Positions 1-64,000 of a DNA stretch of 64,000 nucleotides are shown one piece after another. Source of the stretch: Tubiluchus corallicola (lineage: Eukaryota; Priapulida; Priapulimorpha; Priapulimorphida; Tubiluchidae). The translations under genes were made by a program, and so were the position numbers. The notes below the pieces were generated by a model. That model made no database searches, was not told where the DNA came from, and saw only the letters and a program-made list of their open reading frames with translations. The DNA lies in the NCBI GenBank assembly GCA_030141605.1, contig JAQGDQ010001008.1:1-64000 (forward strand). The letters run 5' to 3'. Position 1 is the first letter of the stretch. Every line of letters starts with the position of its first letter.

Positions 1-100
1 CTAAGTGGTAGAGTAATGCATAAAACAAGTTCTCACGATCGCGTGTTCGTAGAGTTCTATGAAGTGATGTTTAAATAATTGGTTTCTGTTTTGTTTCTAG

Positions 101-139
101 ACTTAGAAACGATGAAAAGAAAAGGACAAGTTTGGGAAG
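101..139 (+). CDS. Twitchin exon 1 in window (linker before kinase)
   Basis: A 39-nt exon bounded by a good acceptor (tttctag) and donor (gtaggt). It encodes LETMKRKGQVWE plus the first base of an Asp codon completed by the next exon. Choosing this frame makes the junction read QVWEDETGRK. It is basic linker sequence with no domain. The call rests on splice signals and frame agreement, because the exon is short. Confidence 0.7.
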
Positions 140-1126
140 GTAGGTAACTTGCGCTTTTGTGAGTTTTATGAAATTCTAAAGTGCGGTAAGTCCTCGATTA
201 ACGACTCCCCCGTTTGGCGACGTTTCGTTTTAATGACGCTGAATATTTAACACCTTTCCTCACTTAACGACGCACTGTTTCATTTTCACGACGCTGGATA
301 TTTAGCACCTTTCCTCACTTAACGACGCACCGTTTCGTTTTAACGACACTGGATATTTAACACCTTTCCTCACTTAACGACGCACCGTTTCGTTTTAACG
401 ACACTGGATATTTAGCACCTTTCCTCACTTAACGACGCACCGTTTCGTTTTAACGACACTGAATATTTAACACCTTTCCTCGCTTAACGACGCACCGTTT
501 CGTTTTAACGACACTGAATATTTAGCACCTTTCCTCACTTAACGACGCACCGTTTCGTTTTAACGACACTGAATATTTAACACCTTTCCTCGCTTAATGA
601 TGCACCGTTTCATTTTAACGACGCTGATTATTTAACACCTTTTTCTCGCTCTCATATAGACTTTATAATAGTTGTAAAATTGTAGTATAAAATCTCTTGT
701 TTCATTACAGATGAGACTGGAAGAAAGATCCGTGGTCGAGGTACCAGGCCTGACAACTACGACATGTATTGTGAGTATGGCTTCGTAAACTCTTTATTCG
801 TAATCACTCTAGCAAACCTCGTTGCATTGTTTATGTCGTATGCGATGTAACATGTGTGACATGGATTGTGAGTATGGCTTCGTAAACTCTTTATATGTAA
901 TCACTCTGACAACCTAGTTGCATTGTTTATGTCGTATGCGATGTAACATGTGTTATGTTCACTGAAGTATCTTAAATTAACGGCTGTTGATGACTGCTAA
1001 GATTGAAAAGACTACAGTCACTAAGAATGGACTGTGCCAAAATGGTGCTATGTTACGTATGGGGCCCCTTAAGTTACATATTCACAGGAAAATCTTTTGC
1101 ACTGTGGTTTATACTTGTTGTTGTTT

Positions 1127-1173
<47 letters not shown>

Positions 1174-4100
1174 GCTGTTGCTGATGTTGTTGCTGCTGCT
1201 GTTGCTGTTGTTGTTGTTGTTGTTACTGCTGTTGCTGCTGCTGCTGCTTTTGTTGTTGTTGTTGTTGTTGTTGTTCCTGTTGCTGCTGCTGGTGCTGTTG
1301 TTGTTGTTTTTGTTGTTGTTGTTGTTGTTGTTCCTGTTGCTGCTGTTGGTGCTGTTGTTGTTGTTTTTGTTGTTGTTGTTTTTATTGTTGTTGTTGCTGT
1401 TGCTGTTGCTGTTGCTGCTATTTATGCTGTTGCTGCTGCTGTTGCTGTGTTGTTGTTGTTGCTGTGTTGTTGTTGTTGCTGTTGGCTTTCTCTCTCATTT
1501 AAGCAGGGAATGCATTCACATCTGATACATCTTATTGCTCATTCACTCATCTTAGAGGATTGATACTTAGCAAAGTACTGGTCCTGCCAACACTAAATAG
1601 GCTAATGTGTTACAGTGTACATTTATGAGGAATATTGTTGTCAATTTCAGGGTATGATTACTATAAGAAGTACATCCCTCAGCCGGTGCGGATAAAACAC
1701 GGCTCAGTGTATGATGATTACGAAGTACTCGAAGAATTAGGAGTGTACGTATTCGTTAATTGCCTACTATTAATTTAAACTAACTTTAGTGAAATTCTCA
1801 ATGAACGTTCTACGTCGTAATTTGTAGTGTGAGTGACAGTACTTTTTCTACCTGGGCTCAGACATGTCTGCATGACCGCATGCGCACAACAGCTAAACAT
1901 CGCGTTGCTGGAGCGCCCTGTGCTGTGCTGTGAAGCAAACAGTACTACCCTCACCTGCTCTGGTTCCGTACAAGTATAAAGAAAGAACTAAAGAAAAAGA
2001 CTTACTATATCTAATATTATCGAGAATATTGAGTGAAAATAGGGGGCGCTGTAGTTAAAGCTTGATCCATTCACTGTAAGCACGTGACAACAATTGTTTC
2101 ACTTTCTCTTTAAAACTAGCCAGATTCTATTGTTTCACTTTCTAAAACTACCAGTGATTCTGATTGTTTCACTTTCTCTGTAAAACTAGCCAGTGATTCT
2201 GATTGTTTCACTTTCTCTGTAAAACTAGCCAGTGATTCTGATTGTTTCACTTACTCTTTAAAACTAGCCAGTGATTCTGATTGTTTCACTTTCTCTGTAA
2301 AACTAGCCAGTGATTCTGATTGTTTCACTTTCTCTGTAAAACTAGCCAGTGATTCTGATTGTTTCACTTTCTCTGTAAAACTAGCCAGTGATTCTGATTG
2401 TTTCACTTTCTCTTTAAAACTAGCCAGTGATTCTGATTGTTTCACTTTCTCTGTAAAACTAGCCAGTGATTCTGATTGTTTCACTTTCTCTGTAAAACTA
2501 GCCAGTGATTCTGATTGTTTCACTTTCTCTTTAAAACTAGCCAGTGATTCTGATTGTTTCACTTTCTCTTTAAAACTAGCCAGTGATTCTGATTGTTTCA
2601 CTTTCTCTGTAAAACTAGCCAGTGATTCTGATTGTTTCACTTTCTCTTTAAAACTAGCCAGTGATTCTGATTGTTTCACTTTCTCTTTAAAACTAGCCAG
2701 TGATTCTGATTGTTTCACTTTCTCTGTAAAACTAGCCCGTGATTCTGATTGTTTCACTTTCTCTGTAAAACTAGCCAGTGATTCTGATTGTTTCACTTAC
2801 TCTTTAAAACTAGCCAGTGATTCTGATTGTTTCACTTTCTCTGTAAAACTAGCCAGTGATTCTGATTGTTTCACTTTCTCTGTAAAACTAGCCAGTGATT
2901 CTGATTGTTTCACTTACTCTTTAAAACTAGCCAGTGATTCTGATTGTTTCACTTTCTCTGTAAAACTAGCCAGTGATTCTGATTGTTTCACTTTCTCTGT
3001 AAAACTAGCCAGTGATTCTGATTGTTTCACTTTCTCTGTAAAACTAGCCAGTGATTCTGATTGTTTCACTTTCTCTGTAAAACTAGCCAGTGATTCTGAT
3101 TGTTTCACTTTCTCTGTAAAACTAGCCAGTGATTCTGATTGTTTCACTTTCTCTGTAAAACTAGCCAGTGATTCTGATTGTTTCACTTTCTCTTTAAAAC
3201 TAGCCAGTGATTCTGATTGTTTCACTTTCTCTTAAAACTAGCCAGTGATTCTGATTGTTTCACTTTCTTTAAAACTAGCCAGTGATTCTGATTGTTTCAC
3301 TTTCTCTTTAAAACTAGCCAGTGATTCTGATTGTTTCACTTTCTCTTTAAAACTAGCCAGTGATTCTGATTGTTTCACTTTCTCTTTAAAACTAGCCAGT
3401 GATTCTGATTGTTTCACTTTCTCTTTAAAACTAGCCAGTGATTCTGATTGTTTCACTTTCTCTTTAAAACTAGCCAGTGATTCTGATTGTTTCACTTTCT
3501 CTTTAAAACTAGCCAGTGATTCTGATTGTTTCACTTTCTCTTAAAACTAGCCAGTGATTCTGATTGTTTCACTTTCTGTAAAACTAGCCAGATTCTGATT
3601 GTTTCACTTTCTTTAAAACTAGCCAGTGATTCTGATTGTTTCACTTTCTCTTTAAAACTAGCCAGTGATTCTGATTGTTTCACTTTCTCTTTAAAACTAG
3701 CCAGTGATTCTGATTGTTTCACTTTCTCTTTAAAACTAGCCAGTGATTCTGATTGTTTCACTTTCTCTTTAAAACTAGCCAGTGATTCTGATTGTTTCAC
3801 TTTCTCTTTAAAACTAGCCAGTGATTCTGATTGTTTCACTTTCTCTTTAAAACTAGCCAGTGATTCTGATTGTTTCACTTTCTCTTTAAAACTAGCCAGT
3901 GATTCTGATTGTTTCACTTTCTCTTTAAAACTAGCCAGTGATTCTGATTGTTTCACTTTCTCTTTAAAACTAGCCAGTGATTCTGATTGTTTCACTTTCT
4001 CTTTAAAACTAGCCAGTGATTCTGATTGTTTCACTTTCTCTTTAAAACTAGCCAGTGATTCTGATTGTTTCACTTTCTCTTTAAAACTAGCCAGTGATTC

Positions 4101-7100
4101 TGATTGTTTCACTTTCTCTTTAAAACTAGCCAGTGATTCTGATTGTTTCACTTTCTCTTTAAAACTAGCCAGTGATTCTGATTGTTTCACTTTCTCTTTA
4201 AAACTAGCCAGTGATTCTGATTGTTTCACTTTCTCTTTAAAACTAGCCAGTGATTCTGATTGTTTCACTTTCTCTTTAAAACTAGCCAGTGATTCTGATT
4301 GTTTCACTTTCTCTTTAAAACTAGCCAGTGATTCTGATTGTTTCACTTTCTCTTTAAAACTAGCCAGTGATTCTGATTGTTTCACTTTCTCTTTAAAACT
4401 AGCCAGTGATTCTGATTGTTTCACTTTCTCTTTAAAACTAGCCAGTGATTCTGATTGTTTCACTTTCTCTTTAAAACTAGCCAGTGATTCTGATTGTTTC
4501 ACTTTCTCTTTAAAACTAGCCAGTGATTCTGATTGTTTCACTTTCTCTTTAAAACTAGCCAGTGATTCTGATTGTTTCACTTTCTCTGTAAAACTAGCCA
4601 GTGATTCTGATTGTTTCACTTTCTCTTTAAAACTAGCCAGTGATTCTGATTGTTTCACTTTCTCTGTAAAACTAGCCAGTGATTCTGATTGTTTCACTTT
4701 CTCTTTAAAACTAGCCAGTGATTCTGATTGTTTGACAACAGATGGGAGGGCGTTTCATTCGCATATTCACTTTTTTTTACAGTGGAGCGTTCGGAGTCGT
4801 GCATCGGTGCGTGGAAAAGGCAACCGGAAACATGTTCGCCGGCAAGTTCATCAACACCATGAACCCGTCGGAGAAAGCCACGATCCGGAACGAGATCGAC
4901 ATCATGAATCATCTCCATCATCCACGATTGCTGCATCTTCACGACGCGTACGAGGCTCCTGACGAGATGTGCATGATCATGGAATTGTAAGCAGTGGTTT
5001 CTTTCTTAATGCACTGTAGCAAGATTAATTACTTTGCAGTATCTTAATGATTTTTGTAACAGATGAGTAAATCTTGGGTGATTTTCATTCTCTACCAGAA
5101 AGCGAATTCGAATCGAACCGAATTTCAGCGTTTAAATAGAATTCGAATTGAGTTTGAACAATTTTCGAACAATTTTTCGAACCTCTAGTAAAAAGTGGTC
5201 TTACAAAGATTGTGCATATTGCTTGATTTTGTCTTGCGATCACTTATCGAACCGAATTTCAGTATTTAATTAGAATTCGAACCGAGTTTGAACGATTTTC
5301 AAACAATTTTTCGAACCTCTAGTAAAAAGTGGTCTTACAAAGATTGTGCATATTGCTTGATTTTGTCTTGCGGTTACCTGTCCGAGAGCAGATCGTCTAA
5401 ATGCTCAGTTTGCAGTATTCGATAGACTAACTGCTCAGTTTGCAGTATTCGATAGACTAGCTGCTCACATCTTTATGGAAACTTTTCAGCTTATCGGGCG
5501 GAGAACTATTCGAGCGGATCACCGCGGAGGGGTACAGAATGACGGAAGCGGAAGCCATCAACTACATGCGTCAGATCTGCGAAGGACTGAAGGACATGCA
5601 CGAGAAGAACATCGTTCACCTGGACATCAAACCCGAGAACGTCATGGCGACGACGAAGCGGAGCTCCGACGTGAAGCTGATCGACTTCGGTCTGTCCGCC
5701 AAACTCGATCCGAACAAACCCGTGATGGTGACCACCGGAACGGCCGAATTTGCAGCTCCGGAGATAGTGGACAGGGAGCCGGTTGGCTTCTATACGGACA
5801 TGTGGGCTGTCGGCGTTCTGGCTTATGTAATGTGAGTATGTGTGAATGGTTTCAAATTACTGATGTCATGATTGTCAGTACAGTCAACCCTCGTTAAACC
5901 GGACTAATTGGGGGTGGGGGGTGGTCCTGTTTACCCGATTGTCCGATTTATCCGATATGCCTATATATGGTCTATATTATACAGGCATAATCACCTTAAT
6001 AAGGCCTATATACATTGCACTATATACTATACTGTATATTACTTTAAAATGGTTAACCTGTGAGGATAAAGAAATTATTGTACAGTTGGTAGGCCGTTTT
6101 GTGTTTAGTGCTCCGGCTCGGACGGAAACTGGTCAGTTTCCTTTACCACGGATGACGTCCGTCTTATCCGATATCCTGGCTAACGGGGTCCGGTTTAACG
6201 AGGGTCGACCGTATTTCACTTAGAGTTGCATTTATATTTTAATTTAGTGTAGAAGGCTAGCAGTGTCACTAGGCAGCTGTTTAAAGGAAAAAACTGACTG
6301 GACATCATCTTAAATTATGCCTGAAAACTATCTACCCTACTGCAAGGAGCATACATTAAGACCTCGCTCTACGACGTTAGTGCGTTTCCACAAAATGCGA
6401 CGTTGAGCAAAACGCCGTGTCGTTAAGCGAGGACTTACCGTACTATTTTCCAAGAACGACTTGCGTGAGAGAATTATTACCACAGAAATGTAATTTCGCA
6501 TTTGCACGGCTAGTTCTGCACTGCTACATGCATTTCGCCATTTGCTAGTTAGACGGACACTAGTCAACTCGTTGCACGATAAGCAGATGCCGTATCTCTC
6601 GCTTCAGAGGTGTTCAGTTGTGACGTAGCGCAAACGTTCGAGAGCTCGCGTGTGAGGCCGTGAGCACAGTGATAAACTTGAAATTTGCATTTTAAGCGTA
6701 AAAGTGTGGGTGATATGATGCATTTGTGTGGAAGAACTGTTTCTTTGTTTTAATGTGTTTATTCACTTTTTTTTAAATTGACAAGCAATGATTGTGCAAA
6801 GTTAGTTTGGAGATTGATTTTGGGAATGCTTGAGGTCACTATTTAATGAATTAAAGTCAATTTTTATACATTTATATATATATAATATATGATAATGTAT
6901 ATATCAATTTATATATGATAATATATATATATATATTAGCAGCATAAAGAAAATGCCATATGTTGTTGCCTGTCTATTGTCCAACCAATTTTAAACAAGT
7001 TTTTCTATTCGCCGCTCTCTCGTTTTCCATTTTCAACTTCGACTTTTTTGTTGTTGTTTAGTTTAAGCGGCTTGTCGCCATTCGCCGCTCTCTCATTTTC

Positions 7101-9206
7101 CATTTTCAACTTCGACTTTTTTGTTGTTGTTTAGTTTAGCGGCTTGTCGCCATTGTCCAACCGATTTTAAACAAGTTTTCCATTTTCAACTTCGACTTTT
7201 TTGTTGTTGTTTAGTTTAAGCGGCTTGTCGCCATTGTCCAACCGATTTTAAACAAGTTTTCCATTTTCAACTTCGACTTTTTTGTTGTTGTTTAGTTTGA
7301 GCGGCTTGTCGCCGTTCGCCGGAGACAACGACGTGGAAACGCTGAAGAACGTGAAGCGTTGTGATTGGATATTCGAACCAAATGCTTTCAAGGGCATTTC
7401 AGACGAAGCCAAAGATTTCATCAAGAACCTTCTGGTCAGGGAACGAACGTAAGTCGACCGTGTGTCATCCGGAAGATTCGGTACAGAGTTTTGTTAGATG
7501 GGGTTTTAATAGACAACAAAAGGAGGAGAAAAAATCATCTTAATAAATTATACTACTTTATAGCAATTTTATGCGTATATCTTACTCGCGTTGAAAGGAA
7601 TTTTAGTTTGTTTTCATTTTAAATCTCCCGCAATGCTGTTCCGAAGTCGCCATTACATGACGTCATACACGCACAACGTAAATCAGGGGAAGAAAAGGCA
7701 ATGTTAAATTATGACCTAAAAAACTTTCCGTGCAAATCTATATTACTTTGCATTACGCTTACCTGCTGGAAAGACTTAAATAACTAGACTAATAATTTAA
7801 AATGTTTGTGTCAATTGGTAAAATGTCGCTAACTCATACTCCAGGGTGCACCACTCAGTAACCAAAAACGTATTTTTAATCTTATTGACAAGATACAGTA
7901 AGTTAAAATTTTACTTAATTAGCAACGTGTGCGCTATGAATGTTCTGATTATTTTTTCAAACTTTACTCAGTGTTATCAAAACTTGTTTCAAACAACCAA
8001 CTGTCAAAATGGCTGCGTCTAACGGTCATCGTGGAACTTTTTTAAACAATTTTTCAGGTCTTCCGCAAGATTGAATAAGATTTTTTTTTTATCACGTTTT
8101 TTTTCTTGTCAATACCATTTCCCTGTTTAGGCCAAAATTATCCTCCATATTTTTGGATTAAATATCTTAATACAGTTACAGTTTTTTGATACAGTCGAGC
8201 CTTGTTATGTACAGAAAGCCTTCACCATTTCGTTCATGTTCCAAAGTCGTTTATTCTAAAGAGAATAATAAAGAGAACATTAACAAGTAAGAAAACGAAT
8301 AAAATGATAAACAGAAGCTTAATAATTACGAAGAAGTCAACTTATTGGCAAAAGTACTTTCTCAAATTTCAGAGATCGAATTCATAAACTTAATTAAATT
8401 ATTTAAATTCGTGTAACTCACATCGTTGGCTCTTCGTCAAGATTTAAAATTTCTCAAGGTACAAAATTTGGTTATAACTAAACGCTGTTATTAACTATAA
8501 CACAATAACGACAAAAACATTGCTGTGAATAAAAACACGACCACCATTGTTCTCCTCCTCACTTGTAGAGGGCAGCACCTTCCAATAAATAGGTGTCGTT
8601 ATGCATATTGCAGTTACAAGCCTCATTAAAATGTCAAACTCGCCGTAACGACAAATTTATTGCATCTGCATCATTTATACGGTTTGAATGATTAATACAA
8701 GGCTTGCATTTTCACCTAGGAAACGTATGACGGTTCACGAGTGTTTGGATCACCCGTGGTTGAAGGGTGATCTGCAACACTACGACACGAAGATTCCCAA
8801 TGAAAGATACCACGGCATTAGGAACAAGATTCGCGAGAAATACGTGAGTCACTCTGCGTACTTTGCACAGCAAAGCTTCAGTACTGAACTGATGTTTTAA
8901 AATTTAGAGAGATGTGATATTTATGATTTGAGAGCTGAGCTTGTCAATTATACATGTTGTTAAGTGAGATAAGTGCTGTATGTATTCTGAATTCAGCTTT
9001 TGTAGCCATGTTTATGTACAGGAATTGTGTTTTTCTCAGCCTTTATAAAAACATTCGAACGGAAGTGGTGCGGACAAGCCACTTGCATAGCAGTGTCTAG
9101 TTTTTCTGCTGGGTTACTGCTGTGTTTAACTGTCTTGAGAACGGATTTATTTAATTATAGAGTTCTGCCTGTGTAGTGTCTACAATAACGCGTATATGAT
9201 AATGAT

Positions 9207-9237
<31 letters not shown>

Positions 9238-10070
9238 CAATGCCGGTGACAGTGATGATGATCATGTTGACATTGACGACGATGATGAAAATGACAACCG
9301 CGGCAACGATGATGATGATGATGACGACTACCGTGATGATGATGATGATGATGACAACGGCAATGACTATGATGATGATGATGATGATAACGACGAAGAT
9401 GATGATGATAATGATGAAAACAACTGACATCGTTTACACTTACATTTTTTCAAGTCTTAATAAACAATTCTTATTTTTTAGGCAACATGGCCGACTCCAA
9501 TGCCTGCGATTGGACGCTTGGCTAACTACAGTTCTCTACGGAAGCATCGGCCTCAGGAATATCAGATGTACGAGTCTTCATTCGGTGAGTACAACATGGG
9601 AAATCTTTTCTATTTGAGTGAGAAACATGTGAAATCTTTTCTATTTGAGTGAAACATGGGAAATCTTTTCTATTTGAGTGAAACATGGGAAATCTTTTCT
9701 ATTTGAGTGAAACATGGGAAATCTTTTCTATTTGAGTGAAACATGGGAAATCTGTTCTATTTGAGTGGAAACATGGGAAATCTTTTCTATTTGAGTGGAA
9801 ACATGGGAAATCTTTTCTATTTGAGTGAAACATGGGAAATCTTTTCCATTTGAGTGGAAACATGGGAAATCTTTTCTATTTGAGTGAAACATGGGAAATC
9901 TTTTAAGCAATTTAATGGGGTACTCTAAACAAGTAATTACTTCTTGAGTACCCCACGGGTCATTTGCAGCTTGGCATCTTGTGTACATAATAATAAATAT
10001 GTTGTTAAATACTTTTATGTACAATGCTGCAATGATCGTTGTGGAAATATTTAATAAATAATAAATAATA

Positions 10071-10101
<31 letters not shown>

Positions 10102-10228
10102 CAATTATAATTTATTAATTAATTATATCTTGCCGAGTTCTTTGCTAGTAGAAAGAGCAAATTTGTAATTATTGTGTCAATTCACAGTAAATCATTCAAA
10201 AAAATTGATTTTCAGAAAAATTAGTGTA

Positions 10229-10318
<90 letters not shown>

Positions 10319-13300
10319 GAGTTTGCGAATTAATTAATTACAGAAAATAGCGTAATTAGTCTTCATTTACTTCAACCTAAATAATTTTAATTATTAAAAA
10401 TTAATTGTTATTTTAATTATTATTATTATTAATAATCGAAATTCTTAGAAATGTTGAAATGGTCGGAGAGCTGACGTGATTTAATGAAGACAAGTGGCTA
10501 TGTGGTCCCAGCATTTGAGTTGTACTCTGAAAGTCGTGTGTTCAAATCGCGCTCAGTTCTCATCTTTTTCATCTCTTTGTAAGGCAGTTCTAGTTTCAAA
10601 GTTTTTCTACCTATAATTGTTGACCGACAGTCTCGAGACTGAGATGATGATGATGATGATGACGATGAAGATGACGATGAGGGTGACGACAACGGCAATG
10701 ACGATGATGATGATGATGATGATAACGATGACAATGCCGATGATGAAAACGACAATTATCTCAGGTGATACATTCTCTGATTCCAGATCGCCGAGAGGCT
10801 GCACCGAGGTTTGTGGTGCGCCCGTACAGCACCATGGCTATAGAGGGGCGCAGCGCCAAGTTTGACTGCACCATAATTGCACCGTCTCCACCCGTCGTTA
10901 CCTGGTACGTGTCCTAGCAAGTCAAAGAAATGATTTATTTATTATTTAATTATTTAACATATTTTATATCCATTTTTTCATACTAGCTGAAGAGGTTTTG
11001 CTAATTACAGTCAAAACTCGTTAAACCGGACCCCGTTAGTCCGGATATCGGATAAGACGGACGTCATCCGTGGTAAAGGAAACTGACCGATTTCCCCCCG
11101 AGCCGGAGCGCTAAACACAACACGGCCTACCAACTGTACAATAATTTCTTTATCCTCACAGGTTAACTATTTTAAAGTAATATACAGTATAGTATATAGT
11201 GCAATGTATATAGGCAATTATTCCTGTATAATATAGACCATATATAGGCATATCGGTTAAATCAGACAATCGGCTAAACCGGACCCCCCCACATTAGTCC
11301 GGTTTAACGAGGGTTGACTGTATTGTCCTCTATAGTATATTAAGTATAGGGAATACTGCCATCTGCCAACATATCTGCTGCTGTGACAAAAATCTATTTT
11401 ACATAATAAATTTACCTCATTATAACACCAGCCAAGATGTAAAGTACAATGAAAAGCAGCCACGGGGTTGTAAAAATCAAGGATCTCCGATAAGAAAACT
11501 GTTATGATTCTTAAATTAAGATTTAGGTTTCGTACTGAAGTGACGGTACAAAAGTGAATGTTGAGGTTTTGAGCAAGGAACGTGCATTTTGAGACTACGA
11601 GAATTGCACAGCAAAGCTTCAGTACTGAACTGATGTTTTAAAATTTAGAGAGATGTGATATTTATGATTCAGGTGTTTAATGTAGTCATTTGTAGAAATC
11701 ATGGCCAAAACTACATTAAATATTACTAATGTATTGATGAACTAGTGCAGAATTTGCAAAGTTTAGATTTTATTGGCAATAATAGAGATAAAACAGACGA
11801 CTAATCTTTTTCATGGTGTTGTTGTTGTTGTTGGCATCCTTCTGTCTCGGAAGACAATGGAGTGTGCGCCAAGAGAGTCAGTCATTGATCACATTGATGG
11901 AGCTGCAGCGTCGACTGTGGCTGAGCAGTCCGATCCTTGAACGTCTCCAGGGCGCACGCCTGGGCAAGGTGTATGGAGATCCTGAGTTGCCCAGACAACA
12001 GGAACCCCCTCTCTTCCTCCCTGGTGTAGTCCAAAGGAAAGCGGAGCGATACGTTTGGCACCAGGTTGGCTGCAGGAGCTGCCGGAGTCAGTGAGCATGC
12101 TGCACTGGTCCGCCTTCAGGGCTCCACTCCTGATTTAGGTTTACTCCTCTACACATGGCCATTGGGTCACTTGACCTCCTCCGCCCTCTAGCCGTTGGCT
12201 GCTTGTGCAGCTCCTCCGCCTAGTGTCGAGATACAGTGTGGGCATCCTGCAAGCCTACAGCACCTGGTATTCCTAGGCGGTTACCCATCCAAGCACTAAC
12301 CAGGCTCTATGTTGCTTAACTTCGGCAATCAGATGAGAACCGGTGTTTTCAACGTGATTTGTTACCATGGTTACCATGGTGTATATACTAGATTATGGCC
12401 TAGTCTGTATTGTGTAGACGTCTTGCTATTTTGACTGGGGGGGGGGTATCGTACGATGTTATTCCATGTTAACTTCAAATGTGAATCTTACACATTATTG
12501 AGGAACGTCTCTGTATTATTTATAATGAACTGTTTGGTGCAATAAACTACGTTTAAAATAAATAGATCTGTAATTTTCACCTTCATTCAACTGTAATTAA
12601 CCTTTGCTTTACCTGTCAGGTACCACGAAGGTGATCAGCTCACGCAGTCTGCTAAATACATGCAGAAGTACTTCGGTCGCGATTATAAGCTGATCGTTAA
12701 CAGATGCAAGATGGAGGATGCGGGAGAGTACATCGTCTCCGCTGCCAACTCGTTTGGAACAAGAGAACAGACGGTTCATCTTAAAGTAGAAAGTACGTAG
12801 ATCTATGGTTCTCATCCAATGTCATATCTATGGTTTTCTTCCAATGTTAGTGCTATAGTTTTCTTGCCTTGTTAGATCTATGGTTCTCATCCAATGTCAT
12901 ATCTATGGTTTTCCTCTAATGTTACATTTATGGTTTTCTTCCAATGTTAGATCTATGGTTTTCTTCCAATGTTAGATCTATGGTTTTCTTCCAATATTAA
13001 TGCTATAGTTTTCTTCCAATGTAATGTTAGATCTGAGGTTTTGTTCCTATGCTAGATCTATGGTTTTCTTCCAATGTTAGATCTATGGTTTTCTTCCAAT
13101 GTTAGATCTATGGTTTTCTTCCAATGTTAGATCTTTGAGGGTGTTACATTTTAGGAAAAAATTTCCTCGGAAAATGTGTATATTCTTTCATATTCATGTA
13201 TAGGGCACATTTTACAACACACCACAGACAGTTACCGAAAGCAGCTTTTATATAAGTGCCACATAACGAACAGGTGCAATGTATCACACAACAAGCAGCT

Positions 13301-16300
13301 GCACATCCAGCTTAAAAATAAGCTCTATGCAAATAATTAATCATAATCACACAGAAACTAGGTTACCAGTGTTTCTAATACACCACAAGTAATTGTTTCA
13401 TCTGCTCATTACATAAACAACCATAAATTCATAATAGAGATGGGCGGGGCAGAACTACCGGTCTAGGGCATCGTAAAGTGTTGATACGCCCATGTCCAGT
13501 TGAGCCGATTGTGGCCGCAAGTCAATGACCACCCGTAGTTCTTCATTTTCTGTTATTCCTAACTTTGATTGATCATTATAAGATAAAAGTACAACATTTG
13601 AACTTTGTGCCGCAGTTTTTACAACGTCTCTTCATCTGTTGATATAGAAATACCCGAGGTTCATCAGCTTCCATTCCGCAGTTTGTCACCGACGCGACGA
13701 AGGCGGTGGGACCTGCGCTACGAGCACTGGGGTCTGCCGGAGGACAGAGCGCCCCGCTTCGACTTCCCGCTCCGTTCCCGGTTCATCCAGGAAGGATTTG
13801 GCGTCAAGCTGTCGGCGTGCATCAGCGGGAGGCCGGCGCCGTCGGTAAGAAAGTTTGATGCTTTAGATAATGAAGAGATTTGATGGTGTGGTTTTGAACA
13901 ATTTGAGTGACTGAAGTTTTGTTAACATCCCAGCTGCTGCTTGTATACAGCTTTTATATAAGTGCCACATAACGAACAGGTGCAAGGTATTACACAACAA
14001 TTAGCTGCACATCCTGCTTAAAAATAAGAGCTACACTTATATCTCAGTTTGCCGGACCTAGCTTTTACGGATATCGGACAAAATCTTGACCGTTAAAAAG
14101 TCCCGTATACTACGGACGCAGTCCATTGTTTCGGGAGCTGACCGCTAGTTGGCAGGCTGTCTCTTTGTTTACATCACGTACATCAGTGTGAACATATGTA
14201 TATCTACATATATAAAAATATATGCGGAGTTATTTGAGTCAACTGTCAACAGTTTTTACAAACTTTTGCATAAGAGCCGCCGGTTCTAAACTTTTTCGTG
14301 ACAATTAGGTGATTGACTCTGCATCACCGTGAGTCTAATACACAGCACCTACTGTATTAGTTTAGTATCGGCAAATACGGACAATCGGCAAATTCGAACC
14401 GACGTCTCTCCGCTTTTGTCAGGCAGACCGAGACATGAGTGTATTTCTATCCAGTTGGCTGCTTCTTGCTGTACTTAATGCTTCGTTAATAGAATAACCG
14501 CTTCAGCTTTTTTAATGCTTTTCAATGCTTTCTGGGAGTGCTGTGCGATTTACGCGACAAAACTCATGCTTTTTACTAAATAACACCGTATCAGCACCTT
14601 TTCCGTAGTTTAAGTGTTAAAGGTATGACTCGCTGACCGACACCAACTGATTATGTAGATAATTCTGATAACGTTTGTTCTTTATTATTAATGTTTGCTG
14701 TGCATTAATGAATGTGTTTGTCTTTTTTCTCTCTAACCAACTTACTTCCGGGGCCGGAACAAACAGGAGAGAAACGTAAGTAGTTCTTAACTTCATTTGC
14801 TTAAGTTTTTTCTAGCGTATTTCATAGTTACGAATTAAAACGAGTGTTCGATGCTTAGGTGTTACATGATAGGGTTTTGTGCATGTAGTAACATTGCAAT
14901 TAATAGTAACAGCCTTGCCCTTTGCTGTGCCGCTTAACTGGGCGATGAAGCTAAAGTCGAATTACACGGTTCCCACGGTCGGAGAAAATCCTGGAAGATG
15001 CTTGAAAATACAGGCTATCCTGGGAAGTCATGGAAAAATCAGGGAAAAAGATAATTTGGTAAAAAGTCGGGGAAGATGATGAAAAAGGGGCGATGAAGAA
15101 TTGTTTTTACGTTTCTCCGTTTTTCTTTGTTAAATTTCTCTGGTTTAAGAAGTCTTGAAGACAATGATAAGCCTTTTCACAGTTTCGTTGTGCACAGCCG
15201 TCATGTAACATGCGTGTAAAGCAAAGCCGTCTGCCGCACCAGTTAAGTGTACCACAGCAACGCGTCTTAACTACCACCGTCACGTTACATGTGTGTAAGG
15301 CAAAGCCGTCTGCCGCACCAGTTAAGTAACTTCAGCCGTTTTACATGGACTTTACTCAACTATGCATTAGTCTGTGCGTAGAGTGATTTACTAGCAGGAT
15401 CTTCTTTGGGAACAAGAAAAAATGAACTAGGTAAGGTTCTAGCTAGCTGTTAAAACAGTTACTATTACAATAGCATTAGCTGCGAGGCGTTGTCAAGTGT
15501 ACACAAATGCGTTGCCTGGTACGCTTAACCTTTGACCTTTCACGCTCATCATCAATCACTGGAACTGTGAAAAGGCTTATCATTCGAAACGAGTCGACAA
15601 TAAAGTTCTATTTTTATTTTTGCCAAATATGAAAAACTCTATTTTTGTTACTGTGTGATTTTCTTACGTTGATCCTGTGATATTCTAGTTTCTGTCATTA
15701 GCCATTTTGTCATTAGCCATGTTAGCCATTTTACTAATCAATTGCTTTCACAGGTGCAATGGTACAAAGACAATCATCCGCTCGCAAACGACGCTCATTA
15801 CAAGATCACATACGTGGCCGGCATGGCCGAACTTCAGATAAACAAGACGGACATGCAGGACGCTGGCCGATACAGCATCGTGGCAACAAACAAGATCGGC
15901 GAAGCCCAGTGCGAATGCCGGCTGTCGATTAATCGTAAGTTGTGATTGGTTTTTACATACAGCAAAATTTCTATAAGATTTATGCAAAAACAAATTATTT
16001 TAGTGGCTTGTAGTTAATTCAAACATGAACAGAAAAACTGAATAACTTAAACAAAAAGCAAGTAAGTTAGCTCAACAATCTATGTATTCATGTGCTGCCA
16101 TCTATTTACAGCAAGAGAAGACAGGACTCCACGAACATGGAGGCGATTTACCAGCAGCTTACCCCTAGATCAGGTGATCCGCGTGGAAGAGGAATCGTCC
16201 ACGACAACCATTGATCGGGGCGAGGGTTACTCGAGGGTCACCAGAAAATATGCCTCCTCTTCGGACACTAGAACAACTATTGTACCCGAACGTACGTGTG

Positions 16301-19300
16301 ATTAGTAACAGGTTTAATGTCGAGGGTAACCCGAACGTGCGTGTGATTAGTAACAGGTTTAATGTCGAGGGTAACTCGAACGTACGTGTGATTAGTAACA
16401 ATTTTAATGTCGAGGGTAGCCCGAACGTACGTGTGATTAGTAACAATTTTAATGTCGAGGGTAGCCCGAACGTACGTGTGATTAGTAACAATTTTAATGT
16501 CGAGGGTAACCGGAACGTACGTGTGATTAGTAACAATTTTAATGTCGAGGGTAACCGGAACGTACGTGTGATTAGTAACAATTTTAATGTCGAGGGTAAC
16601 CCGAACGTACGTGCGATTAGTAACAATTTTAATGTCGAGGGTAGCCCGAACGTACGTGTGATTAGTAACAGGTTTAATGTCGAGGGTAACCCGAACGTAC
16701 GTGTGATTAGTAACAATTTTAATGTCGAGGGTAGCCCGAACGTACGTGTGATTAGTAACAATTTTAATGTCGAGGGTAACCGGAACGTACGTGTGATTAG
16801 TAACAATTTTAATGTCGAGGGTAACCGGAACGTACGTGTGATTAGTAACAATTTTAATGTCGAGGGTAACCCGAACGTACGTGCGATTAGTAACAATTTT
16901 AATGTCGAGGGTAACCGGAACGTACGTGCGATTAGTAACAATTTTAATGTCGAGGGTAACCCGAACGTACGTGCGATTAGTAACAATTTTAATGTCGAGG
17001 GTAACCCGAACGCGCGTGCGATTAGTAACAATTTTAATGTCGAGGGTAACCCGAACGTACGTGTGATTAGTAACGATTTTAATGTCGAGGGTAACCCGAA
17101 CGTACGTGCGATTAGTAACAATTTTAATGTCGAGAGTAACTGATTTATTTTGATCATTCAGTTAAATCGTTTGGATTAAAGGAAAACATTACCTGATTTT
17201 AGACCCTGATCCATGGTATATAGTATTGTTTTTTAAGAATGACTTACGTGAAAGCATTATTACCTTGGAAGATTTTTCATTGTTGCATTGTATCATTCTT
17301 AGTTTTTCATTGTTGCAACCATTTTCAGCCATTTGTACTAACAATGGCAGCAGCACCTGCTTCGCAGACTGTACTTCGTCAGGAAAATGCATCTCCGCCT
17401 CGACATCAGGACAACCTGCTGAAATTATGCGTTAACGTAAAAATGTTAACTTGTCACGTGAATTTAAAATTTGGCAAATGTTTGTGTTACGTTATCAATA
17501 TCACAGAGACGCGCTGTACGATGGAGTATTTTATGTTTTGGTTTTGCAAATGTGTGTGATGGAACATTTCTTCCCAGCTTGCCGGTGCTGCTACCTACAC
17601 ACACCAGCATTTTATTATATTATCAAGCTGTTACTTAACTACATAAGTTATTATTAGTAAAAGATGTATGCTTTAGTCACATAGGTCTAAGTGAATATGA
17701 TCTAAAAACCTGTCCTGTTTTCCTTTAATTACAGTCAAACCTCGGGTATAAGGTACTCGCTTATCGCTTATCAGGGATATTCGCTTATAAGTGACCACCA
17801 ACACCGGTCCCGATTTTTCGTAACGTTTTTTCTATGTAAAAATCTTCGATATAAGGAACGATATCTTCAGGTCCCACGTAATAGAAGCCCAGGTAAATTA
17901 CCTCGCTTATAAGGGACCTTATGATCAAAGCGAAATTGATCGATTTTTAACCTCAAGTTTTCGCAAACTCGGCCTGCGAACAGCTCGGTTTCCGTGGTTA
18001 CATACATCTCGCAACACTGAAGGAGCTTCCTACATACCGTTTGCACTGAATGTGTAGCAATAATCCATAAAAATATGGGTAAAAGTACAGAAAAGTACAG
18101 GTCTAGATACGCCCTCGGTCTGACTCAACTTCGGCTATAAGAGACATCGGATATAAGGGTAGGTTTTTTTCCAGTCCCTAGGTGTCCCTTATATCCGACG
18201 TTGACTGTATTTAAATGAGTTTAGCAACGAAGCCAGAAATCTTGTGAGCTTCATTGCTGTATAGACGCCGTGCACTACTGAAAATTACTAACAAGAATCG
18301 CTAATCAATTATATTTATATTTTATATAAAATTTTACAGCAAGGAAGCCCGGCGTGAGAACTCCGGCGTTTACAGAAAAGTTATTCAGACAGACGGTTCG
18401 AGAAGGCGAAGCCGTATTATTCACTTGCACCTGCGTAGGATACCCAGAACCTACCGTAGAATGGTTTAAAGATGGCCAGGTGAGCACGTCCGTACACGTG
18501 TTTATGATGCAAGATTGTTTTGTAGATTTTAGCAAGAATTTATTACGGATTAAGAAGCGAAATATTAAGCCTTGCGAGAAGAAACTTTAATTTTCTGTAT
18601 TTCATGCAGTTTAGATTTTGACAATTACATAAAGAATAACAAATTATGTAGTGAAAAACGATTTTCTTATGTTATAAAAGGCCAAGTACACAACACTGTT
18701 AAACGATGTGACAGTAGAGCTACCAATGTCTTATGTACTGCAGTTCAGTTCGTGTGAAGTTCAATAATTATTTACACACTCTCCGTCTAGTATTCAGTTA
18801 TCTTCATCTGCAGTCCTGGGGAAAATAATGGTGGGGGGGGGGTGCGACTTGTAAGACAAGAGAATTTTCCCGGTCAACAAGTCGGCATAGTTAAAACTAC
18901 GTTATTATGATTCAATTTGGTCTAAACTTAATTTCTTGGTGTTTTTTTTATATTGAGAAACGCTCAATATATTTTGGACTTTTATATTCTAGCATCAAAT
19001 TATCAGGAAAATATTCAAAAAATACTAAAAATTTTATTTTACTACCCCCGTACCCATTTTCCTATCTAGAAACTAGTACTGCAATTGTAAAAAACTTGTA
19101 TTTTCAAACTCTGACAGTAACTCATGGAAGCTGTCATTTTGCTTCGGGTTTTTTCTGTTGCCAAGACCAGGTCTTCGTCAGGAAGAGCCATCTGCTGGAT
19201 TTAAACATAACTTCAATGTGTTCTTGCAAAGTTCGTAGCAACCAACATTTGTTGTACGGTTACTAAGTGTTTTGTAGAAACGTGACAAAAAACATTGGCT

Positions 19301-19974
19301 GATTTTAGCAGTGTTTTTCTCAAGATTATGTTTTTCACTGCACAACCTGCACCTCAACTTCAACGTGGAATATCTCAGCTTAGAAATAACATAGAGTGAT
19401 GAACTTGGTATCAAAATGATCCTCATGAAATGGAGATTCTAGAAAAAGCGTAATTTCTAACTTGTGGAAGTTTTTGTTACTCAAGCACGCAACTATTGTT
19501 TTATTTTAATTCATTCAGTATTTTCCGTTCATTTTATTGTGATTTTCCCTATGGAAAATTCCCTATAGAAAACTTAAACTCTTACTGTGGGCTATTGGCA
19601 CTATTACAACTGGTGCCTGAAAGAAAAATCCTAAACTAAAACAGGTAACCAAGAATCCAGGATTAACTTATACTATATAGCTGCTATGCTGCTGTACTTA
19701 CGTATAAGTGCTGCTACCTATAGGTTAAAGTGAGAAACTGGCTGTAAGAACTGCTGTATTGTATAAGTATCTCCAGATTCATTTACGGACGATAACAACG
19801 CAGTGATTTTCTTCCAGGCTCTGAGGCCATCCGATGCCATAGATATTCAATACAAATCGGGCGTGTGCACGTTAGGCATAGCCGAAACTATAGCAGAGGA
19901 CGACGGCGAATACACGTGTAAAGCAGTGAGCCGGGAAGGTTATGATTCTACTTCAGCTAGACTGATCGTTAAAG
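101..19974 (+). CDS. unc-22/bt ortholog: Twitchin/projectin-type giant muscle protein kinase, 3' part (15 exons, 5' end outside window)
   Basis: Joined exons: 101-139, 711-770, 1651-1744, 4783-4986, 5490-5831, 7296-7448, 8720-8843, 9482-9584, 10787-10904, 12620-12792, 13648-13844, 15754-15934, 16112-16291, 18340-18479, 19818-19974. All junctions are GT-AG and all phases match, with no in-frame stop. The product runs from a basic linker into a serine/threonine kinase, then a regulatory tail containing NYSSLRKHRPQEY (a hallmark of twitchin/projectin), then three I-set Ig domains. In muscle, twitchin/projectin lies along thick filaments, and the kinase is normally inhibited by its C-terminal tail. 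The family usually has a long chain of Ig and Fn3 domains N-terminal to the kinase, so most of the gene must lie upstream. Known family members carry up to about five Ig domains after the kinase; I find three, so the C-terminus may be short or further exons may be missing. A possible final exon is listed separately. The gene looks intact, not a pseudogene. Confidence 0.93.
188..690. repeat. 55-bp minisatellite built on a Tigger-like end
   Basis: About eight copies at 55-bp spacing; the motif cacctttcctcacttaacg recurs at 251, 306, 361, 416, 471, 526, 581 and 636. The first unit starts tcctcgattaacgactccc, which resembles the outer end of a TA-flanked Tigger-type element; a similar end closes a stretch at 6357-6440. 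Located in the intron between twitchin exons 1 and 2. Confidence 0.85.
711..770 (+). CDS. Twitchin exon 2 (linker)
   Basis: Encodes DETGRKIRGRGTRPDNYDMY, corresponding to the Asp/Tyr-rich linker just before the kinase in other twitchins. The acceptor is cattacag and the donor gtgagt. The last bases of the exon and its donor are duplicated 97 bp downstream, at about 857-954. Confidence 0.85.
771..960 (+). repeat. Duplicated exon-2 donor region (97 bp, two copies)
   Basis: The donor and following intron at 771-857 are repeated at 868-954. The second copy includes a near copy of the exon end (gacatggatt for gacatgtatt) in front of gtgagtatgg. A second usable 5' splice site results. Confidence 0.8.
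1118..1485. repeat. (TTG/CTG)n trinucleotide repeat
   Basis: Imperfect GTT/GCT trinucleotide tract of about 370 bp in an intron. It creates long open frames of poly-Val, poly-Leu and poly-Cys, which are artefacts of the repeat. Confidence 0.95.
1651..1744 (+). CDS. Twitchin exon 3 (kinase N-terminus, start of the glycine loop)
   Basis: Encodes WYDYYKKYIPQPVRIKH followed by a stretch ending EVLEELGV. The YxPQPVxIKH stretch and the start of the kinase fold are typical of twitchin. The donor gtacgt splits the codon before GAFG, so the spliced glycine loop reads GVGAFGVV and keeps the G-x-G-x-x-G pattern. Confidence 0.9.
1745..2097. other. Unique intron sequence
   Basis: Intron between twitchin exons 3 and 4, before the large array. 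I see no gene, transposon end or RNA signature in it. Confidence 0.6.
2098..4735. repeat. 39-bp minisatellite, about 67 copies
   Basis: Unit: attgtttcactttctcttta then aaactagccagtgattctg. Variants are mainly TTTAA/TGTAA. Because 39 is divisible by 3, frames stay open on both strands and give spurious 13-residue-periodic ORFs. On the + strand each unit has a pyrimidine tract followed by actag, resembling a weak 3' splice site. It lies within the twitchin intron before exon 4. Confidence 0.97.
4783..4986 (+). CDS. Twitchin exon 4 (kinase N-lobe)
   Basis: Begins GAFGVVHRCVEKATGNMFAG and includes the ATP-anchoring lysine in FAGKFI and the helix-C glutamate in RNEIDIMNHL. It ends in the hinge, MIMEF after splicing. 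The acceptor is a long T tract plus ACAG; the donor is gtaagc. The exon starts about 50 bp after the end of the 2.6-kb 39-bp array. Confidence 0.95.
5070..5480. repeat. Tandem duplication of about 137 bp plus a 36-bp duplication
   Basis: The segment from cgaaccgaatttcag to gattttgtcttgcg occurs twice (about 5115-5235 and 5248-5373). A shorter repeat (tgctcagtttgcagtattcg) follows at 5401-5450. It fills the intron between exons 4 and 5. No coding signal. Confidence 0.8.
5490..5831 (+). CDS. Twitchin exon 5 (kinase catalytic core)
   Basis: Encodes LSGGELFERITAEGYRMTEA and onward. The catalytic loop is VHLDIKPEN (Asp as proton acceptor, HLD in place of HRD), the metal-binding motif is DFG in LIDFGLSA, and the activation segment ends at FAAPEIV. 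All catalytic residues are present, so an active kinase is expected. GFYTDMWAVGVLAYV is subdomain IX. Confidence 0.97.
5881..6211. mobile_element. Tigger/pogo-like MITE, family 1, copy 1
   Basis: Terminal inverted repeats of about 24 bp beginning CAGTCAACCCTCGTTAAACC, flanked by TA on both sides (5879-5880, 6212-6213). No transposase inside. The other copies are 11008-11320 and 54875-55199. TA duplication and the CAGT...CCTCG ends are typical of pogo/Tigger members of the Tc1/mariner superfamily. Confidence 0.88.
6212..7021. other. Intron sequence with older repeat fragments
   Basis: 6357-6440 has ends like a Tigger-type element (cctcgctctacgacg ... cgttaagcgaggac). 6450-6580 resembles short stretches near 17230 and 34300 (ttgctagttagacggacact type). 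6870-6940 is an AT-rich (TA)n stretch. No gene seen. Confidence 0.5.
7022..7320 (+). repeat. Fourfold tandem copy of the exon-6 acceptor and exon start
   Basis: The block cttcgacttttttgttgttg, tttag and then TTTAAGCGGCTTGTCGCCATT occurs with acceptors ending at about 7061, 7134, 7214 and 7295. The last is the true exon 6 (TTTGAGCGG). In copies 1 and 3 the exon-like part would encode the same residues, LSGLSP, with synonymous changes. Copy 2 has lost one base. Confidence 0.92.
7296..7448 (+). CDS. Twitchin exon 6 (kinase C-lobe)
   Basis: After splicing it encodes ILSGLSPFAGDNDVETLKNV, then DWIFEPNAFKGISDEAKDFI, ending VRERT. The acceptor tttag at 7294-7295 is the last of four tandem copies of the same acceptor plus exon start (7022-7295); see the repeat entry. 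Confidence 0.93.
7449..8719. other. Intron with an interspersed repeat
   Basis: 7620-8060 is similar, inverted, to 59075-59540 (shared phrases: gccattacatgacgtca, cgtaaatcagggaagaaaa, ccagggtgcaccactcag), marking an interspersed family. 8180-8700 has loosely related ends (gtcgagccttgttatgt ... atacaaggcttgc) that may be another element. No coding exon found. Confidence 0.6.
8720..8843 (+). CDS. Twitchin exon 7 (end of kinase, start of regulatory tail)
   Basis: Encodes KRMTVHECLDHPWLKG, the subdomain XI arginine and the conserved HPWL, then the tail to KIREKY. The acceptor is tcacctag and the donor gtgagt. It ends in phase 0. Confidence 0.93.
8844..9481. repeat. (GAT)n / (GAC)n trinucleotide tract in intron
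   Basis: 9207-9420 is imperfect GAT/GAC repeat. 8863-8925 (ttgcacagcaaagcttcagt onward) is repeated nearly exactly at 11606-11670. Confidence 0.85.
9482..9584 (+). CDS. Twitchin exon 8 (autoregulatory tail)
   Basis: Encodes ATWPTPMPAIGRLANYSSLR and then KHRPQEYQMYESSF. In characterised twitchin kinases this segment folds back onto the kinase and blocks the active site; here that role is inferred from sequence. The donor gtgagt leads directly into a 29-bp minisatellite. Confidence 0.95.
9585..9905 (+). repeat. 29-bp minisatellite starting at the exon-8 donor
   Basis: About 11 units of the form gagtgaaacatgggaaatct, tttctattt. The first unit overlaps the donor itself: gtgagtacaacatgggaaat is the donor, with 2-3 changes from the unit consensus. 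Confidence 0.92.
9906..10786. repeat. Intron with (TAA)n, (TTA)n and (GAT)n tracts and a tRNA-like SINE head
   Basis: (ATA)n near 10064-10100, (TTA)n 10231-10318 and (GAT/GAC)n 10642-10750. Around 10495-10560 the sequence tggctatgtggt ... gtgtgttcaaatcgcg resembles RNA polymerase III A and B boxes with tRNA spacing, suggesting a tRNA-derived SINE head. No tail was defined. Confidence 0.6.
10787..10904 (+). CDS. Twitchin exon 9 (first half of Ig domain A)
   Basis: Encodes DRREAAPRFVVRPYSTMAIE, then SAKFDC and PPVVTW, i.e. strands A to C of an I-set Ig domain. The intron splits the codon of the core Trp (TG|G). Confidence 0.93.
11008..11320. mobile_element. Tigger/pogo-like MITE, family 1, copy 2
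   Basis: Same family as 5881-6211, here inverted relative to it. TA flanks at 11006-11007 and 11321-11322. Ends CAGTCAAAACTCGTTAAACC and GGTTTAACGAGGGTTGACTG. No coding capacity. Confidence 0.88.
11808..12362 (-). mobile_element. SINE with 5S rRNA-derived head, copy 1
   Basis: Read on the - strand, it opens with 5S rRNA-like sequence (12360 down to 12253: accggttctcatctgat, gaagttaagcaacat, ggatgggtaaccgcctagga, ccaggtgctgtaggc). A body of about 430 bp follows, ending gatgccaacaacaacaacaa. The first ~20 nt of 5S rRNA are missing. A second copy lies at 56172-56714. The layout (5S promoter head, unrelated body, simple tail) matches the SINE3 class. Confidence 0.85.
12620..12792 (+). CDS. Twitchin exon 10 (second half of Ig domain A)
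   Basis: Encodes YHEGDQLTQSAKYMQKYFGR, then KMEDAGEYIVSAANSFGTRE and the G strand ending VHLKVE. The D-x-G-x-Y motif of strand F is present, but the usual strand-F Cys is replaced (YIVSA), which is common in titin-family I-set domains. A 25-bp minisatellite starts a few bases after the donor. Confidence 0.93.
12793..13140 (+). repeat. 25-bp minisatellite starting at the exon-10 donor
   Basis: About 13 units of atctatggttttcttccaat, gttag. The array begins inside the donor region (gtacgtagatctatggttct). Confidence 0.9.
13243..14032. repeat. 83-bp direct repeats flanking exon 11
   Basis: 13243-13325 and 13949-14032 share cagcttttatataagtgcca onward with few differences. The repeats lie on either side of exon 11, so recombination between them would delete that exon. 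Confidence 0.8.
13648..13844 (+). CDS. Twitchin exon 11 (linker and first half of Ig domain B)
   Basis: Starts KIPEVHQLPFRSLSPTRRRR, a basic Ser/Pro linker, then APRFDFPLRSRFIQEGFG and GRPAPS. The acceptor gatatag at 13641-13647 was chosen because it restores phase 1. The nearby cag at 13615 gives a stop. An 83-bp direct repeat flanks the exon (13243-13325 and 13949-14032). Confidence 0.88.
14034..14441. mobile_element. Tc1/mariner-type MITE, family 2
   Basis: Inverted ends of about 25 bp: CACTTATATCTCAGTTTGCC and, at the other end, CACTCATGTCTCGGTCTGCC in reverse complement, flanked by TA. Internal sequence (acatcacgtacatcagtg, ggagttatttgagtcaactg) matches, inverted, the repeats at 57085-57600 and 59751-60230. 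Confidence 0.82.
14442..15753. other. Intron sequence with small duplications
   Basis: A segment of about 60 bp (aaagccgtctgccgcaccag) occurs at about 15190-15245 and 15268-15330. The rest shows no gene or transposon end I can support. Confidence 0.55.
15754..15934 (+). CDS. Twitchin exon 12 (second half of Ig domain B)
   Basis: Encodes VQWYKDNHPLANDAHYKI, then MQDAGRYSIVATNKIG and CECRLSI. The core Trp and D-x-G-x-Y are present, and the strand-F Cys is absent. The acceptor is tttcacag and the donor gtaagt. Confidence 0.93.
16112..16291 (+). CDS. Twitchin exon 13 (linker between Ig domains B and C)
   Basis: A 180-nt exon with no domain: PREDRTPRTWRRFTSSLPLD, an acidic patch VIRVEEESSTTT, and a Ser/Thr/Arg-rich end TRTTIVPE. 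Linkers of this kind between the C-terminal Ig domains occur in C. elegans twitchin. The donor CCGAAC|gtacgt is the first copy in a 45-bp array carrying the same donor about 19 times. Confidence 0.85.
16286..17143 (+). repeat. 45-bp minisatellite made of the exon-13 donor, about 19 copies
   Basis: Unit: gtgattagtaacaattttaa, tgtcgagggtaacccgaacgtac. Each unit repeats the last bases of exon 13 (cccgaac) followed by gtacgt, so nearly every unit carries the same 5' splice site. The period is divisible by three, giving spurious ORFs on both strands. Confidence 0.95.
17144..17731. other. Intron sequence, no gene seen
   Basis: Spans the intron before the MITE at 17732. 17225-17270 resembles 6450-6480 (ttaagaatgacttacgtgaa). 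No coding exon with splice signals found. Confidence 0.5.
17732..18207. mobile_element. Tigger/pogo-like MITE, family 3
   Basis: Starts CAGTCAAACCTCGGGTATAA and ends with ttatatccgacgttgactg, flanked by TA. Inner sub-ends (cgcttataag, gacatcggatataaggg) are also inverted. No transposase. Confidence 0.8.
18340..18479 (+). CDS. Twitchin exon 14 (first half of Ig domain C)
   Basis: Encodes RKPGVRTPAFTEKLFRQTVR, then AVLFTCTCVGYPEPTVEWF and KDGQ. The strand-B Cys and core Trp are present. The acceptor is tttacag and the donor gtgagc. Confidence 0.93.
18600..19817. other. Intron with two interspersed repeats
   Basis: 18613-18870 is the same repeat as 22083-22335 (acaattacataaagaataac, caatgtcttatgtactgcag, gtgcgacttgtaagac). 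19110-19460 matches, inverted, 54330-54640. No exon seen apart from exons 14 and 15. Confidence 0.7.
19818..19974 (+). CDS. Twitchin exon 15 (second half of Ig domain C)
   Basis: Encodes ALRPSDAIDIQYKSGVCTLG, then EDDGEYTCKAVSREGYDSTS and the G strand ARLIVKG. The strand-F Cys is present (YTCKA), so domain C can form the Ig disulfide. The last 40 nt of this exon plus the donor gtacgc form the repeat unit of the 1.8-kb array that follows. Reading past the first donor meets TGA within the first repeat (20019). Confidence 0.92.
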
Positions 19975-21780
19975 GTACGCTTCCATTAGGGAAGGTTATG
20001 ATTCTACTTCAGCTAGATTGATCGTTAAAGGTACGCTTCCAGTAGGGAAGGTTATGATTCTACTTCAGCTAGATTGATCGTTAAAGGTACGCTTCCATTA
20101 GACAAGGTTACGATTCTACTTCAGCTAGATTGATCGTTAAAGGTACGCTTTCATTAGGGAAGGTTATGATTCTACTTCAGCTAGATTGATCGTTAAAGGT
20201 ACGCTTTCATTAGGGAAGGTTATGATTCTACTTCAGCTAGACTGATCGTTAAAGGTATGCTTCCATTAGACAAGGTTATGATTCTACTTCAGCTAGATTG
20301 ATCGTTAAAGGTACGCTTCCATTAGGGAAGGTTATGATTCTACTTCAGCTAGATTGATCGTTAAAGGTACGCTTCCATTAGGGAAGGTTATGATTCTACT
20401 TCAGCTAGATTGATCGTTAAAGGTACGCTTTCATTAGGGAAGGTTATGATTCTACTTCAGCTAGATTGATCGTTAAAGGTACGCTTCCAGTAGGGAAGGT
20501 TATGATTCTACTTCAGCTAGATTGATCGTTAAAGGTACGCTTTCATTAGGGAAGGTTATGATTCTACTTCAGCTAGATTGATCGTTAAAGGTATGCTTCC
20601 AGTAGGGAAGGTTATGATTCTACTTCAGCTAGATTGATCGTTAAAGGTACGCTTCCAGTAGGGAAGGTTATGATTCTACTTCAGCTAGATTGATCGTTAA
20701 AGGTACGCTTCCATTAGGGAAGGTTATGATTCTACTTCAGCTAGATTGACCGTTAAAGGTACGCTTCCATTAGGGAAGGTTATGATTCTACTTCAGCTAG
20801 ATTGACCGTTAAAGGTATGCTTTCATTAGGGAAGGTTATGATTCTACTTCAGCTAGATTGATCGTTAAAGGTACGCTTCCATTAGGGAAGGTTATCATTC
20901 TACTTCAGCTAGATTGATCGTTAAAGGTACGCTTCCATTAGGGAAGGTTATGATTCTACTTCAGCTAGATTGATCGTTAAAGGTACGCTTCCATTAGGGA
21001 AGGTTATGATTCTTCTTCAGCTAGATTGATCGTTAAAGGTACACTTCCATTAGGGAAGGTTATGATTCTACTTCAGCTAGATTGATCGTTAAAGGTACGC
21101 TTCCAGTAGGGAAGGTTATGATTCTACTTCAGCTAGATTGACCGTTAAAGGTACGCTTCCATTAGGGAAGGTTATGATTCTACTTCAGCTAGATTGACCG
21201 TTAAAGGTATGCTTTCATTAGGGAAGGTTATGATTCTACTTCAGCTAGATTGATCGTTAAAGGTATGCTTCCATTAGGGAAGGTTATGATTCTACTTCAG
21301 CTAGATTGATCGTTAAAGGTATGCTTCCATTAGGGAAGGTTATGTTTCTACTTCAGCTAGATTGATCGTTAAAGGTACGCTTCCATTAGGGAAGGTTATC
21401 ATTCTACTTCAGCTAGATTGATCGTTAAAGGTACGCTTCCATTAGGGAAGGTTATGATTCTACTTCAGCTAGATTGATCGTTAAAGGTACGCTTTCATTA
21501 GGGAAGGTTATGATTCTACTTCAGCTAGATTGATCGTTAAAGGTACACTTCCATTAGGGAAGGTTATGATTCTACTTCAGCTAGATTGATCGTTAAAGGT
21601 ACGCTTCCAGTAGGGAAGGTTATGATTCTACTTCAGCTAGATTGATCGTTAAAGGTACGCTTCCAGTAGGGAAGGTTATGATTCTACTTCAGCTAGATTG
21701 ATCGTTAAAGGTACGCTTCCATTAGGGAAGGTTATGATTCTACTTCAGCTAGATTGATCGTTAAAGGTACACTTCCATTA
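19935..21780 (+). repeat. 56-bp minisatellite made of the exon-15 end plus donor, about 33 copies
   Basis: Unit: the last 40 nt of exon 15 (gggaaggttatgattctact, tcagctagattgatcgttaaag) followed by gtacgcttccatta. Exon 15 itself is the first unit. Copies differ by point changes (gtacgc/gtatgc, ccatta/ccagta/tcatta). Almost every copy keeps a complete donor AAAG|GTAYGC. Confidence 0.97.
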
Positions 21781-21817
21781 CGTGCAATTTCATTTAAATT
21801 TAAAAATTAGCTAAATA

Positions 21818-22428
21818 CAGTAAACTCCGCATAACTTGAATCGAAAAAACTTTGAGTTAGACGATGCTGACCATTTTCCAACAGAGAAACTCTAAACCCC
21901 TCTTCCAGACGGCAAGCTAAATAGAAGACAGAAAGTCAACCCTTCTATACATCAACGACGATATTTGATGACAATTACATAAAGAATGACAAATTATGTA
22001 GAGAAACTCTAAACCCCTCCTCCATACGGCTGAGCTAAGTAGAAGGCAGAAAGTTAACCCTTCTATACATAAACAAAGATATTTGATGACAATTACATAA
22101 AGAATTATAACTTATGTAGTGAAACATGATTTTCTTATGTTACAAAAGGACATGTTCACAACACTGTTAAACAATATGACAGTGGAGCTACCAATGTCTT
22201 ATGTACTGCAGTTGAGTTTGTGCAAAGTTCAATTATTTACACTCTCCATCAAATATTCAGTTATCTTCACCTGCAGTCCTGGGAAAAATAACTGGGGGGG
22301 GGGGGGGGTGCGACTTGTAAGACATGAGAATTTTCCAGGAAAACGATACTGTTTTTGAATTGTGCGAAACTTTTTATTTTTCTAGAGTACTGTCTGCTGA
22401 AATTCTTTGAGTTACACGGAGTTCACTG
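21818..22428. mobile_element. TA-flanked MITE, family 4, with an internal repeat shared with 18613-18870
   Basis: Ends CAGTAAACTCCGCATAACTT and (reverse complement of the far end) CAGTGAACTCCGTGTAACTC, flanked by TA. Inside, 22083-22335 is the repeat also present in the preceding intron. No ORF of note. Confidence 0.8.
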
Positions 22429-22475
22429 TAATCGCTCGACGTTCATCAGTACTATGATTCCCTCAGTTGCTGTAG

Positions 22476-22507
22476 GTGACTCGGTGTCTTTAATGCCCTC
22501 AAAATAG
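22476..22507 (+). CDS. Tentative last exon of twitchin
   Basis: A pyrimidine-rich acceptor (ccctcagttgctgtag) is followed, in the phase left by exon 15, by codons reading GDSVSLMPSK and a TAG stop. Spliced, the protein would end LIVKGDSVSLMPSK. The support is only an acceptor, matching phase and a prompt stop, which can arise by chance. Other C-terminal exons may lie elsewhere. Confidence 0.3.
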
Positions 22508-23690
22508 ACATTGTTTGTATACATGTGTTATCGTCCAATCACGGAAGCTGTAACATTTATACGTTGCCATTTTTCTTTTCAGCTTGAGTACGAGCGAATT
22601 TCTAATTCAATGTAATTTTTGTTGTCAAACAACCAGTCACCACTGCAGTACCCGGGAGAGAGAGACAGTCATACGATTGGTGATGTCTCCAACACTAAGC
22701 ACTACTCACCTGCCACCTGTTAGCAGTCATTAGAACTACTCGTTAATTTTATGCGTAATCAGTTAGGTTGCTATGTCTTGTTCAAATTACTTTTAGCTTA
22801 GAAGATTTCTGATAGCTGGAAACTGTCAGCTTTCACTCAGTGATGAGCTTATCCTTGTTTTGTGAGACGACTGGATTCTGCCATCAGTAGTCTCACAAAG
22901 CAGTGTCTGTCTCACAAAGCAGTGTCTGTCTCACAAAGCAGTGTCTGTCTCACAAAGCAGTGTCTGTCTCACTTAAATTAGTTTCTATTTTAACTCTAGA
23001 CTGGTTGACACTAGTAGCAGTAGCATTCATTCATTTTGATGTATATTACGTTCGTTGCTGTCCGTAGGTAGCCTGAATTTTGATGCGTTCAGACCGACGG
23101 CGGCGCCACAATCGCTTTTTGTTTTTTTTTTGGACTTGTTTCGCCGCCGTCGGTCCGTCCGCTCTCTCCATTATTGTTAATTAGTTTAGTTCAGAGCGGT
23201 AGGTTTGATACTAGTAGCTTTGCCTTACTGCCGAGCGCGTGAATTCGTTCGGCAGCTTTCCGACCGGTCGAATCGCGATCGGTCGAACTTTTTGTGAGAT
23301 ATTTCAGACGTGTAAAAGCGTTCGTGGAATGTTACTTGCTGACACTAACACACCGGCCTTTTTTGAGTTGTTTCTAGTCACGTGTTAAATATTTTCATTA
23401 ACTTCTTAACACTTTTATAAATTTACTAGTTATTATTTATGATAAAACGAGAATCGCTGCTCCGTCTGCGGGCGAGAATTCTTGATATAATATTGCTGTT
23501 TGCAAATTCTGTTATATAAATAAAGGTTTTGTATGTTTGACTTTTGTTGTTTATAAGGCAAGGAAACGTATAGAGAATCCCACTTTTATCTTTAGTAAAC
23601 TTTGTTAGCTTAATTTTATGTTGCAGAAATAATAAAATGGCACTGAAATGTATGTAAGAAAGTCTTGATGTTTGTTTTTCATCTTGTTGA
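22508..23690. other. Intergenic region after twitchin, with a 14-bp stem inverted repeat
   Basis: 22880-22980 has a 20-bp unit (ctcacaaagcagtgtctgt) four times. 23092-23105 and 23142-23155 are perfect inverted 14-mers (gaccgacggcggcg). AATAAA occurs near 23628 and could serve as a poly(A) signal for twitchin, but this is not established. Confidence 0.5.
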
Positions 23691-23694
23691 TTGG

Positions 23695-24690
23695 CAATAG
23701 AACGACGGGTATTAAGTACGTTCATCTCCAAACCACTGAGACACGTGGTGAACACACACACATCGCTATTCACAGGTGTTACGTTCTAGAATACGTACAT
23801 TTCCAAACCAGTGAGACACGTGGTGAACACACACACATCCGCTATTCACAGGTGTTACGTTCTAGAATACGTACATTTCCAAACCACTGAGACACGTGGT
23901 GAACACAACACACATCGTTATTCACAGGTGTTATGTTCTAGAATACATACATTTCCAAACCAGTGAGACACGTGGTGAACACACACACATCGCTATTCAC
24001 AGGTGTTACGTTCTAGAATACGTACATTTCCAAACCAGTGAGACACGTGGTCAACACACACACATCCGCTATTCACAGGTGTTACGTTCTAGAATACGTA
24101 CATTTCCAAACCACTGAGACACGTGGTGAACACAACACACATCGTTATTCACAGGTGTTATGTTCTAGAATACCTACATTTCCAAACCACTGAGACACAT
24201 GGCGAACACACACACATCGCTATTCACAGGTGTTACGTTCTAGAATACGTACATTTCCAAACCAGTGAGACACGTGGTGAACACACACACATCCGCTATT
24301 CACAGGTGTTACGTTCTAGAATACGTACATTTCCAAACCACTGAGACACGTGGTGAACACAACACACATCGTTATTCACAGGTGTTATGTTCTAGAATAC
24401 ATACATTTCCAAACCACTGAGACACGTGGCGAACACACACACATCGCTATTCACAGGTGTTACGTTCTAGAATACGTGCAGTTCCAAACCACTGAGACAC
24501 GTGGCGAACACACACACATCGCTATTCACAGGTGTTACGTTCTAGAATACGTGCAGTTCCAAACCACTGAGACACGTGGTGAACACACACACATCGCTAT
24601 TCACAGGTGTTACGTTCTAGAATACGTGCAGTTCCAAACCAGTGAGACACGTGGTGAACACACACACACATCGCTATTCACAGGTGTTAC
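23695..24690. repeat. 76-bp minisatellite, about 13 copies
   Basis: Unit contains cacatcgctattcacaggtg, ttacgttctagaatacgtac, atttccaaaccactgagaca, cgtggtgaacacaca. Three-unit higher-order blocks (atcgc / atccgc / atcgttattc variants) recur every ~227 bp in the first part, showing block duplication. Confidence 0.95.
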
Positions 24691-26291
24691 ATAAGTCATT
24701 TATTTCACATTACACATTTACAATAGTTTCATATACAATATCTAGTGAAAGGGCCTACAATGGATGTAATACAAATAAGAAATACTGCACAGGAAAAGCT
24801 TCAAACACTGTTCACTTATATACGAATGTAAATGTGTTGCCGTCAATCAAAAAGCAGTTAGATTGTCCCACACAGCAGACACTGAGGCCGTTGCGCCATC
24901 TATTGCAAGGTGATGAAATTAAAATGCAAGAAACCAGAAGTGTTAGACAGTGTGATACCTCATTTTTAATTACCCTATTGCAATCTTAATAATTTTCTTA
25001 ACATTCTGAACAATTCTGGCTCACGAGCCAGGGTGCTCCGAATATTCAAATAAGGAGCTGTGGACCAAATCCTTCAGGATAGACCTAGCAAGTCACTGAA
25101 GTACTTTTTGCTCAAGTAACTCATGGCGAACACAACTGACTGGTGGATGTGGAGAAGACATATGAAGACAGAGACGTTATCAAGTGTTCGCCGGCTGACA
25201 GATGAAAATCTACCAGGAGGATGGTGAGAAAGTGAGAAAGGATTCTGAACAAAATAAAAGAAAATATTGAAACGCTTGAATATAAATTTAGGGAGTAAAC
25301 CCGGCTAATTAAAAATAAGCGTTTTCTTCTACTAATAATGATTTGTGGGTTGAAAAGAGCATTGCTAACGGTACGCATATTAATTTATTCGTGTGAAATT
25401 GCTAATCTTGTTGGATTCACGTAATTTGAAATGTCGGCCGAAGTTAGATAATTAAGAATATTGCCAGTCGAATGTTCCAGAAGATTTATTGACTCTTTTT
25501 TTTCTAGAACATTCTATTAGGTTAGTACTAGACTTGTGCTAGCGCAGTCTATCTGTTATGTGGCTACGTAACTATTTTATACCGTCTTCAAGTCACGGTT
25601 TATCTAAAAAATCTGGACTTTAAATATGACACGAAAAAACCACAACTAACAGCAAAATTATTAAATTCATTTCAATTTATTATAACAATGTCCCGGAGGA
25701 TGACTTCAAGTTATCCAGGAATATGAATTATGAATTTATTCCACAGCAACTCAAACATACATATAAATTGATATAACATTGAAAAAAAACTACTTTCTGT
25801 ACTTACTGTTACTTACTTGATGCAAAAATACCACTAAATTAACAGTCTTAATTTTTGTAAAAACTTATTATGCTTTTATAGAGAATGCGCTTTTCTTCAG
25901 CTGATAAACTACGTCATTGGTGGAAAAATGAGCTTTCAAAATGGCAGCGCCCGAGTGTCTATGATTGTGACTTTAAAATGATTTTACTAATTACACGAGG
26001 TGCTTGTTGCACTTTTATTACAAAATCCTTCTTTCCTTGAATGGTTTCTGTTAAAGAATTGATATCAAAAGCAGTGAGTGAGATGCAATTAACGTAAAGT
26101 CTGTAACAGGTCTACAACACAACGAAAATTATCAGTAAAAGTTCGGCTATTAACAGCAGATATGAATCGAAATGAATTTATAAGAATCTTGCGTTTAAAT
26201 GTAATTTGTTTCATAGAAGGAACTAGCAATTTTTTCCTTTTTACCTCTTTTTTGTGGTTTGCTAATTCGCTTCCACACCCTCTGTTGGTGA
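24691..26291. other. Intergenic region, no gene recognised
   Basis: 25010-25160 has wording like a LINE remnant in common with 31270-31370 (aggatagac ctagcaa ... gctcaag). The rest is AT-rich with no supported ORF. Confidence 0.5.
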
Positions 26292-27788
26292 TTATACGGG
26301 TTGACAGTTACATTTCCGAATTTGGATGAAGAGGCGGTAATTGTTCAACCAGTTTATTGAAGGGCACACGAATATCCCTTCGGCAGGTGTTGCTGAATGA
26401 AATGTGAAATTTACATTATAGTGGAAGACCGTGTATGAATCTTTTAAGAAACTGAATACGTCCTTTTCTGCTTCAGTGTAACTCAAGTTAACAAATGAGA
26501 ACTTCATTATGTTCGGGAGAGTTTGATTCCAGCCTTCGTATTTTATTTTGCGTTTAATACTGTTTTTTCCATCAGTTGCACGTTTCACACCACAGTTTGC
26601 ACACATTGGCTGACAGTTGTCACAGTCTCCAACTGATGCTTGCCGTCGCCGTCTGGTAGGTGTTGTAGTTGTTCTATAGCTTTCTATGCAATTTTGTTCG
26701 CAGATGGTCTTGCACGTTTCTGGATCCTTGACAGCAAAACACAGAGCTCTACACTCACTCTGGCACCGAACAACTATTATAGGCAGTGTTGTTGTTGTAG
26801 TAATAGTAGTAGTAGTACTAGTAGTAGTTGTTGTTGTTGTAGTGGTAGTTGTTGCAAACTTCAGCTTACAGAAAGCTACACTATCTTGATGGCATTTCTC
26901 TGATGTCTTAGGATCATGATATGCACATTCTGAATCACACCCATAATAATGCTTGTGCTTTCTACATTTTTCCTTACATTCAGGGCATTCCTTCTTGCGC
27001 TCCAATACGCAAGCACAGAAATCTAGACAGCCTTCCGTGCACGAGAGATCATCGCCACACTTACTATCACACTCACAGAGGCACCTACTACGAACTCTAC
27101 AGGCCATCCAGCACCATTTCCTACAATACTTCTTGTCCTTGGCTGTCTCACAATCCACGTTGCGACAATTGTTCAAACAATTAATAAAATGTTTACAAGA
27201 TTCGTCTGCAAGATTCCGTCTCTCTCTACCAGTTTCTCCGTCACGTCGTTTTACTCTCTTTGCCGTTCTAAACGGGTTAATATTTTGCCATTCAGATGCT
27301 GAACTTGTTTGTTGAACAAGACGAGTATCTTCCAATACTTTCAGGTAGACTGAGGCAATACGACATCGTGTCGGCTTCTCATTGTCATTGAAAATCTCCA
27401 GAAGGCAAAATGGTTTCTTGATTTCGATACCACAGTCTTTCAATTCATTCCATCCTACATACCGGGAAGATTCTAAATTGAGATCAGACTGTTCTTCCAC
27501 AAAGTAGAACTTACCACAGTCTTCCTCGCAGATTGTTTCTGAACCAACGGGACACGTTTCATGTGAAACACGATCAACGAATCTTCCTCTATCAATTTCA
27601 AATTGCATCTGAACTTTGTCAATTGGAAGGGCAAAAGCACAAACGTTTGGAGAAATTTCACCAGATTGGTCTGCATCGGATGAACTAAACCCGTACGTTT
27701 CGATGTAGAACAGAAGAAAGTTCAGCCATATTAGAGCCCAAAATTTAGAATCACGTTTAGGGTTGATATAAATTAATAAAACCCTCAT
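26292..27788 (-). CDS. Secreted cysteine- and threonine-rich protein, 498 aa, unknown function, intronless
   Basis: One uninterrupted ORF read from 27788 down to 26292. I do not recognise a family. Residues ~16-33 (FWALIWLNFLLFYIETYG) form a hydrophobic stretch that could be a signal peptide, although it follows a 15-residue lead containing KRD. Residues 50-142 hold spaced Cys. 176-191 has basic clusters (KRVKRR, RERR) that look like furin-type sites. 198-307 is a dense Cys-rich region (e.g. CRKWCWMACRVRSRCLCEC). 313-334 is a nearly pure Thr tract, a likely O-glycosylated linker. 342-367 and 389-399 are further Cys clusters with RRRRQ at 379-383 between them. The C-terminal ~90 residues have NxS/T sites at 421, 434 and 460 and end CNCQPV. 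The lack of introns contrasts with the other genes here; it could be a retrogene or have N-terminal exons I cannot see. Confidence 0.75.
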   Translation of the reverse strand: MRVLLIYINPKRDSKFWALIWLNFLLFYIETYGFSSSDADQSGEISPNVCAFALPIDKVQMQFEIDRGRFVDRVSHETCPVGSETICEEDCGKFYFVEEQSDLNLESSRYVGWNELKDCGIEIKKPFCLLEIFNDNEKPTRCRIASVYLKVLEDTRLVQQTSSASEWQNINPFRTAKRVKRRDGETGRERRNLADESCKHFINCLNNCRNVDCETAKDKKYCRKWCWMACRVRSRCLCECDSKCGDDLSCTEGCLDFCACVLERKKECPECKEKCRKHKHYYGCDSECAYHDPKTSEKCHQDSVAFCKLKFATTTTTTTTTTTSTTTTITTTTTLPIIVVRCQSECRALCFAVKDPETCKTICEQNCIESYRTTTTPTRRRRQASVGDCDNCQPMCANCGVKRATDGKNSIKRKIKYEGWNQTLPNIMKFSFVNLSYTEAEKDVFSFLKDSYTVFHYNVNFTFHSATPAEGIFVCPSINWLNNYRLFIQIRKCNCQPV

Positions 27789-29138
27789 TGTAGAAATAGC
27801 TACTTCATTACAACGTTTAATTGCAGTAGATTTTCTATTTCACAATCATAATATTTTGATTACTAAGGAGCTTTAGCCTGTGAAGTGCATGTTCTTCGCT
27901 ATACCAGAATCTTGGTCATTCTAGAATTTTCTCACTAAACGTTACAGCTGCATTAGTGAAATTGTTCTCTTAACAATTGAACCGATTTGAAAACAATCGC
28001 TAATGTAGTTCCATTTTCATTATTTTTATGAACATTCCAACTTTGAATACTAAACCAAACTTGAACTAAAGTTCTAAAGAATAAACAAACCATTGCTGAT
28101 AGGGTAACTCTTTAAAGTCAAATTTAACATAAAAGCGAGTTTTTTCCATTATAATGGTTAATTAAGATTTTTCTATAGCAAAATCCTACTGTTTTTCATT
28201 TGTTTTTCATTGAGATATTTATTATTTATTCTCCGCTACTTTAACGCTAAATAATTGGAAAGCCTTGCAAGCTAGGGTCACCAAACTCGCAGGGTTGGTA
28301 GCCCTAGGCGGTGGACGTACAATTGTATAACAATCGCTGACCACTAGTCAAAGGGGAAAGACAGTGGGTGTTGGTCAGTTTTTCCTTCCATAATTCCACT
28401 CCTCCTAGGGCTTTCGTTTTTTTCCAAACTTTTTTTCACAAGTATTTTGGTACTGTGGGGCAGGTGTGCACCTGGGGTTTTAAAAAGCTGGCAAGCTTTA
28501 AACGCCCGAGTGATAAGCCAAAATGTATGAACGTGCACTTATATTTATTCTGTTATATCTGTTATATTTATTGTGTTTGATGTTCAATAAACGTGTAGTT
28601 TTATAATCAGACTCTTCATAGTTTTGCCACCCCTAAAACATCAATAATCAGCTTCACACAACCAATACAACGAATTATGTCGTAATTCTCCCCATCTGTG
28701 AGCTTACACTTTAGATTTAAATGCCGTGTGTTTCATTGTTTTTGTACAGTAGTACACCGAACCACGTGACCGAACAGACTGCGTACTGTACCGTACTGTT
28801 GCGTACTTTAAGTGTGCTTTTAGAGCAAGCAGTGACGTCCATTGCCATTGTTCAATGTGTACGTGTGTAGTTGATTTTAGTTTGAATAGTTTGTAATTGC
28901 GAAAAGTTTGTTTGTTGCACTTCACCAGGTATGTAAATTTTAGATGGACAGAAAAAAATATTTATTTTAACTTGCTAAACTTAATATTTAATACTGACTA
29001 ATTTGTTGATTCCTGAATCAGTTTAAACTTTTCCAGCACTGCGTTTCCTTTGTTAAAAAAGCAATAAAATCTTGTGAATGATAAAGAGGCACATCATTTC
29101 TAGAAAAAAGAAATTATTCTGAAATTATAGGTTGAATT
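27789..29138. other. Intergenic region, no gene recognised
   Basis: AT-rich. 28260-28620 has the feel of a degraded repeat (gttggtagccctaggcggtg; aataaacgtgtag near its end), but no second copy is in the window. Short ORFs here lack any recognisable domain. Confidence 0.5.
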
Positions 29139-29440
29139 GGTTAGGCCTCACCTAGAATACTGCATGCAGCTTTGGTATCCCAATTATCAAAAAGACCATT
29201 ATTGCTTATGGAAGGGGTGCAAAGACGTACTACAAGAATAATATTTGGTTGTAAAAATCTGACATATTTAAAAAGATTGAAGTATTGCAATTTGACAAAT
29301 TTGTCATAAGAAGACACCTTGAAGATCTATTGAGGTTTATAAAATATTGTCTAGGAAAGAAAGATTTGCTTGGGAACTTCTTTAACTTGGTTGTTGATTC
29401 TAAAACTTGAAGAGAGGTCGCGTTTCGACATTCGCAAGTA
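29139..29440 (+). pseudogene. LINE reverse transcriptase fragment, degenerate
   Basis: In shifting frames the + strand reads LEYCMQLWYPNYQKDHY, then a GVQRRTTRIIF-like stretch and KRLKYCNLTNL. This is the LEYC.Q.W.P...KD...L.GVQRR.TRII...L pattern near the C-terminal end of jockey/CR1-type LINE ORF2. Stops and frameshifts make it non-functional. Confidence 0.7.
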
Positions 29441-29627
29441 TTGATTTACTGTGGTTTCTCTCATCCATCTCTACATACATGTATGGGCAAATCGATTACA
29501 GGGGTTCTTCAACACTGCAGCACCTTTATGGTTCTTCAAAATTTACCTCATCAGCTTCCTTCAAAATGCTTTTCCTATAAAACAAACAGTCATTGACATA
29601 TTTGGATGCTTTCAGCAAATTTTCACT

Positions 29628-30163
29628 TCAACAGCTTTTAACATCCTCTGTTGAGACTTCACCTAAATTTTCTCTAATCCTTTTATATTTGCTACAAGTA
29701 AATAAATGTTCTGTTGTGTCTAATTCACTATCGCACACGGGACATATTAAATTTCTTATAAATGAACCCTTAAAATTTGCTTTTACTTTGACCATATTAG
29801 GTCTTAAATCCAAAATATTTTTAGCTTCTGCATGACTGAATTTTGTAAAATAATCCTGTTCCAATTTATTGCTTTCCAAAAATCTTAATTTTGAGCTCTT
29901 ATTTATATTTTCACTGCATTTGTCTTGTATCACAGATGTTATTTTAAATTTCATGTATTTTTCCACTGTGATTTCTTTTGATTTTTCACATATTCCTTGT
30001 CGATATTAATTCCATAAATGTTTGCCATTTTTTCAATTTCACTATACCAATTATCATCATGTCTGTATTTCATTTGCTGTGCTTTAACTTCTACTGACAT
30101 TATTCCTACATTATTAATATTTGCCAGGGAGTTAATATAGCTAATTTTTTCTGCTCTTTTCAC
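29628..30163 (-). pseudogene. LINE ORF2 C-terminal fragment
   Basis: The - strand encodes two pieces in different frames. 29628-29966 contains LICPVCDSELDTTEHLFTCS, a C-x2-C ... H-x4-C motif typical of the end of LINE ORF2. 29951-30163 joins upstream (MKRAEKISYINSLANI). Truncated and frameshifted. Confidence 0.65.
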
Positions 30164-30263
30164 TTTTCAATTAACGTCTTATAAGTGTTTCCTCATTTAG
30201 CCAATCACCAAGGTATTTATAGCTTTGTGTTTCTCCAATTTCGCCTTTGCTATTTTTCTTTAA

Positions 30264-30638
30264 CCCTTTCAGGCCCAAATTGTTTTTTTAATAAGAAAAA
30301 TTTTTTTACCTTGGTACATTTGTTCCCAATGTATCCTGTGGTATACACAACATTCTTTGTCATGTGCAAAAAACAAAGTCCGACTTTTTTAAAAACACAA
30401 CAAAAGCAAAAAATGTGCTTCATTTTGCAACTGCTGATAATTTTTTAAAGTATTTAAGACATTTAGTATGCATACTATGCTGATCTGTACAAAGTCGTCT
30501 CATTGTTATTCTATTTTTAGTCTATTGTTATTGGCTTAAATCAAAATAACTATTAACAGATCAAATAACTGTCAGGTTAAAATTTTGTTAATTTCAAAGG
30601 CAGAAAATATACCACGGGGTACAACGGGTATGAAAGGG
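30264..30638. mobile_element. piggyBac-like MITE, copy 1
   Basis: Flanked by TTAA on both sides (30260-30263 and 30639-30642). Ends CCCTTTCAGGCCCAAATT and, at the other end, CCCTTTCATACCCGTTGTA in reverse complement. TTAA duplication and CCCTTT ends are typical of piggyBac-type elements. No transposase. Copy 2 at 33709-34164 is inverted. Confidence 0.88.
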
Positions 30639-30990
30639 TTAAGTGGGGGAATTCTTTTCTTTCTAGTCATCTTTGTTCGCATTGACTGCGCTTTTTTAAC
30701 TGTGAGAGTAGTTAATGAATGGAATAATTTCCCTGCTATGGTGAATGTCACACCAACCAACCCTTAATTGACAATTTCTTTGTGGAAAAATATGCGGTTT
30801 TTATGAGTGTTACTCGCCCGACCACTTTAAATCGTGACAGGGTATAAGTGTAAACAGTTACAGCAGCAACAGAACTAGTGAGTTGAGTGACGCAATGTTC
30901 TTACGTCAATTTCTACGACAAACTTTTCAAGTTTAGAACGTGCGTATTAGAACAGAACTGAGAGATATCAGAAGTTAAAGTAAAAGCAAG

Positions 30991-31054
30991 ATGAAGACTT
31001 TCGTGTGTTTATTGGTGATAGCTGCTTTTGTCAGTTTGCTGAAAGGAATTACAG
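30991..31054 (+). CDS. Kunitz/LDLa gene exon 1 (signal peptide)
   Basis: Encodes MKTFVCLLVIAAFVSLLKGI, a textbook secretion signal, ending phase 1 at gtaagc. The sequence before the ATG is gcaag. Confidence 0.88.
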
Positions 31055-34000
31055 GTAAGCTACGCGCAAAATGAAAAAAGTAAGTAAGTAAGTACGTCTG
31101 CAACACTTTCATATCATAATTATGTTAAGATTGGGCAGGCATCCGGGCACACCGGATATGTAGTTTAAGGTTCGCTTTTTAGGCCTTTGCATGGCTGTTT
31201 TCAATTTGATGTTACTTGCGGAACCCAGCCACTGGGGCAGCAATCCAGCTGAATATAGTGCCGGTCTCAAGCACGGGTAAATGGGGAGGGTTTTCAGGAT
31301 AGGACTAGCAACCCACTGGCGTTAAAGACCTCTTATGCTCAAGAAACGCACGGTGAACCAAGAAGAAATACAGGCGGGAAAAATGTACAAGAATATGACA
31401 TAACCAATCGTTATTGTCGTATATATTTGTCGTTACGTATCGCCAAGTACAATAGTAACGTAGATATGGTTTATCCGCTACTACGAGACCGCCACATCCC
31501 CAGGAAGTGCAAAGTGACTAATTATCTGAGTATCCTCAAGCCAGTATTATTGTATGGCTCCGACGTTTGGTCACTGACTTCAAAGACGGAGTCCAGACTA
31601 CCAGCAGCCGAGATGAGGGTACTGAGATTAATCTTGGGAATCACGCGGAGAGACAGGATGACCACTAAAGCTCAGCACTAAACAGAGACAAGCATATCTA
31701 GATGACTGGTGGCCTGGCATTTAACTAACTAACTACAAACCATCCCTTAGCCATTAAATACTCCAGTAGACTAATATTTTAATGCAACAAAAAAATAAAA
31801 TAACTAATTATCAATTTGCCTCTCTTGTTGTTAACATTGTTTTTCTGTTAGGAGTAATAAATTGTAATGGCGGAACACCAGGCGAGTGTTACTATGATCG
31901 TATGTGGTATTACAATCGTGAAACGACCAAATGTGAACGACTGAACGGTAACCGCAAATGTATAGCATCAGGGTACTTATTCAAGAAGAAAAAACGGTGC
32001 CAACGAATGTGCAATGCCAATCCAAGTAAGCCGTTTCTGATTGTCACATATTGTGAAAGTTGTAACTGTATATTTTAGGTGCTGCCATCTATTGATTAGT
32101 CACTTTAACATTTTACTAGTTAAACTCACCCCTAGTACAATGGTTCGGTCCAGTGAATATGCAAACTCACTGGATCTCCCCTATTTTTACTGTAATGGGA
32201 TATGTGAAGCCAAGTTCTTGCATAGTTCTCTACCTATATAAACTGGCTAGATTTCACTTCTAGCCACTGTCTAATTCTTAGTGAGCAGTGCAGGACACTC
32301 TGGTCCTCAGTGTGTAGTTTAGCAGTCATGTTACATATATCTATGTAGTGTAAAAAAAGGTTACCTTGGCGTGAGGCCCCCTAGAGGGTGAGGCCCCGGG
32401 GAAGTATCCCCACTTTCCCCCCTTGAAATAGGCCTTGCATATCTGTAATGGTATGAGAAGACTGGTTACAGTTTTGTTAGTCCAAATTCGTTGTGAAATA
32501 CATTTGTTCTGTAGTTGATTATTTTTTTGCAGTTCTGTCTCCACTTGCAAGGTCGAGATTGTCCTATAGGCTAGTATATAAGCTACAGTTAGGGCTCCTA
32601 ATACAAGTTTTGGTGAGGGGCTCCAGCCTTTCACTGCGATTATGTTGAAATTTACACAATGAATAACAAAATAGCGGCATTTCTTAGAATATTTTTGTTG
32701 ACAAGTGAAAGTCATTCTAGTGCAATGAAAGAAAGTGCAATAACCTTACTTTAAGATCTTCAATTGTTGTTATAATATTGTTACGGAGGCACTTGTGTCG
32801 GGTCAGATGTAGGGCCCTCTACACGCCCAGCAGCGAGTCACCCCTTTCTTGTAGGTCCAGACGTCTTGTTTGGGCCTACACGTGGTGTGAGAAGCCAGCT
32901 GACCTGGAATGCCAGTATAAAAGCGTGTAGAGGTCACTACAGCCTTGATTTCTGACACAGGTGCTCCTCGGGTGTAGTGCTGTTACTGAGTTAGTTAGTT
33001 ATCTTTTGTGCACGTGTATTTTTGTTACTTATTTTTATTAGTGCTGTTAATAAACTCCATACAGTGTAGTTTTTGTGTATTTTATTTTATGAAAGTTAAA
33101 TGACATGCTATAACAGGTATAAGGTACTAGTTTACAGACATTAATTTAGTTAATTAACATTATTACCAGTAAAAACTATTCAAGACAGGAAGACCCACAA
33201 TTTCATTATTCTTGGAAGCTCCAAAAGGTCATAGTCCAGCCCTGCCCACCACTATTGGCTTTTTTATGTAAACCTAAATGAATTACTTCTGTTCATTTTT
33301 CCTTTGTGCAATTTTAGCTTCGTCATACACATGTGGTGCAGGTGAATTTGACTGTAAGGTGAATCCCGGCTGGCTTGATAAACCCGACGCAAATTGCATT
33401 CCAAAGGTCTTCCTATGCGACGGCATTTACGACTGCGGAAATGGACGTGATGAAAGTGTAGAAGCCAACTGCAGTAAGTATCTTAGTTATACTTACGTGC
33501 TCCAGAATGAAGAGTATAAAACCGTAGCTGCTCACACAAACGTGTTTATTATCTTACACTGCCGTGACTGCCCACAGTAGTAAAAACACTCATCTTTTCA
33601 ATATCTCCAAACACTGGTTTTGTATAAAGGCTAAAGGGTTTGTAAACGGTTTTTACTTTTTTTCATGCACATTCTAAACTAGAATTCAGAGCCTGCTGCT
33701 AATGTTAACCCTTTCATACCCGTTGTATCCCGTGGGATACGAGAATATTTTCTGCCTTTAAAATTAATAAAATTTCAAAACTGACAGTTATTTGATCTGT
33801 TAATAGTTATTTTGATTTAAGCCAATAACAATAGACTAAAAATGGTGATAAAATGGCAAACTAGAAAATCTACATAGCATAAAAAACTGTGCAAGGTACT
33901 GTACTTTAGAGACGACTTTGTGCAGATCAGCATAGCATGCATACTAAATGTTTTAAATACTTTAAAAAATTATCAACAGTTGCAAAATGAAGCACATTTT

Positions 34001-37000
34001 ATGCTTCCATTGAATCCCAATGTATCCCGTGGGATACAGGCTATATTTAGCACGCAGGCACAGGTAGAAAAATTATTATTATGTGTAAACAAGATGGACA
34101 TACTGAACAAAAGTACCAAACCAAAATTTTTTTCTTATTAAAAAAAAATTTGGGACTGAAAGGGTTAATAGAAAATAGCACCCAGTCTTATATTATAATT
34201 CTAATCTATATATTGAAATTGAACATAATTTTTTTTCAATAATAGCTCACCTGAAAATGTTATTACTACAGCAATTTTGCATTTGTTCCACTAGTTTTTG
34301 GCTGTTACATTCGCTAGTTAGGTGGACACTAGTACCTGCATTTGAATAAAAACCAGGTGCTGTACCGTTCCACTCTTAGGTTTTCAAATGCAATGTTTTA
34401 CACATGTCAAATTTTGGTTTTTTATCGTTGCATTGAACATCGATGAACATTGCACAATAACACTGATATATATACGACTGTACAAAGTCACTACTTAGTT
34501 ATCCTGTTTCTGTTTGTTTTTGGACAAAACTTATTGTTAATAGGGAGACTGGTTTTTGAACAAAAAAAACAATGTACGAGTTTTGTATCGAAAAAACAAA
34601 ACTTTCAGAAGATAGATTATATATGTGGCTATATAGGTTTTACATGTCAAATGTAGACCTGCGTTAACTCAAATGTAAATTTAGGTAATTCAAATGTGTC
34701 TTGGTAACTCAAATGTAGACTTAGATAGTTCAAATGTGTCTTGGTAACTCAAATGTAGGCTTAGATAGTTCAAATGTGTCTTGGTAACTCAAATGTAGGC
34801 TTAGGTAGTTCAAATGTGTCTTGGTAACTCAAATGTAGACTTAGATAGTTCAAATGTGTCTTGGTAACTCAAATGTAGGCTTAGGTAGTTCAAATGTGTC
34901 TTGGTAACTCAAATGTAGGCTTAGGTAGTTCAAATGTGTCTTGGTAACTCAAATGTAGACTTAGGTAGTTCAAATGTGTCTTGGTAACTCAAATGTAGAC
35001 TTAGGTAGTTCAAATGTGTCTTGGTAACTCAAATGTAGGCTTAGGTAGTTCAAATGTGTCTTGGTAACTCAAATGTAGACTTTGGTAGTTCAAATGTGTC
35101 TTGGTAACTCAAATGTAGGCTTAGGTAGTTCAAATGTGTCTTGGTAACTCAAATGTAGACTTTGGTAGTTCAAATGTGTCTTGGTAACTCAAATGTAGAC
35201 TTAGGTAGTTCAAATGTGTCTTGGTAACTCAAATGTAGGCTTAGGTAGTTCAAATGTGTCTTGGTAACTCAAATGTAGGCTTAGGTAGTTCAAATGTGTC
35301 TTGGTAACTCAAATGTAGACTTTGGTAGTTCAAATGTGTCTTGGTAACTCAAATGTAGACTTAGGTAGTTCAAATGTGTCTTGGTAACTCAAATGTAGGC
35401 TTAGGTAGTTCAAATGTGTCTTGGTAACTCAAATGTAGGCTTAGGTAGTTCAAATGTGTCTTGGTAACTCAAATGTAGACTTAGATAGTTCAAATGTGTC
35501 TTGGTAACTCAAATGTAGGCTTAGGTAGTTCAAATGTGTCTTGGTAACTCAAATGTAGGCTTAGGTAGTTCAAATGTGTCTTGGTAACTCAAATGTAGAC
35601 TTAGGTAGTTCAAATGTGTTAACAATGGTTTTCAACAAATGTTGAGCGTTTTTGGTAAGTCAAATGTGACATTGGTATCTCAAATGTGGATAGGTGGTAA
35701 AGTTTAAGGATGTTAAATTTAATCTTCTTTAATTTTAATTTAATAATTGCTCCCAAGTTAAAATAACAACGTTATAGGCCTACTAATAGATGCACTATCT
35801 TTGGTTTATCTTTTTCTAATTTGCACTTAAATAACTTAGTTACCGATTTATTCAAAGTAACGCATCTACATTTGACTTACCTAAGTCACATTTGAACTTT
35901 CCTGTGTCTACATTTGACTTACCTAAGTCACATTTGAACTTTCCTGTGTCTACATTTGACTTACCTAAGTCACATTTGAACTTTCCTGTGTCTACATTTG
36001 ACTTACCTAAGTCACATTTGAACTTTCCTGTGTCTACATTTGACTTACCTAAGTCACATTTGAACTTTCCTGTGTCTACATTTGACTTACCTAAGTCACA
36101 TTTGAACTTTCCTGTGTCTACATTTGACTTACCTAAGTCACATTTGAACTTTCCTGTGTCTACATTTGACTTACCTAAGTCACATTTGAACTTTCCTGTG
36201 TCTACATTTGACTTACCTAAGTCACATTTGAACTTTCCTGTGTCTACATTTGACTTACCTAAGTCACATTTGAACTTTCCTGTGTCTACATTTGACTTAC
36301 CTAAGTCACATTTGAGTTATCAAAACACATTCGAAATTCCTATGTCTACATTTGACTTACCTAAGTCACATTTGAACTTTCCTGTGTCTACATTTGACGT
36401 GTAAAACCTATATTTTGGATAATAATCAATAAAAAAATTTTTAATTATCTCACCGTTCTCTTGTTTAGTAGTACTGAAATTCTCTAACTGCGTATGTAGA
36501 CTTATAACTGAATCATAAATGTACACAAAGGTTACGAAGAAAGTTAAAATGTGCTTTTTTCGGAAAACACTATTGAAAATTTTCATGATCAATGCACATC
36601 TTTTATCATAAGCAAGATAAAAAACCTAATTGTCTATGTTGCGTATTGTGACATCTATTATTGTGATGCTTATTAGTTGAAGATGAGGTCAGATGAGATT
36701 GGTTGATCATTGAGTACACGTGTTTTCATCTCCTTTCCTCTTCTTCTTCTTCTTTTCTCTCGTTTTTCTTTCTTTTTCTCCTTCCCATCCCTTTCCTTTG
36801 TTCCCCCCCCCACTTTCTTTATCCTATTATTTTCTCTTTTCCCCCCCCAACTCTATGGCTGTAAAACTGACTTGGTTATTCGACTTTCCACACTAAGTTA
36901 ACTTAAATTCCCTTCCTAGCAATTTAAGAATGTCCGAATTTGGCTTGTGGGCAGGATGAAGTCACTAGTCAAGTCTATAATTTAGCCATTTTTAATCAGG

Positions 37001-40000
37001 GTCTGAGGGATCACCTATAGATCCTATATTGATAGGCCGCTAAAACAGTCTCTAGCCTAGGACCTCATTTGCTTTGCTTTTTTGACATTAGGTTCACGTA
37101 CCTAACATTTGATAGCCTAACACGTAAATACAGTACGAGCTCTCTATCGCTTGATTGGAGCCGTAAACCTAAGCTATATCTAGTTATTTATTACAAGTGG
37201 AAAGGCTTGGGGAGGAATTTTAATGCAAAGTTTTGTAAAATGTGTCTACCCTAAAAAAATTAAGAAAGCCAGACTACAACACAGCTATGGCGTACCCTAT
37301 TTTCATTTCTATTTTCACTTGTTCTACTGTGCATGTCATACGTAAGCTCGTAAAGCTATTTATGCAAATGTTTCAGCCCCAGTGTGAGGGAAATGGCGTG
37401 TGTGAAAGTCATGTATGAGGTTGTAGTTGAACACTTTGTAGAAAACGAATAAAACACTGTACTACATATCTGCACAAAACTGAAAAGTGTTTATTAGACT
37501 GCATACACATATGTAGAATGACTGCTACACTGAACACTGAGAACAAGAGTGTCCTGCACTGAACACTGAGAGTTAGACAGTAACATGATTAGCACGACTT
37601 CTGCACTGCACTGCACTCCACTGAGAGTGTGAGTTAGACAGTAACATGATTAACACGACTTCTGCACTGCACTGAGTGTGAGTTAGACAGTAACATGATT
37701 AACACGACTTCTGCACTGCACTGAGAGTGTGAGTTAGACAGTAACATGATTAGCACGACTTTCTGCACTCCACTGAGAGTGTGAGTTAGACAGTAACATG
37801 ATTAACACGACTTCTGCACTGCACTGAGAGTGTGAGTTAGACAGTAACATGATTAACACGACTTCTGCACTGCACTGAGAGTGTGAGTTAGACAGTAACA
37901 TGATTAACACGACTTCTGCACTCCACTGAGAGTGTGAGTTAGACAGTAACATGATTAACACGACTTCTGCACTCCACTGAGAGTGTGAGTTAGACAGTAA
38001 CATGATTAACACGACTTCTGCACTCCACTGAGAGTGTGAGTTAGACAGTAACATGATTAACACGACTTCTGCACTCCACTGAGAGTGTGAGTTAGACAGT
38101 AACATGATTAACACGACTTCTGCACTCCACTGAGAGTGTGAGTTAGACAGTAACATGATTAACACGACTTCTGCACTCCACTGAGAGTGTGAGTTAGACA
38201 GTAACATGATTAACACGACTTCTGCACTCCACTGAGAGTGTGAGTTAGACAGTAACATGATTAACACGACTTCTGCACTCCACTGAGAGTGTGAGTTAGA
38301 CAGTAACATGATTAACACGACTTCTGCACTGCACTGAGAGTGAGAGTTAGACAGTAACATGATTAACACGACTTCTGCACTCCACTGAGAGTGTGAGTTA
38401 GACAGTAACATGATTAACACGACTTCTGCACTGCACTGAGAGTGTGAGTTAGACAGTAACATGATTAGCACGACTTCTGCACTCCACTGAGAGTGTGAGT
38501 TAGACAGTAACATGATTAACACGACTTCTGCACTCCACTGAGAGTGTGGGTTAGACAGTAACATGATTAACACGACTTCTGCACTCCACTGAGAGTGAGA
38601 GTTAGACAGTAACATGATTAACACGACTTCTGCACTCCACTGAGAATGTGAGTTAGACAGTAACATGATTAACACGACTTCTGCACTCCACTGAGAGTGT
38701 GAGTTAGACAGTAACATGATTAACACGACTTCTGCACTCCACTGAGAGTGTGAGTTAGACAGTAACATGATTAACACGACTTCTGCACTCCACTGAGGGT
38801 GTGAGTTAGACAGGTGTGTAGCACGACTAGCATGATGTCAGATATGCATAAATGATGTGTCTATTACCACGAGGATCTACGAGTAACATGGGTAACCTTT
38901 TAGTACAAGATTCTACATCTATGACTATATGTTACATCTCCCTTTTTCACAAAGCGATTACAATCCTATTGACCTCAAAACGGAATTTAGAATGTCAACT
39001 TATAAATCTACTACATTAAACGAAAGTTAAATGTCCACTGAGAGTGTGAGTTAGACAGTAACATGATTAACACGACTTCTGCACTCCACTGAGAGTGAGA
39101 GTTAGACAGTAACATGATTAACACGACTTCTGCACTCCACTGAGAGTGTGAGTTAGACAGTAACATGATTAGCACGACTTCTGCACTCCACTGAGAGTGT
39201 GAGTTAGACAGTAACATGATTAACACGACTTCTGCACTCCACTGAGAGTGTGGGTTAGACAGTAACATGATTAACACGACTTCTGCACTCCACTGAGAGT
39301 GAGAGTTAGACAGTAACATGATTAACACGACTTCTGCACTCCACTGAGAATGTGAGTTAGACAGTAACATGATTAACACGACTTCTGCACTCCACTGAGA
39401 GTGTGAGTTAGACAGTAACATGATTAACACGACTTCTGCACTCCACTGAGAGTGTGAGTTAGACAGTAACATGATTAACACGACTTCTGCACTCCACTGA
39501 GGGTGTGAGTTAGACAGGTGTGTAGCACGACTAGCATGATGTCAGATATGCATAAATGATGTGTCTATTACCATGAGGATCTACGAGTAACATGGGTAAC
39601 CTTTTAGTACAAGGTTCTACATCTATGACTATATGTTACATCTCCCTTTTTCACAAAGCGATTACAATCCTATTGACCTCAAAATGGAATTTAGAATGTC
39701 AACTTGTAAGTCTACTACATTAAACGAAAGTTGTATGAATTACAAAACTTCAGCAAAGCTTCTTCCACAGTTTCACTACATTCAACTGCTGAATAATCTT
39801 AGATTAGTATAGGGCATAAAATAGATGGTACTTTCTAATTTACAATTCAATAGTAGCTATGATATTGAATACAAAAGTACAATTCCAGCAATACAATGGA
39901 ATGAACTTAATTTTCATTTAACTATAACTGTCAGAAGTACTCAAACAAATCATGAATGCACATCTGCTGCAAACAGTTACAAATTGAACTTTTAGACAAA

Positions 40001-43000
40001 CCAATTTAACAGCTAACTTAACTTTGTACTTCACAGTAGTTAATAAATTACAAGAACTTTGTGCTTATATATGTATCAAGTAAAATCACAATTCAAATGA
40101 AAATGTCTACAACCACTTGACTTCTTAATCAGTTAAGTGCTAATACAATATGCACAACATTTAAACTTGTGAACAGGAAAACATAAGTAACTTGCAGTTA
40201 ATAGTCAAACCTTTTTGGTGGCTTTGACACACGGCCACTTCTAGTAGTAACTACTTTTTCTTCTGGTAATTCTTTGCGGTTAGGACTTCTGGACTTCACA
40301 TTCTGAGGAACTTTCATTTCTTCAGCAACATGATTTCCATTAGACTTCTCTTCTAAATTATCAGGTGAAACATCTGGTATAGGTAAATTTTGATTATTTA
40401 TCCGAGGTATGTAAGTAGCTTTAGGAAGTTTATACTGAATCAATTGGCTTCTAGTTGGATAGGAACTAAGATGTTGTTTTCCTTCCCTGTTAGCTTGGTA
40501 AGTAGATAAATGTAGGAATTTCCGATTTCGCCGATACTTCTTGCCTTTATACTCCACAATATAAGACCTTGGAGTATTATGATGTGCTATAACTGTAGCC
40601 GGAAGCCACTGGTTATTATTAGCTCCAGGAAAGGGAGCCATGCGTACAGGATCTCCAGGAACTAAAACTGGTAAGTCCTGGCTAGCTTTCTCGTCATAGT
40701 AGAACTGTTGTCTGTTCTTTTCTTCTTCAAATTTTCTTTGAATATCTCTCACATCATAGATCTGAGGTTTTAGCAATTCAACTGATGTGGGTATTTTAGT
40801 TCTCAGCCTCCTAGACATTAGTAGTTGAGACGGAGACAAACCACAGCTTAAAGGTGTAGTACGGTAATCAAGCAGAGCATACTGTTTATCCTCGCATTTC
40901 TTCCATAACCTTTTGACAATTTGCACTCCTCTTTCTGACTGTCCATTTGACTGAGGATACATTGGCGAAGAAGTCACATGTCTGATACCATACTCTTCAC
41001 AAAACTTATCAAACTCATCAGAACTATACTGTGGTCTATTATCTGTTTTTATGACTTCAGGTATTCCATGTCTGCAAATCTGATTCTTCAGCTTATCAAT
41101 AACACACGAGCTAGTCATGTCTTCCAACTGATCTACTTCAATGTATTTTGAATAATAATCCATGGTAACAATGTAGTGCTTTTTCTCCCATTCATACAAA
41201 TCAGACGCTAACTCCATCCATGGAGCTTCTGGAGTCTTAGTTGCACATATGGGCTCTTTTGTTTGATTGTTTTGATATGTGTTGCATAAATCACAGTCAC
41301 CAATCAATTCTTCAATTTGTGCCGACATGCCTGGCCAAAACAACAAATCACGTGCTTTCTTTTTACACTTCACAATTCCCATGTGAGTATTGTGCACTTG
41401 ATGCAACATGTTTTTTCTCATGCTTGGCGGAACTACAATACCTTGACCTTTGTAGACCATACCATCGTACACAGCAAGACTATCTCTGTCTTTCCAAAAA
41501 GGTCTAACTAAATGTGGAACTTCTTTACAAGTGTCTGGCCAACCATTTAATATCATTTTGTACAACTCATATAATTCATTTGCTGTTGTCTCCTGAAACT
41601 GTTTGTATCTGTCTGGTGCCACTGATATGTGCTGTACCATATTAACATACACAGTTTCTATTTCTGGAGCTACATCTGATAAGTTAGCACGACTTAGCAT
41701 ATCACCTATCACTACTTCTTTGCCTGGTTTGTACATCATTTTAATATCGTACGGCTGTAATTTCAGTAGCATAGATTGTAGTCTCATAGGTGCTGATGAT
41801 AATGGCTTGCAAAAAATAGTTTGCAATGGTTTATGATCATTTTCTACACTGATCTCTCTACCAAAAATGTAGTAGTGAAATTTGCTACAACAATGCACAA
41901 TGGACAGCATTTCTTTCTCAATCTGTGCATATCTTTGTTCTCCTTCACTCATCGTTCTAGATGTGTAGGCCACAGGTTGACCGTCTTGCAGCAGAACACC
42001 TCCAACTGCATAACTACTTACATCACATTGGATCACATGCTGCTTTTTGGGATCATACAGTGCCAACACTGGAGATTTACATGCCAGATCTTTGAGTTTC
42101 TGGAAACTTTCCATTTGAGGTTTGTCCCAGTGAAACAGAGTTTTGTCTCTAATTAGTTCCCTTAGTGGTGCATTTATTTCACTTAGTTTAGGAATAAATT
42201 TTCCTAGATACTGCATAAAACCTAGAAATCGTCGTACATCTTCCTTGCATGTGGGTGCAGGCATTTCTTGTACTGCTCTAACTTTACCTGGATCTGCTTT
42301 TACTCCTGTAGCACCAACCACATGACCGACATACTTAACTTCAGCTTTTCTATACTGGCATTTATCAAAATTTAATTTTAGATTCCATTCCACATTGCTC
42401 GATTCACTAGTTTTTTCATAGTTTGGTCATGATGTTCATTGTCTATACCAGCTACTATGACATCATCCATGATTGCACGTGCTCCATCAATATCTTCAAC
42501 CATTTTATCCATAATTCTTTGATAAATTTCCGGTGCTGACTTTATACTGAAAGGAAGCTTCAGCCATCTATATCTTCCTAATGGTGTATCATTGTGGTCA
42601 AAAGACTGGATTCATAATCCAAAGGAATTTGGAGATAGCCCGACTTTGCATCCACAACAGAGAATACTTTTGCATCGGGCATTGAAGATACTACTTCCTC
42701 TACAGTAGGAATTGGGTAATTTTCCCTTTGAATGGCTTTATTCAGATCTGAAGGATTAAGACAAATGCGAACTTTGTCATTCTTCACCACTGCTTGCATG
42801 GAACTTACCCAGTCAGTTGGCTGTGTGACTTTGGCAATATGTCCTTCTTTTTCCATTTCCTTCAGTACTTCTTTAATTTTTGGCAGTAAGTGTGCAGAAT
42901 ATCTCCTTGGACCATGCACAACAGGTTTACAATTAGGATCTATCTTTAGTGAATAAGTACCTGGTAAAGTTCCAGTAGTTTTTGTTAGTTCAGGAAACTT

Positions 43001-44502
43001 TTCTTGCATACCTTGTTGCTTAGGGTACACTTCTTGCACCTTTTTAATGCGTTCTATTAGTCCCAACTTAGCACTAGCTTTACCTGAGAAAATAGGTGTT
43101 TGGTCCATGTCAACCACATAGTACTCAATATCTACTTGCTTTTTCGTCTAACTTGTAGCCAGTTTTACACACCCTATCACATCAATTTTATGTCCAGTGT
43201 ATGATTGAAACTTTTTATTAGTCTTAACTAGATTGTTGCGACAAGTCATAGTTTTTACTAATTTCCATGGCAAAAGACACTGTGCTGCACCAGTATCTAT
43301 TTGGACTTGCACTTTACGGTTTGCTATTGTCACTGTTGCATACCAATCTTCGGTGTGTCCATCTGCACTATTAACAGTTTTAATCATTTCGAAAACATCT
43401 CCATTTGCATCACTATCTGATGAGACTATGTCTTCGACAATATTTGTGCCGTTGTTTCTACATTTGCTTGCAAAATGACCTTTCTTTTTGCATTTGCTGC
43501 AAGTCTGATGAACAGCAGGGCATTGTGATTTACAGTGTATTCCATAACCACATCGATGGCACTCGATATACGTCATAAGGTAGTTGACCTTTTCAATCTC
43601 TGTTTTCTGAGACAGTGGTCCGTTAAACGTGAAGCTACAATGCTGTTTAAACCTTTTCCATTCTTTATCCAAATTTTGTGCTCGCCAGTTCATGGACGGT
43701 TTATCGTGGTCGCCCATCTTCAAGCTCACATATAAAAAAGGTTTTTATTTTTAACCTAGGCTTTGTTTCACCTTTTTTTTAAATTTCCACTTCTGACACC
43801 ATGTCAGATATGCATAAATGATGTGTTTATTACCACGAGGATCTACGAGTAACATGGGTAACCTTTTAGTACAAGATTCTACATCTATGACTATATGTTA
43901 CACATGACTTCTGCACTGCATTGAGAGTGTGACAGTTAGACAGTGACTTGAAAGTAGAATCCAGGCAGTATCTATTGGTAGAGGTAACTATGCAAACTTA
44001 TCTTCGCAAAAACCATTACAGTAAAAATAGGGAGAGATCCAGTGAGTATGCATATTCACTGCACCGAACAATTATACTAGGGGGTGAGTTTAGCTAGTAA
44101 AATGTAAAGTGATTAGTCAATAGATGGCAGCACCTAAAAATATACAGCTACAACTTCCACAGCGTGCTTTTAGACAGATAGGTAAGAAAGGTTATCAGTG
44201 GTGATTTACTGTGATAGCCTTGAAAGACCGAAAACATCAAGTTGGAATTTTCTAAGTTAGTAGTTTTCTACTAGTTTAACCATTCAATTTTTTCCAATTT
44301 TTCAGAAACATTTGACGATTGCAAGCTACCAAAAATAGTTGGATCCTGTAAAGCTAGCATTCCGAGTTGGTACTACTCCACTGAGACGGAGAACTGCGAA
44401 GAGTTCACTTATGGAGGCTGCGGAGGAAATGCAAATAGATTTAAGTTAGAACAAGAGTGTAAAAAATTATGTATGCCAGGGGGTGGGGCACCTATAGGAT
44501 AG
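30991..44502 (+). CDS. Secreted Kunitz-like / LDL-receptor A / Kunitz protein, 196 aa, four exons
   Basis: Exons 30991-31054, 31852-32025, 33318-33473 and 44306-44502 (TAG at 44500). Every intron is phase 1, so each domain sits in its own symmetric exon. Exon 1: signal peptide MKTFVCLLVIAAFVSLLKG. Exon 2: a six-Cys Kunitz-like domain with spacing 7-14-8-12-3, slightly off canonical, with Tyr at the position after Cys 2. Exon 3: an LDL-receptor class A repeat (GEFDC ... VFLCDGIYDCGNGRDES) with the acidic calcium-binding DxxxDxxDE-like end. Exon 4: a canonical Kunitz/BPTI domain (spacing 8-15-7-12-3) with GSCKAS, putting Lys at the P1 position, as in trypsin-type inhibitors. A secreted serine-protease inhibitor is a reasonable inference, though the target is unknown. 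The ATG was chosen because it opens a clean signal peptide and matches the splice phase. Confidence 0.9.
31055..31851 (+). pseudogene. RTE-like LINE fragment in Kunitz intron 1
   Basis: 31427-31681 reads LKPVLLYGSDVWSLTSKTES, then EMRVLRLILGITRRDRM on the + strand, the end of an RTE/CR1-type reverse transcriptase. 31130-31380 has phrases typical of LINE 3' parts (caggcatccgggc, cacgggtaaatggggagggt). Truncated and not functional. Confidence 0.65.
31852..32025 (+). CDS. Kunitz/LDLa gene exon 2 (Kunitz-like domain 1)
   Basis: Encodes GVINCNGGTPGECYYDRMWY through KKKKRCQRMCNANP. The six cysteines fit the Kunitz order, but loop lengths differ by one. The usual F-x-Y-G-G-C core is replaced by ERLNGNRKC, so inhibitory activity is uncertain. 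Confidence 0.85.
32060..32340. repeat. Interspersed repeat related to 43940-44150
   Basis: The sequence from gtgctgccatctattgatta to gtccagtgaatatgcaaact occurs, inverted, at about 43990-44135. The adjoining part (gcagtgcaggacactctggt) resembles the start of the 51-bp array at 37530. The same element thus lies on both sides of the LDLa exon. Confidence 0.7.
32768..33115. mobile_element. Solo LTR-like element
   Basis: Begins TGTTATA and ends TATAACA (inverted). Internal order is typical of an LTR: a TATA box (agtataaaagcg, about 32918), then AATAAA (about 33050). No flanking duplication could be seen and no second copy is in the window. Confidence 0.55.
33318..33473 (+). CDS. Kunitz/LDLa gene exon 3 (LDL-receptor class A domain)
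   Basis: Encodes SSYTCGAGEFDCKVNPGWLD, then CIPKVFLCDGIYDCGNGRDE and SVEANC. Six cysteines and the acidic cluster that binds calcium are present. Confidence 0.9.
33709..34164. mobile_element. piggyBac-like MITE, copy 2
   Basis: TTAA on both sides (33705-33708, 34165-34168). Ends CCCTTTCATACCCGTTGTAT and CCCTTTCAGTCCCAAATT (reverse complement). Inverted relative to 30264-30638, with some internal sequence that copy lacks. Confidence 0.88.
34665..35622. repeat. 40-bp minisatellite, about 24 copies
   Basis: Unit: ttggtaactcaaatgtaggc, ttaggtagttcaaatgtgtc. It is homologous in reverse complement to the 42-bp array at 35870-36400, which lies about 250 bp further on. Confidence 0.96.
35868..36402. 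repeat. 42-bp minisatellite, about 12 copies, inverted relative of the previous array
   Basis: Unit: aactttcctgtgtctacatt, tgacttacctaagtcacatttg. Its reverse complement (ttcaaatgtgacttaggtaa, gtcaaatgtagac) aligns with the 40-bp unit. One diverged unit at 36315-36350. Confidence 0.95.
36403..37540. other. Intron sequence, no gene seen
   Basis: 36725-36850 is pyrimidine-rich (CTT and C runs). Otherwise unremarkable intron of the Kunitz gene. Confidence 0.5.
37545..38818. repeat. 51-bp minisatellite, about 25 copies
   Basis: Unit: gagtgtgagttagacagtaa, catgattaacacgacttctgcactccact. Period divisible by three, hence a spurious 347-codon open frame on the - strand. The gypsy-type element at 39540-43902 inserted at a CATGA in this kind of sequence. 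Confidence 0.96.
38819..39539. repeat. 704-bp duplication containing a stray LTR copy and part of the 51-bp array
   Basis: 38836-38936 is a copy of the 101-bp LTR, followed by ~90 bp of the element's 3' untranslated region (38937-39027), then about ten 51-bp units. The order of unit variants before 38819 (agtgagag, gtgtggg, gagaatg, gagggtg) recurs identically before 39540, offset 704 bp, showing block duplication after the retrotransposon had inserted. Confidence 0.88.
39540..39640 (-). repeat. 3' LTR of the gypsy-type element
   Basis: 101 bp, ending in tatgttaca on the + strand. Differs from the 5' LTR at about three positions. A polypurine tract lies just inside it on the - strand (39641-39651, aaaaagggaga). 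Confidence 0.93.
40198..42393 (-). pseudogene. gypsy-type pol, 3' part: RT end, RNase H, integrase (731 codons)
   Basis: Starts inside RT (the upstream frame joins by a frameshift). RNase H with D123 (IQCDVSS), E160 and D186. Integrase zinc finger H-H-C-C around 331-370 (HQVHNTHMG ... CDLC). Integrase catalytic triad D398, D451 (TDN) and E487 (SNGQSERG), spacing D-x35-E. C-terminal tail is basic. No chromodomain seen. The ORF itself is uninterrupted, so enzyme domains downstream of the break look well preserved. Confidence 0.93.
42394..42577 (-). pseudogene. RT core between two frameshifts
   Basis: In the middle frame the - strand contains the second half of the RT palm including MDDVIVAG, where gypsy elements normally have YxDD or FxDD. 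It is out of frame with both neighbours by single-base shifts near 42590 and near 42400. Confidence 0.8.
42578..43117 (-). pseudogene. gypsy-type RT, N-terminal part
   Basis: Includes the RT entry stretch TQPTDWVSSMQAVVKNDKV, CLNPSDLNKAI, and motif A FSVVDAKSGYLQI with its catalytic Asp. It ends early through a frameshift (LLTT then out of frame). In the same frame as the gag-protease ORF upstream, separated only by a TAG. Confidence 0.9.
43148..43729 (-). pseudogene. gypsy-type gag remnant and aspartic protease
   Basis: 193 codons. Two zinc knuckles of the C-x2-C-x4-H-x4-C type (residues 57-70 and 77-90), then protease with D-T-G at 145-147 (VQIDTGAAQCLL). Only about 55 residues precede the knuckles, so most of the capsid region is deleted. 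Terminates in TAG at 43148-43150. Confidence 0.9.
43787..43801 (-). other. Primer binding site
   Basis: Immediately inside the 5' LTR; on the - strand it reads tggtgtcagaagtgg. TGG at the start pairs with a tRNA CCA end. The matching tRNA 3' end (ccacttctgaca-CCA) is of the tRNA-Leu type, an inference. Confidence 0.7.
43802..43902 (-). repeat. 5' LTR of the gypsy-type element
   Basis: 101 bp, unusually short for this superfamily. Starts tgtcagatatgcataaatga on the + strand. Followed by the target duplication CATGA, after which the host 51-bp unit resumes (cttctgcactgcattgagag). Confidence 0.93.
43940..44150. repeat. Interspersed repeat, inverted copy of 32060-32340
   Basis: About 43990-44135 matches, reverse-complemented, the stretch downstream of Kunitz exon 2 (gctagtaaaatgtaaagtg, tcaatagatggcagcacc). 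Confidence 0.7.
44306..44502 (+). CDS. Kunitz/LDLa gene exon 4 (canonical Kunitz domain and stop)
   Basis: Encodes TFDDCKLPKIVGSCKASIPS, then the core FTYGGCGGNANRF and ECKKLC, ending MPGGGAPIG. All six cysteines and the YGGC motif are in place. P1 is Lys. Confidence 0.95.
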
Positions 44503-44559
44503 ACATTTGGAAGTCTGAGGTTATAGTGTATACTCTAGTCTCTAAACAAACCTTCGGTA

Positions 44560-44960
44560 ATTATGCTTGTACTTCTATAATTTTGCAGTAACTTATTAAT
44601 CTTATTAACCATCTCATTAGTACTTCCCAGCCCAAAATTTTCTAATCTCAAAATTTTTGCCCTATAACGGTAAACTAGCTATGTGATTTTTCTAAAAAAT
44701 CCTGCTTATTTTATAAAATGTTTGTAGTGCTCGGCTTTTGCAATAGTTTTTCAATGTTTATTTTAACATCAAGATTTATGTTTTCCTTATTAACTACGGT
44801 ATCTAGCAATATCATCTTATGTCTTATTATGAATAGTGGAATTCGTCATCCTCTGCTTCACAAAATTTACATAAATCTCCTCCTTTTTCTATAGGTGCAA
44901 GGTGTATAAACTGAAATATGTAATTAATTTTGGTCAACTCTATTAATAAACAAATTGTAC
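44560..44960 (-). pseudogene. LINE ORF2 C-terminal remnant
   Basis: The - strand reads HLAPIEKGGDLCKFCEAEDDEFHY (split here as HLAPIEKGGDL and CKFCEAEDDEFHY), a C-x2-C-x-E-x-D-E-x-H pattern typical of the end of some CR1/jockey-like ORF2 proteins. Degenerate. Confidence 0.4.
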
Positions 44961-45283
44961 AACAAAAATCACTAGTTATTATGGTTTACTCATTATGAAA
45001 TCTTTCTGTAATAAATCATTATAATCGAAATTTTCCTGTTTCGCAGTTCAAGCTTCCCTAGACTTGTTACGGTGCCCATGCTTGTTAATAATGATTGTAT
45101 TCAGCAGCCGTGTACTACACGCTGTGCTGTGTAGTTCCACACAGTTCCACTGTGATTATTCGTTCCGTTGCTCAGCTTAGTCGACCCTCATTCTTAACTG
45201 TATCTGTCTGTCTGTCCGTCTGCCGCCTGTTTGCCTCGTATGTTGATCTGTGTGGTCTGGCTATTTTTCGAAGGCTGCTGGCT

Positions 45284-46668
45284 GCCTAAACTGCTATCAC
45301 ATCAGCATCCTTGGCTCTCTAAACTGCTATCACATCAGCATCCTTGGCTCTCTAAACTGCTATCACATCAGCATCATTGGCTGCCTAAACTGCTATCACA
45401 TCAGCATCATTGGCTGTCTAAACTGCTATCATGCCAGCATCCTTGGCTGTCTAAACTACTATCATGCCAGTATCCTTGGCTGCCTAAACTACTATCATGC
45501 CAGCATCCTTGGCTGTCTAAACTGCTATCATGCCAGTATCCTTGGCTGTCTAAACTACTATCATGCCAGCATCCTTGGCTGTCTAAACTGCTATCACATC
45601 AGCATCCTTGGCTCTCTAAACTGCTATCACATCAGCATCCTTGGCTCTCTAAACTGCTATCACATCAGCATCCTTGGCTCTCTAAACTGCTATCACATCA
45701 GCATCATTGGCTGTCTAAACTGCTATCACATCAGCATCCTTGGCTGCCTAAACTACTATCATGCCAGTATCCTTGGCTGCCTAAACTGCTATCACGCCAG
45801 CATCATTGGCTGCCTAAACTGCTATCACATCAGCATCCTTGGCTGTCTAAACTACTATCACATCAGCATCCTTGGCTGCCTAAACTGCTATCACTCCAGC
45901 ATCATTGGCTGCCTAAACTACTATCACGCCAGCATCATTGGCTGCCTAAACTACTATCACGCCAGCATCCTTGGCTCTCTAAACTACTATCACGCCAGCA
46001 TCCTTGGCTCTCTAAACTACTATCACGCCAGCATCCTTGGCTGTCTAAACTACTATCACGCCAGCATCCTTGGCTGCCTAAACTACTATCACATTTGCAA
46101 CGTTGGCTGCCTAAACTGCTATCACGCCCGCATCATTGGCTGCCTAAACTGCTATCACGCCCGCATCATTGGCTGCCTAAACTACTATCACGCCAGCATA
46201 CTTGGCTGTCTAAACTGCTATCACGCCAGCATCCTTGGCTGTCTAAACTGCTATCACATCTGCAACGTTGGCTGCCTAAACTGCTATCACTCCAGCATCC
46301 TTGGCTGCCTAAACTACTATCACGCCAGCATCCTTGGCTGCCTAAACTACTATCACGCCAGCATCCTTGGCTGTCTAAACTACTATCACGCCAGCATCCT
46401 TGGCTGTCTAAACTACTATCACGCCCGCATCCTTGGCTGTCTAAACTACTATCACGCCAGCATCCTTGGCTGTCTAAACTACTATCACGCCAGCATCCTT
46501 GGCTGTCTAAACTACTATCACGCCAGCATCCTTGGCTGTCTAAACTACTATCACGCCAGCATCCTTGGCTGTCTAAACTACTATCACGCCCGCATCATTG
46601 GCCGCCTAAACTGCTATCACGCCAGCATACTTGGCTGTCTAAACTGCTATCACGCCAGCACTCTTGAC
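45284..46668. repeat. 33-bp minisatellite, about 42 copies
   Basis: Unit: ggctgtctaaactactatca, cgccagcatcctt. Divisible by three, so two frames stay open over the whole array (spurious 478- and 488-codon ORFs). About 780 bp downstream of the Kunitz stop. Confidence 0.96.
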
Positions 46669-47188
46669 TGTTGTTTATTAGCACCACTACAGCTTGCATT
46701 CCAGCAACTGTGCTAATAATTTAGCTCAAATGTCAAAAAACAAAGCGAACAATAATTCCTGTTACATAATTTAATTTCCAGTACAAACAATTCTGGATAA
46801 CAAGTATACACAAAAAAGATTTTCACTTTATCCCGCGATTTGCAAAAGGATAAATGAATGTCACCTAGCAAGTTTCAACATGTTGCTCAACATAAACTAA
46901 CAATAACATACGTTCCATTCACCATTAAAATGAATGAAAAACAACCTTTAAAATTGGCGAGTTGGCTTTCTAACTCTCAGGAGAACAAACGCCTCCATTG
47001 TTTGCCTAACAAAATCAACGTGACAAAAGCTTTATCATATAAAAACTATACAATAGCACGTATTTTCTTAGCATAACCTTTTTGTACTTTGCGGCTAAGT
47101 TTATTGTCTATAAATACACAGAATATGACGTGTGATTGTTCATGCATTGACATATTTCAAGCGTCTGGCAATTAACATAACAAGAATG

Positions 47189-47195
<7 letters not shown>
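46669..47195. other. Intergenic sequence, no gene seen
   Basis: AT-rich with short ORFs lacking any recognisable domain. Ends in a (CA)n tract at 47190-47220. Confidence 0.5.
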
Positions 47196-47217
<22 letters not shown>

Positions 47218-47219
<2 letters not shown>

Positions 47220-47886
47220 GATAACATGGAACCAATTTTTGTTAATGTGGTCAATGTCTTGCTTAGTAGTTGTAGAGACAGATAACTTGGAACCAATTTT
47301 TGTTAATGTGGTCAATGCCTTGCTTACTAGTTGTAGACACAGATAACTTGGAACCAATTTTTGTTAATGTGGTCAATGCCTTGCTTAGTAGTTGTAGACA
47401 CAGATAACTTGGAACCAATTTTTGTTAATGTGGTCAATGCCTTGCTTAGTAGTTGTAGAGACAGATAACTTGGAACCAATTTTTGTTAATGTGGTCAATG
47501 CCTTGCTTAGTAGTTGTAAACACAGATAACTTGGAACCAATTTTTGTTAATGTGGTCAATACCTAGCTTAGTAGTTGTAGAGACAGATAACTTGGAACCA
47601 ATTTTTGTTAATGTGGTCAATGCCTTGCTTAGTAGTTGTAGACACAGATAACTTGGAACCAATTTTTGTTAATGTGGTCAATGCCTTGCTTAGTAGTTGT
47701 AGAGACAGATAACTTGGAACCAATTTTTGTTAATGTGGTCAATGCCTTGCTTAGTAGTTGTAGAGACAGATAACTTGGAACCAATTTTTGTTAATGTGGT
47801 CAATGCCTTGCTTAGTAGTTGTAGAGACAGATAACTTGGAACCAATTTTTGTTAATGTGGTCAATGCCTTGCTTAGTAGTTGTAGT
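47218..47886. repeat. 61-bp minisatellite, about 11 copies
   Basis: Unit: agataacttggaaccaattt, ttgttaatgtggtcaatgcc, ttgcttagtagttgtagagac. Spacing is 61 bp, so open frames are short. Confidence 0.95.
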
Positions 47887-48990
47887 TTAAATCTCTCTAC
47901 GTTGTAAGCAATTGCAGGAAATTCTGAACTGAACCAAATATGTAGATGTGTTTTGTGACCATCTGATCTATTCTGCAATAAACGCTCATTTTTGCACATC
48001 TTGAAGCTAAAATAACTACACCGTGGAAAGAACAATGGTAGTCTCAACACCCCAAAAGTTTACAAAAACCATCGTATGTTTACAATATCATATGAAACGC
48101 ACGTAACCCTACGCATGATCAATTCACATTACACGGTACGAACACAATAATACGGGGAGGCGGTCACATGTGCATTTCCTAACAAAACATTTAGCAACAT
48201 TTTAATGCATTAATAATTTACTTTGAATCAATTAAAGTCAAGTTACAGATGATTCAAACAAGATCAACACCATAATATCACATTGCAACACCTTGCTTGA
48301 TTCAAACAAGATCAACACACATTGCTGAGTCAAAGCCGTTCTATTTTCTATAAATCTGCCATTTTTTTACACAAATGTACTAAAATCGTTCCCAACCCGC
48401 CCATTTCACGCATGAACGATCAGCCACCCACTGCAACCAAAGCAAAAATGTAACTCGTCGCTCCGTATAAAACTACAAAATATCATATCCAAATAACATG
48501 ACAAAACTTGTTTTGTACAAATTCTGTACAGGATGATCACACAACGCGGTAAAACGACCTGCTTTACTAGATAATAATGCATATTAAAACTATTACAAAA
48601 CGACTATCACGTCCTCGTTTGGTACGCATCACCGAGAACAAACTCGCATTAATGAAAAGAAAACCTCGGTATCAAGCGCTAGAAATCGAGTTTGCTCGCA
48701 AAAATTCTTCGCAAACGTTCATTTGTCAGTCTAGTTCTCGCAGAAAGATACCACAAGACACAGACGTCTACATATACTGGGTAATTACAATTTAAAACCT
48801 TTGGGTGTTTCATTTCAACAAACAACTACAGTATAAAACTATTAAAACATCGTATAACAATACATCACTGGTGCGAACAATACTAGCCTTGTGTATGATA
48901 CATGTTCACTGGAATTATCGAACAACCGGTAATAATAATTTACATCGGGGTTGATAAATGATCACTTCTATTTACAGCAAACCGGCACGA
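47887..48990. other. Intergenic sequence, no gene seen
   Basis: AT-rich. A short direct repeat (ttcaaacaagatcaacac) at 48250-48320. Small ORFs at 48577-48795 have no recognisable domain. Confidence 0.5.
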
Positions 48991-48994
48991 CGGG

Positions 48995-49300
48995 AAACCT
49001 TCTCGCCGCATCGGACGAACTCCGCGGAACGACGCACGAGTGGCTCCGATAGCGGCATTGTTCAAACCAGCCGGTCATTGTTCAAACGTGAGCGATGATG
49101 ACGTGTCCGTTGCGTTACTATTAACACGACGGGAAACTTTCTCGCCGCATCGGATGAACTCCGCCCGGAACGACGCACGAGCGGCTCTGATAGTGGCATT
49201 GTTCAAACGTGTCGGTCATTGTTCAAACATGAGCGTTGATAATGATGATGACGTGTCGTTTGCGTTACTATCACATCGTAAATATTTCGGCAGTCTCTCG
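48995..49300. repeat. Duplicated segment of about 145 bp, two copies
   Basis: The stretch from cacgacgggaaaccttctcg to gatgacgtgtccgttgcgtt is repeated (about 48987-49120 and 49127-49270) with moderate divergence. Confidence 0.8.
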
Positions 49301-49419
49301 CTTCGGCAGTAGCTTCTACACGTACGTTGCGGTCGCGCGTACACACAGTCAAACTTGAAAACGCACTTTCGTTGCTCAGTAGTGTTTTGGGAGTTAGCAA
49401 GATCCATACTCGATGTAAA

Positions 49420-50934
49420 ATCAGTAGCGATCTACGCCGTTTTGTAGTAACATGCAGTAACGGTCGAAACTGAAGTAGCGATCTACGCCGTTTTGTAGTA
49501 ATATGCAGTAATGGTCGAAGAGTGAAGTAACGATCTACGCCGTTTTGTAGTAACATGCAGTAACGGTCGAAGACTGAAGTAGCGATCTACGCCGTTTTGT
49601 AGTAACATGCAGTAACGGTCGAAGACTGAAGTAGCGATCTACGCCGTTTTGTAGTAACATGCAGTAACGGTCGAAAACTGAAGTAGCGATCTACGCCGTT
49701 TTGTAGTAACATGCAGTAACGGTCGAAGACTGAAGTAGCGATCTACGCCGTTTTGTAGTAACATGCAGTAACGGTCGAAGACTGAAGTAGCGATCTACGC
49801 CGTTTTGTAGTAATATGCAGTAACGGTCGAAGACTGAAGTAGCGATCTACGCCGTTTTGTAGTAACATGCAGTAACGGTCGAAGACTGAAGTAGCGATCT
49901 ACGCCGTTTTGTAGTAACATGCAATAACGGTCGAAGACTGAAGTAGCGATCTACGCCGTTTTGTAGTAACATGCAGTAACGGTCGAAGACTGAAGTAGCG
50001 ATCTACGCCGTTTTGTAGTAATATGCAGTAACGGTCGAAGACTGAAGTAGCGATCTACGCCGTTTTGTAGTAACATGCAGTAACGGTCGAAGACTGAAGT
50101 AGCGATCTATGCCGTTTTGTAGTAACATGCAGTAACGGTCGAAGACTGAAGTAGCGATCTACGCCGTTTTGTAGTAACATGCAATAACGGTCGAAGACTG
50201 AAGTAGCGATCTACGCCGTTTTGTAGTAACATGCAGTAACGGTCGAAGACTGAAGTAGCGATCTACACCATTTTGTAGTAATATGCAGTAACGGTCGAAG
50301 ACTGAAGTAGCGATCTACGCCGTTTTGTAGTAACATGCAGTAACGGTCAAAGACTGAAGTAGCGATCTACGCCGTTTTGTAGTAACATGCAGTAACGGTC
50401 GAAGACTGAAGTAGCGATCTACGCCGTTTTGTAGTAATATGCAGTAACGGTCGAAGACTGAAGTAGCGATCTACGCCGTTTTGTAGTAATATGCAGTAAC
50501 GGTCGAAGACTGAAGTAGCGATCTACGCCGTTTTGTAGTAATATGCAGTAACGGTCGAAGAGTGAAGTAGCGATCTACGCCGTTTTGTAGTAACATGCAG
50601 TAACGGTCGAAGACTGAAGTAGCGATCTACGCCGTTTTGTAGTAATATGCAGTAACGGTCGAAGACTGAAGTAGCAATCTACGCCGTTTTGTAGTAACAT
50701 GCAGTAACGGTCGAAGACTGAAGTAGCGATCTACGCCGTTTTGTAGTAACATGCAGTAACGGTCGAAGACTGAAGTAGCAATCTACGCCATTTTGTAGTA
50801 ACATGCAGTAACGGTCAAAGACTGAAGTAGCGATCTACGCCGTTTTGTAGTAACATGCAGTAACGGTCGAAGACTGAAGTAGCGATCTACGCCGTTTTGT
50901 AGTAATATGCAGTAACGGTCGAAGACTGAAGTAA
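49420..50934. repeat. 52-bp minisatellite, about 29 copies
   Basis: Unit: gaagtagcgatctacgccgt, tttgtagtaacatgcagtaa, cggtcgaagact. Main variants are aacatg/aatatg and cagtaa/caataa. Confidence 0.96.
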
Positions 50935-51500
50935 TTCAAGTACCACAACATGTAGAGCACACTGCTGTACGCTTGTCGATCCATGGTTTGCTATCGAATG
51001 TCAAACGTAATACGATCACAGGCTGAAATATTACAATCAATTAGTGCCATTCGCAACATGAATTTGCCAACGTTTAAGCAACAAGAAAAAAATGCAAATT
51101 AAAAAAAAACAAAAAATGAAAAAGAAACATTTTTGTAGAGACTTTTAGCTACAATCTCAACTTAGACGGGCATCTTCAACATCTGAGTTTTTTATACCTA
51201 GTTTATATTAAACAACAACCGTTAGTTTGGCGACTAATAAGTTAAGGTTAAGGAGAACAAGATGCTGAAAAATCACGAGTCACTCCTGACTGCAAGGCTC
51301 GGGTTCAAATCCCAATATAGAAATAATGTTTAATGATTTTTTAACTTCTGCCTGTTATCGCAGTTAAATCACCCCATCGCAGTTAAAATTTCATTGCTGA
51401 GTCGATGGCAAGTAACTTGTCCCATATTTTAAAATATAAAACTGACACTGAATAATTTGGCAGGTCATGTTAAGCTACTGGAGTAAATGCCAGCAAAGAT
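50935..51500. other. Intergenic sequence
   Basis: Contains a perfect RNA polymerase III B-box-like string (gggttcaaatccc, about 51302) but no acceptable tRNA fold around it. No gene. Confidence 0.5.
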
Positions 51501-51503
51501 TTA

Positions 51504-52018
51504 ACCATAGAAGCACCGGGTGCGTCAAGTCAAACCCTAGAAGCACCGGGTGCGTCAAGTCAAATCCTAGAAGCACCGGGTGCGTCAAGTCAAATCCTAG
51601 AAGCACTGGGTGCGTCAAGTCAAATCCTAGAAGCACCGGGCGCGTCAAATCAAATCCTAGAAGCACCGGGTGCGTCAAGTCAAATCCTAGAAGCACCGGG
51701 TGCGTCAAGTCAAATCCTAGAAGCACCGGGTGCGTCAAGTCAAATCCTAGAAGCACCGGGCGCGTCAAATCAAATCCTAGAAGCACCGGGTGCGTCAAGT
51801 CAAATCCTAGAAGCACCGGGTGCGTCAAGTCAAATCCTAGAAGCACCGGGTGTGTCAAGTCAAATCCTAGAAGCACCGGGTGCGTCAAGTCAAATTCTAG
51901 AAGCACCGGGTGCGTCAAGTCAAATCCTAGAAGCACCGGGTGCGTCAAGTCAAATCCTAGAAGCACCGGGTGCGTAAAAGTCAAATCCTAGAAGCACCGG
52001 GTGCGTCAAGTCAAATCA
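51504..52018. repeat. 30-bp minisatellite, about 17 copies
   Basis: Unit: aagcaccgggtgcgtcaagt, caaatcctag. Divisible by three; spurious ORFs on both strands. Confidence 0.96.
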
Positions 52019-52374
52019 CGGGTGTTCCGTTCCGTATAACTGAATTTCCGCGAAGTAGGGACGCTATACTTAGTTTAGTAATTCCATCAATCAACGCTTT
52101 CCATCAATCAACCAATCGTGTGTTGTGTACAATCTCAAGTCGGCAAGTAGCATCTCAAGCGGGTGCAAGTACTACATTTCGTTTTTTGTGTGTATTCATC
52201 CGCCGAATAAACACACTATTTACTGTAAATGGTAATTTTTTATGATTTATAATATTCTTTTAATCGCGAAACAGCAAAAATACCGCGCTAAATATTTTAC
52301 ATTAATATTTTTGAAAACCCGTGAAACAGCGAGTCCGCGATAAACGAACCGCGAAGTAGCGAGGGAACACTGTA
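52010..52374. mobile_element. Tigger-type element remnant with known-style end
   Basis: The right end, in reverse complement, reads CAGTGTTCCCTCGCTACTTC and continues GCGGTTCG, a widely seen Tigger-type terminus. The left side (gtgttccgttccgtataact, ttccgcgaagtaggg) is a diverged match. No transposase. Confidence 0.65.
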
Positions 52375-52492
52375 AGAATGAAACCTATGAAAACTCAATT
52401 GATTCATGCTGGTAGCAAACTTTTCCGGCCCTCTAGTGTTAAACTGTGACAAAAATCTAACCTGACTGACTGACTGACTGAGTGACTCACCT

Positions 52493-52628
52493 TCATAAAA
52501 AGCCCCAGGCTTCTAATGCTTTAACTACGAAATCTTCATGGCTAGTGAGTATGTCGTTATCATATGTTTTACAGGAATGCGTGCGGCCATGGTACAGGTC
52601 CCCGTCCAGCCACAAGCCAAACTGACCC
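52493..52628 (-). CDS. TLDc gene last exon (E)
   Basis: Encodes [20 protein letters not shown], then [20 protein letters not shown] and WGFL, then TGA. This is the conserved TLDc C-terminus. The acceptor and first ~40 nt are duplicated upstream at 52679-52745. Confidence 0.95.
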
Positions 52629-55600
52629 CTGAAACAAAGTTTTCATACAGTTCAGCACAAACATGATGGTTGGCAGGACAGGAACATAGGTCACCGTCCA
52701 GCCACAAGCCAAACTGACCCCTGAAACAAAGTTTTAATACAGTTCAGTACTATGATACTCAGTGGCAGCATAAACATGTGGTTGGCAGGACAGGAACATA
52801 GTTCACGGTCAAGGATAACCTTCTAACTTGCAGCATATAACGGGAGGAGATGTCACCCTGGGATGCATATCCTCAAAGAGATAAATCAGAAGCAGTTTTC
52901 TCAACAGTCACCCATCCATTTACAAAGCTAGGCCAGCATGGCTCAACTGCGGTCACTAAACACACTCACTATCATCATTTCAAGGCTTCGCCGCATAATT
53001 TAACGGCAGTACCATCATGTAAGAAATTGTTCTGTACTATTCGTCGTTGTTTTTGCCTCCCTCCAGCAAAATGTTATGTACCACCCTGTACAATAGCTCA
53101 TGTTAAGATATACATTGATGCTTAAACAACAAAATCAGTGCAGAAGCTTCAACTGAAAGCTTAAAATGGTTCAAAGTACAAATAAATGCACAATGTTCAA
53201 AGGCAATTAAGTCTGTTCATTACTACGATTGACACACGATGTGTAATGAGGACAAGTAAAGTACAAAGGTACTTACTCTCCAGCACATTAATGATAAAGT
53301 ACAAAAGTACTTACTCTCCAGTGCATTAACGATAAAGTGCAAAAGTACTTACTCTCCAGCACATTAACGATAAAGTACAAAAAGTACTTACTCTCCAGCA
53401 CATCAACTATAAAGTACAAAAGTACTTACTCTCCAGCACATTAACAATAAAGTACAAAAGTACTTACTCTCCAGCACATCAACTATAAAGTACAAAAAGT
53501 ACTTACTCTCCAGCACATCAACTATAAAGTACAAAAGTACTTACTCTCCAGCGCATTAACAATAAAGTACAAAAAGTACTTACTCTCCAGCACATTAACT
53601 ATAAAGTACAAAAGTACTTACTCTCCAACACATTAAAAATAAAGTACAAAAGTACTTACTCTCCAGCACATTAACGATAAAGTACAAAAGTACTTACTCG
53701 CCAGCACATTAACGATAAAGTACAAAAGTACTTACTCTCCAGCACATTAACGATAAAGTACAAAAGTACTTACTCTCCAGCACATTAACGATAAAGTACA
53801 AAAGTACTTACTCTCCAGCACATTAACAATAAAGTACAAAAGTACTTACTCTCCAGCACATTAACAATAAAGTACAAAAGTACTTACTCTCCAGCACATT
53901 AACGATAAAGTACAAAAGTACTTACTCTCCAGCACATTAACAATAAAGTACAAAAGTACTTACTCTCCAGCACATTAACAATAAAGTACAAAAGTACTTA
54001 CTCTCCAGCGCCTATACATAAACTGTCTTTATTGCCCTTAAGGAAGAAGGCATTATCCCCGGTCCATCCGAACGTTTTGAACTCCGGATAAAAGGTAAAC
54101 AACAACGATTCTCCGGTGCCGTAGAAATGATCACTAAGTTTCAATGCGCACGAAGTTATAGCACCAAATACCTGAAAAAGGCAATTAGTTTAGTACTAAG
54201 ATGGATTTAGTACTATGGGCAAAAAGCTAGGTACATCGTAGGTGTTTACAGGTATTAAAAACACATTAAACATAATTATTATTTGTGCTTCCATAGCAAA
54301 ATCGGTAATTAAGCTTTTCTAGTTATTCACATATCCTAAATCTCCATTTCATGAGGATCATTTTGATACCAAGTTCATCTCTCTATGTTATTTCTAAGCT
54401 CAGATAATCCACATTGAAGTTGAGGTGCAGGCTGCACACTGAAAAACATAATCTTGAGAAAATCATTGTTAAAGTTAGCCATTGTTTTTTGTCACGTTTC
54501 TACAAAACACTTAGCAACCGCACAAATGTTGGTTGCTACGGACTTTTGGTTGCTACAACACATTGAAGTTACATTTAAATCCAGTAGATGGCTCTTCCTA
54601 ATGCTTGGCAACAGAAAAAAAACACATAATTAACTTGCTGGCCAATGAGAAATTTCACTTTCACACATAATATTCACTAGTTTTCTTACAATGAGAAATT
54701 TGCAGGCAAAAATAGCTAATGGATCTATTAAGAGGAATTCTTAAACTTTACAATGTTTAAGAATGTTTATTCTGATCACATTTTTGTGCTGAGATCTTTT
54801 GTGGGTTTGTGCATTTTCAGAAAATTTACCAACTCTTTTAAGCTAATGCATTCAACGAGATTCAATTCACTGTACAGTCAACCCTCGTTAAACCGGACCC
54901 CGTTAGTCCGGATATCGGATAAGACGGACGTCATCCGTGGTAAAGGAAACTGACCGATTTTCGTCCGAGCCGGAGCGCTAAACACAACATGGCCTATCAA
55001 CTGTACAATAATTTCTTTATCCTCACAGGTTAACTATTTTAAAGTAATATACAGTATAGTATATAGTGCAATGTATATAGGCCTTATTAAGGTGATTATT
55101 CCTGTATAGTATAAACCATATATAGGCATATCGGATAAATCGGACAATCGGCTAAACCGGACCACCCCCCCATTAGTCCGGTTTAACGAGGGTTGACTGT
55201 ATTGTACTGTATATTACTCAATGTACATCATATTATCTTGACGATACTCATTCAATTCAATAAGTGAAACATTTTTCATAAGTATCCGCGGATTTTTCTC
55301 AGAGACACTCATACCTCGGTTTTTGAACGTCTCCGTACTCGTACAAATCGGTTTTCGACCAGAAAATTCCAGTTGAAATTGTCTCCGCTCTCGACCAGAA
55401 TTTCGGTACTCAACCAACCTCATGGGATGAACGCATGCGTGGCGAGCCGAGTAGAGCCGAGCGTAACCGACCGCGCCCGAGAGTAGTCACGCACAACATT
55501 TGAATCGCCTAACATCGCTAAGTGCTTTCTACGCTTATTTTTCTCTGCTTTTCCATGCAGGAATAATTATGTTTTTCTTTCTGAGCAATTCTATTATGTT

Positions 55601-57612
55601 TTTCTTATCAATTATATCATATCTACTGTTTAAATAAACATTTTCGCATTATTATATTTCATTTTAGTAATACTTTACAGTTCATTTGGTGCTTGAGAAT
55701 GGATTATTTGCTTTTACATTATTTCTTATGAGAATAAATGATTCGGTTCTCAACCAAATCTGTTTTCAAACCGTTTTTAGGAAAGAATTATGGTCGAAAA
55801 CAGAGGTGCTACTGTATTTAAAAATATTTGAATAGTTTAACAAAATCAGCCATCGACATGAAATGGCTAATCAAACGTCCAAACGGAATATATTATTTGC
55901 GTAAATAGCAAATATGAACTTTTTATGCGTTAGTGATAAACAAGTGGGTACTAATGTACGTTAACATACAATTAAGTACGTAAATTTTATACGCTACTAA
56001 AATTTATTTACTATTTTAATATAGTATGAATCCACAATGACACAACATCCGATCGAGGACCTTTCATTTGATATATAGATCGCCACAAATATATATATAT
56101 AAGATTCAAGGCAAGAGCTCCGACGACGGCACCATTTGCGGCAATCTATATATCAAACGAAAGGTATATATTGTTGGTTGGCATCCTTCTGTCTCGGAAG
56201 ACAATGGAGTGTGCTCCAAGAGAGTCAGTTATTGATCACATTGATGGAGCTGCAGCGTCGACTGTGGCTGAGCAGTGTGATCCTTGAACGTCTCCAGGGC
56301 GCACGCCTGGGCAAAGTGTATGGAGATCCTGTGTTGCCCAGACAACAGGAACCCCCTCTCTTCCTCCCTGGTGTAGTCCAAAGGAAAGCGGAGTGATACG
56401 TTTGGCACCAGGTTGGCTGCAGGAGCTGCCGGAGTCAGTGAGCATGCTGCACTGGTCCGCATTCGGGGCTCCACTCCTGATTTGGAAGGTTTACTCCTCT
56501 ACACATGGCCATTGGGTCACTTGACCTCCTCCGCCCTCTAGCCGTTGGCTGCTTGTGCAGCTCCTCCGCCTAGTGTCGAGATACAGTGTGGGCATCCTGC
56601 AAGCCTACAGCACCTGGTATTCCTAAGCGGTCACCCATCTAAGTACTAACCAGGCTCTATGTTGCTTAACTTCGGTGATCAGACGAGAACCGGTGTTTTC
56701 AACGTGATTTGGACGTAGTTATATATATGTATATATATATATACCACCGAAATTAATATATAGATTATATATTTAAAATAGTAGTAATGAAATTGAAACT
56801 TACGTTATCATATGTATCCTTGACCAACAAGAGGACAGGAGAGTCCACGTTGGCCATGTGCCGATAAATTGTCTTTAAAGAGAAACCGTCCCGATGAGTG
56901 CTGTACAGCTGCGTCCAACAGTACCCCTCGGCTCTTGCCGGAAGATTCTGCATCAACTGCAACCAGAAATCAAAATGTGGAATGGACGTGGAGACGGCAG
57001 AGTTACGTGGAGTTAATCCGCTGATTATTTCCTCGCATCTGCCATCTTTTCAGCGCGAAACCATTTAAGACACACAGTTACAGGGATGAGAATGACAAAT
57101 TGCAAAAAACTCTGAAACAGGCCGGGGGGTTGGGGGCCGCATAAGCCCCCATGGGGGTTCAAGGGGGTGAAGGAACAAATTGCAATTTTGTAACCAAAGA
57201 GAGCCTCTAAGTGGACTTAAAATATGAATTACCTTGTTTCATGCATAATTTAAAATACCCAACTATCAAGGATACATGATACCTAATTGTCTCAAAAACG
57301 CCTAAGTACTGGCCGCTCCTATGCAAAAGTATATAAAAACTGTCTGCAATTGACTCAAATAACTCCGCACAATCGATTCTATATTTTTATACATAGAGTT
57401 ATACACGTGGTTACAATGATGTACGTGATGTAAACAAAGTGACGGCCTGCCAACTAGAGGTCAGCTTGTGAAATAATGTACCGTGTCCGTAAAAATGTTC
57501 TCAATGAATTTACACGATTTACAAAAATGGCACTACTGGTCTTCCAAAAACTCAGGATTCCGTGTATCCGCGGAAAATTCTCATCCGTGCAGTTACAAAA
57601 TACCACAATAAA

Positions 57613-57659
<47 letters not shown>

Positions 57660-58577
57660 CATCATCATCATCATCATCATCATTACATTAGCAACATATC
57701 CACTTACTTTCCTAATATGATCTTCTTTCAGTATCTCCGTGTGTCCGTGAAGTTCGGGTAGAGGTAAGTTCAGCTCCACCTCCAGCGCGGTCATCCTACG
57801 ACGAGCCTCCTCCACCGTGATGATCTACAAGCGACAAACGAGATTTAATCTCCCACCCGCAGCAAAGGTGTGTTTGCAGATACCTGTCGCCGTGGAAGCA
57901 GCTTCCTTTATTACTTCATAGCATCCGTTTGTTATGTCACAGAGTGTGCTTATGTGCACTTGTCTCCATGACAACGGTACTGAAGACCTCATATGCGTAA
58001 TTTAAGCTTCAACAATCATAAGAATGAGGATATTGCAAAACTTCTCTGGTAAAGAAACGCATGAGGCCTGACGGGGATCCCACAAAATTTGAAAATAAAG
58101 TTCCCTGATTTTTCCCTGACCAAATATTGATTTTCCGTGACCAAGATAAGCAGAAATTGTATTACCAGTAAACATATTCAAACATTTTTGTGTACGGACA
58201 TTCATACGTATACTGATATATAACGTGTCGGCACAGTTGCAGCAGTGCTAATGAAATTACACTAATCACATTAAATAAACTTTCTTAATCCAATCATTAT
58301 GTTTGGAACAGAAATCAAAACTGGGAACCTGCTATAGCAAAATTTTATTTCAACACGAATCGCTGAAAAAATATTTTTTTAAAAATATCCGTTCACGGCA
58401 ATTATACGGTGATTACTGAATCTTGTCAATAAGATTAAAAATAAGTTTTTTTGAGAAGTGATCGGTGTGGTGCGGGACGGTATGTACTGAACTTGAAGTT
58501 CTCTCTCTCTCTCTCTCCCTTCTCTCTCTCTCCCTTCTCTCTCTCTCTGTCTCTCTCTCTCTCTCTCAGTCTGTCTC

Positions 58578-58621
<44 letters not shown>

Positions 58622-58680
58622 TCTCAGTCTGTCTCTCTCTCGCCCTTCTCTCTCTCTCTGTCTCTCTCTCTCTCTCTCAG

Positions 58681-58715
<35 letters not shown>

Positions 58716-60489
58716 CCTCTCTCTCTCTCCCTCTCTCTCTCTCTCCCTGGAAGGTGACTGAATGACGTTTTAAATAGTTTCCCGAACATTTTGAAATTAC
58801 TAAGAAATTTCTCTTTTTAGTTACACAAGTTTTAGTTTATACAAAGTGATAATACTTCTGATAAAACTTTGCATGGAACATAGTTTAACATTTCCATTTC
58901 TTGCCCTGATTTACGTTTGCGTAAGTGACATCATGTAGTGGCACTTGATCATTAAAGCAACAAGAAAACCCTCCACTTACATAAAACTCAAAATATTCGT
59001 CTCGAAATTTTATACCACTTACATACTAGCTTTTCGTATGCAAGGCTTGCATCGGCCGTAACGCTGTATAAAACATGTAAATCTAAGCTCTCGCGATGAC
59101 CGTTGGACGCAGCCATTTTAATGGTAGGTCGTTTGAAACAAGTTTAGATAACATTTTGTAAAGTTTGAAAAAATAATCAGAGTATTCGTAGCATGAACGT
59201 TGCTAATTAAGTAAAATTTTAAATTACTGTATCTTGTCAATAAGATTGAAAATACGTTTTTGGTTAGTGAGTGGCGCACCCTGGAGGGTGAGTCAGCAAC
59301 ATTTTACCAATTGGCACAAACATTTTAAATCATTAGTCTGGTTGCATAAGTCTTTCCAGCAGGTAAGTGAAATGCTAAGTAATGTAGATTTGCATGGAAA
59401 GTTTTTTGGGGTCATAATTTAACATTTCCTTTTCTTCCCTGATTTACGTGGCGTAGTGACATCATGTAATGGCGCCATTGGAACAGTACTGCGGGAAATT
59501 TAAAATTAAAACAAACAAAAATCCTTTTAATGCGAGTACGATGTACGCATAAAATTGCTGTAAACTCATATCATTTTTGAGGCGGTTTTTTAGGAACCTA
59601 CTTCAGGTACCCCTTTTCTTGTGCTTTAATGCTTTCGTTGTGTCTAATGTTTTATACTTGGAAAGACAATACTAAGATGCGTTGAACGGCCTTCCGAAAC
59701 GCGATCAGATTTGTATGACGCAACAGACAAATGTCTCGTTAACAAGGATGAGAATGACAAATTGCAAAAAACTCTGAAACAGGTCGGAGGTTTGGGGGCC
59801 GTGAAACCCCCTTGGAGCCAGCAATAAATTGCAATTTTGTGACCACAGAGAGCCTCTCCAAGTGGACTTAAAATATCAGTTACCTTGTTTCATGCATAAT
59901 TTAAAATACCCAACTATCAAGGATACATGATACCTAATTGTATCAAAAACGCCTAAGTACTGGCTGCTTCTATGCAAAAGTATATAAAAACTTCCTGCAA
60001 TTGACTCAAATAACTCCGCACAATTGATTATGTTTTTATACATAGAGATGTACACGTGGTTACACTGATGTACGTGATGTAAACAAAGTGACGGCCTGCC
60101 ACCTAGCGGTCAGCTTGTGAAATAATGTACTGGGTCCGTAAAAATTTTCTCAACGAATTTACACGATTTAGAAAAATGGCACTACTGGTCTTCCAAAAAC
60201 TCGGAATTCCGCGGAAAATTCTCATTCCTGCATTAAGCGGTTTTTAAATAAACCGAATTAAACAAAATTCATCAAACCTCGAACAGCGGAATGAACGCTC
60301 ATACGAACCTCCCAGTCCTTCTCTATCCGAGGCTCCAAGCCGAAGTGTTCCTCGTCCATGCCTAACTGTTCGGTATCCTCGTCGTCAATGACAACAAAAC
60401 CCTCCTGAGCAGTCTGCGCTGTCGCCGCCTGCTGGTTACCGTAGATACTCGGGTTCCATTGAATGAAGAACGCGTATAAATGATCCACA
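52493..60489 (-). CDS. mtd/OXR1 ortholog: TLDc-domain protein (OXR1/NCOA7/mustard family), 3' five exons; 5' end not found
   Basis: Exons on the - strand in order: 60309-60489, 57708-57824, 56804-56956, 54002-54171, 52493-52628 (TGA at 52493-52495). All phases agree. The product contains the linker typical of this family ([15 protein letters not shown] ... [13 protein letters not shown]), then [16 protein letters not shown], then the TLDc domain to its end. OXR1-type proteins protect against oxidative stress, partly through binding the V-ATPase; that is family knowledge and not shown here. LysM and GRAM domains, when present, are N-terminal and would lie beyond 60489. The wording of the TLDc end ([20 protein letters not shown]) is closest to arthropod and nematode members as I recall them. 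Confidence 0.93.
52629..52830 (-). repeat. Duplicated acceptor and exon start of TLDc exon E
   Basis: On the - strand, aaaactttgtttcag followed by GGGTCAGTTTGGCTTGTGGC and TGGACGG occurs twice, at the true exon (from 52628) and about 92 bp upstream. A third partial unit (gttcctgtcctgccaaccac) reaches about 52800. The extra copy lacks a matching rest of the exon and has no matching donor, so it is a decoy. Confidence 0.9.
53265..54001 (-). repeat. 38-bp minisatellite made of the TLDc exon D donor, about 19 copies
   Basis: On the - strand the unit is gctggagagtaagtactttt, gtactttatcgttaatgt. Exon D ends GCTGGAGA|gtaagtac, so each unit carries the last 8 exon bases and the complete donor. Occasional 39-bp units have an extra A. 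The array directly abuts the exon. Confidence 0.95.
54002..54171 (-). CDS. TLDc gene exon D
   Basis: Encodes [20 protein letters not shown], then [37 protein letters not shown]. Core of the TLDc domain. Ends in phase 2 at gtaagt. Confidence 0.95.
54330..54640. repeat. Interspersed repeat, inverted copy of 19110-19460
   Basis: Shared phrases: ttcatgaggatcattttgat, gaagttgaggtgcaggctgc, ccagtagatggctcttcct. Lies in the TLDc intron between exons C and D. Confidence 0.8.
54875..55199. mobile_element. Tigger/pogo-like MITE, family 1, copy 3
   Basis: CAGTCAACCCTCGTTAAACC ... GGTTTAACGAGGGTTGACTG with TA on both sides. Closely similar to the copy at 11008-11320. Confidence 0.9.
55285..55818. mobile_element. 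Tigger-type element fragment
   Basis: The right end in reverse complement is CAGTAGCACCTCTGTTTTCG. The left part has a related but incomplete end (cataccteggt-like: catacctcggtttttgaacg). Internal self-similarity (tcggttttcgaccagaaaat / tggtcgaaaacagagg). No ORF. Confidence 0.6.
56172..56714 (-). mobile_element. SINE with 5S rRNA-derived head, copy 2
   Basis: Same element as 11808-12362: 5S-like head at 56706 down to 56603 (accggttctcgtctgatcac, cgaagttaagcaacatagag, ggatgggtgaccgctta), then the shared body, ending gatgccaacc. Here the 5S head is closer to canonical 5S rRNA. Flanked by short (TA)n tracts. Confidence 0.87.
56804..56956 (-). CDS. TLDc gene exon C
   Basis: Encodes [20 protein letters not shown], then [31 protein letters not shown]. 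Start of the TLDc domain. 51 codons, phase 0 both ends. Confidence 0.95.
57085..57600. repeat. Interspersed MITE-like repeat, copy 1
   Basis: Runs from gggatgagaatgacaaattg to gcggaaaattctcatcc; the outer bases are inverted (atgagaat/attctcat). Copy 2 is at 59751-60230, and the middle part is shared, inverted, with the MITE at 14034-14441. Confidence 0.8.
57606..57690. repeat. (ATT)n then (ATC)n tracts
   Basis: Simple repeats inside the intron, directly before exon B on the - strand side. Confidence 0.95.
57708..57824 (-). CDS. TLDc gene exon B
   Basis: Encodes [20 protein letters not shown], then [19 protein letters not shown], the helical segment before TLDc. Acceptor cgcttgtag, donor gtaagt. 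39 codons. Confidence 0.92.
58500..58747. repeat. (CT)n tract
   Basis: About 250 bp of imperfect CT repeats. It gives ORFs of Ser/Leu or Arg/Glu alternation that are not genes. Confidence 0.97.
58845..59540. repeat. Interspersed repeat, two partial copies
   Basis: 59075-59540 matches, inverted, 7620-8060 in the twitchin intron. 58850-58985 is a further partial copy (tttgcatggaacatagttta, acatcatgtagtggc). Confidence 0.75.
59751..60230. repeat. Interspersed MITE-like repeat, copy 2
   Basis: Close copy of 57085-57600 in the same orientation (gatgagaatgacaaattgca, tcaaggatacatgatacct, ttccgcggaaaattctcat). Confidence 0.85.
60309..60489 (-). CDS. TLDc gene exon A (first exon visible)
   Basis: Encodes [20 protein letters not shown], then [20 protein letters not shown] and EPRIEKDWE. 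The FFxQWxPxIYG stretch is a hallmark of the region before TLDc in OXR1/NCOA7. Acceptor tttcag. Donor gttcgt is weak but is the only one that gives DWE-IITVEEA. The previous exon must end in phase 2; none is recognised up to 64000. Confidence 0.85.
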
Positions 60490-60535
60490 CTGAAAGTAAT
60501 CATAAATACTGGCAATAAATAAATAATTCTTTGGC

Positions 60536-61117
60536 ATGTGGATGCCTAACACGTGCTGTCACCCCCACCCCCCCTATTATATACGCAGTGGTACTAAATA
60601 CAGAAATTTTAATTGCCGTTCTGTTAGCTGTGAAAAATCGTTTTTCATATCAACCATTAACATGTGGAACAACTTACCACAGAACATTCGTGAAATTACA
60701 TCCATTTCACACTTCAAACAAGAGCTCAAATCTCATTTAAGTTTTTCGTTGCGTAAGAAACATTTTTCATTTGGTAAACCTCCAATATCAGTGCATCATA
60801 CGCGCATGAGAATCGGATTTTCTCAGCTAAACTATGACCTTTTCTCTAAAAGCTGTAAAGCTAAAGGCTGTAAAGATAATAACGGTCATCCAATATTGCC
60901 GAATTGTAACTGTGGATTTCGATTTGAGTCTGTTGAACACATTTTGTTGCACTGCCCATTGTATCAACAAACTAGGGTTGTTATATTTGATAAATTAAAT
61001 GAAATACTTCTGCCCGAAAACCTTAATATAGCTGCTTTAGGAACTAATGATCTGTTGAAGTTGTTATTATTCGGTAAAGATGAATTTAACTATGTTGCTA
61101 ACTGTAAAATATTCTAA
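60536..61117 (+). pseudogene. LINE ORF2 C-terminal fragment (193 codons)
   Basis: Reads FFISTINMWNNLPQNIREIT, SHFKQELKSHL, then CNCGFRFESVEHILLHCPLY. The WNxLP ... FKxxLKxHL block followed by C-x-C-G...EHILLHC is the usual end of jockey/CR1-like ORF2 proteins. The frame is open to its natural-looking stop at 61115, so it is a 5'-truncated copy. Confidence 0.85.
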
Positions 61118-61228
61118 TGCATACATGACTTTATATTACGTACTAAACGCTTGCAGTAGTTTCTATCTGATATAAAATGCATCAGTCTTAAATATTCGTA
61201 TATTAATTTTTACTAACCGTCATAAAAT

Positions 61229-62345
61229 ACTAATGTCTAATGTATTCTTGTAGTAAAACTTGTCAGCTTGTGTAGTTATAGTCTATTCTTACTGTAAATG
61301 TTACTAATGTCTAATGTAATCTTGTAGTAAAACTTGTCAGCTTGTGTAGTTATAGTCTATTCTTACTGTAAATGTTACTAATGTCTAATGTAATCTTGTA
61401 GTAAAACTTGTCAGCTTGTGTAGTTATAGTCTATTCTTACTGTAAATGTTACTAATGTCTAATGTAATCTTGTAGTAAAACTTGTCAGCTTGTGTAGTTA
61501 TAGTCTATTCTTACTGTAAATGTTACTAATGTCTAATGTAATCTTGTAGTAAAACTTGTCAGCTTGTGTAGTTATAGTCTATTCTTACTGTAAATGTTAC
61601 TAATGTCTAATGTAATCTTGTAGTAAAACTTGTCAGCTTGTGTAGTTATAGTCAATTCTTACTGTAAATGTTACTAATGTCTAATGTAATCTTGTAGTAA
61701 AACTTGTCAGCTTGTGTAGTTATAGTCTATTCTTACTGTAAATGTTACTAATGTCTAATGTAATCTTGTAGTAAAACTTGTCAGCTTGTGTAGTTATAGT
61801 CTATTCTTACTGTAAATGTTACTAATGTCTGATGTAATCTTGTAGTAAAACTTGTCAGCTTGTGTAGTTATAGTCTATTCTTACTGTAAATGTTACTAAT
61901 ATCTAATGTAATCTTGTAGTAAAACTTGTCAGCTTGTGTAGTTATAGTCTATTCTTACTGTAAATGTTACTAATGTCTAATGTAATCTTGTAGTAAAACT
62001 TGTCAGCTTGTGTAGTTATAGTCTAATCTTACTGTAAATGTTACGAATGTCTAATGTAATCTTGTAGTAAAACTTGTCAGCTTGTGTAGTTATAGTCTAT
62101 TCTTACTGTAAATGTTACTAATGTCTAATGTAATCTTGTAGTAAAACTTGTCAGCTTGTGTAGTTATAGTCTATTCTTACTGTAAATGTTACTAATGTCT
62201 AATGTAATCTTGTGGTAAAACTTGTCAGCTTGTGTAGTTATAGTCTATTCTTACTGTAAATGTTACTAATGTCTAATGTAATCTTGTAGTAAAACTTGTC
62301 AGCTTGTGCAGTTATAGTCTATTCTTACTGTAAATGTTTTTGTAA
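61229..62345 (+). repeat. 74-bp minisatellite in the LINE 3' tail, about 15 copies
   Basis: Unit: taatgtctaatgtaatcttg, tagtaaaacttgtcagcttg, tgtagttatagtctattctt, actgtaaatgttac. It starts ~110 bp after the LINE stop and is followed by aataaattatgtt (about 62415), so it appears to be part of the element's 3' untranslated region. Confidence 0.93.
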
Positions 62346-62559
62346 ATAGTGTATAAAGTCTGTTGTGGTGAGGATCCTAAATCATGTTGTACAAACTGTC
62401 TGATCCAATCCAAAATAAATTATGTTTAAACTAACTAACACATGTCGCATGTGCACTTAACTTACTGTTGCAATATTCATGACAGGTGTGCAAACATTAA
62501 TATTCCACGAGCAATTGACTCACTCACAAAAAACGAACTCCGGTTTAGGGCGAGAAAAC

Positions 62560-63065
62560 CGTTGGCAATTGCAGTTAAGCAATACTGGGTTTGGTTAGAG
62601 GCTGGATGAGCGATGACCGGGTCTGACATTTGTGTTCTTTTTATGACACGACACGATGTTCTTGTACAATGTACACAAAATGAACCTTGGTTTAAGGTGA
62701 AAGAACCATTGGCGAGTTAAGCAATGCTGGGTCTGGCGATAGAATGGATAAGTGACGACCGAGTCAGACATTTGTGTTCTTTATATGGCACAACAAGACT
62801 TTCTTCTACAATGTACACAAACTAAAATCGTGGTTTAAGGCGAAAAAACCATGGTGGATGCTGGGCAATTACAGTTAAGCAATGCTGGGTGTGGCTAAAG
62901 ACTGGATGAGTGATGACCATGTCTGATATTTTATTTGTGTGCTTTACATGAAACAACTTCTTTGTACACAAATTAGAGAACCACTGTGGATGCTTGGTGA
63001 CCACAGTTAAGCAACGCTGGGTCTGTTTAGCGAATGGATGAGTGATGATCGAGTCCGACATTCGT
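62560..63065 (+). repeat. Four diverged units resembling the 3' half of 5S rRNA
   Basis: gttaagcaa at about 62574, 62717, 62874 and 63006, each followed by ctgggt, a ggttag-like string and ggatgagtga(t/c)gac. 5S rRNA has GTTAAGCAA...GGTTAG...GGATGGGTGACC in the same order and similar spacing. Units are 132-157 bp apart. No complete 5S gene is present. Confidence 0.5.
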
Positions 63066-63474
63066 GTTTTTAGACGCTAGTTTCAGTCTCTGTACTACCT
63101 CAAACAATCTTACTTCCTAGTGAAGCGATGTTCACACATCCAAACCTATGAAATTTCTGTTCATTGTTCTTTATAATGAAGAAAGGTACCGGTACTTCCA
63201 CAACCACCAAACAGTGAATCCCAGCATGCAAAGAAATCGTAGTTAGTTATTAATACAAGACCTTTACAGTACAAATATACGTACGTACAAATGCAAATAG
63301 CTAAGATGTGTGAGAACGAGATTTCCTTTTCTAAAGTAATTGTTCGTGGTGAACATCTGAGGCTCAAATTCGATTCAAACAAGTTTTTTTTCAGCTTGAA
63401 TTCGATTCGAACGTAAAATTAAAGATTTAAATAATTCAGCACTTCAGCCACATACATTCTTTATCATTAAAAAA

Positions 63475-64000
63475 CATTTGAAGCATCATGCCACTAGCAC
63501 ATTTGAAACATCATGCCACTAGCACATTTGAAACATCGTGCCACTAGCACATTTGAAACATCGTGCCACCAGCACATTTGAAACATCATGAAACTAGCAC
63601 ATTTGAAATATCGTGCCACTAGCACATTTGAAACATCATGCCACTAGCACATTTGAAGCATCATGCCACTAGCACATTTGAAACATCATGCCACTAGCAC
63701 ATTTGAAACATCATGCCACTAGCACATTTGAAGCATCATGAAACTAGCACATTTGAGACATCATGCCACTAGCACATTTGAAACATCATGCCACTAGCAC
63801 ATTTGAAACATCGTGCCACTAGCACATTTGAAACATCGTGCCACCAGCACATTTGAAACATCATGAAACTAGCACATTTGAGACATCGTGCCACTAGCAC
63901 ATTTGAAACATCGTGCCACTAGCACATTTGAAGCATCATGCCACTAGCACATTTGAAACATCATGCCACTAGCACATTTGAAACATCATGCCACTAGCAC
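63475..64000. repeat. 25-bp satellite, about 21 copies, runs past the window end
   Basis: Unit: acatttgaaacatcatgcca, ctagc. Variants gaagca, catcgtg, ccaccag and catgaaac occur in a partly repeated order. Confidence 0.95.

Follow-up and report, generated by a model that had tools for sequence, protein, structure and literature searches.

Tandem copies of DNA that straddle exon-intron junctions are a real feature of two predicted genes, a twitchin-type gene on the plus strand and a TLDc-domain gene on the minus strand, within the window analysed here, which comprises the first 64,000 bases of the 70,927-base contig C967 (in an animal genome assembly of 343.5 Mb). The first-pass annotation had reported at least eight arrays or duplications that contain or begin at a boundary, and had named eight junctions. 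An array containing or touching a boundary was indeed found at eight of the 19 exons identified, but only six of the duplications contain the boundary. These six range from 2 to 33 copies and lie at four donors (twitchin exons E2, E13, and E15, and TLDc exon D) and two acceptors (twitchin exon E6 and TLDc exon E). The outer splice site is intact, and in every one of the six cases the splice site that keeps the reading frame is the copy on the exon side. The arrays are probably "mirages", i.e. ordinary minisatellites founded by a tandem duplication that fell, by chance, across an exon-intron boundary. As such, they look like a mostly neutral by-product of a repeat-rich region and not like a splicing device.

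The twitchin-type gene (101..19974, plus strand) is predicted to consist of 15 exons separated by GT-AG introns: E1 to E5 at 101-139, 711-770, 1651-1744, 4783-4986, and 5490-5831; E6 to E10 at 7296-7448, 8720-8843, 9482-9584, 10787-10904, and 12620-12792; and E11 to E15 at 13648-13844, 15754-15934, 16112-16291, 18340-18479, and 19818-19974. Joining all 15 exons results in a single open frame of 754 codons, and the best PDB match to the kinase exon is twitchin 1kob (E 1e-53), presumably the Aplysia twitchin entry. The exons were reproduced by spliced protein-to-DNA alignment, using an aligner written for this analysis and reference proteins that were typed in, with the exception of the E13 array, where a spurious break was placed between array copies. 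Because the aligner was misled at this array, the practical consequence of junction arrays is mainly a warning for gene finders.

Within this gene, the E2 donor duplication (761..953, plus strand) consists of two copies of 97 and 96 bp (761-857 and 858-953), the first of which includes the last 10 exon bases and a GTGAGT donor; it was missed by TRF but seen by local alignment. The E6 acceptor array (7007..7313, plus strand) is made up of 73/81-bp repeats in four copies, which carry the acceptor tract TTTGTTGTTGTTTAG (pyrimidine tract and AG) followed by the start of exon E6. AG is present in four copies, and the real acceptor is the last of them (exon start 7296). Two further arrays are at donors: the E13 array (16284..17140, plus strand) contains 19 copies of a 45-bp unit in which the final 8 exon bases are followed by a GTACGT donor, and the E15 array (19933..21780, plus strand) contains 33 copies of a 56-bp unit in which a GTACGC donor follows the final 42 exon bases. 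It had also been stated that the copies combine exon bases with the splice signal. This is accurate for the six spanning cases, but not for the arrays at the E8 and E10 donors, which merely abut the junction and begin, according to TRF, at intron base +2 (E8; 9586..9904, plus strand, 29-bp unit) and intron base +6 (E10; 12798..13134, plus strand, 25-bp unit). Neither unit contains a good donor, as the best scores within them (0.4 for E8 and 4.4 for E10) are below 4.53, the 10th percentile of 116 true donors.

The TLDc-domain gene (52499..57758, minus strand) is a prediction in which four exons were found, at 57758-57708 (weakly supported), 56956-56804, 54171-54002, and 52628-52499. Its exon D donor array (53257..54009, minus strand) has a 38-bp unit, comprising the exon end GCTGGAGA and the donor GTAAGT, in about 20 copies (19.7 according to TRF, with 20 occurrences of GAGTAAGTAC counted). 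The exon E acceptor duplication (52596..52768, minus strand) consists of two copies that are 92 bp apart, such that there are two exon starts: 52720, the decoy, and 52628, the real one. LZTFL1 was considered as a third gene upstream of the TLDc-domain gene and rejected, as the alignment was not credible save for one stretch inside a 74-bp array. This array (61228-62338, minus strand, 15 copies) has a translation that resembles part of LZTFL1, and its whole frame matches PF15294 with E 5e-9, although no single stretch is significant. It could have been seeded from an exon fragment, or the resemblance could be due to chance.

The window is a repeat-extreme outlier. It contains 28 minisatellite arrays detected by TRF, which together occupy 18,627 of the 64,000 bases. 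Long arrays (at least 4 copies and at least 150 bp, TRF) number 18 in the 64-kb window versus 7 in the 227,842 bases retrieved outside it, a density nine times higher, and two of those seven are on the same contig, C967. A genome search with an exon from the window (5461-5835) returned only itself and one 72% relative, and a second haplotype was not found by this search. Other repetitive elements were observed as well. A dispersed satellite of approximately 40-42 bp is present in many places in the genome, and TTAGGTAAGT, which reads like a perfect donor, occurs in many of its units; related units are found in the window at 34665-35619 and 35865-36315, at L004 and L020, and on contigs C17, C38, C92, and C96. 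Minus-strand open reading frames at 40198-42426, 42578-43147, and 43148-43744 resemble, by eye, pieces of a Gypsy-type retrotransposon, with putative polymerase-integrase and zinc-knuckle parts within 40198-43744. Similar stretches at 5880-6220, 11000-11320, and 54890-55190 (GTCAACCCTCGTTAAACCGGACTAA..., in either orientation) also look by eye like a dispersed repeat.

If arrays are placed without regard to splice sites, then a random distribution over introns should account for the number found at junctions. Placement was evaluated by permutation, in which arrays were reduced to a single unit apiece and then assigned random positions over introns, with exon overlap allowed. For the window genes, 35 junctions and 17 arrays were included, arrays with a period of less than 10 were left out, and the intron after E15 was taken to end at 2,500 bp (using 10,000 bp alters the results little). 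A second, more sensitive array detector was added, because TRF alone misses the E2 duplication. In the two window genes, six arrays span a junction versus 2.45 expected (P 0.02), and eight either span a junction or lie within 8 bp of one versus 3.04 expected (P 0.005); all P values for the window are optimistic, since the genes were examined after the effect had been noticed. Arrays are so dense in the window that about 2.5 spanning arrays are already expected by random placement. With TRF only, three arrays span a junction in the twitchin-type gene versus 1.85 expected (P 0.27, or P 0.05 with abutting arrays included), and one does so in 16 myosin genes versus 0.84 expected. The excess at junctions is clearest for high-copy arrays, defined as those with at least 3.5 copies and at least 150 bp: six of the nine in the window are at a junction (1.42 expected, P 0.0004) and five of the nine are at donors (0.75 expected, P 0.0003). 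The E6 array was added to this set by hand because TRF splits it; without it, five of eight are at a junction (P 0.002).

Other genes of the same genome were analysed as a comparison set, consisting of 16 myosin genes and two clathrin heavy chain genes, one of which was represented by its first half only. Introns with a flank score below 15 on either side were dropped, which left 129 of 259 predicted introns (97 of 208 in myosin and 32 of 51 in clathrin genes) and 258 junctions. Only one of 35 intron arrays in these 18 genes spans a junction, versus 1.91 expected, in a sample that is small because arrays are rarer there; this lone array, in the C2185 myosin gene, is at a doubtful exon end. The earlier assertion that junction arrays are too numerous for random placement is therefore moderately supported within the window, but does not extend to these genes. 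One further array, in the clathrin gene on C514, abuts a junction: this 43-bp array starts at intron base +6 according to the more sensitive detector and 50 bp into the intron according to TRF. Additionally, a 36-bp array in the C2144 myosin gene spans a donor-like, weakly supported exon end, and was excluded from the test due to its weak flank (score 8). Judged by TRF edges, none of the five high-copy intron arrays in the 18 genes lies at a junction (0.67 expected), and in the window and other genes pooled, 6 of 14 high-copy arrays are at a junction versus 2.09 expected (P 0.007).

Several characteristics of the comparison genes were noted along the way. The nearest match to a muscle myosin exon is 3jbh, followed by Myosin-7 entries, which are presumably from tarantula and human, respectively. 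COX1, searched for in the same assembly, returned no hit. Contig C917 (G000) carries two myosin copies in opposite orientation, at approximately 20400-24000 and 90600-94300, with mostly identical match scores; these are a candidate inverted segmental duplication or assembly duplicate. The clathrin heavy chain genes are located at G000:C246:476542-492479 and on C514/C1187. The compact copy on C246 has no arrays in 16.8 kb, and the long-intron copy has 8 arrays in the 28 kb examined, with its second half, on C1187, lying outside the set.

Enrichment across the genome, which the first-pass annotation had proposed as a check, was approached using clustered donor octamers, with three exact copies within about 115 bp taken as the mark of an array. 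There were 1381 matches for AGGTAAGT versus 103 for its reverse, TGAATGGA, but these raw totals are inflated by long arrays and by the dispersed 42-bp satellite with TTAGGTAAGT, which supplies many of the matches. For AGGTGAGT there were 554 versus 140 for its reverse (11,153 and 7,065 genome occurrences, respectively). The further controls AAGTGGTA and its reverse had 271 and 303 matches, and the control octamers as a group (103, 140, 271, and 303) disagree widely. Therefore, distinct arrays were counted instead, by eye, among the matches listed (approximately the first 100 of 1381, 103, 554, and 271, and all 92). Among these, AGGTGAGT has 15 distinct arrays in contigs C1-C480, compared to 7 for TGAATGGA and 5 for AAGTGGTA; for TGAATGGA, 22 distinct arrays were counted in all among the matches listed, with 13,452 genome occurrences. 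The difference between AGGTGAGT and TGAATGGA in C1-C480 (15 versus 7, P 0.026) is reduced to 13 versus 7 (P 0.06) when three AGGTGAGT arrays of equal 26-bp spacing are merged. Similarly, in C1-C96 the two donor octamers have 10 arrays versus 2 for two controls (P 0.029), or 8 versus 2 (P 0.07) with related arrays merged and one simple-repeat-like array left out, where the genome count of AAGTGGTA was extrapolated from 11 in 273 kb. Enrichment by this measure is thus borderline. The acceptor octamer TTTTCAGG has 92 matches, corresponding to 10 arrays in the genome, and its reverse has 31 matches. When 30 high-copy units were compared to shuffled units, 10 had a good donor versus 6.5 after shuffling (23 of 300 shuffles reach 10), and without the five arrays at known junctions, 7 of 25 units had a good donor versus 5.5 (86 of 300 shuffles). 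Overall, arrays may have a mild bias towards donors genome-wide, but this is not proved.

How would such arrays arise? If they are mirages, the founding event would be a head-to-tail duplication of a segment straddling the junction. The exon-side copy of the splice site would be left in place, such that the gene would still be able to splice, and normally so, and further copies would then build up within the intron by slippage or unequal exchange. Arrays that break exons would be removed by selection, and those in introns or across junctions would persist as nearly neutral variants, the latter being tolerated because the head-to-tail copy keeps the outer splice site intact. Several junctions would have been struck because the contig is extraordinarily rich in minisatellites. 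Consistent with this, placement in the other genes fits chance and, from copy to copy, splice positions are about as variable as other positions of the unit. In contrast, high-copy arrays are at junctions more often than predicted (6 of 9 in the window, 6 of 14 pooled), and there is a mild genome-wide excess of clustered donor octamers. These observations could instead reflect a mutational bias, whereby new tandem duplications arise more readily at 5' splice sites than elsewhere, e.g. through R-loops or paused polymerase, which predicts that junctions, and donors above all, are over-hit throughout the genome. In favour of such a bias are the five of nine high-copy window arrays at donors, the 15 (13 merged) AGGTGAGT arrays versus 7 for TGAATGGA among the matches listed in C1-C480, the 36-bp array of the C2144 myosin gene, which covers a weakly supported donor, and the 43-bp array at intron base +6 (sensitive detector; 50 bp in by TRF) in the C514 clathrin gene. 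However, spanning arrays in the 18 other genes do not exceed expectation (1 versus 1.91) and none of their five high-copy arrays is at a junction, the octamer contrast weakens to P 0.06 to 0.07 once related arrays are merged and its controls vary widely, units away from known junctions are not clearly richer in donors than shuffled ones (7 versus 5.5), and the acceptor octamer forms only 10 arrays genome-wide. A mutational bias is rather unlikely, and the process repeatedly duplicating junction DNA that was suggested in the first-pass annotation is possible, with low probability. It is also doubtful that a mutational process linked to the exon-intron border makes 5' splice sites the favoured birthplace of high-copy minisatellites in this genome and thereby explains all mirages.

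The second suggestion in that annotation was that the additional copies are selected as decoy splice sites to which U1/U2 particles are held; in a wider form of this idea, they could also tune splicing. GT is retained in nearly all of the copies, namely in 18 of 19 at E13, 33 of 33 at E15, and 11 of the 11 that were followed at TLDc exon D, but the whole unit is about equally conserved. In these three arrays, copies were compared by stepping through the array, with the splice core defined as positions -2 to +5. The core differs in 3 of 133 cells versus 24 of 722 for the rest of the unit at E13 (P 0.79) and in 0 of 77 versus 10 of 341 at TLDc exon D (P 0.22, from 11 of the roughly 20 copies), neither of which is a significant reduction in variability, and at E15 the core is more variable than the rest (9 of 231 versus 29 of 1617, P 0.045). 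Furthermore, two of the eight arrays, those at E8 and E10, are without a good donor. Reading on from exons E2, E13, E15, and TLDc D as far as the first decoy donor meets an in-frame stop in each case, the three decoy acceptors of E6 are followed by a stop before the real exon, and the decoy acceptor of TLDc exon E shifts the frame and leads to a stop after 193 bp. These are the decoys for which the reading frame was followed, and it is therefore unlikely that they are used productively, but stops are common in AT-rich introns, and thus these stops tell only that decoy use would be unproductive. Selection for decoys is highly improbable in light of these comparisons. Mis-assembly, which could make or distort the arrays or their copy numbers, is nearly as improbable. 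The contig is short (70,927 bp) with long near-identical arrays, and an amphioxus mirage was seemingly assembled aberrantly in a genome draft, according to an excerpt of the report (PMC3087553); nevertheless, there are point changes between copies, the two-copy duplications are easily assembled, and the frame is intact. Copy numbers should be read as those of the assembly.

Mirages, which remain the favoured explanation, are not new. According to excerpts of the cited reports, they are present in amphioxus in the globin genes BflGb6 and BflGb9, in Adh3, in PGBD5, and in troponin C (PMC3087553, PMC3902484). Those of the globin genes have units of 10 to 160 bp, occur at 5' and 3' boundaries, contain splice signals in many copies, and vary in length, and RT-PCR suggests that splicing is undisturbed (PMC3087553). 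By comparison of their anatomy, the junction arrays described here can be regarded as this known, amphioxus-type phenomenon: the unit consists of exon and adjacent intron bases at six of the eight named junctions, both kinds of boundary are affected (four donors and two acceptors), and GT or AG signals are present in many copies. They differ in having up to 33 copies, whereas 3 and 6 are quoted for BflGb6, and in that six cases lie on one 71-kb contig, known here from genome sequence alone. A 31-bp VNTR listed at exon 13-intron 13 of the human CBS gene (PMC1395315, citing Lievers 2001) is likewise a tandem repeat listed where exon meets intron in a coding gene, although it is a single human locus, one that the cited title associates with reduced enzyme activity. 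In human segmental duplications, a link has been drawn between new introns and minisatellites at exon-intron boundaries (PMC2812944). These resemble the present arrays in being variable tandem repeats at such boundaries, with cryptic splice sites and possible new introns; there, the repeat may be retained as exon sequence or turn into an intron, whereas no new intron is shown here. In the open-licence literature, as judged from search listings, no report of a genome-wide excess of minisatellites at splice sites was found. The present cases are high-copy examples of mirages in genes for a muscle protein and a TLDc-domain protein, with all six on a single contig. Junction seeding, if proved throughout the genome, would reveal that a mutational process acts at splice sites and would offer a testable path by which new introns could form, of the kind put forward for the amphioxus globins (PMC3087553).
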